DNA from: Ruegeria arenilitoris | Lineage (GTDB): Bacteria > Pseudomonadota > Alphaproteobacteria > Rhodobacterales > Rhodobacteraceae | Assembly (NCBI RefSeq): GCF_013035315.1 | Contig: NZ_WQHP01000007.1 | Location: 124,001 to 188,000, forward strand | Direction of reading: 5' to 3' | Length of the DNA stretch: 64,000 nt | In this document: positions 1 to 64,000 of the stretch, piece by piece | How positions within the stretch are numbered: position 1 is the first letter of the stretch | Layout: each line of letters begins with the position of its first letter | Notes under the pieces: generated by a model | Databases searched by the model: none | Told to the model about the DNA's origin: nothing | What the model saw: only the letters and a program-made list of their open reading frames with translations | Position numbers and translations under genes: made by a program

Positions 1-1
1 G

Positions 2-313
2 ATTGCAAACTCACCGCTGGTGAAAACCGCGATTGCGGGTGAGGATCCCAACTGGGGCCGCATCGTGATGGCCATCGGCAAATCCGGAGCCGCTGCCGAC
101 CGCGATCTGCTAAGCATTTCGTTCGGAGACATTCTGGTGGCCGAGAAAGGCTGGGTCAGTCCTGATTACCGCGAAGAAGACGCCGCCGAATACATGAAGG
201 GTCAGGATCTGGTGATCGCCGTCGATCTGGGTCTGGGTGATGGAAAATCCACCGTTTGGACCTGTGACCTGACTCACGGGTACATCGAAATCAACGCGGA
301 TTACCGTTCATGA
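2..313 (+). CDS. argJ: ArgJ, C-terminal part (glutamate N-acetyltransferase / amino-acid acetyltransferase)
   Basis: Only the last ~103 codons are in the window and the reading frame is open from base 2, so the gene begins upstream. The GEDPNWGRI segment, the VDLGLG stretch and the ending TCDLT-GYI-IN-DYRS are the hallmark C-terminus of ArgJ. By family knowledge ArgJ moves the acetyl group from N-acetylornithine to glutamate in arginine biosynthesis; the autocleavage Thr lies in the missing part. Its stop overlaps the start of the next gene (ATGA, 310-313), so mutT is probably translationally coupled to it. Confidence 0.93.
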
Positions 314-708
314 AGACAGTGTTGGTTTCCGCTGTCGCCCTGATTGACGTCGAAGGCCGCGTCCTGCTTGCCCAGCGGCCTGAAGGCAAATCCATGGCTG
401 GTCTGTGGGAGTTTCCCGGCGGTAAGATCGAACCCGGCGAAACCCCCGAGGCCGCTCTAATCCGAGAATTGCATGAGGAGCTGGGCATCGACACCTGGGC
501 CTCATGCCTCGCGCCCTTGACCTTCGCCAGCCACAGCTATGACGATTTCCACTTGCTGATGCCACTGTTTGCTTGTCGGAAGTGGGAGGGGATACCGCAG
601 TCCAAGGAAGGGCAGGCGCTGAAATGGGTGCGGGCGAATGATCTGAGGAACTACCCGATGCCTGAAGCGGATGTGCCACTGATCCCGATTTTGAGGGATT
701 GGTTGTAG
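310..708 (+). CDS. mutT: MutT-type Nudix hydrolase (8-oxo-dGTP diphosphatase)
   Basis: A 132-residue Nudix protein. The complete Nudix box is visible: G38, E44, R52-E53, E56-E57 and G59, fitting GX5EX7REUXEEXGU. MutT proteins hydrolyse 8-oxo-dGTP to the monophosphate and so prevent A:T to C:G transversions. The length is that of E. coli MutT. The ATG start overlaps the argJ stop by 4 nt, and an argJ-mutT pairing is common in alphaproteobacteria. Nothing is truncated. A different Nudix substrate cannot be excluded from sequence alone. Confidence 0.9.
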
Positions 709-1067
709 AGAAGAGAGCAGAGCGTTTTCTTCGATTTAGGATCGCAATTGTGTCACGTGGATTGAAGCTAACACTTCTGATTGTATTGGCGGCTGTAACT
801 TTGCCAGCACTCGCCTAAGTTTGGTTGATCCTGGTTATCGCTTTCTGGTGAGCCAGAAACTCTCGATCTTTCAGTTTGTATTTCTTGCACAACTGGCAAG
901 GTCATCCGCCCACTGTTGTTACAATTCGTAAGAATTGAGAAAACATCAGGAAAAAGTTGACGCTGATCGTGCAAGCGTCCCTTAATCGGGGCGTTGGCGT
1001 CCGGGGTTGATCCTCGGGTCCGCCGTTTCCGGCCCGGAGGAGGGGCCGGATGGGGAGGAGAAGAAGA
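709..1067. other. Intergenic region between mutT and the acyl-CoA ligase gene
   Basis: About 360 bp with no credible gene; the short ORFs here lack ribosome binding sites and family features. A TTGACG at about 957-962 followed ~17 nt later by an AT-rich hexamer could be a promoter for the downstream transporter locus. That is a weak call. No clear terminator for mutT was seen. Confidence 0.4.
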
Positions 1068-3041
1068 TTGGCTCAGACGCAGTCGGGCGCCGAAGGGTTG
1101 CAGTCCCTTCCGGCGCTTCTACACCGCAATGCGACCCAGTTCGGGGACGTCCCGGCATATCGGGAAAAGGAGTTCGGAATCTGGCAATGCTGGACCTGGG
1201 CCGAAGCGGCCAAGGAGGTTCGTGCGATTGCGCTGGGATTTCTTGAGCTTGGCGTCGAACAAGGCGACCATATCGCCGTCATAGGCCGCAACCGCCCAGC
1301 ACATTACTGGTCGATGGTCGCCGCCCAGATGGTAGGGGCGGTTCCGGTGCCTCTGTATCAGGACTCGGTTGCCGAAGAGATGGCCTATGTTCTGGAACAT
1401 TGCGGCGCGAAATACGTCGTCTGCGGCGATCAAGAGCAGGTCGACAAGGTCATCGAGATTCAGGAGAACCTGCATCAGGTCAAACACATCCTCTACACCG
1501 ACAAGCGCGGGATGCGGAAATACGACCATTCTCAGATGAACGCGCTGGATGACATCATGGCCGAGGGCAGCGCCGGTCACGCGCGGTTTGATGCCGAGCT
1601 GGATAAGCGCATCGCGGCGATCACCTACGACGATACCTGCGTGATGCTCTATACCTCGGGCACGACCGGAAAGCCCAAGGGCGTTGTTTTGTCGAACCGA
1701 AATGTGATCGAAAGCGCCAAGAATTCGGCTGAGTTCGACCACCTGACCCGGAATGAGGACATCCTGTCCTACCTACCGATGGCCTGGGTAGGCGATTTCA
1801 TCTTTTCCATCGGTCAGGCCTATTGGTGCGGCTTTTGCGTGAACTGCCCCGAGAGCGCTGATACTATGATGACCGACCTGCGTGAGATCGGTCCGACTTA
1901 CTTTTTCGCCCCTCCGCGCGTGTTCGAGACGCAGCTGACCAATGTAATGATCCGGATGGAGGATGCGGGCAAGCTGAAGCAGCGCATGTTCCATCACTTC
2001 ATGGCGCACGCCAAGAAGGTTGGTGGTTTGTTGCTGGATGGCAAGCCTGTTGGTTTTGGCGACCGGATGAAATACGCGCTGGGCAATATGCTGGTGTACG
2101 GACCGCTGAAGGACACGCTCGGCTATGGCCGGTTTCGTGTCGGCTATACTGCGGGCGAGGCGATCGGGCCGGAGATTTTCGATTTCTACCGCTCGCTGGG
2201 CATCAACCTGAAGCAGCTTTATGGCCAGACCGAGGCGACCGTGTTCATCACCGTGCAGCCTGATGGTGAGGTTCGGGCGGACACCGTGGGCGTCCCCGCA
2301 CCGGATGTTGAATTGAAAATCGACGACAATGGCGAGATCCATTATCGCTCGCCAGGCGTGTTCGTTGAATACTACAACAATCCGGATTCCACGGCTTCGA
2401 CCAAGGATGCCGAAGGTTGGGTTGCGACGGGCGATGCCGGGTTCATCGAAGAAGGCTCGGGCCATTTGCGGATCATTGATCGGGCCAAGGACGTTGGCAA
2501 AATGGCTGACGGGTCGATGTTCGCGCCGAAATATGTCGAGAACAAGCTGAAGTTCTATCCTGATATTCTTGAGGTCGTGCTGTTCGGTAACGGCAAGGAC
2601 CGCTGTGTGGCTTTCATCAATATCGACCTGACCGCGGTAGGTAACTGGGCCGAACGCAACAACGTAGCCTACGCGTCATATCAGGAACTGGCGGGCCATC
2701 CCCGCGTGTTGGAGACGATCAAGGCCCATGTGGAAGAGGTGAACAAATCGGTGGCCGCAGACGAGATGCTGTCGGGGTGCCAGGTCCATCGCTTTGTGGT
2801 GCTGCACAAGGAACTGGATGCGGATGATGGCGAGATGACCCGGACCCGGAAGGTTCGCCGTGGGTTTGTCGAGGATAAGTTCCACGACATTATTGCCGCG
2901 CTTTATGACGGGTCCTCGAGCGTTTCGACCACCACCGAAGTGACTTATGAGGACGGACGTAAGGGCTCGATCTCGGCCACGCTTGAAATCGTCGATGCCC
3001 CGGTTGTGCCGGTCGCGCAGCACAAGGTGGCGGCGGAATGA
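1068..3041 (+). CDS. AMP-forming long-chain fatty-acid-type acyl-CoA ligase
   Basis: ANL-superfamily adenylate-forming enzyme of the FadD/COG1022 type, about 657 residues. The P-loop-like motif YTSGTTGKPKG lies near residue 195, followed by YGQTE and TGDAGF motifs, in the canonical order. It should activate a carboxylic acid to its CoA thioester via an acyl-AMP. I prefer a TTG start at 1068 because GGGGAGGAG (1052-1060) sits 7 nt upstream; an in-frame ATG at 1050 would place the start inside that ribosome binding site. It is the first gene of the liv-type transporter locus, so it may activate the substrate on entry. The acid is unknown. Confidence 0.85.
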   Translation: MAQTQSGAEGLQSLPALLHRNATQFGDVPAYREKEFGIWQCWTWAEAAKEVRAIALGFLELGVEQGDHIAVIGRNRPAHYWSMVAAQMVGAVPVPLYQDSVAEEMAYVLEHCGAKYVVCGDQEQVDKVIEIQENLHQVKHILYTDKRGMRKYDHSQMNALDDIMAEGSAGHARFDAELDKRIAAITYDDTCVMLYTSGTTGKPKGVVLSNRNVIESAKNSAEFDHLTRNEDILSYLPMAWVGDFIFSIGQAYWCGFCVNCPESADTMMTDLREIGPTYFFAPPRVFETQLTNVMIRMEDAGKLKQRMFHHFMAHAKKVGGLLLDGKPVGFGDRMKYALGNMLVYGPLKDTLGYGRFRVGYTAGEAIGPEIFDFYRSLGINLKQLYGQTEATVFITVQPDGEVRADTVGVPAPDVELKIDDNGEIHYRSPGVFVEYYNNPDSTASTKDAEGWVATGDAGFIEEGSGHLRIIDRAKDVGKMADGSMFAPKYVENKLKFYPDILEVVLFGNGKDRCVAFINIDLTAVGNWAERNNVAYASYQELAGHPRVLETIKAHVEEVNKSVAADEMLSGCQVHRFVVLHKELDADDGEMTRTRKVRRGFVEDKFHDIIAALYDGSSSVSTTTEVTYEDGRKGSISATLEIVDAPVVPVAQHKVAAE

Positions 3042-3119
3042 GGGGTCGTCGAGCGCCGCTCGACCTGCGGTCGTCGCCCCGCCCGCCGTCCCGTTTTTCC
3101 GCAAGTCAGGGAGTGACTG

Positions 3120-3938
3120 ATGCTGGATAATTCCGAAGGATATGTCACCGAGGATGGCCGCAAGATCGGCGGTGTGGTGATGGAGATGAAGAACATCACC
3201 CTGCGCTTTGGCGGTGTCGTGGCGATCAAGGATATCTCGTTCGACATTCGCGAGGGTGAGATTCGCGCCATCATCGGGCCGAACGGGGCCGGTAAATCCT
3301 CGATGCTCAACGTGATTTCCGGGTTTTACGTGCCTCAGGAGGGCGAGGTCTGGTTTCATGGGGCAAAACGCCCGCCGATGCGCCCCTATGAGGTTGCGCG
3401 GCAGGGGATTGCCCGGACGTTCCAGAACATCGCCTTGTTCGAAGGCATGAGCGTTCTGGACAACGTGATGACCGGCCGGCTGAACTATATGAAAACAAAC
3501 ATCTTTCAGCAGGCATTTTGGAAGGGCAAAGCCGAGGCGGAAGAGGTCGCAAACCGCGAGGCGGTGGAAAAGATCATCGACTTTCTGGAAATCCAGCACA
3601 TCCGCAAGACGCCGGTGTCTCGCTTGCCGTATGGCCTGAAGAAACGCGTCGAACTGGCGCGCGCTCTGGCAGCCGAGCCCAAGCTGCTGCTGCTGGATGA
3701 ACCGATGGCCGGCATGAACGTCGAAGAGAAAGAGGATATGAGCCGCTTTATCCTCGACGTGAATGACGAGTTCGGCACCACGATTGCCCTGATCGAACAC
3801 GATATGGGCGTTGTGATGGACCTGAGCGACCGCGTGGTCGTGATGGATTATGGCCGCAAGATCGGCGACGGCACCCCGGACGAGGTGCGCAACAATCAGG
3901 AAGTCATCGATGCCTATCTGGGGGTGAGCCATGACTGA
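3120..3938 (+). CDS. Branched-chain-type ABC transporter ATP-binding protein (LivG-like)
   Basis: A 272-residue ABC ATPase. Walker A (GPNGAGKS) is near residue 60 and Walker B (LLLDEPMAGM) near residue 196. The signature region reads SRLPYGLKK, a slightly atypical LSGGQ equivalent that is common in LivG proteins. It should energise uptake together with the LivH/LivM-type permeases and LivF-type ATPase downstream. GGGAGTGA lies just upstream of the ATG. The liv family imports amino acids but also many carboxylates, urea and aromatic acids; the two flanking CoA ligases favour an organic acid here. Confidence 0.9.
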   Translation: MLDNSEGYVTEDGRKIGGVVMEMKNITLRFGGVVAIKDISFDIREGEIRAIIGPNGAGKSSMLNVISGFYVPQEGEVWFHGAKRPPMRPYEVARQGIARTFQNIALFEGMSVLDNVMTGRLNYMKTNIFQQAFWKGKAEAEEVANREAVEKIIDFLEIQHIRKTPVSRLPYGLKKRVELARALAAEPKLLLLDEPMAGMNVEEKEDMSRFILDVNDEFGTTIALIEHDMGVVMDLSDRVVVMDYGRKIGDGTPDEVRNNQEVIDAYLGVSHD

Positions 3939-3967
3939 CCATCTGACAGACATGAGAGGGGGCGCAC

Positions 3968-4954
3968 ATGCCTGAACAACTCGTATTTGCGATGGAGGTT
4001 ATCCTCAACGGTCTGATGGCCGGGGTTCTCTATGCGCTGGTGGCTCTGGGCTTTGTTCTGATCTACAAGGCTTCGGGTATTTTCAACTATGCCCAAGGGG
4101 TTATGGCGCTGTTCGCGGCGATGACGCTGGTGGGAATCATGAACGGACAAGTGCCGTTTTCCCATCTGATTAACGCGATCTTTGGGACGCATATTCACTA
4201 CTTTGGCTGGAACGTCCCGGCCATTGTGGCGATCCTCTTGACGATGGCGGTGATGGTTCTGTTGGCTTGGGCCGTGCAACGGTTCGTGATGCGCCATCTG
4301 GTGGGGCAAGAGCCGATCATCCTGTTCATGGCGACCATCGGTCTGGCCTATTTCCTTGAAGGTGTGGCTGACCTGATGTGGGGGTCCGAGATCAAGACGC
4401 TGGATGTGGGCCTACCGCAGGGCATCAACCTGTGGATCGACGAGAGCACGTTCAACATCTTTGGCTACGGCTTCTTCATCGACAATCTGGACATAGTGGC
4501 GACGATCATCGCTGCCCTGCTGGTCGCTGCGCTGGTTGCGTTCAGCCAGTACACCAAACAGGGCCGCGCAATGCGTGCCGTTGCCGATGATCACCAAGCC
4601 GCGCTGTCGGTTGGTATCTCGCTGAACTTCATCTGGATCATGGTGTGGTCGGTCGCAGGGTTTGTGGCTCTGGTCGCGGGCATCATGTGGGGTACGAAAT
4701 CGGGCGTTCAGTTCTCGCTGTCGCTGATTGCCCTCAAGGCGCTGCCGGTGCTGATGCTGGGTGGGTTCACCTCGATCCCCGGAGCGATTGTGGGCGGCCT
4801 GATCATCGGCGTGGGTGAGAAACTGTTCGAATTCGCCATCGGCCCGCTGGTCGGCGGCGCGACCGAAAACTGGTTCGCCTATGTGCTGGCGTTGATCTTC
4901 CTCGTCTTCCGGCCGCAGGGCTTGTTCGGTGAGAAGATCATCGAGAGGGTTTAG
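3968..4954 (+). CDS. Branched-chain-type ABC transporter permease (LivH-like)
   Basis: A 328-residue inner-membrane permease with many hydrophobic segments and the typical LivH start (EVILNGLMAGVLYALVALGF). The N-terminal FNYAQG and the central GRAMRAVADD region match the LivH/LivM family. GAGAGGGGG precedes the ATG. It sits 29 bp after the ATPase gene and is followed within 2 bp by a small membrane-protein gene, so it is clearly part of one operon. Confidence 0.9.
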   Translation: MPEQLVFAMEVILNGLMAGVLYALVALGFVLIYKASGIFNYAQGVMALFAAMTLVGIMNGQVPFSHLINAIFGTHIHYFGWNVPAIVAILLTMAVMVLLAWAVQRFVMRHLVGQEPIILFMATIGLAYFLEGVADLMWGSEIKTLDVGLPQGINLWIDESTFNIFGYGFFIDNLDIVATIIAALLVAALVAFSQYTKQGRAMRAVADDHQAALSVGISLNFIWIMVWSVAGFVALVAGIMWGTKSGVQFSLSLIALKALPVLMLGGFTSIPGAIVGGLIIGVGEKLFEFAIGPLVGGATENWFAYVLALIFLVFRPQGLFGEKIIERV

Positions 4955-4956
4955 CG

Positions 4957-5214
4957 ATGCAAAAGCTGATCGCCATCGTAAACGTCATCTCGTGGGCCGG
5001 GTTCTGGGCGTTTGGGTATATCGCTCTGACTTCGGACGATCTGAGCCCGAGCCAGCTGACGATCGCCGCGATCTTGGCCTTTGCCGGGCTGGTCATGGGT
5101 ATTCTGGCCTACCTGAAACTCGTGCGCGCCTCAGAGGCGAGCGGATATGCCAAAGGGTCCAATCAACTGGACGCCGCAGCCCGGAACCGGGCGCAGGAAG
5201 AATGGGGAAAGTAA
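4957..5214 (+). CDS. Small two-helix membrane protein embedded between the liv permease genes
   Basis: An 85-residue protein of unrecognised family. Two hydrophobic stretches (about residues 3-25 and 33-54) are followed by a charged, alanine-rich C-terminal tail of about 30 residues. GAGAGGG lies just upstream of the ATG, and only 2-3 bp separate it from its neighbours on both sides, so it is very probably translated and co-expressed. Its position between the LivH- and LivM-type subunits suggests an accessory or assembly factor of this particular transporter. That role is inference from context only. Confidence 0.75.
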   Translation: MQKLIAIVNVISWAGFWAFGYIALTSDDLSPSQLTIAAILAFAGLVMGILAYLKLVRASEASGYAKGSNQLDAAARNRAQEEWGK

Positions 5215-5217
5215 GAC

Positions 5218-6294
5218 ATGTTCTATCGTGAGGCCGGAGACTTCAAAGTCTCTTACGTGGATGACAGCCAGACTTTCCCGATCAAATTCGACCGGTATCG
5301 CTATTACGTGGTTCTGGCAGTGGCGTTCGGGATTATTCCCTTCATCATCAATGACTACTGGGCCAACGCGCTGCTGTTGCCTTTCCTGATCTACGCGATT
5401 GCCGCAATCGGCTTGAACATTCTTGTCGGCTATTGCGGGCAGGTGTCCCTGGGTACAGGGGGGTTCATGGCCGTCGGGGCTTATGCCTGTTACAAGCTGA
5501 TGACGGCCTTTCCCGATGTCAGCATGTTCATCCATGTCATTCTTGCCGGAGGCATCACCGCGATTGTCGGGGTGCTGTTTGGTCTGCCCAGCTTGCGGAT
5601 CAAGGGGTTTTACTTGGCCGTGGCCACGCTGGCGGCACAGTTCTTCCTTGTGTGGTTGTTCAACCGGGTGCCTTGGTTCTACAACTATTCGGCCTCGGGA
5701 CAGATCAACGCGCCTGAGCGTGATGTGTTCGGCATCATCATTACCGGTCCGAACGCCTCGGCCTGGGCCACCTATCTGTTCTGCCTGATCTTCCTGACCA
5801 TCAGCGCCATCATTGCCCGCAACCTGACACGTGGCACCACCGGGCGCACCTGGATGGCGATCCGCGATATGGACATCGCGGCCGAGATCATCGGGGTGAA
5901 CCCGCTGAAGGCAAAAATGAGCGCCTTTGCCATTAGCTCATTCTTCATCGGCATCGCTGGCGCGCTGTTCTTTGCAGTCTACCTTGGTGCGGTCGAAGTT
6001 GGCGAAGTGTTCGGAATTCAGAAATCATTCCTGGTGCTGTTTATGATCATTATCGGTGGATTAGGGTCTATTTTCGGATCCTTTGCAGGCGCAGCGTTCC
6101 TTGTTTTGCTGCCGGTGGTCCTGAAAGTTGTCGGCGTCGACGTCCTGGGCTGGCCCACCGATATCGTAGCGCACCTGCAACTGGTGATCGTCGGCGCGCT
6201 GATCATCATGTTCCTGATCCTCGAACCACATGGTCTGGCGCAGTTGTGGCGCGTGGCGAAAGAGAAACTCAGACTCTGGCCGTTCCCTCACTAG
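5218..6294 (+). CDS. Branched-chain-type ABC transporter permease (LivM-like)
   Basis: A 358-residue permease with a ~30-residue hydrophilic N-terminal extension before the first membrane helix. The LNILVGYCGQVSLG motif near residue 62 and the GRTWMAIRDMDIAAE cytoplasmic loop are diagnostic of LivM. It ends with the family-typical LILEPHGLAQLW. It pairs with the LivH-like permease as the transmembrane heterodimer. GGGGAAAG precedes the ATG, 3 bp after the small membrane-protein gene. Confidence 0.9.
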   Translation: MFYREAGDFKVSYVDDSQTFPIKFDRYRYYVVLAVAFGIIPFIINDYWANALLLPFLIYAIAAIGLNILVGYCGQVSLGTGGFMAVGAYACYKLMTAFPDVSMFIHVILAGGITAIVGVLFGLPSLRIKGFYLAVATLAAQFFLVWLFNRVPWFYNYSASGQINAPERDVFGIIITGPNASAWATYLFCLIFLTISAIIARNLTRGTTGRTWMAIRDMDIAAEIIGVNPLKAKMSAFAISSFFIGIAGALFFAVYLGAVEVGEVFGIQKSFLVLFMIIIGGLGSIFGSFAGAAFLVLLPVVLKVVGVDVLGWPTDIVAHLQLVIVGALIIMFLILEPHGLAQLWRVAKEKLRLWPFPH

Positions 6295-6368
6295 GGTCAG
6301 GCCCAATCATAAGACGGGCGGCACAAGCCCGAACCCAACATCGGACTAACCAAGGGAGGAGACACCCG

Positions 6369-7652
6369 ATGAACAAGACACTGGCAACCATGGCGCTGGG
6401 CGCCCTGATGGCCGCAGGGCCGGCGATGGCGGATCTGGTGATCCCGGATCTCAGCTATCGGACCGGACCGTACGCTGCGGGCGGTATCCCGTTTTCGGAC
6501 GGATACAACGACTATTTCACCCTGCTGAATGAACGCGACGGCGGCGTTGGCGGCGAACCGATCCGTGTTGTGTCCTGCGAAACCGGATACAATACGGAAA
6601 AAGGCGTTGAGTGCTACGAGTCCACCAAAGGCGAAGGCGCTCTGGTGTATCAGCCTCTGTCCACCGGTATCACCTATCAACTGATCCCCAAAGTGACCGC
6701 CGACAACATCCCGCTGCACACGATGGGCTATGGCCGCACCTCGGCGGCAAATGGCACTGTGTTCAGCCACGTGTTCAACTACCCGGCCAACTACTGGAAC
6801 GGTGCCTCGGGCGCGATCAACTATCTGCTCGAGCAGAATGGTGGCGACCTGAGCGGTAAGAAAATCGCGCTGGTTTATCACAACTCTGCCTACGGAAAAG
6901 AGCCGATCCGCACCCTGGAAACCCTGGCCGAGAAGTATGGCTATGATCTGGCGTTGCTGCCGGTGGATCACCCGGGTCAGGAACAAAAGTCCCAGTGGCT
7001 GCAGATCCGCCGCGACAAGCCTGACTATGTGATCATGTGGGGCTGGGGCGTCATGAACCAGGTCGCCGTGCAAGAGGCCGCGAACATCCGGTTCCCGATG
7101 GAAAACTTCATCGGTGTCTGGTGGTCCGGTGCCGAATTTGACGTCGAACCGGCTGGTGAAAAGGCCAATGGATACAAAGCTCTGACCTTCACTGGTCTGG
7201 GTAAGGACTATCCGGTCTATGGCGATCTGCAAACCTTTGTCGTCGATGCAGGCAAAGCTGCCGGTGCCGGGGATCAGTTGGGCACGGTGCAGTACAACCG
7301 GGGCCTTTACGCCGCGATGCTGGCCGCCGAGGCCATCAAGACCGCACAAGAGATCCACGGCGTTGCCGACATCACCCCTGCGATGATGCGGGACGGTATG
7401 GAAGCTCTGGAAATGACCAACGCAAAAATGGATGCGCTTGGTATGGGCGGTTTTGGCCCGGAGTTCACGGTCACCTGTGAAAACCACGGTGGCCCAGGTT
7501 TGGTTGGTGTCGTCCAGTGGGATGCCTCTGCCAAGACCTGGAACACGGTTCAGGACTTCAAGCCGACCGATGCCGAAGTGATTGGCGCCCTGATCGCCGA
7601 GGACTCGGCTGCTTATGCGGCAGAAAACAACATCGATACGCGCTGCAACTAA
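6369..7652 (+). CDS. Periplasmic substrate-binding protein of the liv-type ABC transporter
   Basis: A 427-residue Peripla_BP_6-type (type I periplasmic binding fold) protein. The ATG at 6369 is preceded by GGGAGGAGA and begins a clean signal peptide (MNKTLATMALGALMAAGPAMA, cut after AMA), so the longer upstream reading frame is not used. Mature features include the LVYHNSAYGKEP segment and a late CRGGP-like ENHGGPG loop. It should capture the ligand in the periplasm and deliver it to the LivH/LivM-type permeases. A strong hairpin just after the stop probably raises its transcript level over that of the following gene. Ligand unknown. Confidence 0.88.
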   Translation: MNKTLATMALGALMAAGPAMADLVIPDLSYRTGPYAAGGIPFSDGYNDYFTLLNERDGGVGGEPIRVVSCETGYNTEKGVECYESTKGEGALVYQPLSTGITYQLIPKVTADNIPLHTMGYGRTSAANGTVFSHVFNYPANYWNGASGAINYLLEQNGGDLSGKKIALVYHNSAYGKEPIRTLETLAEKYGYDLALLPVDHPGQEQKSQWLQIRRDKPDYVIMWGWGVMNQVAVQEAANIRFPMENFIGVWWSGAEFDVEPAGEKANGYKALTFTGLGKDYPVYGDLQTFVVDAGKAAGAGDQLGTVQYNRGLYAAMLAAEAIKTAQEIHGVADITPAMMRDGMEALEMTNAKMDALGMGGFGPEFTVTCENHGGPGLVGVVQWDASAKTWNTVQDFKPTDAEVIGALIAEDSAAYAAENNIDTRCN

Positions 7653-7665
7653 AGCGCTTTGACTT

Positions 7666-7693
7666 TCGGGGCGGCGGGTTGCTGCCGCCCCGA
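7666..7693 (+). terminator. GC-rich hairpin after the binding-protein gene (attenuator or 3'-end stabiliser)
   Basis: A perfect 10-bp stem (7666-7675 with 7684-7693) closes an 8-nt loop. There is no following T-run. The next gene in the same operon begins 30 bp later. This fits a partial terminator or RNA-stabilising hairpin that lets binding protein exceed the other subunits, as is common in ABC operons. Confidence 0.6.
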
Positions 7694-7722
7694 CCCCAAC
7701 ACACGCACGAGGACATGCCCGG

Positions 7723-8556
7723 ATGCTGGATGCGGCTCAAACCACTGACGTGCAGGCGGAAACCCTGCTTGAAGTCAACAATATCGAGGTGATCTACAAC
7801 CACGTGATCCTCGTTCTGAAAGGCGTCAGCCTGACCGTACCCAAGGGCGGTATTACGGCCCTGTTGGGTGGTAATGGCGCGGGCAAGACCACAACGCTGA
7901 AGGCTGTTTCCAACCTGCTGCATTCGGAACGCGGCGAGGTCACCAAAGGAACCATCACCTATCGCGGCAACAGCGTGCACGAAAGTGATCCTGCCGATCT
8001 GGTGGAAAAGGGCGTCATCCAGGTGATGGAAGGCCGCCATTGTTTCGAACACCTGACCGTTGAGGAAAATCTGCTGACCGGGGCTTACACCCGCAAGGAT
8101 GGCAAGGCGGCCATTCAGCAGGACCTTGAGTTGGTCTACACGTATTTCCCGCGCCTCAAGGAACGCCGCCGATCGCAGGCAGGCTATACCTCGGGCGGAG
8201 AGCAACAGATGGTTGCGATGGGCCGGGCCCTGATGTCGCGACCCGAGACGATTCTGCTTGATGAACCCTCGATGGGTCTCGCCCCGCAACTGGTCGAAGA
8301 GATTTTCGGCATCGTCAAGGACCTGAACGAGAAAGAAGGCGTGTCCTTCTTGCTGGCCGAACAGAATACAAATGTGGCTCTAAGGTTCGCGCATTACGGC
8401 TATATTCTGGAATCGGGGCGCGTTGTTATGGACGGTCCCGCCGCCGACCTGCGCGAAAACCCGGATGTGAAAGAGTTCTATCTGGGCATGTCCGATGAAG
8501 GCCGCAAAAGTTTCCGTGACGTGCGATCTTACCGCCGCCGCAAGAGGTGGCTGTAA
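7723..8556 (+). CDS. Branched-chain-type ABC transporter ATP-binding protein (LivF-like)
   Basis: A 277-residue ABC ATPase. Walker A (GGNGAGKT) is near residue 47. The signature reads SGGEQQ, followed by LLDEPSMGLAP (Walker B), the usual LivF form. It forms the ATPase heterodimer with the LivG-like protein. The C-terminus is extended by ~25 basic residues (RDVRSYRRRKRWL). The next gene begins within 20 bp, so one operon is likely. Confidence 0.9.
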   Translation: MLDAAQTTDVQAETLLEVNNIEVIYNHVILVLKGVSLTVPKGGITALLGGNGAGKTTTLKAVSNLLHSERGEVTKGTITYRGNSVHESDPADLVEKGVIQVMEGRHCFEHLTVEENLLTGAYTRKDGKAAIQQDLELVYTYFPRLKERRRSQAGYTSGGEQQMVAMGRALMSRPETILLDEPSMGLAPQLVEEIFGIVKDLNEKEGVSFLLAEQNTNVALRFAHYGYILESGRVVMDGPAADLRENPDVKEFYLGMSDEGRKSFRDVRSYRRRKRWL

Positions 8557-8575
8557 GGGAATGGAGGATCTGGCG

Positions 8576-9793
8576 ATGACCTATTACGACGCACTCGAAA
8601 CCCGATCAGCCGATGAACGTGCCGCCGATCAGGCGCAGGCGCTGCGCACTCAGATCAGCCGTGCCCTATCCGCCCCCGGGTTTGCGGCGCATCTGGCCGG
8701 TGCGGATACGGATGCCGTGACCTCTGCCGACGATCTGGTCAGACTTCCGGTTCTGCGTAAGTCAGACCTGGCCAAAGCGCAGGCATCGCGCCCGCCCTTT
8801 GGCGGTTTTACGGTTAAACCGGCGCGACACTTTCATCACGTGTTCCAGTCCCCCGGTCCGATCTACGAACCGGGCAGCACGGATCACGACTGGTGGCGCA
8901 TGGGGCGGTTTCTGAACGCGGCGGGCGTAGGCCCGGGTGATATCGTTCAGAACTGTTTCGGCTACCACCTGACGCCAGCCGGCATGATCTTTGAAAATGG
9001 TGCGCGGGCCGTTGGTGCAGCGGTGCTGCCAGCTGGCACCGGACAGACCGAGTTGCAGGTGACTGCGGCGCGGGACGTCGGGTGTACCGCTTATGCGGGC
9101 ACGCCGGATTACCTGAAAGTCATTCTGGACAAAGCCGATGAGATGGGCGTGGCCCTAGAATTCTCAAAAGCTGTCGTCGGTGGCGGGGCACTGTTCCCGT
9201 CCCTGCGTCAGGACTATGCCGACCGGGGCATTTCCTGCCTGCAGTGTTATGCCACGGCCGATCTGGGCAACATTGCCTATGAAAGCGCCGCGATGGAGGG
9301 GATGATCATTGATGAGCACGTCATCGTCGAGATCGTCACTCCGGGCACCGGAACACCGGTGGCACCCGGAGAAGTGGGTGAGGTTGTGGTAACCTCTCTG
9401 AATCCTGATTACCCGCTGATCCGCTTTGCCACTGGTGACCTGTCCGCGATCATGCCGGGTGTTTCCCCTTGCGGTCGCACCAACCTGCGGATCAAGGGCT
9501 GGATGGGCCGTGCGGACCAGACCACCAAGATCAAAGGCATGTTCGTGCGACCGGAACAGGTCGCGGCCCTTGTCGACAAACATGACGAGATCGTCAAAGC
9601 CCGCGTCATCGCTGCCCGTCAGGGCGAGATGGACACCATGACCGTTCAGATCGAAAGCGCAGGGGGGGACGACATGGCCTACGCCAGGTCCGTCGTCGAG
9701 GTCCTGAAGCTGAAAGGCGCGATCGAGGTGGTTGCCCCCGGATCGCTACCCAAAGACGGTTTGGTGATTGAGGATCAGCGCGTCTACGAATGA
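8576..9793 (+). CDS. Phenylacetate-CoA-ligase-like adenylate-forming enzyme (PaaK family)
   Basis: About 405 residues, resembling the PaaK/COG1541 branch of the adenylate-forming superfamily. Visible features are YATADLG where PaaK has its central Y-x-T/S motif, RFATGDLS, and GRADQTTKIKGMFVRPEQ near the C-terminal hinge. The ATG at 8576 has GGAGGA 7 nt upstream; longer in-frame starts overlap livF and look unused. It lies last in the liv-type locus, so this operon carries two different CoA ligases. The likely role is CoA activation of an aryl or short carboxylic acid imported by the transporter. Substrate not determinable here. Confidence 0.8.
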   Translation: MTYYDALETRSADERAADQAQALRTQISRALSAPGFAAHLAGADTDAVTSADDLVRLPVLRKSDLAKAQASRPPFGGFTVKPARHFHHVFQSPGPIYEPGSTDHDWWRMGRFLNAAGVGPGDIVQNCFGYHLTPAGMIFENGARAVGAAVLPAGTGQTELQVTAARDVGCTAYAGTPDYLKVILDKADEMGVALEFSKAVVGGGALFPSLRQDYADRGISCLQCYATADLGNIAYESAAMEGMIIDEHVIVEIVTPGTGTPVAPGEVGEVVVTSLNPDYPLIRFATGDLSAIMPGVSPCGRTNLRIKGWMGRADQTTKIKGMFVRPEQVAALVDKHDEIVKARVIAARQGEMDTMTVQIESAGGDDMAYARSVVEVLKLKGAIEVVAPGSLPKDGLVIEDQRVYE

Positions 9794-9805
9794 TCACAAA
9801 GCCCG

Positions 9806-9834
9806 TCTGCGGCAGTATGTGCCGCAGATTTGTT
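9806..9834 (+). terminator. Intrinsic terminator closing the liv-type operon
   Basis: A perfect 9-bp stem, TCTGCGGCA (9806-9814) with TGCCGCAGA (9820-9828), has a 5-nt loop and is followed by TTTGTT. It lies 13 bp after the CoA-ligase stop. It separates this operon from the iron-permease gene. Confidence 0.75.
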
Positions 9835-9913
9835 CCCCTGCAGACTGGTGTTTCTTAGCATTTTGGTCGATTAAAGGCTAATCAACAGCCAACGCCAGTC
9901 ACAACCCGGGTCC

Positions 9914-11578
9914 ATGGCCGAAATCGACTATTCAGAACACGGAACGCGCAATCGCGGCGTGCTGGGCACGCGATTGGTGGCCACGGTGGCCTACCTTGTT
10001 GCTGCCGCCTGTCTGCTGCCGATGGTTGCCGTTGTTCTGGCTGCTGTGACGGGTGGGACAGATACAGTCTCGCATTTGTTAGAGACGGTTTTGCCAGGCT
10101 ATGCGCTGACAACCGTCATTCTGGTGGTTCTGGTGGCCGCTGGCACGTTTTCAATCGGTGTGGGCGCGGCTTGGCTGGTGACGATGACCCGGTTTCCGGG
10201 CGTACGCTTTCTGGAAATCGCGCTGGTCCTGCCGCTGGCCTTCCCGGCCTATGTGCTGGCCTATGCCTACACGTTCATTCTGGACCATCCGGGAATCGTG
10301 CAAACCACGCTAAGGCAGGTCACCGGCTGGGGCCCGCGGGACTATTGGTTCCCCGAAATCCGCTCGACCGAGGGCGCGGCGGTGATGCTGATCCTCGTGC
10401 TGTATCCCTATGTCTATCTGCTGGCCCGTGCTGCGTTTCTGCAGCAAAGTGCCACCGCCTTTCTGGCAGCCCGGGCGCTGGGCAAAAGCCCGTGGCTAGC
10501 GTTTTGGCATGTGTCGCTGCCAATGGCGCGCCCGGCTATTGCGGGCGGTGTCTTGTTGGCGATCATGGAGACGATCGCCGATTTTGGCACGGTGGCCTAT
10601 TTCGGCGTTCAGACTTTTGCTACGGGTATCTACACCAGTTGGTTCTCGATCGGCGACCGCGCCGCCGCTGCGCAGCTGGCATTGTGCCTGTTGGGGTTCG
10701 CTCTGGTAATGGCCGTGGCCGAACGGATGCAGCGTGGCAAAGCGAAATACTATCAGGCGGGCAAAAGCCATGCCTCTCTGCCGTCGGCGCAGTTGAAAGG
10801 TTGGCAGTCCGTGGCGGCCTTTACCCTATGCGCCATTCCGGTGATGCTTGGGTTCCTGCTGCCGGTTTTCATCCTGATTCAAATGGGTCTGACTTCGGAA
10901 CAGAACCTGCTGTCGCGGCGCTATATCGGGTTCATCCAGAACTCACTGACACTGGCCGGGGTGGCGGCGGTCGTCACCGTCTGCGCGGCAATCTGTGTGG
11001 GGTTCTTCCAACGCCTGCGTCCGGGGCGCGGGTCGTCCAGCGCGGGTTATCTGGCGCGGTTGGGCTACGCCGTGCCGGGTGGCGTGATTGCCGTCGGATT
11101 GATGGTGCCCTTCGCCAGATTCGACAACGCATTGGATGCGTGGATGCGCGAGACGTTTGATGTCTCAACAGGGCTGCTGGTCACCGGGTCGATCTGGTTG
11201 TTGGTGGCGGCATACATGGTGCGCTTTCTGGCTGCTGCGCTCAGCGCATATGAGGGGGGTCAAAGCACCGTGCATGCCAACATGGATGCCGCATCCCGGT
11301 CTTTGGGCCAATCACCGTTGGGCACGCTGCGCCGGGTGCACCTTCCGATCCTGACGCCTTCGCTGCTTACGGCCCTGCTGATCGTTTTTGTCGACGTGAT
11401 GAAAGAGCTGCCGGCGACCCTGATCATGCGGCCTTTCAACTTTGATACATTGGCGGTTCAGGCCTATCGTTTGGCCTCGGATGAGCGGTTAGAGGGGGCC
11501 GCTGTGCCGTCTCTGGTGATCCTTGCTGTCGGGCTTTTGCCGGTGATTCTGATCTGTCGACAGGTCGGGCGGCGCTAG
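9914..11578 (+). CDS. Ferric iron-type ABC transporter permease (FbpB-like, two fused permease halves)
   Basis: A 554-residue inner-membrane protein with about 12 hydrophobic segments. It carries two cytoplasmic EAA-type loops, ARALGKSPWLAFWHVSLP near residue 190 and SRSLGQSPLGTLRRVHLP near residue 470, one per half. This fused layout is typical of FbpB/SfuB/AfuB permeases for Fe3+ (and the related ThiP). No binding protein or ATPase gene is adjacent, so its partners must be encoded elsewhere. I saw no convincing Fur box in the 9,835-9,913 gap. Confidence 0.82.
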   Translation: MAEIDYSEHGTRNRGVLGTRLVATVAYLVAAACLLPMVAVVLAAVTGGTDTVSHLLETVLPGYALTTVILVVLVAAGTFSIGVGAAWLVTMTRFPGVRFLEIALVLPLAFPAYVLAYAYTFILDHPGIVQTTLRQVTGWGPRDYWFPEIRSTEGAAVMLILVLYPYVYLLARAAFLQQSATAFLAARALGKSPWLAFWHVSLPMARPAIAGGVLLAIMETIADFGTVAYFGVQTFATGIYTSWFSIGDRAAAAQLALCLLGFALVMAVAERMQRGKAKYYQAGKSHASLPSAQLKGWQSVAAFTLCAIPVMLGFLLPVFILIQMGLTSEQNLLSRRYIGFIQNSLTLAGVAAVVTVCAAICVGFFQRLRPGRGSSSAGYLARLGYAVPGGVIAVGLMVPFARFDNALDAWMRETFDVSTGLLVTGSIWLLVAAYMVRFLAAALSAYEGGQSTVHANMDAASRSLGQSPLGTLRRVHLPILTPSLLTALLIVFVDVMKELPATLIMRPFNFDTLAVQAYRLASDERLEGAAVPSLVILAVGLLPVILICRQVGRR

Positions 11579-11655
11579 CGCGCAGCGATCCAAAAATACC
11601 ACACCCAAAACGCGGCAGGCTTGATTCAAACGCGATTTCCGGCAAGGCTGAAGGT

Positions 11656-12006
11656 ATGAACATGCAGCCTCCCAGCCGGTTTTCTGCAAACTCGGCCCAG
11701 ATGCCCGTCGCGTTCGACCGGCGCGAGATGTCCCATATCCTGTCCGTGTACGGACGGATGGTCGCCGCCGGAGAATGGCGTGATTATGGCATTTCCAACC
11801 TGCGCGACATGGCAGTGTTTTCCATCTTTCGACGCACCGCAGAGCATCCGATCTATCGGGTCGAAAAACACCCGCGCCTGCGATCAAGGCAAGGGATGTA
11901 TTCGGTGGTCGGCATGGATGGGCGCATCCTGAAGCGTGGACACGACCTGCGCACCGTGCTGCGGGTGCTGGAGCGCAAACTGATCCGGTCCGTTGACCTT
12001 GATTAG
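11656..12006 (+). CDS. DUF2794 family protein
   Basis: A 116-residue protein that matches, by recall, the alphaproteobacterial DUF2794 family. Key stretches are FDRREMSHILSVYGRMVAAGEW, then YRVEKHPRLRSRQG and a C-terminal RTVLRVLERK. It is soluble, with no signal peptide and no known catalytic motif. The function of the family is unknown. It converges with the NlpC/P60 gene, whose stop overlaps its own end by a few bases. Confidence 0.75.
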   Translation: MNMQPPSRFSANSAQMPVAFDRREMSHILSVYGRMVAAGEWRDYGISNLRDMAVFSIFRRTAEHPIYRVEKHPRLRSRQGMYSVVGMDGRILKRGHDLRTVLRVLERKLIRSVDLD

Positions 12007-12740
12007 AGCCTTTTGTGGGCCGTCACAGGCCCATCACCCTGTTCCAGGATCCGTGTAATCGCCTGATCCATCGGCTCGAACGTCACATCCATGTGGTAGG
12101 CGTTGGCGTGCAGCAGCATGTTGTCGCCATAGACCCAGGCCACGTGGCCCTTCCAGAACAACAGATCGCCGCGTTTTGGCTCGGTCCCTGCGGGCAGTGC
12201 CTCTCCCAACGTACGCTCCTGGTCGCCGCTGTCTCCGGGGCAGGGAATGCCGCATGCCAGTAACCCGGCCTGCACCAGACCCGAGCAATCGATGCCGAAC
12301 CGGCTGTTGCCGCCCCAAAGGTAGGGAGTACCCAGAAACAGTTCGGCCACAGCGACCGGATCGGTCAGGCGTGTTTCCGTCAGTTTGGCGTGTATGGCCG
12401 GGATGAAGCCCAGCTCGGTTTCAAGAAACCGACCTTGTTCCGACAAAACTTGCACCCGGCTGCCGAAGCTCAGCGACACTCGGTCCGGGCTTTTCATATC
12501 CGGTTTGGCATAGGCATGAGTCGCGGGCGCAGTGATCCAGTGTGTTGCGGGTACCTCGGGCACCAGTTGATCCGAGGCAACCCATCCGGGATAGCCGTCC
12601 TTGTCCGAGATCAGTCGGCTCCAACCGTTGGCTTCTTCGGCGACATCGACTGTATCCCCGAACAATAACTGCCGGTCTCGCGGGCCATTCGGGCTGCGTA
12701 GCAGGTCGACGACCGGCGCTATGACGCGTGCGCGGGTCAC
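12003..12740 (-). CDS. NlpC/P60 (C40) peptidase with SH3-like N-terminus
   Basis: A 245-residue protein. The N-terminal ~115 residues look like bacterial SH3 modules (VVDLLRSP, GWVASDQLV, LETELGFIPAIH). The C-terminal NlpC/P60 domain has the catalytic Cys in GIDCSGLVQ (near residue 150) and the His in KGHVAWVYG (near residue 198). Such enzymes cut gamma-D-Glu-meso-DAP bonds of murein peptides. There is no obvious signal peptide, so it probably acts in the cytoplasm on recycled muropeptides. Its ATG overlaps the stop of the M17 aminopeptidase gene by 4 nt, suggesting the two cooperate. Confidence 0.85.
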   Translation of the reverse strand: MTRARVIAPVVDLLRSPNGPRDRQLLFGDTVDVAEEANGWSRLISDKDGYPGWVASDQLVPEVPATHWITAPATHAYAKPDMKSPDRVSLSFGSRVQVLSEQGRFLETELGFIPAIHAKLTETRLTDPVAVAELFLGTPYLWGGNSRFGIDCSGLVQAGLLACGIPCPGDSGDQERTLGEALPAGTEPKRGDLLFWKGHVAWVYGDNMLLHANAYHMDVTFEPMDQAITRILEQGDGPVTAHKRL

Positions 12741-14119
12741 AGGCCCAAAATCTCAGGCAGGGCGGTCAGCAAGGCGCGCGGCCCCTGGCCGAGGCCACCT
12801 TTGCTGCGACCGGGGGCTTTGCCCGGCTGCCAGGAATAGATGTCGAAATGAATATAGCGGCTGTCGCCCGCAAAGCGCCGCAGGAACAAGGCAGCCGTGA
12901 TCGAGCCTGCGAATGCGCCTGCAGGTGCGTTGTCCAGATCGGCAATGCCGGGCTCGATCATAGACTCGTAAGGCTCGTGGAAAGGCATCCGCCAGACTGG
13001 ATCCGCAGCTTGCGCGGCGGCGTTGGCCAGCGCGTTGGCCGCAGTATCATCGTCGGTGTAGAAGGGGGCAAGATCGGAGCCAACCGCCACCCGCGCGGCA
13101 CCCGTCAGCGTCGCCATCGAGATGATAAGGTCAGGCTCACCCTCATCCGCCAGGGCCAGGGCGTCTGCCAGCACCAGCCTTCCTTCGGCGTCGGTGTTAT
13201 TGATCTCGACCGTCAGTCCTTTGCGCGAGGTCAGAATATCCCCCGGGCGGAATGCATTACCAGAAACCGAGTTCTCGACGGCTGGGATCAGAACGCGCAG
13301 CTGCACGGGCAGTTTCAAGGCCATGATCATACGGGCCAGACCAAGCACATTGGCCGCGCCGCCCATGTCTTTCTTCATCAGGGCCATCGAATTTCCCGGT
13401 TTCAGATTCAGCCCGCCGGTGTCAAAGCAAACTCCTTTTCCAACCAGTGTTAGCTTGGGGCCAGAGTTGCCCCATGTCATCTCGATCAGACGCGGAGCTT
13501 GCGCCGCGGCGCGTCCGACCGTGTGGATCATCGGGAAGTTCTGCTCCAACAGCGCATCGCCCAGAATGGTGTTGCACGTCGCTCCAAATTCCTGGGTTAA
13601 ATTCTCAGCTGCGGCCTGCAACTGGCCAGGCCCCATATCCGAGGCCGGTGTGTTGACCAGATCACGGATCAGCGCCTCGGCATTGGCCAGAACCTCGATT
13701 CGCGCAGCATCCACGCCTTCGGGCGCGACCAGACGTGCTTTGGCGGGTGATTGGTTGGCATAGCGATCAAAGGCATATCCTGTGAGCAACCAGCCCAGAC
13801 ACTCGGTGCTCAGCACATCTGACGGTACGCCCGATGCAATGTGATAGTGGCCCTTTGGCAAGACCTCGGCGGCGGCGGCCAATGGGAAGCGTTTGCGCGC
13901 CCGGCTACTGCTTTTGCCATAACCTGCAAGGGCCAACTGCGGTGCGCCGTCTGGTCCCGGAATCAGCAAGACCTTACCCATCGCCCCGGTAAAGCCGCTG
14001 GCTTCGACCCATTGCGCGATCTGTTCAGGCTGATCTTTCAGCCAATCGTCCAGATCGGGTTGCGCAATAACGTGCAGCGGCAGCGACGGTTCGGATGGCG
14101 GTGCGAAGGACAGGGTCAT
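12737..14119 (-). CDS. M17 leucyl aminopeptidase family protein
   Basis: About 460 residues, cytosolic metallo-aminopeptidase of the PepA/LAP family. Visible are the metal-binding stretch VGKGVCFDTGGLNLKP and the signature NNTDAEGRLVLADAL. The N-terminal domain is shorter and more divergent than in E. coli PepA. Of two close ATG codons I prefer 14119, which has GAG 6 nt upstream; 14125 is the alternative. Coupling to the NlpC/P60 gene points to breakdown of murein-derived peptides. That role is inferred. Confidence 0.87.
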   Translation of the reverse strand: MTLSFAPPSEPSLPLHVIAQPDLDDWLKDQPEQIAQWVEASGFTGAMGKVLLIPGPDGAPQLALAGYGKSSSRARKRFPLAAAAEVLPKGHYHIASGVPSDVLSTECLGWLLTGYAFDRYANQSPAKARLVAPEGVDAARIEVLANAEALIRDLVNTPASDMGPGQLQAAAENLTQEFGATCNTILGDALLEQNFPMIHTVGRAAAQAPRLIEMTWGNSGPKLTLVGKGVCFDTGGLNLKPGNSMALMKKDMGGAANVLGLARMIMALKLPVQLRVLIPAVENSVSGNAFRPGDILTSRKGLTVEINNTDAEGRLVLADALALADEGEPDLIISMATLTGAARVAVGSDLAPFYTDDDTAANALANAAAQAADPVWRMPFHEPYESMIEPGIADLDNAPAGAFAGSITAALFLRRFAGDSRYIHFDIYSWQPGKAPGRSKGGLGQGPRALLTALPEILGL

Positions 14120-14182
14120 GGGCATCTCTGCTGGTTCGATTTGCGCCCAGCCTAGCCGCCCACGATCCGTCCGCAAGCCCTG

Positions 14183-14572
14183 TCAGACCGAAAGATCCTG
14201 CTGGTCCCAGATCACGGTCAGCGACTTTTCACCGACCCGGATCAGGCGCGATAGGGTGGCACCGGTGGCCACCGCGTCCCCGGCATCGACGCATCGCGCC
14301 ACGTCGCCAGCCACCCGGGCCAGCGCGGTCATACCGATCTGTTCAGCAATGGCCACCAGCGAGCGCGCGCATTTGCGCAATCCGATCCAGTCTCGCTGGC
14401 GCCAGAACCGTTCACAGTTTGACAGGCGCACAGCCAGTTCCTCGACCGTGCGGCACAGAACATCCAGAGCGTTCTTGTCGCCCAGTTGGTTATACAATCC
14501 ATTCAACCGGTCGGAATCCAGCCGCACAGTTTCCTTGTGTTCAAGCGTGATGATCTTATCCACCTTATTCAC
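14183..14572 (-). CDS. HPt-like helical protein lacking the phospho-acceptor histidine
   Basis: A 129-residue all-helical protein with a GTG start. The region RDWIGLRKCARSLVAIAEQIGM resembles the HPt phosphotransfer helix (HxLKGSAxxxG) in spacing, but Cys-Ala occupies the place of the histidine. I recognise no other domain. It could be a pseudo-HPt or an unrelated four-helix bundle. It is transcribed away from the carbonic anhydrase gene and lies just downstream of nothing else on its strand. Family assignment is tentative. Confidence 0.6.
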   Translation of the reverse strand: MNKVDKIITLEHKETVRLDSDRLNGLYNQLGDKNALDVLCRTVEELAVRLSNCERFWRQRDWIGLRKCARSLVAIAEQIGMTALARVAGDVARCVDAGDAVATGATLSRLIRVGEKSLTVIWDQQDLSV

Positions 14573-14716
14573 CCCAAAATTCTATGCCCCCACGGCATAG
14601 GCGGAGAGTGGCAGTAAATCCCTTTGCAAAACCTTGCGCTGTTTCAGGAAAATGGGTCGAATTTTCCGCGAATTCAGGGTACAGCAACCGATAACGATAA
14701 GAATTGGGACTTGATA

Positions 14717-15367
14717 ATGGACTTAGCCAAGCCACTGCCGGCCTATCTGGTCAAGCGCTACCACGGTTGGAAAGCCACAACTTACACGGAAAATCAATTC
14801 TGGTATCGCCGGCTGGCAACCGAAGGGCAACGTCCCCGCGCGATGGTGATTTCGTGCTGCGACAGCCGGGTCCATGTGACCTCGATCTTCGGCGCGGATC
14901 AGGGTGAGTTCTTCATTCACCGCAATATTGCCAATCTGGTTCCGCCTTATGCGCCGGATGGCGATCACCATGGCACCAGCGCGGCTATCGAATATGCCGT
15001 CACAGCGCTGAAGGTTGCGCATTTGATCGTTCTGGGCCACTCGCAGTGTGGCGGTGTTCAGGGCTGTATCGACATGTGTAAAGGCCATGCCCCTCATCTG
15101 GAAGCCAAAGAGAGCTTTGTGGGTCGCTGGATGGACATTCTAAAGCCGAAATACGAATTGGTTGCCGATGTTGAAGACAGTGTCGAACAAGCGCGTCAGT
15201 TCGAACGGCAGGCCGTCGTTGCTTCGCTGGAAAACCTGATGACCTTCCCGTTCGTGTCCTCTGCAGTCGAAAGCGGAGCGCTCAGCCTGCACGGCCTGTG
15301 GACGGATATCGGTGAAGGTGGGTTGCAGTGCTATGACCCCAACGAAAAGAAATTTGTAGCCGTTTAA
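14717..15367 (+). CDS. Beta-class carbonic anhydrase
   Basis: A 216-residue zinc enzyme that interconverts CO2 and bicarbonate. Zinc ligands are visible: Cys47 in CCDSR with Asp49 and Arg51 as the catalytic dyad, and His108 and Cys111 in GHSQCGG. The ATG at 14717 starts MDLAKPLPAYL, the usual N-terminus in this group; the open frame extends upstream but that part looks non-coding. A clear terminator follows. Confidence 0.93.
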   Translation: MDLAKPLPAYLVKRYHGWKATTYTENQFWYRRLATEGQRPRAMVISCCDSRVHVTSIFGADQGEFFIHRNIANLVPPYAPDGDHHGTSAAIEYAVTALKVAHLIVLGHSQCGGVQGCIDMCKGHAPHLEAKESFVGRWMDILKPKYELVADVEDSVEQARQFERQAVVASLENLMTFPFVSSAVESGALSLHGLWTDIGEGGLQCYDPNEKKFVAV

Positions 15368-15392
15368 CCGGTTCACAAGCTGAAGACATTCG

Positions 15393-15431
15393 AATGGCGC
15401 GGATCAGGCCTCTGATTTTGCGCCATTTTTT
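15393..15431 (+). terminator. Intrinsic terminator after the carbonic anhydrase gene
   Basis: Stem AATGGCGC (15393-15400) with GCGCCATT (15420-15427), and a nested ATCAG/CTGAT inner stem. A run of T continues through 15431. Confidence 0.8.
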
Positions 15432-15470
15432 GATATGATCGGCGCATATTCTTCGGATCAGGAGCGTATC

Positions 15471-16007
15471 ATGCGATTCATTAAACGTGTTCTTGTCAGT
15501 CTGATTGTTCTTATTCTTGTTTTGGTTGGCGTGTCCTATCTGCTGCCCGGTAAGGCCGAATTGTCACGCAGCATCACGATCAACGCGCCCGCCAGCGCGA
15601 TCTTTCCCTACGTGAATTCCATGCAGGAGACCGAGCAATGGTCGCCTTGGTTGTCGCGTGACCCGGAAACGCAACTGTCCTATAGCGGGCCGGAAGCGGG
15701 TGTAGGCAACACACTCAACTGGGCCTCGGATCACCCGCAAGTCGGCTCGGGCTCGCAGGAGATCGTGGAAAGCATCCCGGACCAGACCGTCAAAACAGCT
15801 CTGGATTTTGGTCCGATGGGGACGGCCTCAGCCTCGTTTGACCTGACACCCGAGGGGGATCAAACCCAGGTGACCTGGGGGTTCGAAAGCGATCTGGGTA
15901 TGAACCCCATTTCGCGCTGGATGGGTTTGATGATGGATGAATGGGTCGGCGGTGACTATGAACGCGGACTGACCAACTTGAAAGTTCTGGTCGAGGGGAA
16001 GGGGTAG
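15471..16007 (+). CDS. Membrane-anchored SRPBCC (START-like) family protein
   Basis: A 178-residue protein. One N-terminal hydrophobic segment (about residues 5-24) is followed by a polyketide-cyclase/SRPBCC-like domain: INAPASAIFPYVNSMQ, then TQVTWGFESD, and a final helix with a GGDYERGLTNLK motif. This fold binds small hydrophobic ligands; the ligand is unknown. ATG 15471 has AGGAG about 7 nt upstream. The gene converges with the sterol desaturase fusion gene. Confidence 0.8.
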   Translation: MRFIKRVLVSLIVLILVLVGVSYLLPGKAELSRSITINAPASAIFPYVNSMQETEQWSPWLSRDPETQLSYSGPEAGVGNTLNWASDHPQVGSGSQEIVESIPDQTVKTALDFGPMGTASASFDLTPEGDQTQVTWGFESDLGMNPISRWMGLMMDEWVGGDYERGLTNLKVLVEGKG

Positions 16008-16042
16008 CTTGAGCGTGATCATAGCGCGGGCATTCATTGTCG

Positions 16043-18217
16043 CTATCGGTTTTCGACGGATTGAGGCGCGTTTTGCTCGACTTTGAGCTTAGCTTCGGAG
16101 GTGTCTGCAATCAGCCCTCCAATTTTTCTGAGGACTGCTCTGTACTGTTTCAGAGGTCGTTCAAAAAGCGCCGCAAATCCGAAACAAGTTGCCAACGTAA
16201 GACCTAGCAAACAGAGATCGTATCCGGGCAAACCTTCCGGCAATACTGCATCAAGAAGATGAAGCGTTGGATAGTGGACAAGATAAAGTGAAAAACTGGC
16301 CCCTGCTATCCAACGCACAGTACGAGAAAACAAGGATTCCTCTGGAATCGACATCCCTTGGGTAATGCGGCGGACACCGAGCAAATGGATAGCAACAAAG
16401 ACCGCAATTATTGTGTTCCAGATTACTTCATCCGAGTAAACTAGTATTAGGTAATGGTTCTGTGGGTGAAAAACCTTGATCGTGAATTGTTCTAGTAGTC
16501 CCGGTAAATTGACCGCTTTCATCACGACCAAAATTAGGATGGAACCAAGGGCCATAGACCAAGCTTTGACACGTGCATGACTGGTGCGGGTGTCCGGTAC
16601 TGCCTTCCAAACCAATACACCTACCAACCAGGCCGGGAACATAGCCAGCACTGGAATGCCTACCATCAAGGCGATCAGGGAAAAGATAACGATACGTAAG
16701 GGACCCTTCAGGAAGATGAGGCAACCAAAAAGAAGGTAAAACCCGACTTCATAGCTAAGTGACCATATTGGTCCGTTTGTGCCCAGCCGGACCCAATCAG
16801 ACATGCCTGTCCAAAGGTTGGTGACGGTCAGACCCCGCCACAGAAATTCCCCCAAAGGTAGCGCGGAATAGTAACGATCCGGATAGGCGGACATGTCAAC
16901 GCGGGTACCAATCGCATCAAAAACAATTGTCAAGATGAGTGCAGGAATGAGAACTGTATAGATCCTTGTTGCGCGGTTGAACGCGTAACGCCCAAGCGTC
17001 TGGTCCCGGCCCGCCGCGTAAGCAATCACGACGCCAGAAAGAACAAAAAACACTGCTACCGCATCGCTGGCGACGTTCCATTCCCGCAAGAAGTAATAGT
17101 CCCCCCGCGTGAACCTGATGTGAGCCATATGGCCAAACAGAACGGTCAACGCGGCGCTCGCACGTACAAAGTCCAACCACAAGGAAAAGCCCGGGCTTAT
17201 GGATTCTGCATCTGGCGCGACCGTTTGCGTGAAACCTGTGCGTGAACCGGTCGCACTCTTGATTGCATCCCAGCTTTCCTTGAACGGAAGAATGAGTGCC
17301 GCGGTCAGTGAAGGGTAAGGCTGATCGACCGGCTTTCCGGTTCCATCCGATACTCCGAATGTGAGCTTTTCTTGTTTGGACGGGATATACAGCGTCCCAA
17401 ACATCCAGTCCCAGAGCGCGAACATGGAACCATAGTTTTTATCGTGGTGTTTGACGGCTACCGAGTGGTGGATTTGATGCTGTGCGGGTGAAATCAGAAT
17501 GTGCTCAATGACCCGTCCATAGCTGATCCAGATATGGCTGTGCCGAAAATTCGCGCTAAGCGCATTAAAAAGGAAGTACAGCGCGTTCGCGCCACCAATC
17601 GTCAAGATATCGATTTGTCCGACCAATACGTAGAGGCACACACCTTGAACGATGCCAACGACAATTGAGATCAAGATGTTTCGTAGCAAAGGTTCAATGG
17701 GGTGCACACGTTGAACGGTAAGGGGAGTAAGGACGTCCGCCGAGTGATGAACTGCGTGAAACGGCCAGAGAAATTTCATCTCATGGTGCGCGCGGTGTGC
17801 CCAGTACTTACAAAAGTCAGTTGTGACGACAACTATTACCGTAACCAAAAAGGCCTGTGCCCATGTTGACGGCGCAGGATCATATTTTTCTCCACTCAAA
17901 AGATATAGAAGGGCAAAGGCCAAAGTTGTTGGAAAGAACAAAGCCCCAAAAATTCCAAGTGCGCCAACGACCCTGCTCGCAAAAAATAGCTTTATGTCAA
18001 GCAAGTTAGACCGATGAGAATATACGTGTTTGGGAACAAGCCAATTCAGGAAACTGTCTTGGACTCGACGGTGCCTCCAGATGAAATAGGCGATAATAAC
18101 GGTGCAGCTCAGGTAAAAAAGCGAATAGCGCACGTTTAGATCTATCGGCGCGCTTATGACGCTCTCTAGAAATGCGTTTAATGTATCCAAAACCAGAACT
18201 CTCTTCGTGTTTTCCAA
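16043..18217 (-). CDS. Fusion protein: sterol desaturase/fatty acid hydroxylase plus acyltransferase-3
   Basis: A 724-residue polytopic membrane protein. Residues ~30-290 are a fatty-acid-hydroxylase/sterol-desaturase domain with all three di-iron histidine boxes: H141-R-A-H-H145, H154-A-V-H-H158 and H247-Q-I-H-H251 followed by H257-H258. Residues ~345-700 are an acyltransferase-3 (OafA/NodX-like) domain with R352 and H363 in the expected DFVRASAALTVLFGH motif and about ten membrane helices. The first domain would hydroxylate a lipid chain; the second would transfer an acyl group to a sugar or lipid headgroup. Reading is continuous with no frameshift, so the fusion looks genuine. More AT-rich than flanking genes, suggesting acquisition. 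Confidence 0.85.
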   Translation of the reverse strand: MENTKRVLVLDTLNAFLESVISAPIDLNVRYSLFYLSCTVIIAYFIWRHRRVQDSFLNWLVPKHVYSHRSNLLDIKLFFASRVVGALGIFGALFFPTTLAFALLYLLSGEKYDPAPSTWAQAFLVTVIVVVTTDFCKYWAHRAHHEMKFLWPFHAVHHSADVLTPLTVQRVHPIEPLLRNILISIVVGIVQGVCLYVLVGQIDILTIGGANALYFLFNALSANFRHSHIWISYGRVIEHILISPAQHQIHHSVAVKHHDKNYGSMFALWDWMFGTLYIPSKQEKLTFGVSDGTGKPVDQPYPSLTAALILPFKESWDAIKSATGSRTGFTQTVAPDAESISPGFSLWLDFVRASAALTVLFGHMAHIRFTRGDYYFLREWNVASDAVAVFFVLSGVVIAYAAGRDQTLGRYAFNRATRIYTVLIPALILTIVFDAIGTRVDMSAYPDRYYSALPLGEFLWRGLTVTNLWTGMSDWVRLGTNGPIWSLSYEVGFYLLFGCLIFLKGPLRIVIFSLIALMVGIPVLAMFPAWLVGVLVWKAVPDTRTSHARVKAWSMALGSILILVVMKAVNLPGLLEQFTIKVFHPQNHYLILVYSDEVIWNTIIAVFVAIHLLGVRRITQGMSIPEESLFSRTVRWIAGASFSLYLVHYPTLHLLDAVLPEGLPGYDLCLLGLTLATCFGFAALFERPLKQYRAVLRKIGGLIADTSEAKLKVEQNAPQSVENR

Positions 18218-18315
18218 AGAATAGTTTCACAATACGGCACCAATTTGGCGTTTCGCTGACCTAACACAGCCGTTACAGGTTTTTGTCGCCGGGTAACTAG
18301 CAAATCGGCAACAGT

Positions 18316-18348
18316 ATAAAAAAACCCCGCCAACTCTTTGGCGGGGTT
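18316..18348 (-). terminator. Intrinsic terminator of asd
   Basis: Perfect 11-bp stem (18323-18333 with 18338-18348), 4-nt loop. On the minus strand it is followed by eight T residues, directly after the asd stop at 18376. No equally long T-run serves the other strand. Confidence 0.9.
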
Positions 18349-18375
18349 GTAAAATTCTTGTTCGAAGAAAGAAGT

Positions 18376-19398
18376 CTAGCCCTTCTTCAACACCTCGCGG
18401 CCCAGCAGTTCTGCGATCTGGACGGCGTTCAGGGCAGCACCCTTGCGCAGGTTGTCCGAAACGCACCAGAGGTTGATGCCGTTTTCAACGGTCGAGTCTT
18501 GACGGATGCGGCTGATGAAGGTGGCAAAGTCGCCCGCGCATTCAACCGGCGAGACGTAGCCGCCCGGTTCGCGCTTGTCGATCACCATGATGCCCGGCGC
18601 TTCGCGCAGGATGTCACGCGCTTCGTCTTCGTCCAGGAATTCCTCGAACTCGATGTTCACGGCCTCAGAGTGGCCGACGAACACGGGAACGCGAACGCAG
18701 GTGGCTGTGACCTTGATCGACGGATCGACGATCTTTTTGGTCTCGACAACCATCTTCCACTCTTCCTTGGTCGAGCCGTCTTCCATGAAGACGTCGATCT
18801 GCGGAATGACGTTGAAGGCGATCTGTTTCTGGAACTTGTTCGGTGGAACGTCCGTGGTGGGGTTGTAGACCGCTTTGGTTTGATCCCACAGCTCATCCAT
18901 GCCCTCTTTACCGGCACCCGAAACCGACTGATACGTCGACACGACCACACGCTTGATCTTGGCGCGGTCATGCAGCGGCTTCAGCGCGACCACCATCTGC
19001 GCGGTCGAGCAGTTGGGGTTCGCGATGATGTTCTTGTTCTTGTAGTCGTGAATCGCCTGCGGGTTGCACTCCGGCACGATCAGCGGAATCTCCGGGTCGT
19101 AACGGTACAGCGACGAGTTATCGATCACCACACAACCAGCCTCGGCCGCCTTGGGGGCGTAGACCTTGGTCGCGTCCGAGCCGATGGCGAACAGGGCCAT
19201 GTCCCAGCCGGTGAAATCGAAGGTGTCGATGTCTTGGGTTGTCAGTGTCTTGTCGCCAAAGCTAACTTCTGTGCCCAGCGAACGGCGGCTTGCCAGTACG
19301 GCAAGTTCATCGACTGGGAACTGGCGTTCCGCCAGGATGTTCAGCATTTCGCGGCCCACGTTACCCGTGGCGCCGGCGACAACGACGCGATAGCCCAT
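18376..19398 (-). CDS. asd: Aspartate-semialdehyde dehydrogenase
   Basis: A 340-residue NADPH enzyme of the lysine/threonine/methionine and diaminopimelate pathway, converting aspartyl-phosphate to aspartate semialdehyde. The N-terminal GATGNVGREML nucleotide motif and catalytic Cys130 in NPNCSTAQM are present, as are the SGAGKEG and VRVPVFVGHSE segments. Full family length. A strong terminator follows at 18316-18348, so it is probably monocistronic. Confidence 0.95.
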   Translation of the reverse strand: MGYRVVVAGATGNVGREMLNILAERQFPVDELAVLASRRSLGTEVSFGDKTLTTQDIDTFDFTGWDMALFAIGSDATKVYAPKAAEAGCVVIDNSSLYRYDPEIPLIVPECNPQAIHDYKNKNIIANPNCSTAQMVVALKPLHDRAKIKRVVVSTYQSVSGAGKEGMDELWDQTKAVYNPTTDVPPNKFQKQIAFNVIPQIDVFMEDGSTKEEWKMVVETKKIVDPSIKVTATCVRVPVFVGHSEAVNIEFEEFLDEDEARDILREAPGIMVIDKREPGGYVSPVECAGDFATFISRIRQDSTVENGINLWCVSDNLRKGAALNAVQIAELLGREVLKKG

Positions 19399-19509
19399 TT
19401 CATGTCTCCAAAGTTAAGGACGCGCGTTCATAGCCGCGTTGCAGCAAAGAAAAAAGAGTTTTCGGGGCATATTTCGCCCAATGACACCGATTTGAGGCGA
19501 CAAATCGCG

Positions 19510-20544
19510 TCAGGTGCCGTTCAGAAGCCGTTCATAGAGGGCGACAAGGGTTTTGGCCTCGGTATTGATGTCGAAATTTTGCTCGACATGGGCACGGGCG
19601 GCTGTCCCTGATCGGGCAAGGGAATCGCGGTCAGACAGCATTTCAGCTGCGGCATCGGACAAAGCGGGGATGTTGCCCGGTTCCACGACACGACCCAGCG
19701 ATGGGTCAGTGACGATTTCGGAAAATGCCCCAACGTCGGTGGCCACCACGGGAACTCCACAGGCCATTGCCTCCAATGGGGTGAGGCCGAAGCCTTCCCA
19801 GCGTTGCGGTGCGATAAAGAGGTCCAGAACCTGATACCATTCGGCAATCTGGTCGACGGTCACCTCGGGCATAAAGAGAATGCGGTCGGACAGGCCTGCC
19901 TTGGCGACCTTGTCCTTCAACTCGGCCAGAAATCCAGTGTGTTTCTCGGTCGCGCGGCCCATGACGACGCCGTGGACGTCGTCGAACCGCCCGCACAGAT
20001 CGATCATCGAATCGACAAAGGCATCCGTGCCTTTCTGGTGGCGGATGCGGCCATAGCACCCCAGCAATAAACCGTCAGGCAGGTCCAGCCGGGTCCGAAC
20101 GGCGGCCTTGTCTTCGGGCGGAGTGAAATCCTGCAGGTTGATGCCGTGCATGATGACCTGCGCATCCCGCTCCAGATACCCGGCGGTTTTGCGCGAGGTG
20201 GCGACCACCGCGTCCATCTTTTCGATCAGCCATTTGGTGTAACCGCTATGGGCGCGTTGCGAGGCGCTGGTGAACAAAAGTTTCAGGCGCAGGCGGAAGA
20301 TGTTGCGCAGGATCAGGCCCAGCAGCATCTCGGTATTACGGCGCGCGTGCCAGACACGCAGGGTTTTGCGCGACAGAAAGGGCAGGCGGCCCAGCGGGAT
20401 ATGCGGGATATCGGTGGGCAGGCCCGGACCCGTCGCGGCGATGTCGATCCACTGCACTTGCAGCGGCACCAATCGCGCAATCGTTGCCGTCACGCCAGAA
20501 AGCCTGCGTTTGAGGTTGGGGGCAATGACGCGCGGGTCGGACAC
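19510..20544 (-). CDS. Group 1/GT4 glycosyltransferase, LPS-core mannosyltransferase-like
   Basis: A 344-residue GT4-family enzyme. The C-terminal donor-binding half has the E-x7-E motif within RWEGFGLTPLEAMACGVPVVAT (near residue 257). Its N-terminal half (RRLSGVTATIARLVP) resembles LpcC-type lipopolysaccharide core transferases of alphaproteobacteria. GTG start at 20544 with AGGAG about 7 nt upstream. It lies in core-genome context, apart from the accessory polysaccharide region. Donor and acceptor sugars are not determinable. Confidence 0.82.
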   Translation of the reverse strand: MSDPRVIAPNLKRRLSGVTATIARLVPLQVQWIDIAATGPGLPTDIPHIPLGRLPFLSRKTLRVWHARRNTEMLLGLILRNIFRLRLKLLFTSASQRAHSGYTKWLIEKMDAVVATSRKTAGYLERDAQVIMHGINLQDFTPPEDKAAVRTRLDLPDGLLLGCYGRIRHQKGTDAFVDSMIDLCGRFDDVHGVVMGRATEKHTGFLAELKDKVAKAGLSDRILFMPEVTVDQIAEWYQVLDLFIAPQRWEGFGLTPLEAMACGVPVVATDVGAFSEIVTDPSLGRVVEPGNIPALSDAAAEMLSDRDSLARSGTAARAHVEQNFDINTEAKTLVALYERLLNGT

Positions 20545-20569
20545 TGGGATACTCCTGGCTGCTCCTGCG

Positions 20570-21742
20570 TCAGTCGACGCTGTCTCGACTGAACAGATAG
20601 ATCACGCATCCGATGGCAAGCGTGACCGCAAAAAAGCCGAATATCGCTGTGTAGGGCGCAGTTGGGCTGATGTCCACCGTGGCGGCATGGATGCGCCCGG
20701 TGACGAATTGCGCGAGGCCCACGCCGCCAATGCCAAAGAGGTTCAGCAGGGTCATGCCACGTCCAACGAGATGAGGCGCTACGAACGCGCGACCGTGGGC
20801 CATGATGACCGGAAAACTGGCGCCCAGGAACCCGATGGCCGCCATCAGGGCGACGGACAGCCAGACGGCATTGTCGATCCACAGGCACATCAGAACCAGC
20901 CCGGCAGCACCCAGCGCGTTGCCACCGAAAATCACCCATTTCCGCGTACCCAACAAGCGGTCCAACGGCCCATAGGCAAAGGTTCCTGCAATCATGGCAG
21001 CCCCCATGATCAGCGTGGCTGTCCCGATTTGCGTTGTGCTGAGCGCAAAGATATCGCTTAGATACGGGCCCGCCCACAGGCCTCGCGTCGCAGCCGAGGG
21101 GGCGTAGGCCACCAGCATCAGCGGCAGGATGGCCCACAACGCAGGCTCTTTCAGCAGATCCAGCACAGAACCCTTGTGTTCGGTCTTAACCCGTTTGGGA
21201 TCATGGACAGTGGCCCAGATACCCAGCGCAATGGCCGACGAGAATAGCGCAAGCACCCACATGGTGGCGCGCCAGCCCATCAGTTCCACTGCAAGTGCGG
21301 TTGGGTACGACGCCACAAGGTTACCAACAGATCCAACGCCCAGCATTACGGCGGCCAATGTTGCGAACTTTGCAGGCGGATATTCCCGAGCGAAGATGTA
21401 GTAAGAGGCCATCAGGACAGGCGAGCAACCGACCCCGATCAACCCCATCGCAAGGGCGATATGAAATGGCGTCTGGGCCACGGCAAACAGGGCCGTGCCG
21501 CCTGCGCCTCCGACCAGCAGCAGAACAGCAGCTGTCAGCCGTGGTCCGACACGGTCCAGGGCCCAACCAACCGGCAGTTGCATGGCGGCAAAGATCAGAA
21601 ACCAAAGGCCCGAGGCAAAGGCCAGGTCCTCGGGGGTGGCACCGATGTCGCGCCCAAGATCGACGCTCAGTACCGCTAAAAAGGCGCGAAAAAACTGGCT
21701 GAGCACATAGCCCAGACACAACACCACCAGACCTGCTTTCAT
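20570..21742 (-). CDS. MFS transporter
   Basis: About 390 residues with roughly twelve hydrophobic segments and typical MFS features (WALDRVGPRLTAAVLLL loop 2-3 motif near residue 60). The start at 21742 gives MKAGLVVLCLGYVLSQFF, beginning directly with the first helix; longer in-frame starts add an implausible hydrophilic stretch. Substrate unknown. The gene diverges from the DUF3095 gene, leaving a 141-bp shared promoter region. Confidence 0.85.
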   Translation of the reverse strand: MKAGLVVLCLGYVLSQFFRAFLAVLSVDLGRDIGATPEDLAFASGLWFLIFAAMQLPVGWALDRVGPRLTAAVLLLVGGAGGTALFAVAQTPFHIALAMGLIGVGCSPVLMASYYIFAREYPPAKFATLAAVMLGVGSVGNLVASYPTALAVELMGWRATMWVLALFSSAIALGIWATVHDPKRVKTEHKGSVLDLLKEPALWAILPLMLVAYAPSAATRGLWAGPYLSDIFALSTTQIGTATLIMGAAMIAGTFAYGPLDRLLGTRKWVIFGGNALGAAGLVLMCLWIDNAVWLSVALMAAIGFLGASFPVIMAHGRAFVAPHLVGRGMTLLNLFGIGGVGLAQFVTGRIHAATVDISPTAPYTAIFGFFAVTLAIGCVIYLFSRDSVD

Positions 21743-21883
21743 GAACCGCGCCTCTTCCCCTTCCGCATGCGGAAATGCTTGGCACGTCCGGGTGCCACAC
21801 ACAAGCGCGTGTGCTATACTGTTTTTGCCGGACTGCGGTCACAATTGAGCTACCGTTATCCGTGTCCAACACCCGAGGTACCC

Positions 21884-23026
21884 ATGAAGGACGCCCAGGC
21901 CGCGTTTTACGAAAGCCTTCCCCTGTTGCGGGATTTCACACGTCTCGTCGAGCCCGCGCGGTTTTCCGCGGTACCGGGCGACTGGGCGCTGGGCGTGGCC
22001 GACATCGTTGATTCCACCGGAGAGATCGCGAAAGGCCGTTACAAGACGGTGAACATGGTCGGTGCTGCGGTGATCTCGGCCATGATCAACGCGCTGCGGG
22101 GCATGGATTTTCCTTATGTCTTCGGCGGAGACGGAGCAGGTTTTGCGGTGCCCGCAAGCCAGATCGACACAGCCATAGAGGTCCTGGCCGATCTTCGGCG
22201 CTGGGCAGAGGAAGAGTTTTCGATTTCTCTGCGGGCCGCCCTGGTGCCCGTGGCCGAGATCCGCAGGGCGGGCAAAGACCTACGGGTTGCGCGCTACGCG
22301 CCTTCGGACGGAGTGGACTACGCGATGTTTTCGGGTGGCGGATTGGCCTGGGCCGAGGCGCAGATGAAAGCGGGCCAATTTACTGTCCCGGCCTCTGACC
22401 CCGGCGCGCTGCCCGACCTGACCGGGCTGTCCTGCCGCTGGTCCAACAGCCGGGCGCGCAACGGCCAGATCGTCTCGGTCGTTGTAGAGCCTACGGCAAA
22501 CGCAACCGAAAGCGACTTCGCTGATCTGGCACGTTCGGTCTTGTCAGCTTCTGAAGGGTTAGAGCGTTCGGGACATCCGGTGCCGGAAAATGGCCCACCA
22601 ATCAGTTGGCCTCCGCCGGATGTGGGGCTTGATGCGCGTGTATCCCGGGCGGGGCGCAGCTTGCTGCTGCAGCGGATCAAATTGCTGGGTGAAAACCTAT
22701 TGATCGCTCTGCTTTTCAAGTCCGGCAAACGGATGGGAGATTTCGAGCCCGAGCACTACAAGCGTATGGTCAGCCGTAATGCCGATTACCGCAAATTCGA
22801 TGACGGGCTGAAAATGACGCTGGATTGTGATCCGCCCACGCTGGCGCAAATTCAGATGATGCTGGAGCAGGCGCGCGGGCAGGGCAAAATCCGGTACGGT
22901 CTGCATGCGCAGGATGAGGCGATGATGACCTGTATCGTCCCCTCGGCCACGCGAGACGATCACGTGCATTTTGTCGATGGAGCATCGGGTGGCTATGCAC
23001 AAGCCGCCGCCGCGATGCAGGCCTGA
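21884..23026 (+). CDS. DUF3095 protein, nucleotidyl-cyclase-like
   Basis: About 380 residues, matching the DUF3095 family by recall. The N-terminal half has class-III-cyclase/GGDEF-like landmarks in order: VADIVDSTG (near residue 38), KTVNMVG, then FGGDGAGF (near residue 82). These are where metal and nucleotide would bind in cyclases. The C-terminal ~150 residues are unfamiliar. ATG 21884 is preceded by GAGG. The biochemical activity is unknown to me. Confidence 0.75.
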   Translation: MKDAQAAFYESLPLLRDFTRLVEPARFSAVPGDWALGVADIVDSTGEIAKGRYKTVNMVGAAVISAMINALRGMDFPYVFGGDGAGFAVPASQIDTAIEVLADLRRWAEEEFSISLRAALVPVAEIRRAGKDLRVARYAPSDGVDYAMFSGGGLAWAEAQMKAGQFTVPASDPGALPDLTGLSCRWSNSRARNGQIVSVVVEPTANATESDFADLARSVLSASEGLERSGHPVPENGPPISWPPPDVGLDARVSRAGRSLLLQRIKLLGENLLIALLFKSGKRMGDFEPEHYKRMVSRNADYRKFDDGLKMTLDCDPPTLAQIQMMLEQARGQGKIRYGLHAQDEAMMTCIVPSATRDDHVHFVDGASGGYAQAAAAMQA

Positions 23027-23030
23027 CGCG

Positions 23031-23801
23031 TTACTTCGCCTTCCATTTAGCCGCAAGCGTGCGGGATGTCTGCGCCAGCAGCATGACATCAATACCAACG
23101 GCCAGGAACTGGGCCCCCATGTCGAGATAGGCTTGGGTTGCCTCGTCATTGGTTCCCAGAATGCCGGGGGCTTTACCCGCGGCTTTGATACGCGCCAACG
23201 CGTCGGCAATGACGGCGCGTACCTCGGGGTCGGCGCTGTTGCCCTGAAGGCCCATATCCGTAGACAGATCTGCAGGGCCGATAAAGACTCCGTCAATCCC
23301 ATCGACCTGCAAGATGTCGTCCAGCGCCGCGATCCCCGCGCGGTTCTCTATTTGGACCAGCAGGCAAATCTGGTCATCGGCGCCTTGGATGTAGTCGGTC
23401 ACTGTGCCGTACATCGTGGCGCGTGAGGCCATGGCACCGACGCCACGTACGCCCGTGGGTGGATAGCGACAGTCCCGCACCAGTTGCCGCGCCTGTTCGG
23501 CGCTTTCAACCATCGGCACCAGGACCGTTTGCGCACCGGCATCCAGCACCATCTTGATCAATGCGGTGTCGCCAACCGGCACGCGTACAACCGGATGCGA
23601 GTCACTGGTCGCCAAGGCCATCAGTTGGTCCCGGATCGACCGGATGTCGTTTGGCGCGTGCTCGCCATCAATGACCAGCCAGTCGAACCCGGCGGTGCCC
23701 ATAATCTCGGCGGTGACGGCTTCAGCAAAGCTCATCCAGCAACCGATTTGGCGTTTGCCCTGTTTTAGAGCCTGTTTAAAACCGTTCGTTGGGACTGGCA
23801 T
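23031..23801 (-). CDS. HpcH/HpaI family aldolase
   Basis: A 256-residue class II (metal-dependent) pyruvate aldolase. The catalytic GEHAPND, metal-binding QIENRAG and VFIGPADLS motifs are all present. Relatives cleave 4-hydroxy-2-oxo-heptanedioate or similar 2-oxo-4-hydroxy acids in homoprotocatechuate catabolism, but the family is promiscuous. The start at 23801 has GGAGG 7 nt upstream; longer frames are disfavoured. It diverges from an HpaR-like regulator. Confidence 0.87.
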   Translation of the reverse strand: MPVPTNGFKQALKQGKRQIGCWMSFAEAVTAEIMGTAGFDWLVIDGEHAPNDIRSIRDQLMALATSDSHPVVRVPVGDTALIKMVLDAGAQTVLVPMVESAEQARQLVRDCRYPPTGVRGVGAMASRATMYGTVTDYIQGADDQICLLVQIENRAGIAALDDILQVDGIDGVFIGPADLSTDMGLQGNSADPEVRAVIADALARIKAAGKAPGILGTNDEATQAYLDMGAQFLAVGIDVMLLAQTSRTLAAKWKAK

Positions 23802-23997
23802 GGCTGGACCTCCGGCTTGCATCAACGAGCGGGTGTTCACCCCGCAAAACACTTTGTGCCAGTGATGGCCATCCCATGAGAAAGGTCAATATCTTTGGGT
23901 AAGAGGGCTCAAAGTGCCGGACCGGGCTATGAAATGCCGGAAAAAGCGGAGTTTCACGCGTAGTTGCAGTTCGCCCGGATTTCGGTCAAAGTTTCTT
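23802..23997. promoter_or_regulatory. Divergent promoter region of the HpaI-like aldolase and HpaR-like regulator
   Basis: A 196-bp region between divergently transcribed genes. MarR-family regulators commonly bind such spacers and control both genes. I did not identify an unambiguous palindromic operator by eye. Confidence 0.4.
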
Positions 23998-24432
23998 ATG
24001 ACCAATGACTTGCCTAAAACGTCCCGCTCATTGCCGATTGCATTGTTGCGGGCGCGCGAAAGGGTCATGGGGCCCATTCGGAATATGCTGGCCGATGCGG
24101 GTGTCACCGAACAGCAATGGCGCGTTTTACGCGTTCTGAAAGAAGACGGCCCGCAAGAGCCGACGCATATCGCGGATCGTGCGTGTCTTTTGCTGCCCAG
24201 CCTGACGCGCATACTTCAAAAACTTGAGGCCAAAGGCCTGATCCGCCGGCGCGCTCATCCCGAGGACAAACGCCGCCAAATCGTGGACATCACCGCCAAG
24301 GGCGAGAAAATCATCCAGGACAACATGCAGGTCACATTGCATCTGGCCGAGGACATCAAGACCAGACTTGGCCCTGACCGGCACGAAGCGCTGCTGGATC
24401 TGCTCAACGAGCTAAACAATCTCAAAACCTGA
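23998..24432 (+). CDS. MarR-family regulator, HpaR-like
   Basis: A 144-residue winged-helix regulator. The recognition region (LLLPSLTRILQKLEAKGLIRRR) and the wing (HPEDKRRQIVDITAKG) match MarR/HpaR. The N-terminal SLPIALLRARERVM is characteristic of HpaR, the repressor of homoprotocatechuate degradation operons. Start ATG 23998; the longer open frame has no ribosome binding site. It probably controls the divergent aldolase gene and possibly the FAH-family gene downstream. Confidence 0.85.
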   Translation: MTNDLPKTSRSLPIALLRARERVMGPIRNMLADAGVTEQQWRVLRVLKEDGPQEPTHIADRACLLLPSLTRILQKLEAKGLIRRRAHPEDKRRQIVDITAKGEKIIQDNMQVTLHLAEDIKTRLGPDRHEALLDLLNELNNLKT

Positions 24433-24863
24433 TCGCAGGTCATAAAGACGGCCCCCGCCAGAGTGATAGGGGGTATCCCCTGGCGGGGTGGCCAGACTAT
24501 TACTGGACTTCGCGTCTGGCCCGTGGCTGGACGAATGGGGATTTCCCGGTCCATCCAGCTCACGCTTCAGAGCAGCGGCCGACCTGAAAATAAGGCGGAC
24601 ATCCGGCGCAAAGATCATGTGGGGGTGGCGATCCTTGGCCGTCGCTCTCTGATACGGTTTCGCCCGTTCGCGGTTGCAGCGCCCGGGCGGGGGCAAGTCA
24701 ACTACAACCAGAAGTAGCCCGACCTGAGCAGGTTCCAAGGCAGGAAACTCAATTGTGAAGAGTTCTCGCAGCGTTTCACTCTCGTCAGGGTGCTCGCATA
24801 CAGCTTGTTTGGGCAGCCCAGCCGCCTTAGAAACGAGCTGCTTGTCTCAGTTAGGGGGCCTTT
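24433..24863. other. Intergenic region with hairpins between the HpaR-like gene and the FAH-family gene
   Basis: No credible gene in 431 bp. A 9-bp stem (24453-24461 with 24480-24488) with an inner G/C stem follows the hpaR-like stop and may end that transcript, though it lacks a T-run. A second 8-bp stem (GGCCAGAC/GTCTGGCC, about 24490-24522) lies next to it. Nothing else recognised. Confidence 0.4.
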
Positions 24864-25556
24864 ATGCCGGACAACCTGTTCTCTTTGCCTGACCCGATCT
24901 CAATCCCTGTTGAGGCTGTCGAGGCAACGTATCCTGTGGGCCGCATTTTTTGCGTCGGGCGCAACTATGCTGCACATGCCGCTGAAATGGGAAATGAGGT
25001 CGACCGCGAGACCCCATTCTATTTCACCAAATCAGCGCCAAACGCAGTTCTGTCTGGGGCAACCGTTCCCTATCCCCCGGGGACCGAGAATTTTCACCAC
25101 GAGATGGAGTTGGCAGTCGCCATAGGTAAATCCGTTTTCCGGGCCAACAGTGCCGAGGCGATGGAGGCCGTGTACGCCTATGGATGCGCATTGGACATGA
25201 CGCGCCGCGATCTTCAAATTCGCGAACGGAACAAGCAACGCCCATGGGATCTGGGGAAAGATCTGGAAAACGGCACTGTGTTCGCCCCATTGACCCGTTC
25301 GGCAGATTGGGCCCCGAGTGACAGCAAACGCATCCATCTGAGCGTGAACGGTGAGGTTCGTCAGGACGCTACTCTGGAAGAACTGATCTGGAAGATTGAC
25401 GAGATCATCTGCCACTTGTCTGGGTTCTATCACCTGCGGCCCGGAGACCTGATCCTGACCGGAACACCCGCAGGCGTCGGGCCTGTGCAGGCGGGCGATG
25501 TCCTTGAAGGTGGGATCGACGGCTTGCAGCCAATCTCTCTGACTTTGGCGCCGTAA
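24864..25556 (+). CDS. Fumarylacetoacetate-hydrolase family protein
   Basis: A 230-residue FAH-family enzyme. The conserved GRNYAAHAAEMG and metal-ligand FHHEMELAVAIGK motifs and the C-terminal GDLILTGTPAGVGPV are present. The short length fits fumarylpyruvate/acylpyruvate hydrolases and related 2-oxo-acid C-C hydrolases or decarboxylases. AGGGGG is 6 nt before the ATG. Its nearness to the HpaI/HpaR pair suggests an aromatic-acid breakdown role, by inference. Confidence 0.85.
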   Translation: MPDNLFSLPDPISIPVEAVEATYPVGRIFCVGRNYAAHAAEMGNEVDRETPFYFTKSAPNAVLSGATVPYPPGTENFHHEMELAVAIGKSVFRANSAEAMEAVYAYGCALDMTRRDLQIRERNKQRPWDLGKDLENGTVFAPLTRSADWAPSDSKRIHLSVNGEVRQDATLEELIWKIDEIICHLSGFYHLRPGDLILTGTPAGVGPVQAGDVLEGGIDGLQPISLTLAP

Positions 25557-25563
25557 ACCGGCT

Positions 25564-26778
25564 CTACTTTGGGTCTTTCAGCCAGTCTGGCGCAAAGTCG
25601 ACGCGATCCAGGCTGGCAAACCGGCGAACCCGGTCGAGTTCGGATTCTAACCTTCGGGTTCGCGCCTCGGACCAGCGCACAGATCGTTCAGGCCACAAGG
25701 CACTGACATTCAGAACGCCGTTTGCGCGGTCTGCCTTCATGTCGATCCGCCCGATCATCCGGTCACCCTCGAGCAGCGGGAAAACATAATAACCGAAAGT
25801 CCGTTTGGGGGCAGGAACGAACACCTCGATCCGATAATGATATCCGAACAGACGTTCGGCGCGGGCACGGTCGCGCAGCATGGGGTCAAACGGGCTGAGA
25901 ACGCGGATACGGCCTGACGGGCGCGGCGCGGCTTGGGCCATTTCGATGATTGAGGGTCGGGCAATCACTTTGCGAAGTTTACCGTCCGTGCAGGTGATCT
26001 CGATTTCTTCCAATTCGCCCCTTAACAGCCCCTGTTCGCACCAGGCCTTGGCCTCATGGACCGAAACGGTGTCCCAGAACGCTGCCAACTCGCTAGAGGT
26101 TGCAAAGCCCAGCCGATCCAAGGCCGCGTTGCACAACCAATCAACTGTTGCTTCTGCATCGCAGGGCATGTTCCCGGGGCACAGGTGGGTATCGATAACA
26201 CGCTCGGTCAGATCATAGCGCTTTTGGAAGCCTTGCCGCCCGACTACGGTCAGCGCGCCAGAGCGCCACAGAAACTCCAGCGCCGTCTTGGACGGGTGCC
26301 AGTCCCACCAGCCGCCGGACCCTTTCTTTTCGTCCTTGCCGACATCGGACGAAGACACCGGCCCGTGATCCCGTATGTGCTGCAACACGGATTCAAATTG
26401 CTGCTCGAACCCGTCACGACGCCAGTTCTTCCACCGAGATTTCAACAAATCCGCGTCACGTTGAAACCGCAAGTGCCAGTGGGGATAGAACGCCATTGGT
26501 ATGACGGCTGCGTCATGGGTCCAGTGCTCAAACAGAGATTTGTCACGTTCGTAAAGGCGCTTGAGGTTATTGGCGCGGTACGATGGCCGCCGCGAGAACA
26601 GGATCATGTCATGCGCGCGTGCGACCGTATTGATGCTGTCCAGCTGCACAAAGCCCAGGCGGTGGATCAAATCCAGAAGGTCCGCGCCCTTGGCCCCGCC
26701 CGACGGCGGTTCAGCCAGAGCATGGCGATCCATGAACAGCGCGCGGGCCGTCCGGTTGTCCAGCCGTTGCAGCGCCAC
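25564..26778 (-). CDS. AlkZ/YcaQ-type DNA glycosylase (HTH_42 family)
   Basis: A 404-residue winged-helix protein. It shows the catalytic QxD motif at Q45-L-D47 (E. coli AlkZ has QxD at 37-39), the C-terminal FDPMLRDRARAERLFGYHYRIE segment and KRTFGYYVFPLLEGDRMIGRID, all typical of this family. Such enzymes remove alkylated bases and unhook DNA interstrand crosslinks. Full length. It converges with the FAH-family gene. Confidence 0.88.
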   Translation of the reverse strand: MALQRLDNRTARALFMDRHALAEPPSGGAKGADLLDLIHRLGFVQLDSINTVARAHDMILFSRRPSYRANNLKRLYERDKSLFEHWTHDAAVIPMAFYPHWHLRFQRDADLLKSRWKNWRRDGFEQQFESVLQHIRDHGPVSSSDVGKDEKKGSGGWWDWHPSKTALEFLWRSGALTVVGRQGFQKRYDLTERVIDTHLCPGNMPCDAEATVDWLCNAALDRLGFATSSELAAFWDTVSVHEAKAWCEQGLLRGELEEIEITCTDGKLRKVIARPSIIEMAQAAPRPSGRIRVLSPFDPMLRDRARAERLFGYHYRIEVFVPAPKRTFGYYVFPLLEGDRMIGRIDMKADRANGVLNVSALWPERSVRWSEARTRRLESELDRVRRFASLDRVDFAPDWLKDPK

Positions 26779-26782
26779 AGGG

Positions 26783-27808
26783 CTAGCGCCGTTTCAGCGT
26801 ATCGCCATAGCTGATCTTGGGTGTAAGGGTCACACGAGATTCGATCTCGGCATTGGGATCGGCCAGTTGTCCGGCGATGATTTCCGCGGCTTTCCGTCCA
26901 ATTTCCAACCGGCAGGCGTCCATCGTGGCCAACTTGCGCGGCAGACCCTGCAGAAGTTCGACATTGTTGAACCCGGCCAGGCCGATCTGTCCCGGCACAT
27001 CAATCCCCTGATCCAGCAGGTACAACAACCCGCCGGCCCCAATCATGTCGTTGGAGTAATACAGGAAATCCAGATCGGGTGAGCGTTCCAGCATCGCCTG
27101 CGTCATCTCGCGCCCCTTGGCTAAGGCCGATCCACCCGAATAGAACTCGCGATCTTCGATTTCGACCCCGTGTTTGCCAAGAACCTCAGTGAAGCCCTCG
27201 AAACGCTTACGCGCGCGGTGGTCCAGCGGCATCTTGGTGCCCATGAACCCAATATGCTGGTAACCCGCCTTCAGGATTGCTTGCGCCATCTCACGACCTG
27301 CACGACGATGAGAAATTCCGACCATCGCATCAACTGGCTTGCCGTCGGTGTCCATGATCTCGACCACCGGAATGCCAGCCGAGTCCAGCATCGCGCGCGC
27401 GGCATCTGTATGTTCCAGACCCGCGATGATAACGCCTGAGGGGCGCCACGAGAGCATCTCGTACAGAACTTTTTCTTCTTTTTCAGGCATATAGTCGGTG
27501 ACGCCGACAACGGGCTGCAACTCGGTATCTTCGAGAACCTGATTGATGCCGGTCAGAACTTCGGGAAACACCATGTTCGACAGCGACGGGATGATCACGG
27601 CCACAAGGTTCACCCGGCTGGAGGCCAGTGCGCCTGCGATCTTGTTTGGCACATAACCCAGCTCTTTTGCGGCGGCCAAAACGCGAGTGCGCGTCGCGTC
27701 CGACACATCCCCCCTGTTTCGCAGAACCCGGCTGACCGTCATTTCCGACACTCCGGACGCTTCGGACACGTCACGAAGAGTAAGCGGGCGTTTGGTATCT
27801 GTTGTCAC
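26783..27808 (-). CDS. LacI-family transcriptional regulator
   Basis: A 341-residue LacI/GalR regulator. The helix-turn-helix LTLRDVSEASGVSEMTVSRVL is at the N-terminus, followed by the hinge YVPNKIAGALASSR and a sugar-binding domain. I choose the GTG at 27808, with AGGTG upstream, over the longer frame that would add ~27 unlikely residues. It resembles GntR-type gluconate repressors, but no target operon is adjacent. Ends 5 bp from the AlkZ-like gene on the same strand. Confidence 0.85.
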   Translation of the reverse strand: MTTDTKRPLTLRDVSEASGVSEMTVSRVLRNRGDVSDATRTRVLAAAKELGYVPNKIAGALASSRVNLVAVIIPSLSNMVFPEVLTGINQVLEDTELQPVVGVTDYMPEKEEKVLYEMLSWRPSGVIIAGLEHTDAARAMLDSAGIPVVEIMDTDGKPVDAMVGISHRRAGREMAQAILKAGYQHIGFMGTKMPLDHRARKRFEGFTEVLGKHGVEIEDREFYSGGSALAKGREMTQAMLERSPDLDFLYYSNDMIGAGGLLYLLDQGIDVPGQIGLAGFNNVELLQGLPRKLATMDACRLEIGRKAAEIIAGQLADPNAEIESRVTLTPKISYGDTLKRR

Positions 27809-27922
27809 TGTGGCACCTGCGATGTTGTTTTGTCCGATGGTAGCGTGAACAGCGCAAGTTTTACAACCACCGCCTAAAGGCGATGACAACCCCGAAAAAG
27901 CAAGCTACAGAGAGCCTTGCGC

Positions 27923-27999
27923 GGCCCCGTGGCTCAACTGGATAGAGCAGCCCCCTCCTAAGGGGCAGGTTGCAGGTTCGAATCCTGCCGGGGTCGCCA
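27923..27999 (+). tRNA. tRNA-Arg (anticodon CCT)
   Basis: A complete 77-nt cloverleaf. Acceptor GGCCCCG pairs with CGGGGTC (one G-T pair), D-stem GCTC/GAGC, anticodon stem GCCCC/GGGGC with loop CTCCTAA, T-stem GCAGG/CCTGC, discriminator G and an encoded CCA. The anticodon CCT reads AGG. A decayed integrase gene lies 147 bp downstream, so this tRNA was probably an integration site. Confidence 0.95.
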
Positions 28000-28146
28000 A
28001 CACAACTATCAGCTTTGTCAGTGGCATGTGTGCAAAGCATGTGCTTGTGAGCTTCGCACGCAACCCCAAGCGCTGCGCCTCCGCTGCACCGACAGCTGCA
28101 ACGCCGCACGCAGATCGCCTTTAAAGGCACGAAGGAGTGATGCGAA

Positions 28147-28650
28147 ATGGCGACGATCAATAAGAGACCAAGCGGTAAGTGGCAGGCAACGGTAAGGTAG
28201 CAAAGACGAAGCGCCAGCAAGTCCTTCACTAAGAGAGCAGACGCGGTGAAGTGGGCGCGCGAGACCGAGATGCGAGCCGAGCGCGGTGTCTTAGTTCAAC
28301 GCAGAGTCGGCTCGCCTGACAAGCGGACGCTGGGCTTTGCCGTTGCTAAATTCAGAGATACTGTGGCGCTGACAAATCGCAGTGGAGACCGAGAGCAGCT
28401 TTGCATCGGTGCGATGTTGAAACATCATCGTAGTTTCACGCGCCTGCGGTTGGATACCCTGACAGCTGCGGACGTTTCCAATTGGCGTGATGAGCGGTAA
28501 AAGCAAGTGGCCACAAGCATGGTCGTTCGTGAATTCACGCTTTTGCAGAGTGCAGTCGGGCACGCGCTTGGCGCGGGTGCGGTGAACGTCGTACAGCAGG
28601 TCAAGCGGCCGCGTGTCGATGATCGACGGGAGCGAAGACTTCAGACTTAG
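28147..28650 (+). pseudogene. Tyrosine recombinase (phage-type integrase) remnant
   Basis: One frame reads as the N-terminal half of a tyrosine integrase but is broken by stops at 28198 (TAG), 28498 (TAA) and about 28648 (TAG). The arm-type DNA-binding start is KRPSGKWQATVR, then SKSFTKRADAVKWARETE, the core-binding LTAADVSNWRDER, and LLQSAVGH with RPRVDDRRERRL. AAGGAG sits just upstream of the ATG. The C-terminal catalytic R-H-R-Y domain is missing. Lying directly behind tRNA-Arg, it is the scar of a former mobile element. Premature stops rule out a functional protein. Confidence 0.8.
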
Positions 28651-28930
28651 GCTGGTATTCATACAAGAAACGCACGGTCGGCTCAAATTGAAGCAAGTGC
28701 ATCACAAATCAGCCTTTGAGAGGCTTGCGGTGAAACACTGACTGTGGTGGCGACCCAACAATACTACTCGAGCGTTTTTGCGCGGCAGACGCTGCTGGCG
28801 CTCAAACCAGTTGGAGCCACCCAGGTCAGTGCCGGATGTTGGCACCAAAAATGTCAGCACGGTCGCCTTGCAAGTCTTCCATTCATTTTTGAAAGTGTTA
28901 AAAAACTTCAAGTTCGCAGGAGTTCATGCC

Positions 28931-30190
28931 GTGACAAGCAAGACGTTGTTTTTTCATGTTGGTACGGTCAAAACTGGGTCGACGTCGGTACAAAGAGTAT
29001 TGTGGGAGAACCGCGAAAATTTGCTCGCATATGGTGTGGCGTATCCTGCGGTTTCGGAGCCGAGACTCGACCTTCCTCGTTTCGCAAATGCCGACTTCCT
29101 GTTTCAAGAGGACTTCGACCGTGCTGCAGCGAGAGACATTCTAGAGTCGATGGGCGCGGAAAACCTCGTGATATCTGAAGAAGCGCTTTGAGGAAAGCCG
29201 CATGTCATGCTGGATTCAGTCTTCGAAGGTTTCGAAAAAGTCATCGTGGTCTACGTTCGCAACCCAGCCGATCTTGTCGCGTCCTGGGCCGCAGAGAACG
29301 CGGAACCCTATAATACCATGGCGAACGGATTGGGCAGCGAAGTAGATGGCCCCTTGCAGATAGATTTGGGTCTGGAAGAGTTCACATATAGATATATCGC
29401 AAATTTTCGCAGATTCCTTGATTCAATTGATGAAATGCGGGGAAAAGGTTTCCGAATTGTCTTTAGGCCATTCGAGAAAGACCAATTAGTTGGCGGGAAT
29501 GTGGTGTTGGATCTTTTTGATGTCATTGGGAAGGATCCAGAGCAGGTACCAGAGCTGAGGAATACCTGGGCCAATGTTAGCAGGTCGAGGAAATTCTGTG
29601 ACGTGTCCACGTATGTTTGGGAGTATGTGAAAGACACCCCTAATCGCGCGCGATACAGCTTGAGACTCGTAGAAAATGTTTATAACCAATGCGAAACGGG
29701 CGACGACCGGGCAGTGATTGCAACAGTGGACGACGCCTCGATCCGCAAGATCGTGGATGATTGTGCGCACATCGAAGAACGCATATCTCGCGATTATCTC
29801 GCAGGCCGTCCGCTCTTAAAAAACTCATTTCCAAAGGTCTATAGTACCGATCGGGAGCCTTACGCGCCTGTGTCTGAGCGAGAACTCGAGGCGCTGTGCG
29901 ATAAGGCTCTTGTAGAAATATTGATGAAAGAGGTTGCTGAGCTGAAAGATCTGAGGCAGAAAATGGTCGCGGCGTTTGTCGAAAAAGACCGAGTGATTTC
30001 CGAAAGGGATCATGCGATTGCTGAAAGGGATCATGCGATTGCTGAAAGGGATCATTTGGTCGCCCAAAAGGAGCAGGTGAACCTCGAAAGGGAGCAGGCT
30101 ATTGCTGAAAGAGATCATGCAATTCGATATCCCTGGAAGTACGTTTCTCGCGCTATTTCGGTGAGGACAGGTCGCAAACAGTCCAATTAG
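28931..30190 (+). pseudogene. Sulfotransferase with in-frame TGA and C-terminal ERD-repeat/YPWKY tail
   Basis: One frame of ~419 codons encodes a PAPS-dependent sulfotransferase interrupted by a single TGA at 29189 (codon 87). The 5'-phosphosulfate loop (HVGTVKTGSTS, residues 9-19) precedes the stop and the 3'-phosphate motif (YVRNPADLVASW, ~108-119) follows it. GTG 28931 has AGGAG upstream. The C-terminus has ERDHAIA-type heptads and then RYPWKYVSRAISVR, a tail shared with other proteins in this region. A TGG-to-TGA mutation would explain the stop. It could also be a sequencing error, or the distal ORF from the ATG at 29207 might be translated separately. Confidence 0.78.
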
Positions 30191-30617
30191 AGACGCCAGG
30201 CAAGTATCGCAAATTCGTTCTGGCTATTGCGAGGATTTTATTGGTTGAGGCGAAAGCGATTTCAGAAAACACTGGTTACTTTTCTTCCAAGACGTCGGTG
30301 CTCCTCAGTTCCAAGCGAAGCATCACGCCAACTTAAGCCTCTACGATTGATGAATATCATTCCACTAAGAACACGCTTGCCGTCCTCCCGAGGCTCTCCG
30401 CAAGACTTCGGAAATAACGGTTTCAGACGTGGCGATTGCGCGTCGATCAGCCAGAAGAAATCGCTCATGTTACCGCCCGGCGTCTGTGCCATGAAACAAG
30501 CCGCGCGACGAACATTAATGCGTCCTGAACCAAATTGGCATGAGTTCCGACAGAGGCCAAACTCAAGTCAAACCTTGTTCGTTTCTTACTTGGTGACTAA
30601 AGAAAAGGGACAACGCA
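30191..30617. other. Gene-poor stretch after the sulfotransferase
   Basis: About 430 bp. Short open frames are present but none has family similarity I recognise, and the base composition differs from coding neighbours. No terminator or promoter called with confidence. Confidence 0.35.
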
Positions 30618-32321
30618 GTGACAAATATTGAGAAACAAATGACCAAAGCTTCGGTAGGCCAAAAAGGCGGCACTTCAATGGAATCTGCATCTCGCCCGGA
30701 CGAGATCAGCCAAGACGACGCGCTGCTCTATGCTTCGCAATATATGAATGCACCGATGCTGAACCACTTTAAGTCCATCCTTGCAAATGTCTTTTCTCAC
30801 CTCCCGTTAATTTCACCTCAAAGGCGTCAAAAGTTCATTCGATCTGCCAATAAGAGAAACACCAAAATCCTCTCATCTGCTATTTTAAATTACAAAGGTA
30901 ACCATACCTTACCTGATGATTGCGACATCGACGCTGAACTCCTAGCGGAAATTCACAAAAAGATGCGGAGCGAGTTCGATGAAAACTACTATGTGGAACA
31001 CAATGAAGGCCTCGATCTGGTGGCTGAAGACCCTTTCCTCCATTTTGTGACGATCGGCTGGAGAGAGGGCCGTAATCCCAATGCTTGGTTTGACTGCCAA
31101 GCGTATTATATGTGCTACCCCGACGTTGCGTTGGCTGGCGTAAACCCGTTTGAACATTACATAACGTATGGGCGTCGGGAAGGACGGGAACTACCAGACA
31201 GTTCCATACTCATGCCGAATTTGCCAAGATTAAAGGCAAAGTACATGGTTCAGGATAATGCTTTCAAACAAAGCCTCGAAAACGCGGAGAAGATTCTTGT
31301 AATTCTTATCCCTGAGCATAACGAGATGAGTGGTGGGATATTTTCATTCTTCTCTATTGCAAACGCTGCATACAAACTCCGCCATAGGCATAACTTCGAA
31401 ATTGTCTTGATGACGCGTCCCAACAAGATGGGCGAAACTTACCTTCGCCAAAGGAATTTCAGGAACTCGGAGGATGTTTTCCGATTTGAGCAGATTGTCC
31501 GGTGTAAAAACGCAAAGACCGTTTATATAAATATTCCAGAGTACGCAGCTCCTGAATTTGTAGATAGTTTGAATAACGAAACGCTCGAGTATCTCGAGAC
31601 GCGAGATAATCTGTTTATAAATATATTAAACCAAAAAACGGATATCATGCCAGAGCCATGCGAGTACGAAGATTTGCGCGCCCTCAGCGATCAATTGACC
31701 CAGTCGGTCGCACACCACGCATATTTTGGGCAGTCATTTGCAGATCATTATGGAACACCAATGCTATTGCTACCGGCTTACACTGATCTGAGCAATTATG
31801 AAGCCGTGCCACAGCAGGAGAAGGAAAAGCTTATAATCTATTCTCCAGATGAAGCCCCTTGGAAGCAGAAAGTACTTGACGTTCTTGCCGCTGGCTTGCC
31901 CGACTACGAATTGTTGAAGATCGAAGGGATCACCTTTGATGCGTTCATGGACTTGGCCTCCAAGTGCCGTTACTCAGTAACGTTTGGTGAAGGTTTCGAT
32001 GGCTATCTTGCACAACCCATTTATCAGGGCGGCGTTGCGTTCGCCGTTTATAATGACGAGTTCTTTCCGTCAGAGCGTCTGAGGGACTTTTACAACATCT
32101 TTCAGTCGGAGGAAGAGATGGTCCAGTGCATCGTTGATCGTATCCATCGAATGGACGAGGATCCGGAACTCTACCGACTTGCCAACGACAAGATGATGAC
32201 AGTCTATGATGATCTGTATTCGCGCGACGATTACCTGAGGCGGATTGAGATGCTAATCAAGCGGGAGTTCGAGTTGCAACCGCTGTACACCGAAAGCTGG
32301 AGTCAAATCATCAAACTGTAA
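30618..32321 (+). CDS. Glycosyltransferase-like protein with two polysaccharide-cluster FDxxxY repeats
   Basis: A 567-residue soluble protein. Residues 120-153 and 158-191 are two copies of a repeat (FDENYYVEHN...PFLHFVTIGWREGRNP and FDCQAYYMCYPDVA...PFEHYITYGRREGRE) that I know from glycosyltransferases and related proteins in surface-glycan clusters. Residues ~225-550 look like a divergent GT-B glycosyltransferase, with a late KCRYSVTFGEGFDGYLAQPIYQGG segment resembling a nucleotide-sugar site. The GTG start has a modest AAAGGGA upstream; ATG 30639 is an alternative. Specificity unknown. It may act in building the same glycan as its neighbours. Confidence 0.68.
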   Translation: MTNIEKQMTKASVGQKGGTSMESASRPDEISQDDALLYASQYMNAPMLNHFKSILANVFSHLPLISPQRRQKFIRSANKRNTKILSSAILNYKGNHTLPDDCDIDAELLAEIHKKMRSEFDENYYVEHNEGLDLVAEDPFLHFVTIGWREGRNPNAWFDCQAYYMCYPDVALAGVNPFEHYITYGRREGRELPDSSILMPNLPRLKAKYMVQDNAFKQSLENAEKILVILIPEHNEMSGGIFSFFSIANAAYKLRHRHNFEIVLMTRPNKMGETYLRQRNFRNSEDVFRFEQIVRCKNAKTVYINIPEYAAPEFVDSLNNETLEYLETRDNLFINILNQKTDIMPEPCEYEDLRALSDQLTQSVAHHAYFGQSFADHYGTPMLLLPAYTDLSNYEAVPQQEKEKLIIYSPDEAPWKQKVLDVLAAGLPDYELLKIEGITFDAFMDLASKCRYSVTFGEGFDGYLAQPIYQGGVAFAVYNDEFFPSERLRDFYNIFQSEEEMVQCIVDRIHRMDEDPELYRLANDKMMTVYDDLYSRDDYLRRIEMLIKREFELQPLYTESWSQIIKL

Positions 32322-32418
32322 GTAGCTCAAAATTCGAGGGTTCCCAGATAAAGATGTTGACAGCATCTTAATGAAAAATTGCGACTCCTTTTTTGGTATC
32401 GGTGCCGGTGGGCACTGA

Positions 32419-32640
32419 CCAACTCAAAAACTCGAACGGCTTCAGAAGGAGAGCGAACGGCTTCGGAAGGGAGACTCCGACCTAGCACTCGGTAAGCTTA
32501 TCCTGAAGGAGGCCGCCCTGTGAAATTTATTGGCCCTGTCCACCCGTGCGCCTGCATTAACATAATCCGAAACGAGATGAAGGTATCGGAACGCCGGATT
32601 TGTCGTATGTTGGTTCAGATCGCCCGAAAGGCTCGGTTGC
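32419..32640 (+). mobile_element. IS3-family transposase remnant (end of OrfA, start of OrfB)
   Basis: From about 32419 the frame reads QKLERLQKESERLRK, then LALGKLILKEAAL and a TGA at 32518-32520, the classic leucine-zipper end of an IS3 OrfA. It continues in the same frame as CACINIIRNEMKVSERRICRML, matching the start of an IS3 OrfB. Both parts are short and degraded, with no catalytic DDE residues. No terminal inverted repeats were found. Its right end overlaps the 3' end of the aminotransferase gene. Confidence 0.72.
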
Positions 32641-33760
32641 CCTTGCACATCCCTACTATGATCGAACAAATCTCTTCCGCGTCGACCTCGGAAATTGCAC
32701 CGAAAAACGGCAGACACAGTACTTGAGATTTCACGGTTTCGACATAAGGTTGATCCTGAGCGGAAACAATTGGGAAACCTCTGTACGGTGCAAAGTCTGT
32801 GCAGATCGGGTGGAAGTACTTTCGGGCGAAAATATTGCGGGACTTCAACGCCTCATAGACATCGTCTCGCGAGCAACCGAATAGAGATTCTTCTATTACT
32901 AATGGATAATATTGCTCAGAGCACGTCACGCCTTCTTGGCGCACTTGCGTTCGCAGTCCCGGCAATGCGGAGAGCTGTTCGTCATAAAAGGCGCGAAGCT
33001 TGCGGCGTTTGCTTCGTTCCGCCTCGACATGGGGAAGGTTGAGGAGACCCACCGCAGCCTGAACCTCGTTCATCTTTCCGTTGATGCCAATATCCACAAC
33101 TTCCTCTTCGTTGAGTATTCCAAAGTTCCTGAGGTAGTAAAGGCGTTGCTGATCCTCAGGTTTCGGCGTTGCGACAAGTCCTCCTTCAAGCGTGGTGAAC
33201 AGCTTGGTCGCATGAAAGGAGAAGACGGACGCGTCCCCGAACATGGCGATCGAACGGCCCTTGATTTCTGTTCCGAATGCGTGAGCGGCATCATAGACCA
33301 GTTTGAGCTCATGTGCGTCGGCAATCTCTTGTAGTGCGTCTACATCGCAGGCAGTGCCGTAAACGTGGATGCCGAGAATAGCTGAGGTATTTCTGGTAAT
33401 CGCGCACTCTACTGACCGTGGATCAAGGGTTAGCGTTTCAGGACATACATCGGCGAAAACCGCGCGGAGCCCGTTCCAATGGATCGAATGTGCGGTTGCC
33501 GCGAAAGTCAATGGTGATGTGATAACTTCGCTACCTGGGGGAAGGCGGAGTAACTTTAAAGCCGCAAGAAGCCCGATGGTCCCGTTGCCAAACAGCATTG
33601 CTGTGGGCACTCGCAGGTAGTTGGCCATGTTCTCCTCTAAGAGCGCATGAACAGGCCCCCCATTTGTCACTACACCTGACGCCCAGATGTCGTCGATCAT
33701 TGCTTTCAAGTCGTTCCTGTCGGGAAGCATAGGCCGAGTGACATAGAGTGGGTCGCGCAT
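32615..33760 (-). CDS. DegT/DnrJ/EryC1/StrS-type PLP-dependent sugar aminotransferase
   Basis: A 381-residue aminotransferase of the nucleotide-sugar family. The Schiff-base lysine is in FSFHATKLFTTLEGG (near residue 187). The cofactor segment YDAAHAFGT and the substrate-binding NGKMNEVQAA are conserved. It would transfer an amino group from glutamate to a 3- or 4-keto nucleotide sugar. GAGGTGA precedes the ATG. The Gfo-type oxidoreductase and ATP-grasp ligase upstream on the same strand could complete an amino-sugar decoration pathway. Its 3' end overlaps an IS3 remnant but the protein appears full length. Confidence 0.86.
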   Translation of the reverse strand: MRDPLYVTRPMLPDRNDLKAMIDDIWASGVVTNGGPVHALLEENMANYLRVPTAMLFGNGTIGLLAALKLLRLPPGSEVITSPLTFAATAHSIHWNGLRAVFADVCPETLTLDPRSVECAITRNTSAILGIHVYGTACDVDALQEIADAHELKLVYDAAHAFGTEIKGRSIAMFGDASVFSFHATKLFTTLEGGLVATPKPEDQQRLYYLRNFGILNEEEVVDIGINGKMNEVQAAVGLLNLPHVEAERSKRRKLRAFYDEQLSALPGLRTQVRQEGVTCSEQYYPLVIEESLFGCSRDDVYEALKSRNIFARKYFHPICTDFAPYRGFPIVSAQDQPYVETVKSQVLCLPFFGAISEVDAEEICSIIVGMCKGNRAFRAI

Positions 33761-34118
33761 TGTTCACCTCAATCATTGCCGCGTATCAAAAAAACCAAGG
33801 CTGTGTTCTATACCGAATCTGCGGCGTTTCAAGTGCGGTCGATGTTTTCCGCGGCACGGTTGTCCTTACTAAAGTAGGCTTTCCGACAGCGCAAACGTTC
33901 AAGTCGAGCTAGTGGCTTTATGTGTTCCAAGCAACGAGCCCGAAACCGATGCGCTCTTCATTTCGGCGGCGCCTTGTTCGGAAGTGCTCAGTTGGCGAAA
34001 AAGTGAACAGCAAGACTGCATTGAGCATCCGCGATAGCCTTTACGAGGCCGTGCCTAACCAGAACGAGAGTGCAGAAGTTCCCCTTCGAATGTTAGAAAT
34101 AGCTTGATTCCGGAAACC
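33761..34118. other. Intergenic region between the aminotransferase and ATP-grasp genes
   Basis: 358 bp with no recognisable gene. The short plus-strand ORF at 33922-34107 has no ribosome binding site or family features. No hairpin terminator was called. Confidence 0.35.
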
Positions 34119-35258
34119 TCAAAGTACGTCATAGATGTTCCGTTCAAGGAGCCTTTGGTATAAGGATGAGAGTTGCTCTTCTGAGGAAGTTTCAAAGAAG
34201 GCAACTCCGCAACGGCTTGCCTGTTTGGGCTGTACCTCTTCCCCTACTCTTTGTAATGGGTAGTATCCAACGAGTGGAAAAGGTTCACGCGCCCGGATGC
34301 CACCAAAAATGCCGAGGTCTTCCCCGGTGACTGTATGCCGAAGCACATGCCTTTTCCGACAGCCGTCCGATACTCGATCGCCGCCGATAAAGTAGCTCGC
34401 GTAATGGGCGGCGAACCGCGAACCAGTGCTCATCTCTATTAGCAATGAATAAAGGTCACCAGGGCAACGTCGCGAGCACTCGATAATGTAGGCGCGATCG
34501 CCATCGAGGATGAACTGGGTGTGCAAAAGTCCGTCCAACAAACCGATGGCTGAACAGAGCTTGGACAACCCCGACTCCAGGCGTTGCCGCGCTTCCACCG
34601 GTACATCGTGGCAAACATAGCTAGTGTCTACCGCAAAAGGGTTCACACTCGAACCTTCGATTACGTAATGTGGATCGACGAGGCGGCGATTCTGCACGAA
34701 GCCGGTGCAACTGTATAGTTGGCCTTTCACGAACTCCTCGACAAGATAATTCCCAGTGGGGCTGGCGCGGCTGGCGCATTGAACGGCCTCATCGAACGAA
34801 GCTTGATCCTCACCGGAAATGACCGAGATACCACGGCCGCTGAAGGCGTCGGCCGGCTTGCAGATCCACTTTCCTTCCGTAGGCCTTTCACCGGACGTGA
34901 TCGCGCGGGGTGCGGGTAGATCGTATTCTCGACAAAGCTCACGAAACATTGCCTTGTTGCTAAGTAACCGAACGGTTTGAGCGGAATCCACGCGCCCAGT
35001 GCAAATTGGAAGTTCGGAACAAATGGCAATCGACAAGTCGGTACACCCGGGAACGACACGTTCGATACCTACCCGCTCTACGTGACGCTGTACCGCTGCC
35101 AAATTACTATAATCCTCTTCAATCCAACGCTTCCCCGCGCGCTTTGCTAAGAGATCCCCGGCGCGGTTTCCAATGGTCCAAACCTCGTGGTTTTCAGAAA
35201 GGAGATAGTCATAGATCGGGCCTGCGGCAAAAGAGGAGTCGAGAAGCAATACTTTCAC
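34119..35258 (-). CDS. ATP-grasp family ligase
   Basis: A 379-residue ATP-grasp protein. Residues ~1-95 form a pre-ATP-grasp Rossmann-like part (MKVLLLDSSFAAGPIYDYL). The ATP-binding region includes KWICKPADAFSGRGISVI (near residue 133) and NYLVEEFVKGQLYSC; the metal-binding stretch is FILDGDRAYIIECSRRCPGDLY (near residue 262). Such enzymes join a carboxylate to an amine through an acyl phosphate. Five bp separate it from the Gfo-type gene upstream, so they form an operon. A role in attaching an amino acid or acid to an amino sugar is inference. Confidence 0.82.
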   Translation of the reverse strand: MKVLLLDSSFAAGPIYDYLLSENHEVWTIGNRAGDLLAKRAGKRWIEEDYSNLAAVQRHVERVGIERVVPGCTDLSIAICSELPICTGRVDSAQTVRLLSNKAMFRELCREYDLPAPRAITSGERPTEGKWICKPADAFSGRGISVISGEDQASFDEAVQCASRASPTGNYLVEEFVKGQLYSCTGFVQNRRLVDPHYVIEGSSVNPFAVDTSYVCHDVPVEARQRLESGLSKLCSAIGLLDGLLHTQFILDGDRAYIIECSRRCPGDLYSLLIEMSTGSRFAAHYASYFIGGDRVSDGCRKRHVLRHTVTGEDLGIFGGIRAREPFPLVGYYPLQRVGEEVQPKQASRCGVAFFETSSEEQLSSLYQRLLERNIYDVL

Positions 35259-35263
35259 AAAAT

Positions 35264-36343
35264 TTATCCGTATACCAATTGGGCTTCAAGATTTTCAATT
35301 AGAACACTTTGCTGACTTTCCAGCGACATCTTGATCGCTTCGATGACCAGAACATTCTTGTAACCGTCTCGGGCCGATACCCTTGGTTGGGTCTCACCCC
35401 TAACCACTTGCAGGAAATGCGCAAACTGACTTTCCAGCGGATCGCTGCGCGTCACCTCCAATTTGTTTTCTTGAAATGGAAGCCACCAAGAAGCTTTTGC
35501 ACCCCCAAGGTAGCTACGTACATTCATGCTCGGGAAGTCGATCGAGCCCATTGTGCCGGCGAAGTGATAACAGCTCTCGTCTGCATAATTCGGATAAGCT
35601 GGGTTTTCTCCGCTCGTCATTTCCCAGCTCTTTGAGCTCGCAGCCGTGTCAGAAAGTAAGAAAGAGCCGATCGCGCCACCCTTGAACGCGAATGTGAGCG
35701 CTACCGTGTCTTCCACATCGAATCCTCGAACTGCGTTGCTAGACAAGGCGAACACAGAGACGATCTCACCACAGAAATGGCGCATCATCCCGATCTCGTG
35801 GATGAGATTGATCAGGACCGGCCCGCCGCCAGGACGAGTGCGCCATTCGCCTTCGAGAAAGTACTCTTCAGGTTTATAAAACAGTGCCGTTCCGCTAACG
35901 CAGACTAGCTGGCCAAAACTAGGCGAGTTCAAGAATTCTTCTACCGGTGCGAGAAGAGAACTGTGCGTCCTGTGATGACCGACAAGCACATGGACACCCT
36001 TCTGCTCGGCGGCCTGATTTAGCTTACGAGCAGACGCGAGATCATCTGTGATCGGCTTCTCAACGAGAACCGGAATGTGCCGATCAATGCAGGCCATCGC
36101 TTGTTCGAAATGCCACGCGTTAGGCGAGCTAACTATTGCGGCATCAATTCCACCGCCTTCAAAAGCTTGATCCAATTCGGATATGAAATCAACTCCGCAG
36201 CTATCTGCGAACGTGCGGTTCTGGCCGCGGTCTGGGGCAACGATGGCAGCGAGACGAGCGCCCGAACTTTGTTGTATGATTTCAGCGTGTTTCCGGCCTA
36301 TTAGTCCGGGGCCTATGAGCAGAACATTCAACTTTTGGCTCAA
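35264..36343 (-). CDS. Gfo/Idh/MocA family oxidoreductase
   Basis: About 359 residues. The N-terminal Rossmann motif is LLIGPGLIGRKHAEII; the EKPITDD motif carries the conserved catalytic-site lysine, and the C-terminal half is the usual GFO_IDH_MocA_C fold (LINLIHEIGMMRHFCG). It oxidises or reduces a sugar or nucleotide sugar with NAD(P). I favour a TTG start at 36343 because AAAGGAG lies 6 nt upstream; the GTG at 36367 lacks a ribosome binding site. It precedes the ATP-grasp gene by 5 bp. Confidence 0.83.
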   Translation of the reverse strand: MSQKLNVLLIGPGLIGRKHAEIIQQSSGARLAAIVAPDRGQNRTFADSCGVDFISELDQAFEGGGIDAAIVSSPNAWHFEQAMACIDRHIPVLVEKPITDDLASARKLNQAAEQKGVHVLVGHHRTHSSLLAPVEEFLNSPSFGQLVCVSGTALFYKPEEYFLEGEWRTRPGGGPVLINLIHEIGMMRHFCGEIVSVFALSSNAVRGFDVEDTVALTFAFKGGAIGSFLLSDTAASSKSWEMTSGENPAYPNYADESCYHFAGTMGSIDFPSMNVRSYLGGAKASWWLPFQENKLEVTRSDPLESQFAHFLQVVRGETQPRVSARDGYKNVLVIEAIKMSLESQQSVLIENLEAQLVYG

Positions 36344-36510
36344 CTTAGACTCCTTTCGAACGTCCACATTAATAAATTCGCTCTACCGGCAGCAGAGCAA
36401 TGTCATAAGCCGGGCCCGTTGTATGGCTTTATGTCTTGTGGGTCAATCGGAACTATGTTTGAGATCTAAATCAGAACGACGCCCGGACGTGACGTCCTAA
36501 GTCAGCATCC

Positions 36511-36912
36511 ATGCAAATCCCGTTGGAGACACAGGCCATTTTGAAACAATGGGTTTCCAAATCTGTGGATTTCGTGAATTGTTTTCTGTTTTTTGATCAA
36601 AAGTTGTGGCTCGAATTCAGCGACCCAATTTGCGAGGTTAGGCCTCTAAGCGAAGAGTAAATTATGGTCATCTTTTCGGCCTTGAGCGCTGGTACTAATT
36701 CGGAGCGAAGCAATTTTGAGAGTCAACTTGCATCAGCAAGGCAAGAAACTGAACTGTTGCTTGTTGAGTTTGGAGCTTTGGAAATAGTGCGAGGTGCCGC
36801 CGCTGAGGCACTAAAAAACGACAGGCGGAAGTTTAACCACGCGAAACGTTACCCATGGAAGTATGTTCGCGATGTTTGGAGATTGCGCTTCAGGAATAAT
36901 GATGACTATTGA
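36511..36912 (+). pseudogene. Orphan coiled-coil/YPWKY tail ORF, probable 3' remnant of a larger gene
   Basis: A frame open from ATG 36511 to a TAA at 36658, then open again from ATG 36664 to 36912 (82 residues). The second part has no catalytic domain. It holds a helical charged stretch (SQLASARQETELLL...) and ends in HAKRYPWKYVRDVWRLRFRNN, the same tail found on the sulfotransferases and FkbM protein nearby. It could be the leftover end of a degraded tail-bearing enzyme or a free-standing tail peptide. No convincing ribosome binding site was seen before ATG 36664. Confidence 0.5.
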
Positions 36913-37491
36913 AATGTGTCGAGCGAGCGGATACGCGGCGAGAGAAGAAAGTTAACAATTGAAAACTGCTTTTTACTAAATCTTAATCAAAACCAAATTG
37001 ATTTAAAACTCCTAGGCTTTTTCGTAATTTGAACGGGCGTTCCTCAGCTTGCCGCAAACCTACTTCATTAGTAAACATCGACATTTAGCGCTTTGGCTTT
37101 GACTTCGGACATAACGTAATAGCGCACGATGATGGTGGGAGTATTTCACTGGATTGGGATTGAGCCACTTGGGGTAACCTTGAAGCAATAAAGGCGATCC
37201 CTTTCAATAACAGTCAACTAAAAACAGGTACTCGGTATTTTGTAGAGTGCTGCTCGTGGCCGTGTCCATTCTAGGTCGGCGGATTTTGATTGTAGCGCCG
37301 TTGATCACTGCGATCCGCTTCCTAACTGGGAAAGCCAGATTAATGGCTCTAATACGAAGACCATTGACAGCAGGACTCTCCCTCGGAGGGCTTCTGTCAT
37401 AAAAGCTTGAGGAAATTCTCAGCAGCGAGTAGCACTCAAGCACCACTCGGGCGTTCTTGACCCACAAAAACAATAAACTGAGGGAGTGAAA
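36913..37491. other. AT-rich gene-poor stretch before the FkbM gene
   Basis: About 580 bp, strongly AT-rich around 36,950-37,030. A minus-strand ORF (37204-37473) and short plus-strand frames lack features I recognise. Likely degraded DNA plus the promoter of the FkbM gene. No specific element supported. Confidence 0.35.
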
Positions 37492-38585
37492 GTGCCAAAA
37501 AAGAACAGAATAATAACTCGTTACGGTGAATTTTTGGTGCCGGACGTTTCAGACGCCGTCGTTCAGTCTTTGATGTACTACGGAGAGTGGGCGCAAGATG
37601 AGATTAATATCATGACATCGTTCGTACGATCTGGCGAAACGGTCTATGACATTGGGGCATTCGTAGGGACACATGCTTTAGCTTTTTCTGAGGCGGTAGG
37701 ACGGGACGGGCAAGTGTTCAGTTTGAAGCTTCTAGCGACACGTTCCAGTATCTCAGTGAAAACATAAAAAACGATTTTTCTGGGAACATCGTTGCGATCA
37801 ACAAAGCCGTCGCGGATAAAGGTGGGACCGCGAGTTTGGCTGCAGTGAACTCAGAATTGCCCGGTACTAACTCGCTGATTTCGGACAGTGGCGGAAACGC
37901 GGAAACAGTTGCTTTGGTCACACTCGATGCTATCGAGCTTCCAAGACCAGCCGTCATTAAGATTGATGTCGAAGGCGCCGAAATAAAAGTGCTGAAAGGC
38001 GCAGCGAAATTGATTTCTGAAAGCCGCCCCATAATTTTCTGCGAAGTCAACTGCCTGGCAGGATATGTAGACCTGATTAGATTTTGCCGCGGTGCAAATT
38101 ACCGTAGTTACGGGTCGATATCGCAGGCATTTAACAGAAACAACTTCAAAGGAGAGGCCAATAACATTTTTGGTGACGCTGCCGAGTGCATGCTTGTTTT
38201 GGTGCCGATGGAAAAGCGTGAACAACATGATGGAATTCTCAGAACATTGACAGAAATTGAGTCTGAGGATGATCTCGCGTTGCTTTTGTTACGCAAGCCG
38301 CAATATCTTTCGGATGTACTGGCAAACTCGCCAGCTGCGGCTAGTTGGATGACACCCGCCGTTTGTTTCGATGATGAATTTGAACAGGCGACAGAAATAA
38401 TTAATCTCTCAAGTGCCGAAAAAGAAAAAGTTCAGCAGGAAAATCGCGATCTACGCTCAGAACTGTCAAGGATGAACGCACAACTGGATCAGGCGAATAT
38501 TGATAGAGATCACGCACGGCGATATCCATGGAAATACCTGAAGGTCGCTTACCGGCTGCGTAGGGAAAAAAGAAAGTCAAGCTGA
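37492..38585 (+). pseudogene. FkbM-type methyltransferase with frameshift and C-terminal YPWKY tail
   Basis: The 5' part ends prematurely at about 37767, but the neighbouring frame continues the same protein: VFSFEASSDTFQYL after the break at a TTT run near 37722-37724. One lost T restores a single ~365-residue product. The SAM motif is VYDIGAFVGTHAL, and VIKIDVEGAEIKVLKGA with FCEVN is the diagnostic FkbM region. After a charged helix (QQENRDLRSELSRMN) it ends in RDHARRYPWKYLKVAYRLRRE. GTG 37492 has GAGGGAG 5 nt upstream. FkbM enzymes O-methylate sugars. Either a pseudogene or a homopolymer sequencing error. Confidence 0.8.
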
Positions 38586-38702
38586 CAACCCTGTTCGGTG
38601 ATTTCCTCAAAAACGCCCGCAATATCACAGTTGCAGGCGATCGTTAATTTGACCGTTTCAGATTTTGTCTGGAACATATTTGGTTGCTGTTACAATAGTG
38701 TC

Positions 38703-41700
38703 CTAGTTCAATCGAATATAACCGACGGTTTCAAGAAAACGCTTAGCGAACTGCGTATCGTTCAATTCCGCTTCGTAGACTTTGCGAGCAGCGCGCCCCA
38801 TTTCCAAAAGTCTATCTTGGTTCTCGTAGGCCTCAATCATCTTTCTTGCCAGATCCGCGTCATCTTGCGACCTAAAAGAAAGCGAAGCTGCGCTCCCGAA
38901 TATCGCACCGACACCGACTTTATCACTTAAGATCAACGGCTTAACCAGTTGTGCGGCTTCGACTGCAACAAGTGAAAAGGAGTCGTCTCGCGAGCATGAA
39001 ACAAGAACGTCACATCGTGCTATCAAAGAAAGCGCTTCCTCATGTGAAAGGTCTCCTAAGTATGAAACTTCTGGGTGTTCTTTCATCATACTACTGATGC
39101 TCGCCCAGAATTCTTCGTTTCCTGGCGAAAGCTTGCCCGCAATTTCAAACCGACAGTTTTTTCGTATTTCTGGATTCAGCTTCTCAATTGCCCTCAGAAA
39201 AACATCCTGACCCTTTCGTGGTTCGATGGTTCCCAACAACAAGAATACAAGTTTTTCAGAACCTGCCTTCGTAGCGTGCTTTTCGTGCTCGCCAAGTGCG
39301 TCGGGCAGGCCGTTGTACAAAACCTGGCTTGAGGTGCCTTTTGGAAGAAACGTTTGAGCATATTCGCTCACACAAACGATGGTTACTCGCTCTCCAAAAG
39401 AAACGGACATATCAGCGAGGGCTTCCTCCAATAGTTGGCTCTCGTGCAGCCACCAAACTGTCTGAAGGATCGGAATCTGAGAAAGCTGTTCAACGACAGG
39501 TCGCATCACTACCGTATTGACCACCGCGAGGTCGAAGTTTTTTGCGAAGTTTTCAAACAAAAAGTGATTGGCTGCTATCGATGCGTCGATGATTACGACG
39601 ATGCCTTCCTTTTCAAACGCGGTTCTAAGTGGTCCGTCTGTAGGAGCTACAACAACCGGGAAACCGCCCGCCACTTTTACAGCTCTCGCGGCTTGCAGGA
39701 GCATATAGGGTGCGCCCGTGTTGGTTAGTTCATGTGAAACAAATAGGACATCTTTTCCAGAGTATTTCACAGAGGGTTCAGTGTGGTTTGCGTGAATCCG
39801 GAAATCGAATAAAAAGTCGGGATAAAGGGCGTTTTTCATTGTATCGGTAAAATATGGATCGGACGACACGTACTTTCCCCAGCGTTTTAGGCAAAAAATG
39901 TCGGCTTTGTACTTCGTTGATTTTGCCCCCCAAGAGTGATTACCGACATGAGTGAGCAATGAATAAGGCGTGTATACGCAACGCAACCCTTTTTCCTGAA
40001 TCTTGTAGCTCAAATCGAGGTCGGAGTGACCGTCAGGTGTATTTTTCGGATCAAATCCCCCGACTTCAAGGAACAAAGTCCGGCGTATTGCAAAACAGGC
40101 ACCCGAAAGTACCGAGACATTACGAACCAATCGGTTGTAGGCCGGGAACATTGCATTGCTGTCGTGCGGTAAGTTGTGACAGGCCGTTCCCGCCATTCCC
40201 GGAGTACCTGAAATCATGCCAGCATATTGGATTGTGCCATTTTCATATAGCAGCTGAGGTGAAACCCCACCAACGCCGGGAACCCAGAAATACTCGATCA
40301 AACGCTCGATCCAGTCCCGACTAATGGGAAACACATCGTCATTGTAGAACACAACAATCTCGCCTTGCGCGTTGCGAGCACCTTCGTTGCATTTATCCGA
40401 GAAATTGTAAGGTTTATCGTAGCGTATGAACCTTGCGACCGGCCAAAGCTTGTACTCTTCCTCTAAAGTCGAAGCGACCTTGCTGTTGCAAACAACGCAG
40501 ATTTCATAGTTTTCATAATCAGTGCCCTTCTTCAGGGCATCAAGCGCCAAGCGCAAGTTGCTGGCTGAATCCGAAGGGATTACGATCGAAACCCTTGACC
40601 CTTCCTCGGGAATTGCAACGCGGACCTGATTGGCATGTGCGAGAGGTTCAACATCACCCTGTATACCACGACGTTCCAGCGCGGCTTTTAGTGCAGCAAC
40701 ATTGCTGGTTCTCGCGTAGTCCTTGCCACCAGAAGCCGCTGATCCGCTTATTGCTCGCCAAAGATATAGAACGCGGTCAACGTGAACAATTTTTCGAGCA
40801 ACTTCTGACATTCGCAATGCAAGATCGTAATCCTGCGAAAAATCAAACTCGCTGCGAAACCCGCCAACCTTGCGTATCAAGGTGCTGCGGTACATAGTGA
40901 AATGGCCAGTAAGCATCGAATTGAACATAATCTCGGGCGACCAGCTTGGCTTGAAAATAAAGTCAAAAAAACGCAGCCCAGTTTTGTCATCAACTTTGCA
41001 CTCGTCGCTATATAGAAAATCTGTGTCCTCATCAGAGTTAAGGGCTTCAACCATCCAAAGAAGTGCGTCTGGCGTAAGTTCATCATCATGGTCCAGCAAC
41101 GCGCAGAACTCGCCTTCCGCCATGTCAAGAGCTCGGTTAGACGCCCCCGATATCCCGCTATTATTGTCCATAACATCAAACCGAATGCGCGAGTCTATAG
41201 CTGCATAGGATTCAATTAAAACGCGTTGTTCGTTGGTGGGGGAGCAATCATCTACAATACACAACTCCCAATTCTCATAGTATTGGTCTTGCACAGATTT
41301 GATCGCTCGGTGTAGCCATTTCTCAGGTGTCTTGTATACAGGTAAGATGATTGAAATTAAGGGCTTTTGGGGGAGCTCCGATATTAATTTCACTGCAGAC
41401 TTACCGTCAAGTTCAGCTTGCTGTCTCTCAAAAATCTGGCGTCCGATTTCATCACGATCAGCTATTGGAGCGGCGTCGGCCAATAGACGTTGTAATTCAA
41501 CTACAGGGTTGACTTGAAGGTAGTAGTTTGGGTTTCGTTTCGCAAAAGAAAACACGTCCTGGCGAAGTTCACCATTCTTCTTAAAAAAAGCGCGACGAAA
41601 TTGAGGGCGTATTTCATTTTTGGAGCGGGGCATAGTTATCGCCCGGAACCAGCCGCGTGGTTTTCCATTGCGATGGAACGCGAGTCGTCGAAGGGAACTT

Positions 41701-43115
41701 TGTGGATGAGTCACATCCTCCCTAGGCGTGAGACGTTCATTGTATTTTGACTGATCACCAACAAACAAAGCATCATCAATTTGGTCAGGGTTACGTTTTT
41801 TGGCACTGTTCGAGAAACGAGCCCGAGTTCTTTCCGAAAAGAACTTCGAGTTTTGAGCTCTATTCAGCAGCTTGAAGGTAAGGTGTCGATTTAATTGCTT
41901 AAAGGGGCGCCGTTGCGCCGCCAATAAAGCGGAAGATAAATTTGTCGCTGTTTGCTGTGCAGCTTGAAGGTCTACGGTGCGTGCGTCTAGAAATTTCTGC
42001 ATTGATTCCAGTTCGACTACCTGTTTTTCGATAACAGACTTCTGGGCAAAATCCTGTTGGCGTAGGGTGTTGATAATCGATTGCATATCGCTCGCCTGAT
42101 CGTGCGCGCTTTTGAGCAGCTGAACAAGCTCGTCGTTTTTTGCGGCTCTAACTTCGCCGCGCACAGAATTGGGTCCAAAGGGACTTTCGGAGGTGCGGGG
42201 CCCAACAAATTTCATACCATTAATGTCCGGGTTGATATTTGGCTCCACCACTGCTTCGGTGCCAGCGACGATCCGCTGCCCAATCATGTTTTCGCCCTCA
42301 GCGCCTTTTCTTACCATGCAGATCGAGTTAATAAACCGCACTTCTGAAATTCTATCCAGCGTGGGGATGTCAAAGTCGGCGCCATAAGTATCGGCGAAAT
42401 AATCCAATATTCTACCGGGATTTATATCCGCCCCCCAGTGCTCGCGATTCACGAAGTCCGCGAGTCGTTTGAAGAAGCTTACTGACGAAAACGGTGCTTC
42501 GATGCCACCTTGAAAGTCATCCCAATAGCTGCAATGTAAATCCTCCGCGATGAAAAGACCTCCATCAGACATCATTGGGAAATACAAAGCAAAGCTTCGA
42601 ATGATGTCCTTGGAAACATGCGAACCATCGTCGATAATGATATCGAAGTTATCACTGATGTCTTTGATTTTTTTATGTGTCTCGGTTGAGTTTGCGTCGC
42701 CTATCACTACTGAAATCCGACTATCATTGAACGACAGTTTTTCAGCGGTTTGTTCTATTTCACATCCCACAATGCATTCTGCGTTTGGGAAGAATTCGGC
42801 CCATACTTCTAAAGATCCGCCATTCTGGATGCCAATTTCGAGAATCCGGACCGGCTTTTCTTTGAATGGATGAAAGACTAGTTCATAAAAGTCCAAATAT
42901 GACTTCCACTTATCACTAACTTTACCCGCATGTTGAGCATACAGGTCAATAAGCCCATATTCTTTCGTGTGATCCATCAAGTCTTGGCCTTTAAGTGTGA
43001 TGTTTTCTTCGTTTCGCCCAACGCGTGTTCGCGCAGTCATTTCAACTTCGACAAGGTTAGCCAAGAAAAATCTTGGATACCATGCTCTGAAGGTACGTAG
43101 GTGCAGTTCAGTCAA
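38703..43115 (-). CDS. Giant fused enzyme: methyltransferase - coiled coil - GT2 - GT2 - GT4
   Basis: A 1470-residue protein. Residues ~85-270 are a SAM methyltransferase-like domain (ILEIGIQNGGSLEVW, FDIIIDDGSHVSKD), of the type linked to CmcI. A helical region (~320-400) ends in a basic QRRPFKQLNRHLTFKLL segment. A GT2 domain spans ~586-800 (LISIILPVYKTPEKW, LLDHDDELTPDAL) and a second ~841-1070 (RVSIVIPSDS, VVFYNDDVFPI, GGFDP). A GT4 domain spans ~1120-1470 (VLFVSHELTNTGAPY, LGTIEPRKGQDV, E-rich end). It could add two or three sugars and methylate the chain. The first codons are uncertain: TTG 43115 is the longest, ATG 43040 and ATG 42977 are alternatives. Confidence 0.85.
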   Translation of the reverse strand: MTELHLRTFRAWYPRFFLANLVEVEMTARTRVGRNEENITLKGQDLMDHTKEYGLIDLYAQHAGKVSDKWKSYLDFYELVFHPFKEKPVRILEIGIQNGGSLEVWAEFFPNAECIVGCEIEQTAEKLSFNDSRISVVIGDANSTETHKKIKDISDNFDIIIDDGSHVSKDIIRSFALYFPMMSDGGLFIAEDLHCSYWDDFQGGIEAPFSSVSFFKRLADFVNREHWGADINPGRILDYFADTYGADFDIPTLDRISEVRFINSICMVRKGAEGENMIGQRIVAGTEAVVEPNINPDINGMKFVGPRTSESPFGPNSVRGEVRAAKNDELVQLLKSAHDQASDMQSIINTLRQQDFAQKSVIEKQVVELESMQKFLDARTVDLQAAQQTATNLSSALLAAQRRPFKQLNRHLTFKLLNRAQNSKFFSERTRARFSNSAKKRNPDQIDDALFVGDQSKYNERLTPREDVTHPQSSLRRLAFHRNGKPRGWFRAITMPRSKNEIRPQFRRAFFKKNGELRQDVFSFAKRNPNYYLQVNPVVELQRLLADAAPIADRDEIGRQIFERQQAELDGKSAVKLISELPQKPLISIILPVYKTPEKWLHRAIKSVQDQYYENWELCIVDDCSPTNEQRVLIESYAAIDSRIRFDVMDNNSGISGASNRALDMAEGEFCALLDHDDELTPDALLWMVEALNSDEDTDFLYSDECKVDDKTGLRFFDFIFKPSWSPEIMFNSMLTGHFTMYRSTLIRKVGGFRSEFDFSQDYDLALRMSEVARKIVHVDRVLYLWRAISGSAASGGKDYARTSNVAALKAALERRGIQGDVEPLAHANQVRVAIPEEGSRVSIVIPSDSASNLRLALDALKKGTDYENYEICVVCNSKVASTLEEEYKLWPVARFIRYDKPYNFSDKCNEGARNAQGEIVVFYNDDVFPISRDWIERLIEYFWVPGVGGVSPQLLYENGTIQYAGMISGTPGMAGTACHNLPHDSNAMFPAYNRLVRNVSVLSGACFAIRRTLFLEVGGFDPKNTPDGHSDLDLSYKIQEKGLRCVYTPYSLLTHVGNHSWGAKSTKYKADIFCLKRWGKYVSSDPYFTDTMKNALYPDFLFDFRIHANHTEPSVKYSGKDVLFVSHELTNTGAPYMLLQAARAVKVAGGFPVVVAPTDGPLRTAFEKEGIVVIIDASIAANHFLFENFAKNFDLAVVNTVVMRPVVEQLSQIPILQTVWWLHESQLLEEALADMSVSFGERVTIVCVSEYAQTFLPKGTSSQVLYNGLPDALGEHEKHATKAGSEKLVFLLLGTIEPRKGQDVFLRAIEKLNPEIRKNCRFEIAGKLSPGNEEFWASISSMMKEHPEVSYLGDLSHEEALSLIARCDVLVSCSRDDSFSLVAVEAAQLVKPLILSDKVGVGAIFGSAASLSFRSQDDADLARKMIEAYENQDRLLEMGRAARKVYEAELNDTQFAKRFLETVGYIRLN

Positions 43116-43351
43116 CCCATGGAATTGGGGTTAGCTTGGTTTTTTGACCTATCATCCTAATTTTCTAGTCCCCAAATTCAGGTTCCGGTCTGTTAGGTCG
43201 AGAACAATCCCGAGTTCGCTTTTTTGATGCTATACAGATAGACGAGTTGTGGTCTCCGACTTTTGGCAAGAAGAACAGCTAAACCCAAAGTCCAAACTAT
43301 GACGAAGGCTGATGTACTTCTTGCGGGCTGCGTTGCAAACAAAACGTAGTA

Positions 43352-45136
43352 TCACTCCAGTGTTTCGGCCTGTTTCCCCCGTTTCTTGAATTGTTGATCG
43401 AAGAGATTGCGAAAATGCCCGTCAGCTTTCATAAGCGCATCCAAATCTCCCTCTTCCACGATGGTTCCGTCTTGCACGACCATTATTTTGTCGGCTTCGA
43501 GTACGGTGGATAGACGGTGAGCAATAACTATAACTGTCATTCTTTGAGTGAGCCTGTCTAACGCTTCTTTAACGAGCGCTTCCGACTCCGCATCAAGAGC
43601 GCTGGTCGCTTCGTCGAGCAGCAGTATCTCAGCGTTGCGCAGGATGGCGCGAGCGATAGCAATGCGTTGCTTTTGACCGCCAGAAAGGAAAGTTCCGTTC
43701 TCACCAACGTGCGTATCGTATCCGTTGGGCAGTTCGCAAATGAAGTCGTGGGCGTAAGCCGCACGCGCGGCTGCAGTGATTTCTTCATCAGTTGCTTCGG
43801 GTGCCACACACCTCAAGTTCTCTTTTACTGAAGCCGAAAAAAGGAAGGTGTCCTGACCAACATAGGAGATTTTTTGCCTCAGTGACGAGTAACTGACTTT
43901 ACTGACATCTTGCCCGTCAATCTCAACATAGCCTTCATCCGGATCATAAAACCGCATAATCAGTCCAAAAATCGTCGATTTTCCTCCACCGGATTGGCCA
44001 ACTAAAGCGGTAGTTTTTTGGGCTTCGAAGGTCAAATTCATATTTTCAATTACTGGAAGGGACCCGTGATAACCAAAAGTTACGTTGCGCAAGTCTATTC
44101 TGCCGGGACCTTCAATTAAGTCGCGGGCTTCAGGGCTTTCTTGCATCGTATCCTCTTGATCAAGAATCCCGAACAGTAGGCCTACGCCGACCATGGCGGT
44201 CTCAATTTGGACGCGCATTCTGGACAAACGTTTGGCTGGTTCGTAGGCCATCAGCAACGCCGTGATAAAAGACATTAGTTGGCCAGCGGTAGGTTGTTCA
44301 GTACCAGCAATCCCGAGAGTACTGACAACTAGAACGCCAGCGACGGCTAGTCCTGCGAGAAACTCCATCAAAGGGCTGGCAATAGACTGAAGCTTTGCAA
44401 TGTCGTTTGAGCGCTCTTCAACCTTTCGGATCGCTGTTTCCATTCGGGTAATCATTCGGTCTTCCAGCGAAAATACCTTGATTACCTTGATGCCAGCAGA
44501 TGTCTCCTGAAGCACTCGAATGATCTCGGCCAGTGACTTGAACTCGGCTTGCATTATAGCCCGTACGCTCTTCAGTAATTGCCGGACCCCATACAATGCC
44601 ACTGGACCGACCACGAAAAACATTACTGAGAGGACTGGTTGTTGATAAACCATTACGATCACTAGGCCGACAAGAGTTAAAGCATCGCGAACGTACCCTG
44701 TGACCAGGACGTCAATAAGTGAGCGCGCTGCTTGAGCTCCATTGGTAGTTTGCATAAGCAAATCTGCGGATTCGTTCGTTGCAAAAAACGAAACACCATG
44801 CCTTAAGAGTTTGCGATAGACTCGCTCTTGTTGGATGGCCACGATTCGGTTGCCTGCACGTGCTAGGTATATTGCTTGGATGTAAGAGGCTATGGCTTTG
44901 GTCAAAAATAGTAATACGACACCGAGAGCGATCACAACAGCCCAGTCACGCATTTCGGGGCTGGTCATTGCGTCGACAATGTACTCCATCATGTAAGCGG
45001 AGCCAGCAGTGGTGGCCGCGACAGCAACCATTGCAACAATGGCGATCGCGTAAAGACCCCCCTGAGCAAAAAAACTATCTGCTACAAGACGGCCCATGTA
45101 GCCAGATCGCCATTTGTTCCAGGCGCGCTTAATCAT
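43352..45136 (-). CDS. MsbA-like ABC exporter (fused membrane and ATPase domains)
   Basis: A 594-residue half-transporter. About six membrane helices lie in residues 25-310, then an ATPase with Walker A (GQSGGGKST, near 382), signature LSGGQKQR (near 487) and Walker B (ILLLDEATSALD). Half-transporters of this MsbA/PglK type flip lipid-linked glycans or lipids across the inner membrane. GGAGA precedes the ATG. Its place among glycosyltransferase genes suggests export of the glycan made here; no Wzx, Wzy or Wzm/Wzt gene is visible in the window. Confidence 0.87.
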   Translation of the reverse strand: MIKRAWNKWRSGYMGRLVADSFFAQGGLYAIAIVAMVAVAATTAGSAYMMEYIVDAMTSPEMRDWAVVIALGVVLLFLTKAIASYIQAIYLARAGNRIVAIQQERVYRKLLRHGVSFFATNESADLLMQTTNGAQAARSLIDVLVTGYVRDALTLVGLVIVMVYQQPVLSVMFFVVGPVALYGVRQLLKSVRAIMQAEFKSLAEIIRVLQETSAGIKVIKVFSLEDRMITRMETAIRKVEERSNDIAKLQSIASPLMEFLAGLAVAGVLVVSTLGIAGTEQPTAGQLMSFITALLMAYEPAKRLSRMRVQIETAMVGVGLLFGILDQEDTMQESPEARDLIEGPGRIDLRNVTFGYHGSLPVIENMNLTFEAQKTTALVGQSGGGKSTIFGLIMRFYDPDEGYVEIDGQDVSKVSYSSLRQKISYVGQDTFLFSASVKENLRCVAPEATDEEITAAARAAYAHDFICELPNGYDTHVGENGTFLSGGQKQRIAIARAILRNAEILLLDEATSALDAESEALVKEALDRLTQRMTVIVIAHRLSTVLEADKIMVVQDGTIVEEGDLDALMKADGHFRNLFDQQFKKRGKQAETLE

Positions 45137-45727
45137 TGCATTCTCCAGATTGTCAAATCTTGCGCTCGCTCAGTTAACCTAAACTCGTTTTAGTCTAAAG
45201 GGCAGATCAATTGACGCGACAGAGTTACCCATTTTATTGGCTATGCGGAGCGTCAGGCAAATAATCACAGTGTCCGTACGGTACAAGTCCCCGGTGTGAA
45301 AGCACTTGCAGAGTTGAGTTTCTGATAAGTGGAACGCTTCACTTAAGACTGTGGACCAAGGTGGGTGCGCTATACATTTCAACACTTAAGAATACTCGTG
45401 TTGTAAGGTCGTTGAGCGTTTTGGGGGCAACAGTGCGCTCAATTGCGTGAAAAGCAGGCACACTGGTGGGGCCGGTAGTTTGCCATGCCTGTTGCATCAA
45501 TTGATTTTCTTCATGGTTTCATTGTGATATGTGTATGTTACGCATAGTGTGAAGTCCCAGCTTTTCCGAAGGTTGACTTTAGTTTGCTAGTTTTTGGTCG
45601 TTTCCCAGCGGATTTCTGCCTTTAGGACGGCAACGCGGATGACGGAAAATAGGATTGATCATTTTTGCTTGTGCTCGGGGCGCGCGGCCCATAGGAACGC
45701 AATGAAAAGATTTATGGTTAAAGTGCA
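45137..45727. other. Gene-poor stretch between the ABC exporter and GT25 genes
   Basis: About 590 bp between divergent genes. The minus-strand frame 45179-45385 has a short stretch (FHTGDLYRTDTVIICLTLRI) reminiscent of the Wzt C-terminal sandwich fold, but it is too short and degraded to call. AT-rich sequence around 45,480-45,600 may hold promoters. Nothing firmer. Confidence 0.35.
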
Positions 45728-46524
45728 GTGTCGATCAAGGCTGTCATTCTAAGTCTGCCAGACGACGTGGAACGTCGACGTTCCTGCGGGTATGAGTTTG
45801 ATCGCCTTGGGCTTCAGCACGAGTTTTGCGACGCGATCCCCGGTGAACAGATAAACACCTCTGAGTTAAAGGGTTTTTATGATGCGGACATGAACCGTAT
45901 CAAGTTTAAACGCCCTCTCAGTCGTAACGAGGTCGCCTGTACGCTTGGGCACCGTCTTATCTGGAAGGCGATAGCGGACTCTCAAGACCCCGTAACGCTT
46001 GTTCTGGAAGATGACGCGACATTTGTGCAAGATCCTAGGGGATTTTTGGAAGAACTTGCAGAACGCGGCGCGCATTTCGAAGATGTTATGATCAAGCTTG
46101 ACGGTGTCTCAAGGCGAAACGGGCAAGTGATCAAAAAGGTCGGAGGCCAGGACCTTGTTTTGTCGGATCACCTCCCGCCCAGGACCACAGGCTATATCAT
46201 CGGACGCCGTGCGGCGGCGCAGTTGTTGGCGCTTGATGAACGTATTGCGCGGCCAATCGATATCGATCTGAAATTCTATTGGGAACACAACGTTCCAATT
46301 CTGACGCTCAGCGAACAAATGGTTGCCGAGCGTGCAGAGGCCACCAGCACGATTGACCACTGCCGTAGTCGCACGAAACCCGGTTCGCCACTGTCCAGAT
46401 TTGTGCGCAACCTGATGTATCAGGCCAAATTTACCCATGGGCGGTTGAGCCATCCGTTGAACCCGGACATGATCGATGAGCTTGGCCCGTTGCTGCAGGC
46501 CGATAATCGGGTTCGGAACCGCGT

Positions 46525-46528
<4 letters not shown>
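45728..46528 (+). CDS. Glycosyltransferase family 25 (LPS/polysaccharide) protein
   Basis: A 266-residue GT25-like enzyme. The start VILSLPDDVERRRS, the EVACTLGHRLIWKAI helix and the VLEDDATF acidic motif (near residue 95) are family landmarks. GT25 enzymes typically transfer galactose in LOS/LPS. GTG start without a strong ribosome binding site. Its stop overlaps the next ATG by 4 nt (ATGA), and base composition returns to GC-rich, unlike the preceding region. Confidence 0.83.
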
Positions 46529-48565
<2,037 letters not shown>

Positions 48566-48677
48566 GGTGCTAGGCCTTTTGGCCCAGCCAATGTAAGTTC
48601 AACTTTTGCCTGATCTGATTGCCTCAACCTAGGAACAAAAAGTGCCGGATCCCTAGGATTCTTAGATGGTGTTGGGG

Positions 48678-49547
48678 TCAATCAGTGAGCAGCGAATGGA
48701 GGTAAGCGCCGTAGGTCGACTTTCCAAAAAGACGTGCGCGTTTCTTGAGGGCTTCATCGTCGATCCACCCATTACTCCAGGCGATCTCATCAAGGCTACC
48801 AGTCTGCATTCCCTGACGCTCGGTCAGCGTTCTAACGAAGCTTCCTGCCTCCAAAAGCGTACCGTGTGTGCCGGTATCCAGCCATGCAAAACCCCGGCCC
48901 ATCGTTTGAACATCAAGCAGGTTTTCATCGAGATACATTTGCAAAAGCGACGTAATTTCGAGTTCGCCGCGTTCAGAGGGTTTGATTTGCTTGGCCCGTG
49001 CGGGCGCATCACCGTCCAGAAAGTAAAGGCCCGTGACGGCATAGTTTGAGGGAGGCTGTTCTGGCTTTTCGATGATCTGCCGCACTTTTTGCCCTTCAAA
49101 AGCAACCACTCCGTAACGCTCGGGGTCGGCCACACGGTACGCAAACACCGTGCCACCTTTCTTGTTGGCATCAGCTTGAGCTAGAAGGTTTGGAAGACCG
49201 TGGCCGAAGAAGATGTTGTCCCCCAGGATCATTGCCGAAGGAGCGCCAGCGAGGAAGTCTTCAGCCAAGGTGTAAGCTTGTGCAAGACCGTCTGGGGAAT
49301 TTTGCACGATCCATGTCAATGAAAGGCCATATTGGCTGCCGTCACCAAACAGCCGGATAAACTGTTCTTGGTCCTGTGGCGTTGTAATGATTGCAACTTC
49401 GCGGATACTCGCCAGCATTAACACGCTAAGCGGATAAAAAATCATTGGCTTGTCATAAACAGGCAGCAGCTGCTTGGACACGGCTATTGTGATTGGATAA
49501 AGGCGGGTTCCGGAGCCGCCGGCAAGAATAATGCCTTTACGTTGCAT
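48678..49547 (-). CDS. rmlA: Glucose-1-phosphate thymidylyltransferase
   Basis: A 289-residue nucleotidyltransferase, first step to dTDP-L-rhamnose (glucose-1-P + dTTP to dTDP-glucose). The GGSGTRLYPIT motif, KPMIFYPLS and GDNIFFGHGL segments are textbook RmlA. It is the last gene of the rmlCBDA operon, 3 bp after rmlD. It converges with glf; an imperfect hairpin (about 48568-48588) lies between them. Confidence 0.95.
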   Translation of the reverse strand: MQRKGIILAGGSGTRLYPITIAVSKQLLPVYDKPMIFYPLSVLMLASIREVAIITTPQDQEQFIRLFGDGSQYGLSLTWIVQNSPDGLAQAYTLAEDFLAGAPSAMILGDNIFFGHGLPNLLAQADANKKGGTVFAYRVADPERYGVVAFEGQKVRQIIEKPEQPPSNYAVTGLYFLDGDAPARAKQIKPSERGELEITSLLQMYLDENLLDVQTMGRGFAWLDTGTHGTLLEAGSFVRTLTERQGMQTGSLDEIAWSNGWIDDEALKKRARLFGKSTYGAYLHSLLTD

Positions 49548-49550
49548 ATG

Positions 49551-50429
49551 CTAACCTTTCAAAACTGATTTTCTGGTCTGGTTCAGTTGTGCAAGCACTT
49601 CGGCCAGCCCGGCCTTCCAGTTCGGGCGCGAAATCCCGTAGATTTCTTCCAGCCTTGAGCAGTCCAAGCGCGAATTCTTAGGCCGTACTGCAGGGGTCGG
49701 ATATGCGCTGGTCGCGATATCCTCAACGGTTATCGCAAGACCAGACTGGAGAAAGACTTCTCGTGCGAAATCCGCCCAGCTCGTATCAGGGGAACCGGAA
49801 AAATGAAATATACCTCCCTCCGCTTCAGGGCTCTTCGCTGCCATTGTGAGTAGAGCCGAGGCAATGTCCGCGGCAGGCGTCGGGCCGCCTGCCTGATCGG
49901 CAACAATGGCCAGGCGGTCTCGCGTTTCCGCCAGACGAAGCATCGATTTCACGAAGTTATTGCCGTGCGCCGAGAAAACCCAACTCGTACGAACAATTGC
50001 GTGCCAGCCACCGGCCTCAGCCACTTGTCTTTCGCCGTCAAGTTTAGTTCTTCCATAAACGCCAAGCGGTGCGGTTGGGTCATCTGTGGTTCGTGCAGTG
50101 AAACCAGATCCATCAAAGACATAGTCTGTCGAGATGTGCAGAAACGGAAGTTCCCGTTGCGCCGCGGCTCGGGCCATGGCCCCTGGCGCATCAGCGTTCA
50201 CACATTGTGCAAGTGCTTTTTCGTCTTCAGCTTTGTCGACGGCTGTATAGGCGGCTGCGTTGATTACCACGTCTGCATCCGTACTGAGCACACGCTGCGC
50301 ACATACTTCCGGGTTTGACAGATCGGCTTCCGCGCGACCCAAGGCCTCGACGACGATGTCCCGGTCAGCGGCTTGACTTTGTAATTCAGTGGCAACCTGA
50401 CCATTTCTCCCGAAGACTAGAATCTTCAT
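49551..50429 (-). CDS. rmlD: dTDP-4-dehydrorhamnose reductase
   Basis: A 292-residue short-chain reductase, final step to dTDP-L-rhamnose. The nucleotide motif [18 protein letters not shown] and the catalytic YGRTKLDGE (Tyr-x3-Lys) are present. Its start overlaps the rmlB stop by 4 nt. Confidence 0.94.
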
Positions 50430-51466
50430 TTGGCCACACCAAGGCGGCTACCTACACCTTCGCGCGCCAAAAGCGCATTCAGCCACTCCTCGTTGTCCAG
50501 GTACCATCGGACTGTCTGTTCTAATCCTGTTTCCGGGGTATAGGCCGGGTGCCAGCCAAGATCTTCAACAATCCTCGAGGGGTCAATCGCGTAGCGCCGG
50601 TCGTGTCCGGGGCGATCAGTAACGAAGGTGATCTGTTCGGCATAGGTCTTGGTTGCGGGCCGAAGTCGGTCAAGGATTGCGCATAGCATTTTTACGAGAT
50701 CAAGATTGGTCATCTCGTTTTCGCCACCAATGTTATAGCTTGAACCTACCGCGGCTTTTTCGAGTACCAGCAACAGTGCCTCAGCATGGTCCTCGACGTG
50801 CAACCAGTCACGTATGTTGTCGCCTGTGCCGTAAATAGGAATCGGCTGTCCAGACAACGCTTTGAGTATTACTACAGGGATCAGCTTTTCGGGAAACTGA
50901 TACGGGCCGTAATTGTTGGAACAGTTCGTCAGGATGATCGGCAACCCATAGGTCTCATGCCACGCGCGGACTAAGTGGTCCGAGCTTGCCTTAGAAGCCG
51001 AGTATGGAGAGTTCGGTTGGTACGGGCTGTCTTCTGTGAAAAACCCTGTTTCCCCTAGAGAGCCAAATACCTCGTCTGTGGAAATATGGTGGAATCGAAA
51101 ATCGGCCGGTTTGTCTTGATCGGTCCAGTAGGCCCGTGCCGCTTCTAGCAGAACATAGGTGCCAGTGACGTTCGTTTCGATAAACGCTGCCGGACCGTCA
51201 ATTGAGCGATCCACATGACTTTCGGCAGCCAGATGCATGATCGCATCCGGCTTGTGTTTTTTAAGTATGGACGCCATGGCAGACGCATCGCGAATATCCG
51301 CTTTTTCGAAAGCATAGCTTGGATCATCAGCCACCATAGCGACGTTGTGGAGGCAAGCCGCGTAGGTTAAGGCGTCTACGTTGACGACCGAATGGCCCTG
51401 AGAAATTGCACGGCGAACAACGGCAGACCCAATAAACCCGGCGCCTCCGGTGACCAAAAGTTTCAT
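50426..51466 (-). CDS. rmlB: dTDP-glucose 4,6-dehydratase
   Basis: A 346-residue extended SDR enzyme making dTDP-4-keto-6-deoxyglucose. The NAD motif [17 protein letters not shown] and [12 protein letters not shown] (Tyr-x3-Lys) are visible, and [14 protein letters not shown] is diagnostic. It overlaps rmlC and rmlD by 4 nt each. Its product could also feed the DegT aminotransferase in this region. Confidence 0.95.
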
Positions 51467-52032
51467 TTAGCGTCCTCAATAGTGAAGGGAGATTCCTGTT
51501 CGGACAAGTGTAGAGCCACAGCATCCTTATCCGAAATCTTGATCTCAGCCGGCTTCAGCGGCCATTCAATACCAATTTCCGGGTCGTCCCAACGTACGGC
51601 ACCTTCGGTTTTGGGAGCGTAGGTATCTGAGCATTTGTAAACAATCTCAGTATCAGGCTCTAGCGTCATGAAGCCATGCGCAAACCCCGCCGGGACCAAA
51701 AGCATTCGCCCATTCTCAAAACTCAGTTCTTCGCCGACCCACTGACCAAAGGTCGGCGAACCTTTGCGAATATCCACAGCAACATCAAACAGCCTACCGC
51801 GACCGCAGCGCACAAGCTTGGCTTGGGCACTTGGCGGTGCCTGAAAGTGTAGCCCCCGGACAGTTCCCATTTCACTGGACATTGAGTGATTGTCTTGGAC
51901 AAAAACCGTGTTGATGCCGGCGGTAACAAACTGATCTCTGTTGTATGTTTCTTCAAAGAACCCTCGGTGGTCACCAAACCTTTTCGGTGTCACCAACTTA
52001 ACGGCAGGTATTTTTAGGGGCCGAACATCCAT
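51463..52032 (-). CDS. rmlC: dTDP-4-dehydrorhamnose 3,5-epimerase
   Basis: A 189-residue cupin epimerase. The catalytic His is in [17 protein letters not shown], followed by [14 protein letters not shown] and [11 protein letters not shown]. First gene of the rmlCBDA operon; the promoter must lie in the gene-poor stretch upstream. Confidence 0.94.
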
Positions 52033-52762
52033 AGTGTGAAGTACCTGTTTATGCCAACTTGTCGTGCAGCAGTGTCAGGACCGGGCTAGCGCAATCGTCA
52101 TCGTTCGACAACATCCAATGAGGTAAAATACACTAAATTCGCGTCGCCAAGAAACATCTGGGGCGATGAGTAAGCCGAAGTCTGCATCAACGAATTTTTT
52201 TGTGTCAAATAGAGTTCGATAGTGCAAAGCGCTGCAGCCCAACGTGTTCAAGGCGACAGGTAGGACGTCGGTCGGCCCTGCCTGTGAGGGGTCATGTTTT
52301 GGGGTCGTTCCCATGTCGAAACTACCAACATCTAACGCCGATGCCCGTTGCCCGATTAGATTTATTTCAAAGTTCCCTACATGGTACTGGGAACGTATGT
52401 CGCACTTAGGGCATATGACAGTATCGTTCGCCAGTCGGGATCAACTATTTCTGTGCTATGAATCCGATTGAGCATCGCTACACTTTTTCCCTTCGGTGTA
52501 AACGACACTTTTCTAGCCAGAATGCAGCCTAATGCGCGCATGCGGTTCGATTTTAGAAAACCTTTTGTTTGATGGCCTTGGTCAGGCAATCGCCGCGCCA
52601 CCGTGATTCAAGCCTTCGGGACACCGTCGATCATGCGAAGCCGAGCGATGATGTGGGGCAGACGGATATCAGGCAAAAATATGTACCGTTGTCCGTAAAA
52701 TCTTCGTATTGGAAAATCACAAGGCGCCATATACGCCAATAAACGTCAAAGCTGGGCTGAAT
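52033..52762. other. Long gene-poor stretch upstream of rmlC
   Basis: About 730 bp between divergent genes. Several short frames exist, including minus-strand 52075-52314 and 52377-52601, which look like decayed coding DNA but match no family I recognise. Probably a mixture of gene remnants and promoters for rmlC and the downstream glycosyltransferase-like gene. Confidence 0.35.
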
Positions 52763-53563
52763 ATGACTGTTGCAAAAAAAGATCCACTAAAGATTTTCGT
52801 TCCTTTTGTGGATAAAAAAATGGCAACCAAGTGTTTCTCGGAAAACCAGTTTTTAGCGCAACGAGAAGTGTACTTGATTGACAATCGCGATCGCTCGGTA
52901 GGGCTTCCAACACTCTATAACGAGATTTTGGAAGAAAACCTGAGCGAGGATGCGTGGTTGTTTTTTGTACACGAAGACTTCCAAGTCCAAGGAGAGTTGT
53001 TTGATACTGAAGATTTGGCAGTCGACGCCATTTATGGCGTTTTTGGGCTCAGGATGGATGGTCACAATCCGGTTGGTTTTGGGCGCCACAGGTGTAGTGA
53101 GAAAGACGGCTCATCGGTGCTGATGGTTGGCTTACCTGTAACGTCACCGAAATGCGTCGAAACGCTGGATTGCGTCGCGGTCCTTGTGCACACGAGGCTA
53201 TTCAGGGAAAGACCTGGTTTGCGGTTTGATGAGGCTCTGACATTCGATTTGTACGCCGAAGACCTTTGCATAAACGCGCGTGAGAACCATGGCGTCTCTG
53301 TAATTGTTCTACCACTTGAATTCCAACACTACTCAAAAGGGTTTGTAACAGAACGGTACTGGCGTGGGATAGAACACTTAGGGAAAAAGTACCCAGATGT
53401 TGGTGTGGCAGGAAGCTGTTCATTTATTGGCGGCAAAGCGCATGAGCTTGAAGCTCACTTCACGTATGACATTCCCGCCAATAGAAAAAAACGGCGTCGG
53501 CGGGAGGCTTGGAAAGCTCGATTTCGTATGAATTCGTGGCGGATTTTCCGAAAACGCTCGTAA
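52763..53563 (+). CDS. Small glycosyltransferase-like protein (GT2-like, Glyco_tranf_2_5 type)
   Basis: About 266 residues. The segment LPTLYNEILEENLSEDAWLFFVHEDF (here near residue 50-75) has the HEDF/HQD motif seen in the single-domain GT2-like family, and FDLYAEDLCINARENHG resembles the later DxD-containing helix. The C-terminus is very basic (KKRRRREAWKARFRMNSWRIFRKRS), which may bind membranes. The start is uncertain: ATG 52763 is chosen over TTG 52709; neither has a strong ribosome binding site. Sugar specificity unknown. Confidence 0.65.
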   Translation: MTVAKKDPLKIFVPFVDKKMATKCFSENQFLAQREVYLIDNRDRSVGLPTLYNEILEENLSEDAWLFFVHEDFQVQGELFDTEDLAVDAIYGVFGLRMDGHNPVGFGRHRCSEKDGSSVLMVGLPVTSPKCVETLDCVAVLVHTRLFRERPGLRFDEALTFDLYAEDLCINARENHGVSVIVLPLEFQHYSKGFVTERYWRGIEHLGKKYPDVGVAGSCSFIGGKAHELEAHFTYDIPANRKKRRRREAWKARFRMNSWRIFRKRS

Positions 53564-53672
53564 GAAGTTCTAAAGTAGTTGACCAAAAAAACGTTATCCG
53601 GGCGGGTTTCCAAAAGTTTAGGTTCTCGCGCATCTCTCGCATGACGCTCTCTTCACTAAGAAGCACGAGCAG

Positions 53673-55712
53673 CTACAGCCTAATTTTCTTTCTTTTTCGC
53701 AAAATGAACTTCAAAACAGAATATGATAAAGGGTTAAGTTGGGCCGCATAAGCGGCGCGCCAACGGCTGTTTTTTGCATTTCGATAGTGTGTGCCGCGTT
53801 GGCCAATTCCTGTCAGACTCTCGCCTAAAGTATCGCCCACTCCATCGAAGACCCTGATATTCTTGAATCTGAGGGCATCTTCGTGGTGTGGGTCACTCAG
53901 AAAGTTCCTCATGTCCCTTTCATCTTTAGGATCCACGTATTTTGCCAAAATCTGGACGGGCATTGCCTGCAAAACGGACTCAATAGCCTTAAGGGCTGCA
54001 TCCTGAATGGTCTTAGCTTGCCGAAAATTTTCTGCTTCCAGGTCGCTTACTTCAGAAGTGTCCCAAAGGACTTCTCCACAGTCGTTTTTGTGAAGACGAA
54101 GAATACTTCCGTGATCCGCCGAGCAGATAAACTCAATAATGTCCCGAAAGTCATCAAACCAAGGTGCTAGATGCGACGGTTGTCCGTTTGACACCGTGTA
54201 GCTTACATATTCTAACCCGCCCCGGCGCAGGATACTTGTTGCGTGCTGACTGGTTCCAAAAAACAGTCCGAATACATGAGCTTCGGAGTCTGTGATGGCA
54301 CAAATTGAGCGCTGTAAGCTACCGCGCCATCCTACATCAAAGATTGCCGACTTGGTACCTGCTGGAAAGGCCGAACGATAATACTGTGTCAACACAGAGC
54401 GCTCATGCTCGAATGATTTGCAGAAAGATTCGGGATCTTCCATGAGAGTTTTAAGGGCTTTTTTGCGCGTCTTTCGCGAGAGGCGCTCATTTATGTCCAG
54501 ACCGTGCTTGGCAAAATGCTCCTTTAGGACCGGGCCTCCAGAAATTTTGGTAATCAACTCGTTAAGAGTTTCAGAATTCGCCAAAGTCGTGTGAAGCATA
54601 CCGCCAAGAGTCTCGGGCTCCAGAGTCGTGAATGGCAATGTTAGCAAACGACGGGATGCGGCAAGGTATTGCGTGTCAATTCCAGCCTGCCACAAAAGTT
54701 CGAACGCCGCCTTGGGGAACATACCATCGCGGGCCAGAAATGCGATGCGCGAAATGCTCCTCTTGTCCATCTCCTGTTTCATCCAAATTAGCATGGATGT
54801 AATCAATGGAGCGACCATAACGGCCCCAAAGGCTTCAAAGTATTGGTCTTCGGACAGACTTCTGAAGTCCAGTCTTTCGGTGTCGTAGTGATGTGATTCC
54901 AAGTAGTTCGCGACAAATACCTGCGAAATAGGGCGGGTTCCCGTGAGCAGCTTTGAGTGGCGTTTTGGTTTTGGTGACCTTGAAGGCAGATCTTTGCTTG
55001 CCAATACAACGCGAGACTGCATGCCGGCATTCGCGGCCATGGTTCCATCCGCGTGTCGATTGTCGCCGATATGCAGAACTTTGTCTTTCGATACACCAAA
55101 GAAGGCAGCGACGTCCTCAAAAAGGCGGCCAGTATGTTTGGTTCTGCCTTGCTCGTTCGACACGAAAACGCGTTCCCAGCCGGTTATACCCTTTGCCTGC
55201 AAAACTCGTTCCAGGTACTCCTGCGGAAGGTACATATCCGAAGTGATGACAAATCGCTTCTCAGTACTTTGAAGTTTCTCAACCAACTTTCGACCAAAAC
55301 TGGTAGCGTGAAGCAGGTCCATTTCCGTTTCTAATTCAAGCTGTTTGATCTGTTCCGCTTGCGCGTCGGTGCAGTTGGTCAGCTGCTGGAAGCACAGATA
55401 AATCTCTTCGAGAGACACGTCCTCCAAGTTTTTCTCATTGGCGTCGTCTCGGGCCAGATTTTCGGCCGCCACTCGATAATCTTGAAAAAACTCAGTGACC
55501 TGCCGTGTGTGAGAATGCTCTGACATAAATCCGAAGACATCTATCGGGGACTTACAGTGGCGAAATAGCAATGTGTCGAAGATATCAAGAGACAGAAAAT
55601 CGTAGTCGTCTACCCTGTTGAGTACCTCTTCACTGGAAGAGGTGCGCATTTTTTTCCGCCGGTTGTATTTTGATGTCAAAGTCGTCTCGCATTCATCAGT
55701 TTTGCTCTCCAT
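53673..55712 (-). CDS. COG5610-type HAD-superfamily protein of polysaccharide clusters
   Basis: About 679 residues. The N-terminal third is a HAD-like domain: LSLDIFDTLLFR (motif I), FVITSDMYLP (motif II) and VLHIGDNRHADGTMA (motif IV). The remainder includes IAFLARDGMFPKAAFELL and KSAIFDVGWRGSLQ, typical of COG5610 proteins. It ends in a basic tail (SVLKFILRKRKKIRL). Such proteins accompany capsule and teichoic-acid-like clusters; substrate unknown. The open frame extends to 55838; ATG 55712 and ATG 55649 are both possible starts. Confidence 0.75.
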   Translation of the reverse strand: MESKTDECETTLTSKYNRRKKMRTSSSEEVLNRVDDYDFLSLDIFDTLLFRHCKSPIDVFGFMSEHSHTRQVTEFFQDYRVAAENLARDDANEKNLEDVSLEEIYLCFQQLTNCTDAQAEQIKQLELETEMDLLHATSFGRKLVEKLQSTEKRFVITSDMYLPQEYLERVLQAKGITGWERVFVSNEQGRTKHTGRLFEDVAAFFGVSKDKVLHIGDNRHADGTMAANAGMQSRVVLASKDLPSRSPKPKRHSKLLTGTRPISQVFVANYLESHHYDTERLDFRSLSEDQYFEAFGAVMVAPLITSMLIWMKQEMDKRSISRIAFLARDGMFPKAAFELLWQAGIDTQYLAASRRLLTLPFTTLEPETLGGMLHTTLANSETLNELITKISGGPVLKEHFAKHGLDINERLSRKTRKKALKTLMEDPESFCKSFEHERSVLTQYYRSAFPAGTKSAIFDVGWRGSLQRSICAITDSEAHVFGLFFGTSQHATSILRRGGLEYVSYTVSNGQPSHLAPWFDDFRDIIEFICSADHGSILRLHKNDCGEVLWDTSEVSDLEAENFRQAKTIQDAALKAIESVLQAMPVQILAKYVDPKDERDMRNFLSDPHHEDALRFKNIRVFDGVGDTLGESLTGIGQRGTHYRNAKNSRWRAAYAAQLNPLSYSVLKFILRKRKKIRL

Positions 55713-55935
55713 GATGCTATATTGAGGGTTCGTGGAAAGCGCAAAATTACCAATATGCAGTAATTTCTGCAGCGGGCAGAGATTATCAAGATCAATCTGA
55801 TCAATACGTCGTGGGATGTCGCTGGCCAGATGAAGCAATATCAGGAAGAAGCCTGCTTTTTGAACCTTAGACCGCTTATCCCAACCAATTGGTGCTCCAG
55901 GTTGATCGTGGAACCCTCAGATCCGAACTTCCGGA

Positions 55936-56973
55936 CTAAACCGCATTATGTTCCCGAGCCACGGATTCCGGGAATTTTTCCCGCGTACGGTTGGCGAATG
56001 CGACCAATGACAACATCACGGGTACTTCAACCAACACTCCGACAACCGTGGCCAATGCGGCGCCTGAGTTCAGACCGAACAGGCTAATAGCGACGGCGAC
56101 GGCCAGTTCAAAGAAGTTTGACGTGCCGATCATCGCGCAGGGGGCGGCGATGCGGTGGGGAACTTTCAGGGCGTAGGCCGCGCCATACGCGAGGGCAAAG
56201 ATGCCGTAGCTTTGGATCAGGATCGGTACTGCGATCAGTACGATGACCAGTGGTTTGGCCAAGATCGTTTGGCCCTGTAGCCCGAACAGGATGACGACGG
56301 TGGCGATCAACCCCACTACCGACCAGGGTTTGACGCGGGCAGAGAAGGTATCGATTGCCTCTTGCGAGCCAAGCTTCTTGCGGGTGATCAGACCGGCGAT
56401 GAGGGGTAGCACCACGTAAAGCACAGTTGCCAGAACCAGAGTCTGCCAAGGAACTTGGATGTCAGTTACGCCCAGCAGGAAGGCCACGATGGGGGCAAAT
56501 GCCACCACCATAATCAGGTCGTTCACAGATACTTGCACCAACGTGTAGGTCGCATCCCCTTTGGTCAGCTGCGACCAAACGAACACCATCGCGGTGCAAG
56601 GGGCCGCGCCCAGCAGGATCAGTCCGGCGGTGTATTGGGCTGCGTCAGCAGGCTCAATCCAAGGCGCAAAAACATAGTCAAAGAACAGAACCGCCAGAAA
56701 GGCCATGGTGAACGGTTTTATCAACCAATTGACCACCAATGTCACGATCAACCCGCGGGGCTGGCGTGCAACGCCTGCCACCGCCCCAAAATCGACGCTG
56801 ACCATCATCGGATAGACCATGGCCCAGATCAGAACGGCCACCACCAGATTAACGCTGGCCACTTCGGCAGAGGCGACAAGTTGAACCAATCCGGGGGCTG
56901 CCAACCCGATCAGGACGCCGCCAACCATGGCGAAGGCGACCCAGACGGTCAGGTAGCGTTCGAAAATGCTCAT
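55936..56973 (-). CDS. acr3: Arsenite efflux permease of the ACR3 family
   Basis: A 345-residue protein with about ten membrane helices. The ACR3 hallmark [13 protein letters not shown], with the conserved cysteine, is near residue 120, and the later [35 protein letters not shown] region matches the family. It extrudes arsenite. Last gene of the ars operon, overlapping arsJ by 4 nt. Confidence 0.94.
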
Positions 56974-58235
56974 GTGTACGCCTCATTCGGCTGATCGGTC
57001 AGCTTGCCGGAAGTCAGGGCGGCCAGCGCGACCATTATGGCTGCTGTACCCAAAACCAAGGCAAGCCCGCCGATTTGATATGTCAGACCTGACAAGACAG
57101 TGCCGACAAGGCGGCCCGTTGCGTTGGCCATGTAGTAGAAGCCCACATCCATTGTCACACGCTCGGACTTGGTGAAGGCTAGGATCAGGTAAGAGTGCAG
57201 CGATGAATTGACCGCGAAGATGGCGCCAAAGGCCAAAAGTCCAATGACCAACGTGATGGTCAGCCACGGTTCGGGACCCGAGGACAGCAGAACTGCAACC
57301 GTCAATGCGGCAGGCACGCAGAACAGGGCGGCGGCCCAGTTGCGCGCCGCGTGGATCAGCTCACCTTCTGTGCGTTCGGTTGCGCTTAAAATCTTCGGCG
57401 CGCTGGCCTGAACGGCTCCGTACAGGATGACCCAGACGGCCATGAAGGTGCCGATCATGAAGAACGCGGCGCGGTTGCCCTCTTCGGTGCCGTCGGAGAG
57501 GACGGCGTAGAAATAGATCGGGATGCCGACCACAAACCACACGTCCCGCGCACCGAACAGGAACACCCGCGCGGCCGACAGCCAGTTCACGTTGGATGAT
57601 TTCGAAAACACCTCGGAGAATTTCGCGCCTTTGCGCCCTTTGGGCAAGCCAGGGGGCATCAACACGAAGACGGCGACCAGAATAACCGCCAGCACGATCG
57701 CCATAGCCAGCGTTGCCCACATAAAGCCCACCGTTGCCAGCAAGCCAGCGCCCAGAAGGAAACCGAGGCCCTTGACCGCGTTCTTCGACCCGGTCAGCAC
57801 TGCGACCCAGCGGAACAGCCCGCCGCCCGTCGCGGGGGCCAGCAGTTTCACGGCGGATTTCGAGGACATCTTGGCCAGATCTTTGGCGATACCGCTGGCA
57901 CCCTGGATGATCATGACAAAGACAACTTTGGCCGGAATAGCCCAGTTAGGGTCTAATTGTGTCAGCGCCAGAAGGGCTCCGACCTGTAATGCCAAGCCAG
58001 CATACAAGGCTGACGTCAACCCAAAGCGCGCGGCGATCCAGCCAGCAGCCAGATTGGTGCCCATGCCCGCGATTTCATAGAGGACAAACAGGTAAGCCAG
58101 CTGCACCGGCGAGAACCCCATCGTATGAAAGTGCAGCAGCACCAGCATACGCAGGGCCCCGTCGGTCAGCATAAAGGCCCAATAGGCCGCCGTGACCGCG
58201 ATATAGGCCGACAAACCTTCGGGCCGGTCGGTCAC
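56970..58235 (-). CDS. arsJ: Organoarsenical efflux MFS transporter ArsJ
   Basis: A 421-residue MFS protein. By family knowledge ArsJ exports 1-arseno-3-phosphoglycerate, formed by the neighbouring GAPDH from arsenate. The start [26 protein letters not shown] and [31 protein letters not shown] loop fit ArsJ. It overlaps both neighbours by 4 nt. Confidence 0.92.
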
Positions 58236-59230
58236 AGCGAGGCACCAACCATCAGGGCCACATCGACCAGACGATGCGCATAGCCCATCTCGTTGTCATA
58301 CCAGGCGTAGATCTTCACCTGCGTGCCGTTCACCACCATGGTCGAGGGCGCATCCACGATCGAAGAGCGTTCGTCATTGGTATAATCGGTCGAGACCAGC
58401 GGTCGGGTTTCATAACCCAGAATGCCTTTCAGCTCGCCCTCTGCAGCGGCCTTGAAAAAACCGTTCACTTCTTCAACGGTGGTTTCGCGTTCAACCTCGA
58501 AAACGCAATCGGTCAGCGAGGCGTTCAGCAGTGGCACGCGAACTGCATGGCCGTTCAGCCGCCCTTTGAGCTCAGGATAGATCAGAGTGATCGCGGTGGC
58601 CGAGCCTGTGGTGGTCGGAATCAGCGAATTCAAAGCCGACCGTGCCCGACGCAGGTCCTTGGCGGGGCGGTCCACGATGGTTTGCGTGTTGGTCACGTCA
58701 TGGATGGTGGTCATCGACCCGTGGCGAATACCCAGATTGTCGTGGATCACCTTGACGACTGGGGCCAGACAGTTGGTGGTACAGGACGCCGCTGTGACGA
58801 TCTGGTGGACAGCCGGATCATAGGTGTCGTCATTGACGCCCACGACGATATTCGCGGTCGGGCCATCCTTGACCGGAGCCGAGACCACAACCTTCTTCAC
58901 ACCGGCCTCGAAATAGGGGGCCAGCTTGGCCTCGGTCTTGAAGACGCCGGTGCAGTCGATCACCACGTCAACGCCGTCCAGTGGCAGTTCGTTGAGGTCC
59001 TTGGTGCCGACAAATGGCAGGCGGGTGCCATTGATCGTGACGCTGTCGGCGTCATGGTCAAACGTGGCATCCCAGCGCCCGTGCACGGTGTCAAACTCCA
59101 GCAGATGCGCGTGCATCTCGGGGTCGCCAACGCCATCGTTGATCCAGGCGATTTTCGCCCCTTTCTCCAGCAGTGGCTTGAGGGCAAGTTTCCCCATGCG
59201 GCCAAGGCCGTTTACAGCGTAAGTAGTCAT
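58232..59230 (-). CDS. ArsJ-associated glyceraldehyde-3-phosphate dehydrogenase
   Basis: A 332-residue GAPDH. The nucleotide motif [14 protein letters not shown] and catalytic Cys150 in SCTTNC are present. In ars operons this enzyme adds arsenate to glyceraldehyde-3-phosphate, giving 1-arseno-3-phosphoglycerate for ArsJ. Its ars-operon position supports this rather than a glycolytic role. 4-nt overlaps on both sides. Confidence 0.93.
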
Positions 59231-60060
59231 TTCGTGTCCTCGGTAGACGTCCTGCCGATGTCATCGACAGCAGATTGAAGCGCGATCCGATCAAGGCTTT
59301 CGACCGGCAAAGAGGTAAACGCTTCAATCCGTCGCTTGAGCGCGCCGTAAGCGTTTTGAAAGGCGAGGCTTTTCTCGGCATCCGTGCCGTCGGCCTTGAC
59401 CGGGTCGGGCATGCCCCAATGGCCGCTGATCGGCTGACCTTCCCACGCCGGGCATTCCTCGTTCGCGGCCTGATTGCAGACGGTGAAAACGAAATCCATC
59501 TCGGGCGCGCCGGGTGCTGCGAATTCGGACATATGTTTGGACCGCAGAACCGATGTGTCATGCCCCTTGTCGCTTAGGACCTGCACGGCAAATGGGTTGA
59601 GCTCGGATGAAGGCTGCGTCCCGGCGGAATAGACGTTGAACCGATCACTGCCCAGCGACCGCAGCAGGGATTCGGCAAAGATCGAGCGGGCAGAATTGCC
59701 GACGCACAAAAACAATACGTTGAACTTCCGATCGGTCATGGTCTCAGTTCCTTTGGAAAAGGGCATGCAGATATCAGGGCGACCACGGCAGCAATCGACG
59801 ATCAGAAAGTCGAGCATTTGCTGCACGTTGTTCATTTCAATCGAATAGAGCAGAGACGTTCCCGACCTCTCCTGTTTCACCAGCCCGGATCGCTGCAGCG
59901 CGTTCAGGTAGTTCGACAGGGTGCTTGCCTTGATGCCCAGCTCTTCCGCCAGCTCTCCGGCCGGGACGGTGTCAGGAAACCGTCGCATTAACATGCGAAA
60001 CACGGAAATGCGCTGCGGGTGGCCCAGGATGGACAATTGGTTGGTGATCTCTTCTATCAT
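59227..60060 (-). CDS. ArsR-ArsC fusion: arsenic-responsive repressor plus arsenate reductase
   Basis: A 277-residue two-domain protein. Residues 1-~95 are an ArsR winged-helix repressor ([31 protein letters not shown]). Cys90, Cys91 and Cys98 form a CCx6C As(III)-sensing candidate. Residues ~113-260 are a low-molecular-weight-phosphatase-type ArsC with C119VGNSAR125 (CX5R), Cys195/Cys203 and HWGMPDP with the catalytic Asp. Arsenate would be reduced and the product sensed on one chain. First gene of the operon, with a palindrome just upstream of the ATG and no clear ribosome binding site, so translation may be leaderless or weak. Confidence 0.9.
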
Positions 60061-60080
60061 ATTTCATGAAATATTGAAAT
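60061..60080. promoter_or_regulatory. Palindromic ArsR-type operator candidate
   Basis: A perfect 12-bp palindrome, ATTTCATGAAAT (60061-60072), continues as ATTGAAAT, so the 20 bp also read ATTTCA-N8-TGAAAT. It directly abuts the arsRC start codon, an ideal position for repression by the encoded ArsR domain. Inferred from position and symmetry. Confidence 0.6.
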
Positions 60081-60234
60081 AAAGATTAGACAGCAACCCA
60101 CAATCGGCGCTGTTACAAAAGTTTCGCAATGGAGATCAGACACCGACGCCGTTTGACATGAGAGATCGGCGCTACAAATCGCGCAGAACGAGACTTGCGC
60201 GTATCCGAACGAAGGTTTAAACGAGCCTTCGCTT

Positions 60235-60310
60235 GCCTCAATAGCTCAGCTGGTAGAGCAGGTCCTTCGTAAGGACAAGGTCGGGGGTTCGAGTCCCTCT
60301 TGAGGCACCA
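60235..60310 (+). tRNA. tRNA-Thr (anticodon CGT)
   Basis: A complete 76-nt cloverleaf. Acceptor GCCTCAA/TTGAGGC, D-stem GCTC/GAGC, anticodon loop TTCGTAA (CGT reads ACG), T-stem GGGGG/TCCCT (one weak pair), discriminator A and encoded CCA. Confidence 0.94.
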
Positions 60311-60452
60311 TAAGATTGCTATTAATGTAATAGTATCAGTGACTTGTATTTTTGATCCTGTTAAGGCCCCCCAAATAGTCCCCCAAGAGATCTATGGTGG
60401 ATGAGTCGCTTGATCCTTTTGGAATCTCCAACAACGGACGTCCCGGATGTAA

Positions 60453-60707
60453 TCAGTCCAGCGTAAAGTTGACTATGAAGCGGTCTGTATCCACCTCATC
60501 ATCGTCCTGTTTCCGCGGCAAAGCTTTGCCATGCCCAAATGGTAGTAGAAACATTGCTATCTTGATGGCCTTGTCATGATTGCCCTTATCGACGGCGCCT
60601 TTCAACTGTCCAAACAAGTATTGCATCGGTTCAACGTAGTTCCGACGCGATGCTAAATCTTCGTACCGTTTCATACGGTTACGCTTGAGTTTGTCCCGCT
60701 TTGACAT
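60453..60707 (-). CDS. Small basic protein, weakly phage-like
   Basis: An 84-residue protein (91 from an upstream TTG). It has a basic N-terminus (KRDKLKRNRMKRYEDLASRRN) and PMQYLFGQLKGAV...AIKIAMFLLPFGHG, faintly like the conserved end of phage small-terminase-type proteins. The similarity is by memory only. Position next to tRNA-Thr fits a relic of an integrated element. No ribosome binding site is obvious. Function unknown. Confidence 0.45.
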   Translation of the reverse strand: MSKRDKLKRNRMKRYEDLASRRNYVEPMQYLFGQLKGAVDKGNHDKAIKIAMFLLPFGHGKALPRKQDDDEVDTDRFIVNFTLD

Positions 60708-60765
60708 GCGAAGATTATAGCTATCCAACGCCTAATAGGAAAGAAACGACATTCGTTCTGACCGC

Positions 60766-60849
60766 AAAGCCGACATTCATGCTAAGTGCAGCGAGTGTCT
60801 GCTTCGAACCCGCTGTGACTATGCTGCGCACTGTGCTAATGTCGGCTTT
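60766..60849. repeat. 84-bp palindromic element
   Basis: Perfect 12-bp terminal inverted repeats, AAAGCCGACATT (60766-60777) and AATGTCGGCTTT (60838-60849). Similarity extends inward imperfectly for about 15 more bases. The rest of 60,729-61,214 holds no gene I recognise. It could be a MITE-like or extragenic palindromic repeat. Confidence 0.65.
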
Positions 60850-61214
60850 TCCAATACAGACGGGTAATCTAGACCGTTTTAAGCATAATCGTCCAGCAGC
60901 TATTGAGGGATGGCGCAGTTTTTTCGCGGGGCAAATGGCAGCCACACTGTCCATCCGGGGACGAGTCCGAGCGCACCTGACAGCACCCGTCTGAGCTTTT
61001 TTCGCGCTTGACAAAGGCAGGAAAAGTCCTTTCCGGTGCGAGCGATCTGACTTAAAGATGTCGATGCGGTGTTGATACGGTAGCAAGAATGCTATTTGGC
61101 CTAGATTACGCATCTGGAACCGGATTTTCCAACCGCAGCGCGAGTTCGTCCGAAAACGATACTATTAACGCAGCGCGAAGACACGAACCGCTTGAAGCTC
61201 GGAGGAGCATTTAA

Positions 61215-62570
61215 TTGACGCAAGGGAATGACAGTATCGTGACATCGGGCGATGAGCGAAGCACCGTTTATCTTCATATCGGATTTTCTAAGACCGGAAC
61301 GACTGCGCTTCAGCAGTTCTTCTACAACAATCGCGACCACTTTGACAGGCAAGGTATCTATTATCCGGACAATTTCCGCAATCCGGAAAACGGCTACTCC
61401 GACTGGGGCCATCACATCCTGAGCCACAAATGGGGCGGCTGGCTGAACCCAAAGGTCTTTCCGATCACACCCGACGATGCGTGGGACAGGACTGCAGAAC
61501 TGATCGCAGGCAAACCTGGAAGTTACATCATCAGCAGCGAGCGATTTCAGGATATCCTCGGTAAGCCAGACAGCGCAGAAATACTGAGATTCATTGAGAA
61601 AAAGGTTGCGCCCTCGCGTCTGGCTATTGTCGCCTATATCCGTCGGCAGGATGACTTCGCTGAATCCCACTACAAAGAGTTGGTGAAGAACAATTTTCAC
61701 AAAGGAACCTTCTCGGAGTATCTCGCCAATCTGCCCGCTTTCTTTCGTTACGACGAGTTCCTGGAGAGTTGCTGCGAAGTCGTGGCGAAGGAGAATATCA
61801 TTGTGCGAGTGTACAATAGGTCGCTGTTCCCTGGCGGCAGCATCTTCGCAGACTTCCTTGACGCCATCGGAACAGGTGAACTAGGAGCCAACCTGCACCA
61901 CGAAGCCATAACCAACGCATCGCTGAACTCGGCACTTGCGAGCCTTATGGGGAACAAGCAAATGAAACCTCTCTGGGCCGAGAAAACACTTCGTCACGAG
62001 CTCTATCAGTTCTTCAATAACCGAACCGACCTGGTCGGTGCCAACGCTCCGCTGCTGTCGGAGGGCCAGCGCGCTGATATCTTGGCCCAGTTCGCGGACT
62101 CAAACGCCCGGCTATCTGAACGATTTCTGCCTACGCAGCAGGCACGAGCACTCGAACCTCCAGCGGCAACCGGCGTTGAATCCTTCAACGAAAACAGACC
62201 TATATACTCGACGAACGACGTTAAGGATCTGCTCAAGGCCGCCTCACAGGAACGCGATGTCGCCTTACAGGAACGCGATGTCGCCTTACAGGAGCGCGAT
62301 GTCGCCTTGCAGGAGCGCGATGTCGCCTTGCAGGAGCGCGATGTCGCCTTGCAGGAGCGCGACGTCGCCTTGCAAGAGCGCGATGTCGCCTTGCAGGAGC
62401 GCGATGTCGCCTTGCAGGAGCGCGATGTCGCCTTACAGGAGCGCGATGTCACCTTGCAGGAGCGCGATGTCGCCTTGAAGGAGCGTGATCATGCGCGGAA
62501 ATATCCTTGGAAATATATTCGGTACTCTTGGAATATTCGGTACTCTTGGAAAGCGAACCCAAAAAAGTAG
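61215..62570 (+). CDS. Sulfotransferase with 12-unit heptad repeat and C-terminal YPWKY tail
   Basis: A 451-residue protein. The TTG start is strongly supported by GGAGGAG 7 nt upstream. The PAPS 5'-phosphosulfate loop is LHIGFSKTGTTALQ (residues ~20-33) and the 3'-phosphate motif is AYIRRQDDFAESHY (near residue 138). Residues ~344-427 are 12 units of a (L/S)-[QK]-E-R-D-[VH]-A-type heptad, likely a long charged helix. It ends RDHARKYPWKYIRYSWNIRYSW, the same tail as on two other proteins of the region. Predicted to sulfate a surface glycan; acceptor unknown. Confidence 0.85.
   Translation: MTQGNDSIVTSGDERSTVYLHIGFSKTGTTALQQFFYNNRDHFDRQGIYYPDNFRNPENGYSDWGHHILSHKWGGWLNPKVFPITPDDAWDRTAELIAGKPGSYIISSERFQDILGKPDSAEILRFIEKKVAPSRLAIVAYIRRQDDFAESHYKELVKNNFHKGTFSEYLANLPAFFRYDEFLESCCEVVAKENIIVRVYNRSLFPGGSIFADFLDAIGTGELGANLHHEAITNASLNSALASLMGNKQMKPLWAEKTLRHELYQFFNNRTDLVGANAPLLSEGQRADILAQFADSNARLSERFLPTQQARALEPPAATGVESFNENRPIYSTNDVKDLLKAASQERDVALQERDVALQERDVALQERDVALQERDVALQERDVALQERDVALQERDVALQERDVALQERDVTLQERDVALKERDHARKYPWKYIRYSWNIRYSWKANPKK
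62244..62495 (+). repeat. 12 x 21-bp in-frame tandem repeat
   Basis: Twelve 21-bp units encoding consecutive heptads, differing at only one to three bases except the last. The period equals seven codons, so copy-number change keeps the frame. Near-identity of units points to recent expansion by slippage or recombination. Confidence 0.95.
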
Positions 62571-63188
62571 TCGCTCAATCCAGCGGCTCTGCATCCACCT
62601 GACAGCTATACCCTGTCGGGCGCACCAACGAGTGATGTCGCGATGAGCAGAAAGCTACCGTTCGTCATTGGTTTGCGAATTCACACTTCGTCCGCAGAGT
62701 AGACGTTCGTTGAAGCATGCTCCAGTGTCCGCTTTGCGGACGATCCGGACCGATGCACCCGCGGCTTGGCCGGTCGCCCAGATCACTGCCTGTCAGCCTT
62801 CTCGTCGGTGCAACGCAGCTCGGTTTCCCGAAAGCGGTCCTTCGAGAAAGCGGGGATAAACCAGCTCTGAACCGGTCGTTCACTGCGTGGCCAACTGACG
62901 TCTCACCTGCGGACAAATCGGCCGTAAAATGCTTGGCACAAATTGGACTTTCGTGCGCTTCTGTCAGGGCGCGTAGTTCCAGCCAATACCAAAAGCTCCA
63001 AATCACAGCTTGTTTTGCAACTTTCGAACTATACGATATGCGCGAGTGAAGTCTATCTTGCCTCGCGTGCGATCTCCACGCCGTACCGTTCGATCTCACT
63101 GCCTTTTTTAGCTAAGACTTGATAGGTCGACTGGTAACAACTACCGCAGGCGGACATTGCCTTACTGTAAAGTATTTCAATGCGAGTA
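62571..63188. other. Gene-poor stretch between the two sulfotransferase genes
   Basis: About 620 bp without a recognisable gene. The minus-strand frame 62665-63099 and plus-strand frame 62717-63049 have atypical composition and no motifs. No terminator was called for either flanking convergent gene. Confidence 0.35.
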
Positions 63189-63806
63189 TCACTCGATTCT
63201 GTAACCGAACGCTCGAAAGTCCTCAAAGTAAACCGAGCCGGCGACTCGCGCTACCTCTTCATCGAAGTATGAGTGCCATGGACCCCGTTTCGACGGGTTG
63301 AGATGAACGGCAGGTTTCATTGCAATTCCCAATTGATCGGCAACGCGACCGAGATCTTCCTCAAAATTCTCAAACCGGCCAATGAAGTGAAGAGGGCGCG
63401 ATCCATCCCGGTCAGTAAGCCATGTCACCTGCGGGCGAAAGTGCACATGAGTTGCTAACTCGGACAGCCCTTCGAGAACGAAGTGGCGGAAATCACCACA
63501 GTATGTTGCTAAATGTTCGTCTCTGAAGCGTCGGTCATGCTGGTTCAAACCACCCGCGTTCAGGAAGAAAAATGCGGAAACCAATCGGTCGAACGGGTGC
63601 CGTACGAAAGCAAACCTGAAGTAATCATGGAACCAAGGTTTGTTCGAGTAGGTCTCAATAGATGTGTGACCGTAGGGATCCTCAAGCCAAGGTTTAGAAC
63701 CATCGTAGTCAATTCCCAGAAGAGGAAGGTCAAAGAGTGAGAGCAAACTTTTGCCAGCTGTCTTAGGAACATGGATATATAGACAGTGGTGTTCGTGCGA
63801 TATCAT
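63189..63806 (-). CDS. Sulfotransferase (Sulfotransfer_2-type)
   Basis: A 205-residue enzyme. The 5'-phosphosulfate loop is YIHVPKTAGKSLLS (residues 9-22) and the 3'-phosphate motif is FAFVRHPFDRLVSAF (near residue 65). This is the carbohydrate sulfotransferase-like family, compact and without the ERD/YPWKY tail. TAGGAG lies upstream of the ATG. It should move sulfate from PAPS to a sugar hydroxyl; acceptor unknown. Confidence 0.87.
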   Translation of the reverse strand: MISHEHHCLYIHVPKTAGKSLLSLFDLPLLGIDYDGSKPWLEDPYGHTSIETYSNKPWFHDYFRFAFVRHPFDRLVSAFFFLNAGGLNQHDRRFRDEHLATYCGDFRHFVLEGLSELATHVHFRPQVTWLTDRDGSRPLHFIGRFENFEEDLGRVADQLGIAMKPAVHLNPSKRGPWHSYFDEEVARVAGSVYFEDFRAFGYRIE

Positions 63807-64000
63807 GTCATACTCCTATTTCGCCGCGCGTGCACAATTTCGGGCGCCCTTTAATCCCAAGTTTTCCGCAATAGTCCGACTTGAATGGTCTCACAATCGA
63901 TTAGTGCGGATAGCGCAATTTCAATTCCACGGAGTCTGCAATCGGTTCTACTTGGAGTGAAGTTCTGTTCAGGCCCAGCATATCAATCTAGCAGTACAAA

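Follow-up and report, generated by a model that had tools for sequence, protein, structure and literature searches.

A C-terminal module built around an invariant Pro-Trp closes four frames of the analysed window, a stretch of 64,000 nucleotides (64 kb) from Ruegeria arenilitoris, and recurs on unrelated catalytic families elsewhere in the Rhodobacteraceae. In most carriers it consists of a charged, helix-prone stalk, a YPWKY-type box and a basic end. We propose that this tail could be a shared docking module that keeps decorating enzymes, each on a helical stalk, at a site of glycan assembly on the inner membrane, a reading in which we place middling confidence.

Four window frames with a common end

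In the six-frame translation of the window, HAx[RK]YPWKY with a basic end closes four frames (Table 1), whose stops end at 30190, 36912, 38585 and 62570. The initial annotation had noted four loci ending alike, and all of the boxes were found (30128-30142, 36850-36864, 38523-38537 and 62502-62516), each in frame and shortly before the stop. The four tails agree without exception in H, A, Y, P, W, K, Y and one R. Three other YPW matches exist in the window's six frames, none with K-Y next. The expected number of chance YPWKY occurrences is 0.14 in six frames of 4.39 Mb and 0.0018 within the last 30 residues of genes (4300 genes assumed). A C-terminal expectation of about 0.002 per genome thus stands against four in the window.

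Table 1. Tail-bearing genes of the window and their parts
Feature	Position	Strand	Details
Sulfotransferase-like gene with C-terminal tail	28895..30190	+	P-loop-like motif HVGTVKTGSTS before in-frame stop
Stalk of this gene	29995..30124	+	21-bp tandem repeat, 6.2 copies, ERDHAIA heptads
YPWKY box and basic end of this gene	30128..30187	+	
83-codon frame, short helix-prone stretch and HAKRYPWKYVRDVWRLR tail	36661..36912	+	Tail profile E 1.1e-15, from a profile built with this tail included
FkbM methyltransferase gene with tail	37477..38585	+	PF05050 6.4e-12, TIGR01444 1.3e-17, both on second frame
FkbM-frame tail RDHARRYPWKYLKVAYRLRREKRKSS	38502..38582	+	
Intact sulfotransferase-like gene, 451 aa, stalk and tail	61215..62570	+	Alignment with relatives
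Stalk of this gene	62240..62489	+	21-bp tandem repeat, 11.9 copies, QERDVAL heptads
YPWKY box and basic end of this gene	62502..62567	+	18-bp perfect duplication (IRYSWN)

Of the four loci, only the 61215-62570 gene is intact; the other three are interrupted or have no recognisable catalytic part. An in-frame stop ending at 29191 splits the first sulfotransferase-like gene into 28895-29191 and 29207-30190, and homologous sulfotransferases align in one frame across this stop when the low-complexity filter is off. In the FkbM gene, a frameshift lies near 37.7 kb (frames 37477-37767 and 37692-38585). A domain search recognised no catalytic domain in the 36661-36912 frame, and carriers compared with this region on the forward strand match only in the tail and stalk (longest match 75 residues, E = 0.049). 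For the 61215-62570 gene, a profile of its relatives has the solved sulfotransferase 3rnl as best match (E = 0.005); the protein alone has no Pfam sulfotransferase match. The two window sulfotransferases are related to each other, so the window by itself contains only two enzyme classes, and the case for unrelated catalytic domains comes from other genomes, where it holds.

Distribution over genomes and enzyme families

A profile built from the four window tails picks up independent ones in three further Rhodobacteraceae genomes (E = 3e-10, 6e-9 and 2e-5; Z = 40000), and iterated profile searching extends the set to 19 tails in 15 genomes. Strain KLH11 has two carriers next to each other, and its second tail, with E = 0.32 for the four-tail profile, was taken in by eye. 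The recurrence on sulfotransferases, FkbM and GT proteins that had been predicted for such a search is supported: the carriers comprise eight sulfotransferase-like proteins, three SAM methyltransferases, two FkbM methyltransferases, one GT2, one other methyltransferase and four frames without an assigned family. A methyl-, sulfo- or glycosyltransferase-like domain lies ahead of the tail in 15 of the 19. Carrier Pfam matches include PF00535 (2.8e-31), PF08241 (2.4e-16), PF13489 (2.5e-6), PF05050 (6.4e-12 and 2.8e-7) and PF13469 (1.2e-5, just under that family's cut-off). The C-terminus follows PW by 10-19 residues in 18/19 tails.

Within the genus, a 12-tail profile detects seven genomes that were new to it (E < 1e-3), with tails that are all C-terminal and end 10-18 residues past PW. 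The tail occurs in 10 of the 53 other genomes of the genus, and profile scans of 263 representative genomes of other genera gave no convincing tail. YPWKY and the other motif strings have no occurrence in the open-licence literature that was searched.

Many further candidates were rejected. Across 394 family genomes, the four-tail profile has three weak matches beyond its own genome (E = 0.005-0.007), which were left uncounted. Locus L008 is internal, 148 residues ahead of the stop; L007 falls towards the C-terminus of a 404-aa frame that has the composition of a non-coding frame; and L009 is inside a 64-aa frame. A single tail-like query (E up to 10) matched 92 of 295 family genomes, and the loci read outside its own genome, on one strand and in some cases outside the match frame, look like composition noise. 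An exact pattern search of 84,980 genomes gave 13 matches, 10 of which were dropped as chance because they lie in frames of 12-74 residues. The order scan matched 30 of 390 genomes at E <= 0.1; the window's own genome and G565, G607, G557 and G521 were retained, and 25 were discarded on inspection, mostly as short frames or a conserved 870-930 aa protein with ELDHAKREG. The profile used there missed G536 (4e-9 with a later profile), so the early scans under-count. The genus scan matched 29 of 54 genomes at E <= 0.5, and the 11 below 1e-3, own genome included, were retained. Three non-own matches in a class scan of 384 genomes were all discarded, the best (L160) lying antisense to a frame that has a membrane segment. 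A family scan with 19 tails gave seven weak non-own matches (E = 0.008-0.013), none of which were counted. L201 (HRNPWRHLNRSWSRR) and L204 (RRNPWEYLATA) have tail-like letters but belong to frames of 52 and 71 aa, respectively. Plasmids gave no tblastn match to tail-like queries, which are so short that this result says little.

Stalk, box and basic end

P and W are present in 19/19 tails, Y(-1) and K(+2) in 17/19, R(-2) in 16/19 and R(+11) in 15/19, counts that are biased because profile searches select conserved tails. Net charge from the P to the end of the given stretch is +2 to +7 in all 19, and in the last 16 residues of that stretch it is at least +4 in 14/19 tails, compared to 11% of 228 background ORFs. 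The Pro/Gly-free run ahead of the box has a median of 41 residues (5 in background ORFs) and is short (15-22) in five of the 19 tails. Stalks differ widely in length and sequence, and their heptads gave no classical a/d coiled-coil reading by eye.

A single-sequence AlphaFold2 model of the 61215 protein has a 97-residue helix (333-429) that contains the repeat stalk, a break at Tyr-Pro, and a short second helix starting from the box that is predicted with low confidence (block pLDDT 58, then 47; catalytic part of the model below 50). The fold prediction for the KLH11 GT2 carrier was uninformative (pLDDT 36). Amphipathicity did not exceed that of shuffled sequences, either for single tails (mean z 0.4, 11/19 positive) or for the column profile (p = 0.22). 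Of the anticipated helix with an amphipathic basic segment, the model predicts the long helix and the tails have the basic end, and the amphipathicity is not supported.

Docking, its alternatives and related systems

If the tail is a docking module, then a glycan-decorating catalytic domain (sulfate, methyl or sugar transfer) would lead into a charged helical stalk, longer or shorter from case to case, that puts distance between active site and anchor, and then into a break at Tyr-Pro with a short helix of basic character after it (PWKY-hydrophobic-x-x-[AS]-hydrophobic-[KR]-x-R). The box may keep each enzyme at one shared place where lipid-linked surface glycan is put together, on the cytoplasmic side of the inner membrane. 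It would do so by binding a conserved protein partner, assisted by electrostatic membrane contact, although the dock might be lipid or protein in nature. Clustering near glycan genes, another expectation for the tail, was found for only some carriers. The scanned neighbours of others include no glycan family, so a partner encoded next door would not be general.

It is scarcely tenable that the tail is the ordinary end of one enzyme family. Sulfotransferase-like proteins do make up 8/19 carriers, but the set also includes GT2, FkbM and other methyltransferases, and a profile search of the genus gave 30 related sulfotransferase loci, of which 25 have no tail and the other five are members of the profile itself. 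The tail is consequently a module. Recombination between repeat-rich 3' ends that spreads a neutral tail from gene to gene is also very unlikely to account for the likeness. Two window genes carry 21-bp tandem repeats, and a few pairs share many codons: two distant sulfotransferases (23% identical) share 49/63 tail bases and, at identical residues except W and M, 11/15 codons, which equals the level of two orthologous pairs (11/16 and 9/14), and one window pair shares 7/11, but these pairs are the best of many, with no correction for that. The same codon is used at only 37% of identical residues over all tail pairs and at 20/58 in the six window pairs (W and M left out). Synonymous sites have drifted and residues have stayed, which argues that the protein sequence is under conservation. 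These counts are suggestive of recent copying of tail DNA for one or two pairs only. The tail had earlier been called a mobile tag; the window tails as a set bear no sign of recent DNA copying.

Alternatively, this basic, Trp/Tyr-rich segment could be no more than a lipid anchor by which peripheral enzymes stick to the inner membrane, no protein partner being involved. Trp and Tyr are suited to the membrane interface, and the charge excess of the tail ends fits such a role. We nevertheless consider it doubtful: P-W is invariant, the Y, K, Y and R positions are nearly so, and the amphipathic moment is not above shuffles. The box appears to be more strictly conserved than simple lipid anchoring would call for. 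Stalks might instead bundle as dimers or trimers capped by the box. The long helical stalk is compatible with this arrangement, and the available text of PMC3482155 describes a WbdD fragment that changes from trimer to monomer on loss of its C-terminal helix. However, oligomerisation seems improbable when one box occurs on unrelated enzymes whose stalks differ greatly in both length and sequence, since a self-pairing cap would have no need to be common to several enzymes.

For the docking reading, the closest comparison is with the WbdD/WbbB-type O-antigen chain terminators of E. coli O9a and Klebsiella, which, in the available text of two sources (PMC11231755, PMC3482155), join a modifying enzyme to an extended helical spacer of varying length, an arrangement that the tail carriers may share. 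WbdD has the order catalysis, coiled-coil spacer, and C-terminal membrane helix with polymerase recruitment site in the first of these texts (PMC11231755), and its C-terminal helix makes the trimer in the second (PMC3482155). On the best reading, the YPWKY tail would work like this membrane-associated C-terminal region, a likeness drawn from the order of parts and not from sequence comparison. Unlike WbdD, the carriers have one short box on unrelated families, including sulfotransferases, and no kinase family was matched among them.

The SWRLTAPLR-type C-terminal motif had been named as a possible analogue. It has five matches in 4/142 class genomes, and among four sequences read it is C-terminal in three and internal in one. 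The resemblance extends to its position after a charged, helical-looking stretch and to a Trp followed by a basic residue. No homology is detectable by hhalign against these four sequences (probability 0.2%), and S-W-R-x-T-x-P-L-R is absent from all 19 tails. The YPWKY type differs in having Pro-Trp-Lys after Tyr and in its convincing occurrence only in Rhodobacteraceae. PEP-CTERM-like sorting signals combine a motif with a transmembrane helix and a basic terminus. The tails do not fit such a signal by hydrophobicity: the segment after the box has Eisenberg means of -0.62 to +0.18 in the 19 tails, far from those of a transmembrane helix.

Sulfated and methylated surface glycans have a role in biofilm, algal association and phage contact of these bacteria. 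A tail that does dock enzymes at one site would offer a sequence handle on the decorating enzymes of a roseobacter surface glycan, make orphan genes far from the glycan cluster findable as well, and provide a transferable tag to place enzymes at the assembly site. A more speculative extension, which we regard as a long shot, is that YPWKY might be the address code of a roseobacter platform on which several enzymes decorate glycan. Any tagged catalytic domain could then join, the number of stalk heptads, varied by slippage of the 21-bp repeat, would set reach along the glycan, and the tail-only 36661-36912 frame could be a free adaptor or a competitor for the dock.

The window also encodes a 1470-aa neighbour (38703-43115) with methyltransferase-like, linker, GT2, GT2 and GT1/GT4-type domains. 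Unlike the tail carriers, it has no match to the YPWKY tail profile. Its domain order is of the same kind as that of ORF6 of Klebsiella O7, for which the available text of PMC11231755 gives a methyltransferase, a coiled coil and two GT2 modules.

Tails in the window and in other genomes

Four YPWKY boxes occur in frame at the positions proposed in the initial annotation, with 17 to 19 residues after the PW. Only 0.002 C-terminal YPWKY motifs are expected by chance in such a genome, so the presence of four within a 34-kb stretch is not a chance occurrence. Tail profile searches find no further convincing copy in the 4.39 Mb of the same genome. The 61215-62570 gene is the only intact carrier in the window. 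The gene at 28.9-30.2 kb is a single sulfotransferase-like frame with an internal stop, and its relatives align on both sides of this stop in the same frame. The FkbM gene has a frameshift near 37.7 kb. Either mutation or assembly error could have broken these genes. In the 36.7-36.9 kb frame no enzyme part is recognised, and forward matches of the carriers are limited to the tail and stalk. The longest spans 75 residues (E 0.049), an additional 17-residue match falls within the same stretch (E 0.011), and a reverse-strand match (E 0.26) lies outside the frame.

Features of the window and its flank
Feature	Position	Remark
Sulfotransferase-like gene	28895-30190	tailed
Frame	36661-36912	tailed
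FkbM gene	37477-38585	tailed
1470-aa protein	38703-43115 (-)	methyltransferase-like, linker, two GT2, GT1/GT4-type domain
UDP-galactopyranose mutase (glf)	47408-52032	DNA about 79% identical to plasmid-borne glf of Phaeobacter; adjoined by apparent dTDP-rhamnose genes (by eye)
Apparent arsenic operon (by eye)	55936-60060 (-)	permease, major-facilitator protein, GAPDH-like gene, ArsR and phosphatase-like gene
Sulfotransferase-like gene	61215-62570	tailed; 451-aa product
Tandem duplication in its tail	62515-62551	18 bp, perfect; IRYSWN repeated
Paralogue just past window end	L196:3268-4470 (-)

A DNA-level search of 84,980 genomes for the pattern HAxxYPWKY gives 13 matches, ten of which were rejected as lying in frames of just 12 to 74 residues. 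The other three (Lutimaribacter, Defluviimonas and strain KLH11) lie in longer frames (224 to 377 residues), and all are C-terminal and from Rhodobacteraceae. A profile built on the four window tails detects the tails at these loci (E 3e-10, 6e-9 and 2e-5). In KLH11 the adjoining gene also bears a tail, which was spotted by eye and scores only E 0.32 with this profile. The order scan adds four further carriers, and the scan of the genus, which we take to be Ruegeria or near it, finds tails in ten of 53 other genomes (E < 1e-3). Seven of these ten had no part in building the profile, and their tails all lie at the C-terminus. The total is 19 tails in 15 genomes. A recurrent 66-aa frame with RKYPWHLLR[RH]AFR, seen in several genomes of the genus (L105, L106, L108, L126 and L128), is probably not a tail.

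There are no convincing tails in 263 representatives of the family's other genera, from a scan that also contained the window's own genome and one genome of its genus, or in a class sample of 384 other genomes. The difference between the genus and the family's other genera has a Fisher p of 8e-9, a value that ignores shared ancestry and compares two different profiles. KLH11 belongs within the genus because G664 and G396 give identical coordinates; the carriers outside it are Lutimaribacter, Defluviimonas, G565 and G521.

Anatomy of tail and stalk

The P and W are present in all 19 tails, the preceding Y and the following K in 17 each, R two before P in 16, and both R at +11 and A or S at +7 in 15. 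Positions +4 and +8 are hydrophobic on average. The tail ends 10-19 residues past the PW in 18 of 19 cases, the exception being G521 (45 residues). The Pro/Gly-free run preceding the PW has a median length of 41, versus 5 in background, and reaches at least 25 in 14 tails, versus 4% of background; the remaining five runs are 15-22. The preceding 30 residues have a charged fraction of 0.38 (background 0.24), and 21-bp tandem repeats, corresponding to heptads, code two of the stalks. A single-sequence AF2 model of the 61215-62570 product predicts two helices separated by a break at 430, the first spanning 333-429 with block pLDDT of up to 96 and the second 431-446 with block pLDDT of 58 and 47. 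The tail end had been expected to be basic and amphipathic. Its basic character holds, with a net charge of at least +4 in 14 of 19 tails versus 11% of 228 background ORFs (the G521 tail being cut before its true end in this count), but amphipathicity across the 19 tails is not above that of shuffles.

Carrier enzymes

Carrier classes were assigned with Pfam and, for most sulfotransferases, by alignment. Eight carriers are sulfotransferase-like (two window genes, G607, G650, G676, G663, G660 and G521). Three are PF08241 SAM methyltransferases (G565, G557 and its 86% identical orthologue in G536), two are FkbM proteins (window and G669), and KLH11 contributes a GT2 and a PF13489 methyltransferase. 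Four have no assigned family (the window frame at 36.7 kb, Lutimaribacter, Defluviimonas, and G659 at a contig end). The sulfotransferase identity of the eight is likely, not proven; it is suggested by a P-loop-like motif, a profile match to 3rnl (E 0.005) and below-threshold Pfam matches in two carriers (G521, 1.2e-5; G607, 0.037), and Pfam matches no sulfotransferase family in the other scanned members. The tailed G660 gene is apparently split across two adjacent frames (L171 and L103).

In blastp comparisons of catalytic parts, the sulfotransferases link mutually, as does the orthologous methyltransferase pair, and the FkbM proteins of the window and G669 link at only E 0.10. No match between enzyme classes is better than E 0.3, which bears out the proposal that unrelated catalytic domains (GT2, FkbM, other methyltransferases and sulfotransferase-like) carry the tail. 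If the tail were instead the ordinary end of one family, related sulfotransferases should share it. A sulfotransferase profile matches 37 of 54 genomes in the genus scan, and 25 of the 30 loci examined have no tail, which argues against this reading; among the 25 is L171, which holds the front of the split G660 gene and is followed by the tail in the next frame. All five tailed loci are the profile's own members. The paralogue just past the window end is 35% identical to the 61215-62570 product and keeps the charged stalk, and its C-terminus, SGYAYLKAVFRHRQRGR, is a related-looking end that lacks PW.

Identical residues share codons in 37% of cases across all tail pairs and in 20 of 58 for the six window pairs. 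This low sharing points to a box kept by protein-level selection rather than by recent copying. The G650 and G676 sulfotransferases are only 23% identical in their catalytic parts, yet their tail DNA is as alike as that of orthologues. This likeness, the best of many pairs and uncorrected, is a hint that tails may be exchanged.

Proposed docking model and gene neighbourhoods

In the E. coli O9a chain terminator WbdD, as PMC11231755 and PMC3482155 describe it, the length of the chain is set by that of the spacer and by recruitment of the polymerase. WbdD's order of catalysis, helical spacer and C-terminal anchor resembles that of the tailed carriers, with their predicted helical stalk and putative anchor. 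We propose a similar role for the YPWKY module, which would hold decorating enzymes at the assembly site; the partner and the membrane are inferred parts of this model. The SWRLTAPLR-type end, named earlier as a possible analogue, remains one, with similar placement and no detectable homology. The open-licence papers searched include none containing YPWKY, RYPWK, YPWKYL, SWRLTAPLR, SWRLTAP or SWRITAPLR, and among those listed by topic nothing beyond PMC11231755 was judged relevant.

Fourteen carrier loci were fetched, and one to three neighbours were scanned at each of ten. The suggestion that carriers cluster near glycan genes is upheld for some of the scanned loci but not as a general rule. 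Glycan-type neighbours occur at L145 (GT2), L147 (methyltransferase with RgpF) and L151 (RgpF), and perhaps at L152 (UbiA-type prenyltransferase). None of the scanned neighbours is glycan-type at L140, L141, L144 (where one is a Gfo/Idh oxidoreductase), L148, L149 or L150. At L143, the KLH11 locus, the two carriers are side by side. L142, L146 and L153 were covered by a pooled scan only, which took in 101 of 126 listed frames and finds PF00535 in five members and short-chain dehydrogenases in six. The window itself encodes a GT25, an exporter-type ABC transporter and the 1470-aa protein, whose linker contains RRPFKQL, faintly box-like by eye, although the tail profile does not match the protein. 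The 1470-aa protein resembles Klebsiella O7 ORF6 (methyltransferase-coiled coil-GT2-GT2).
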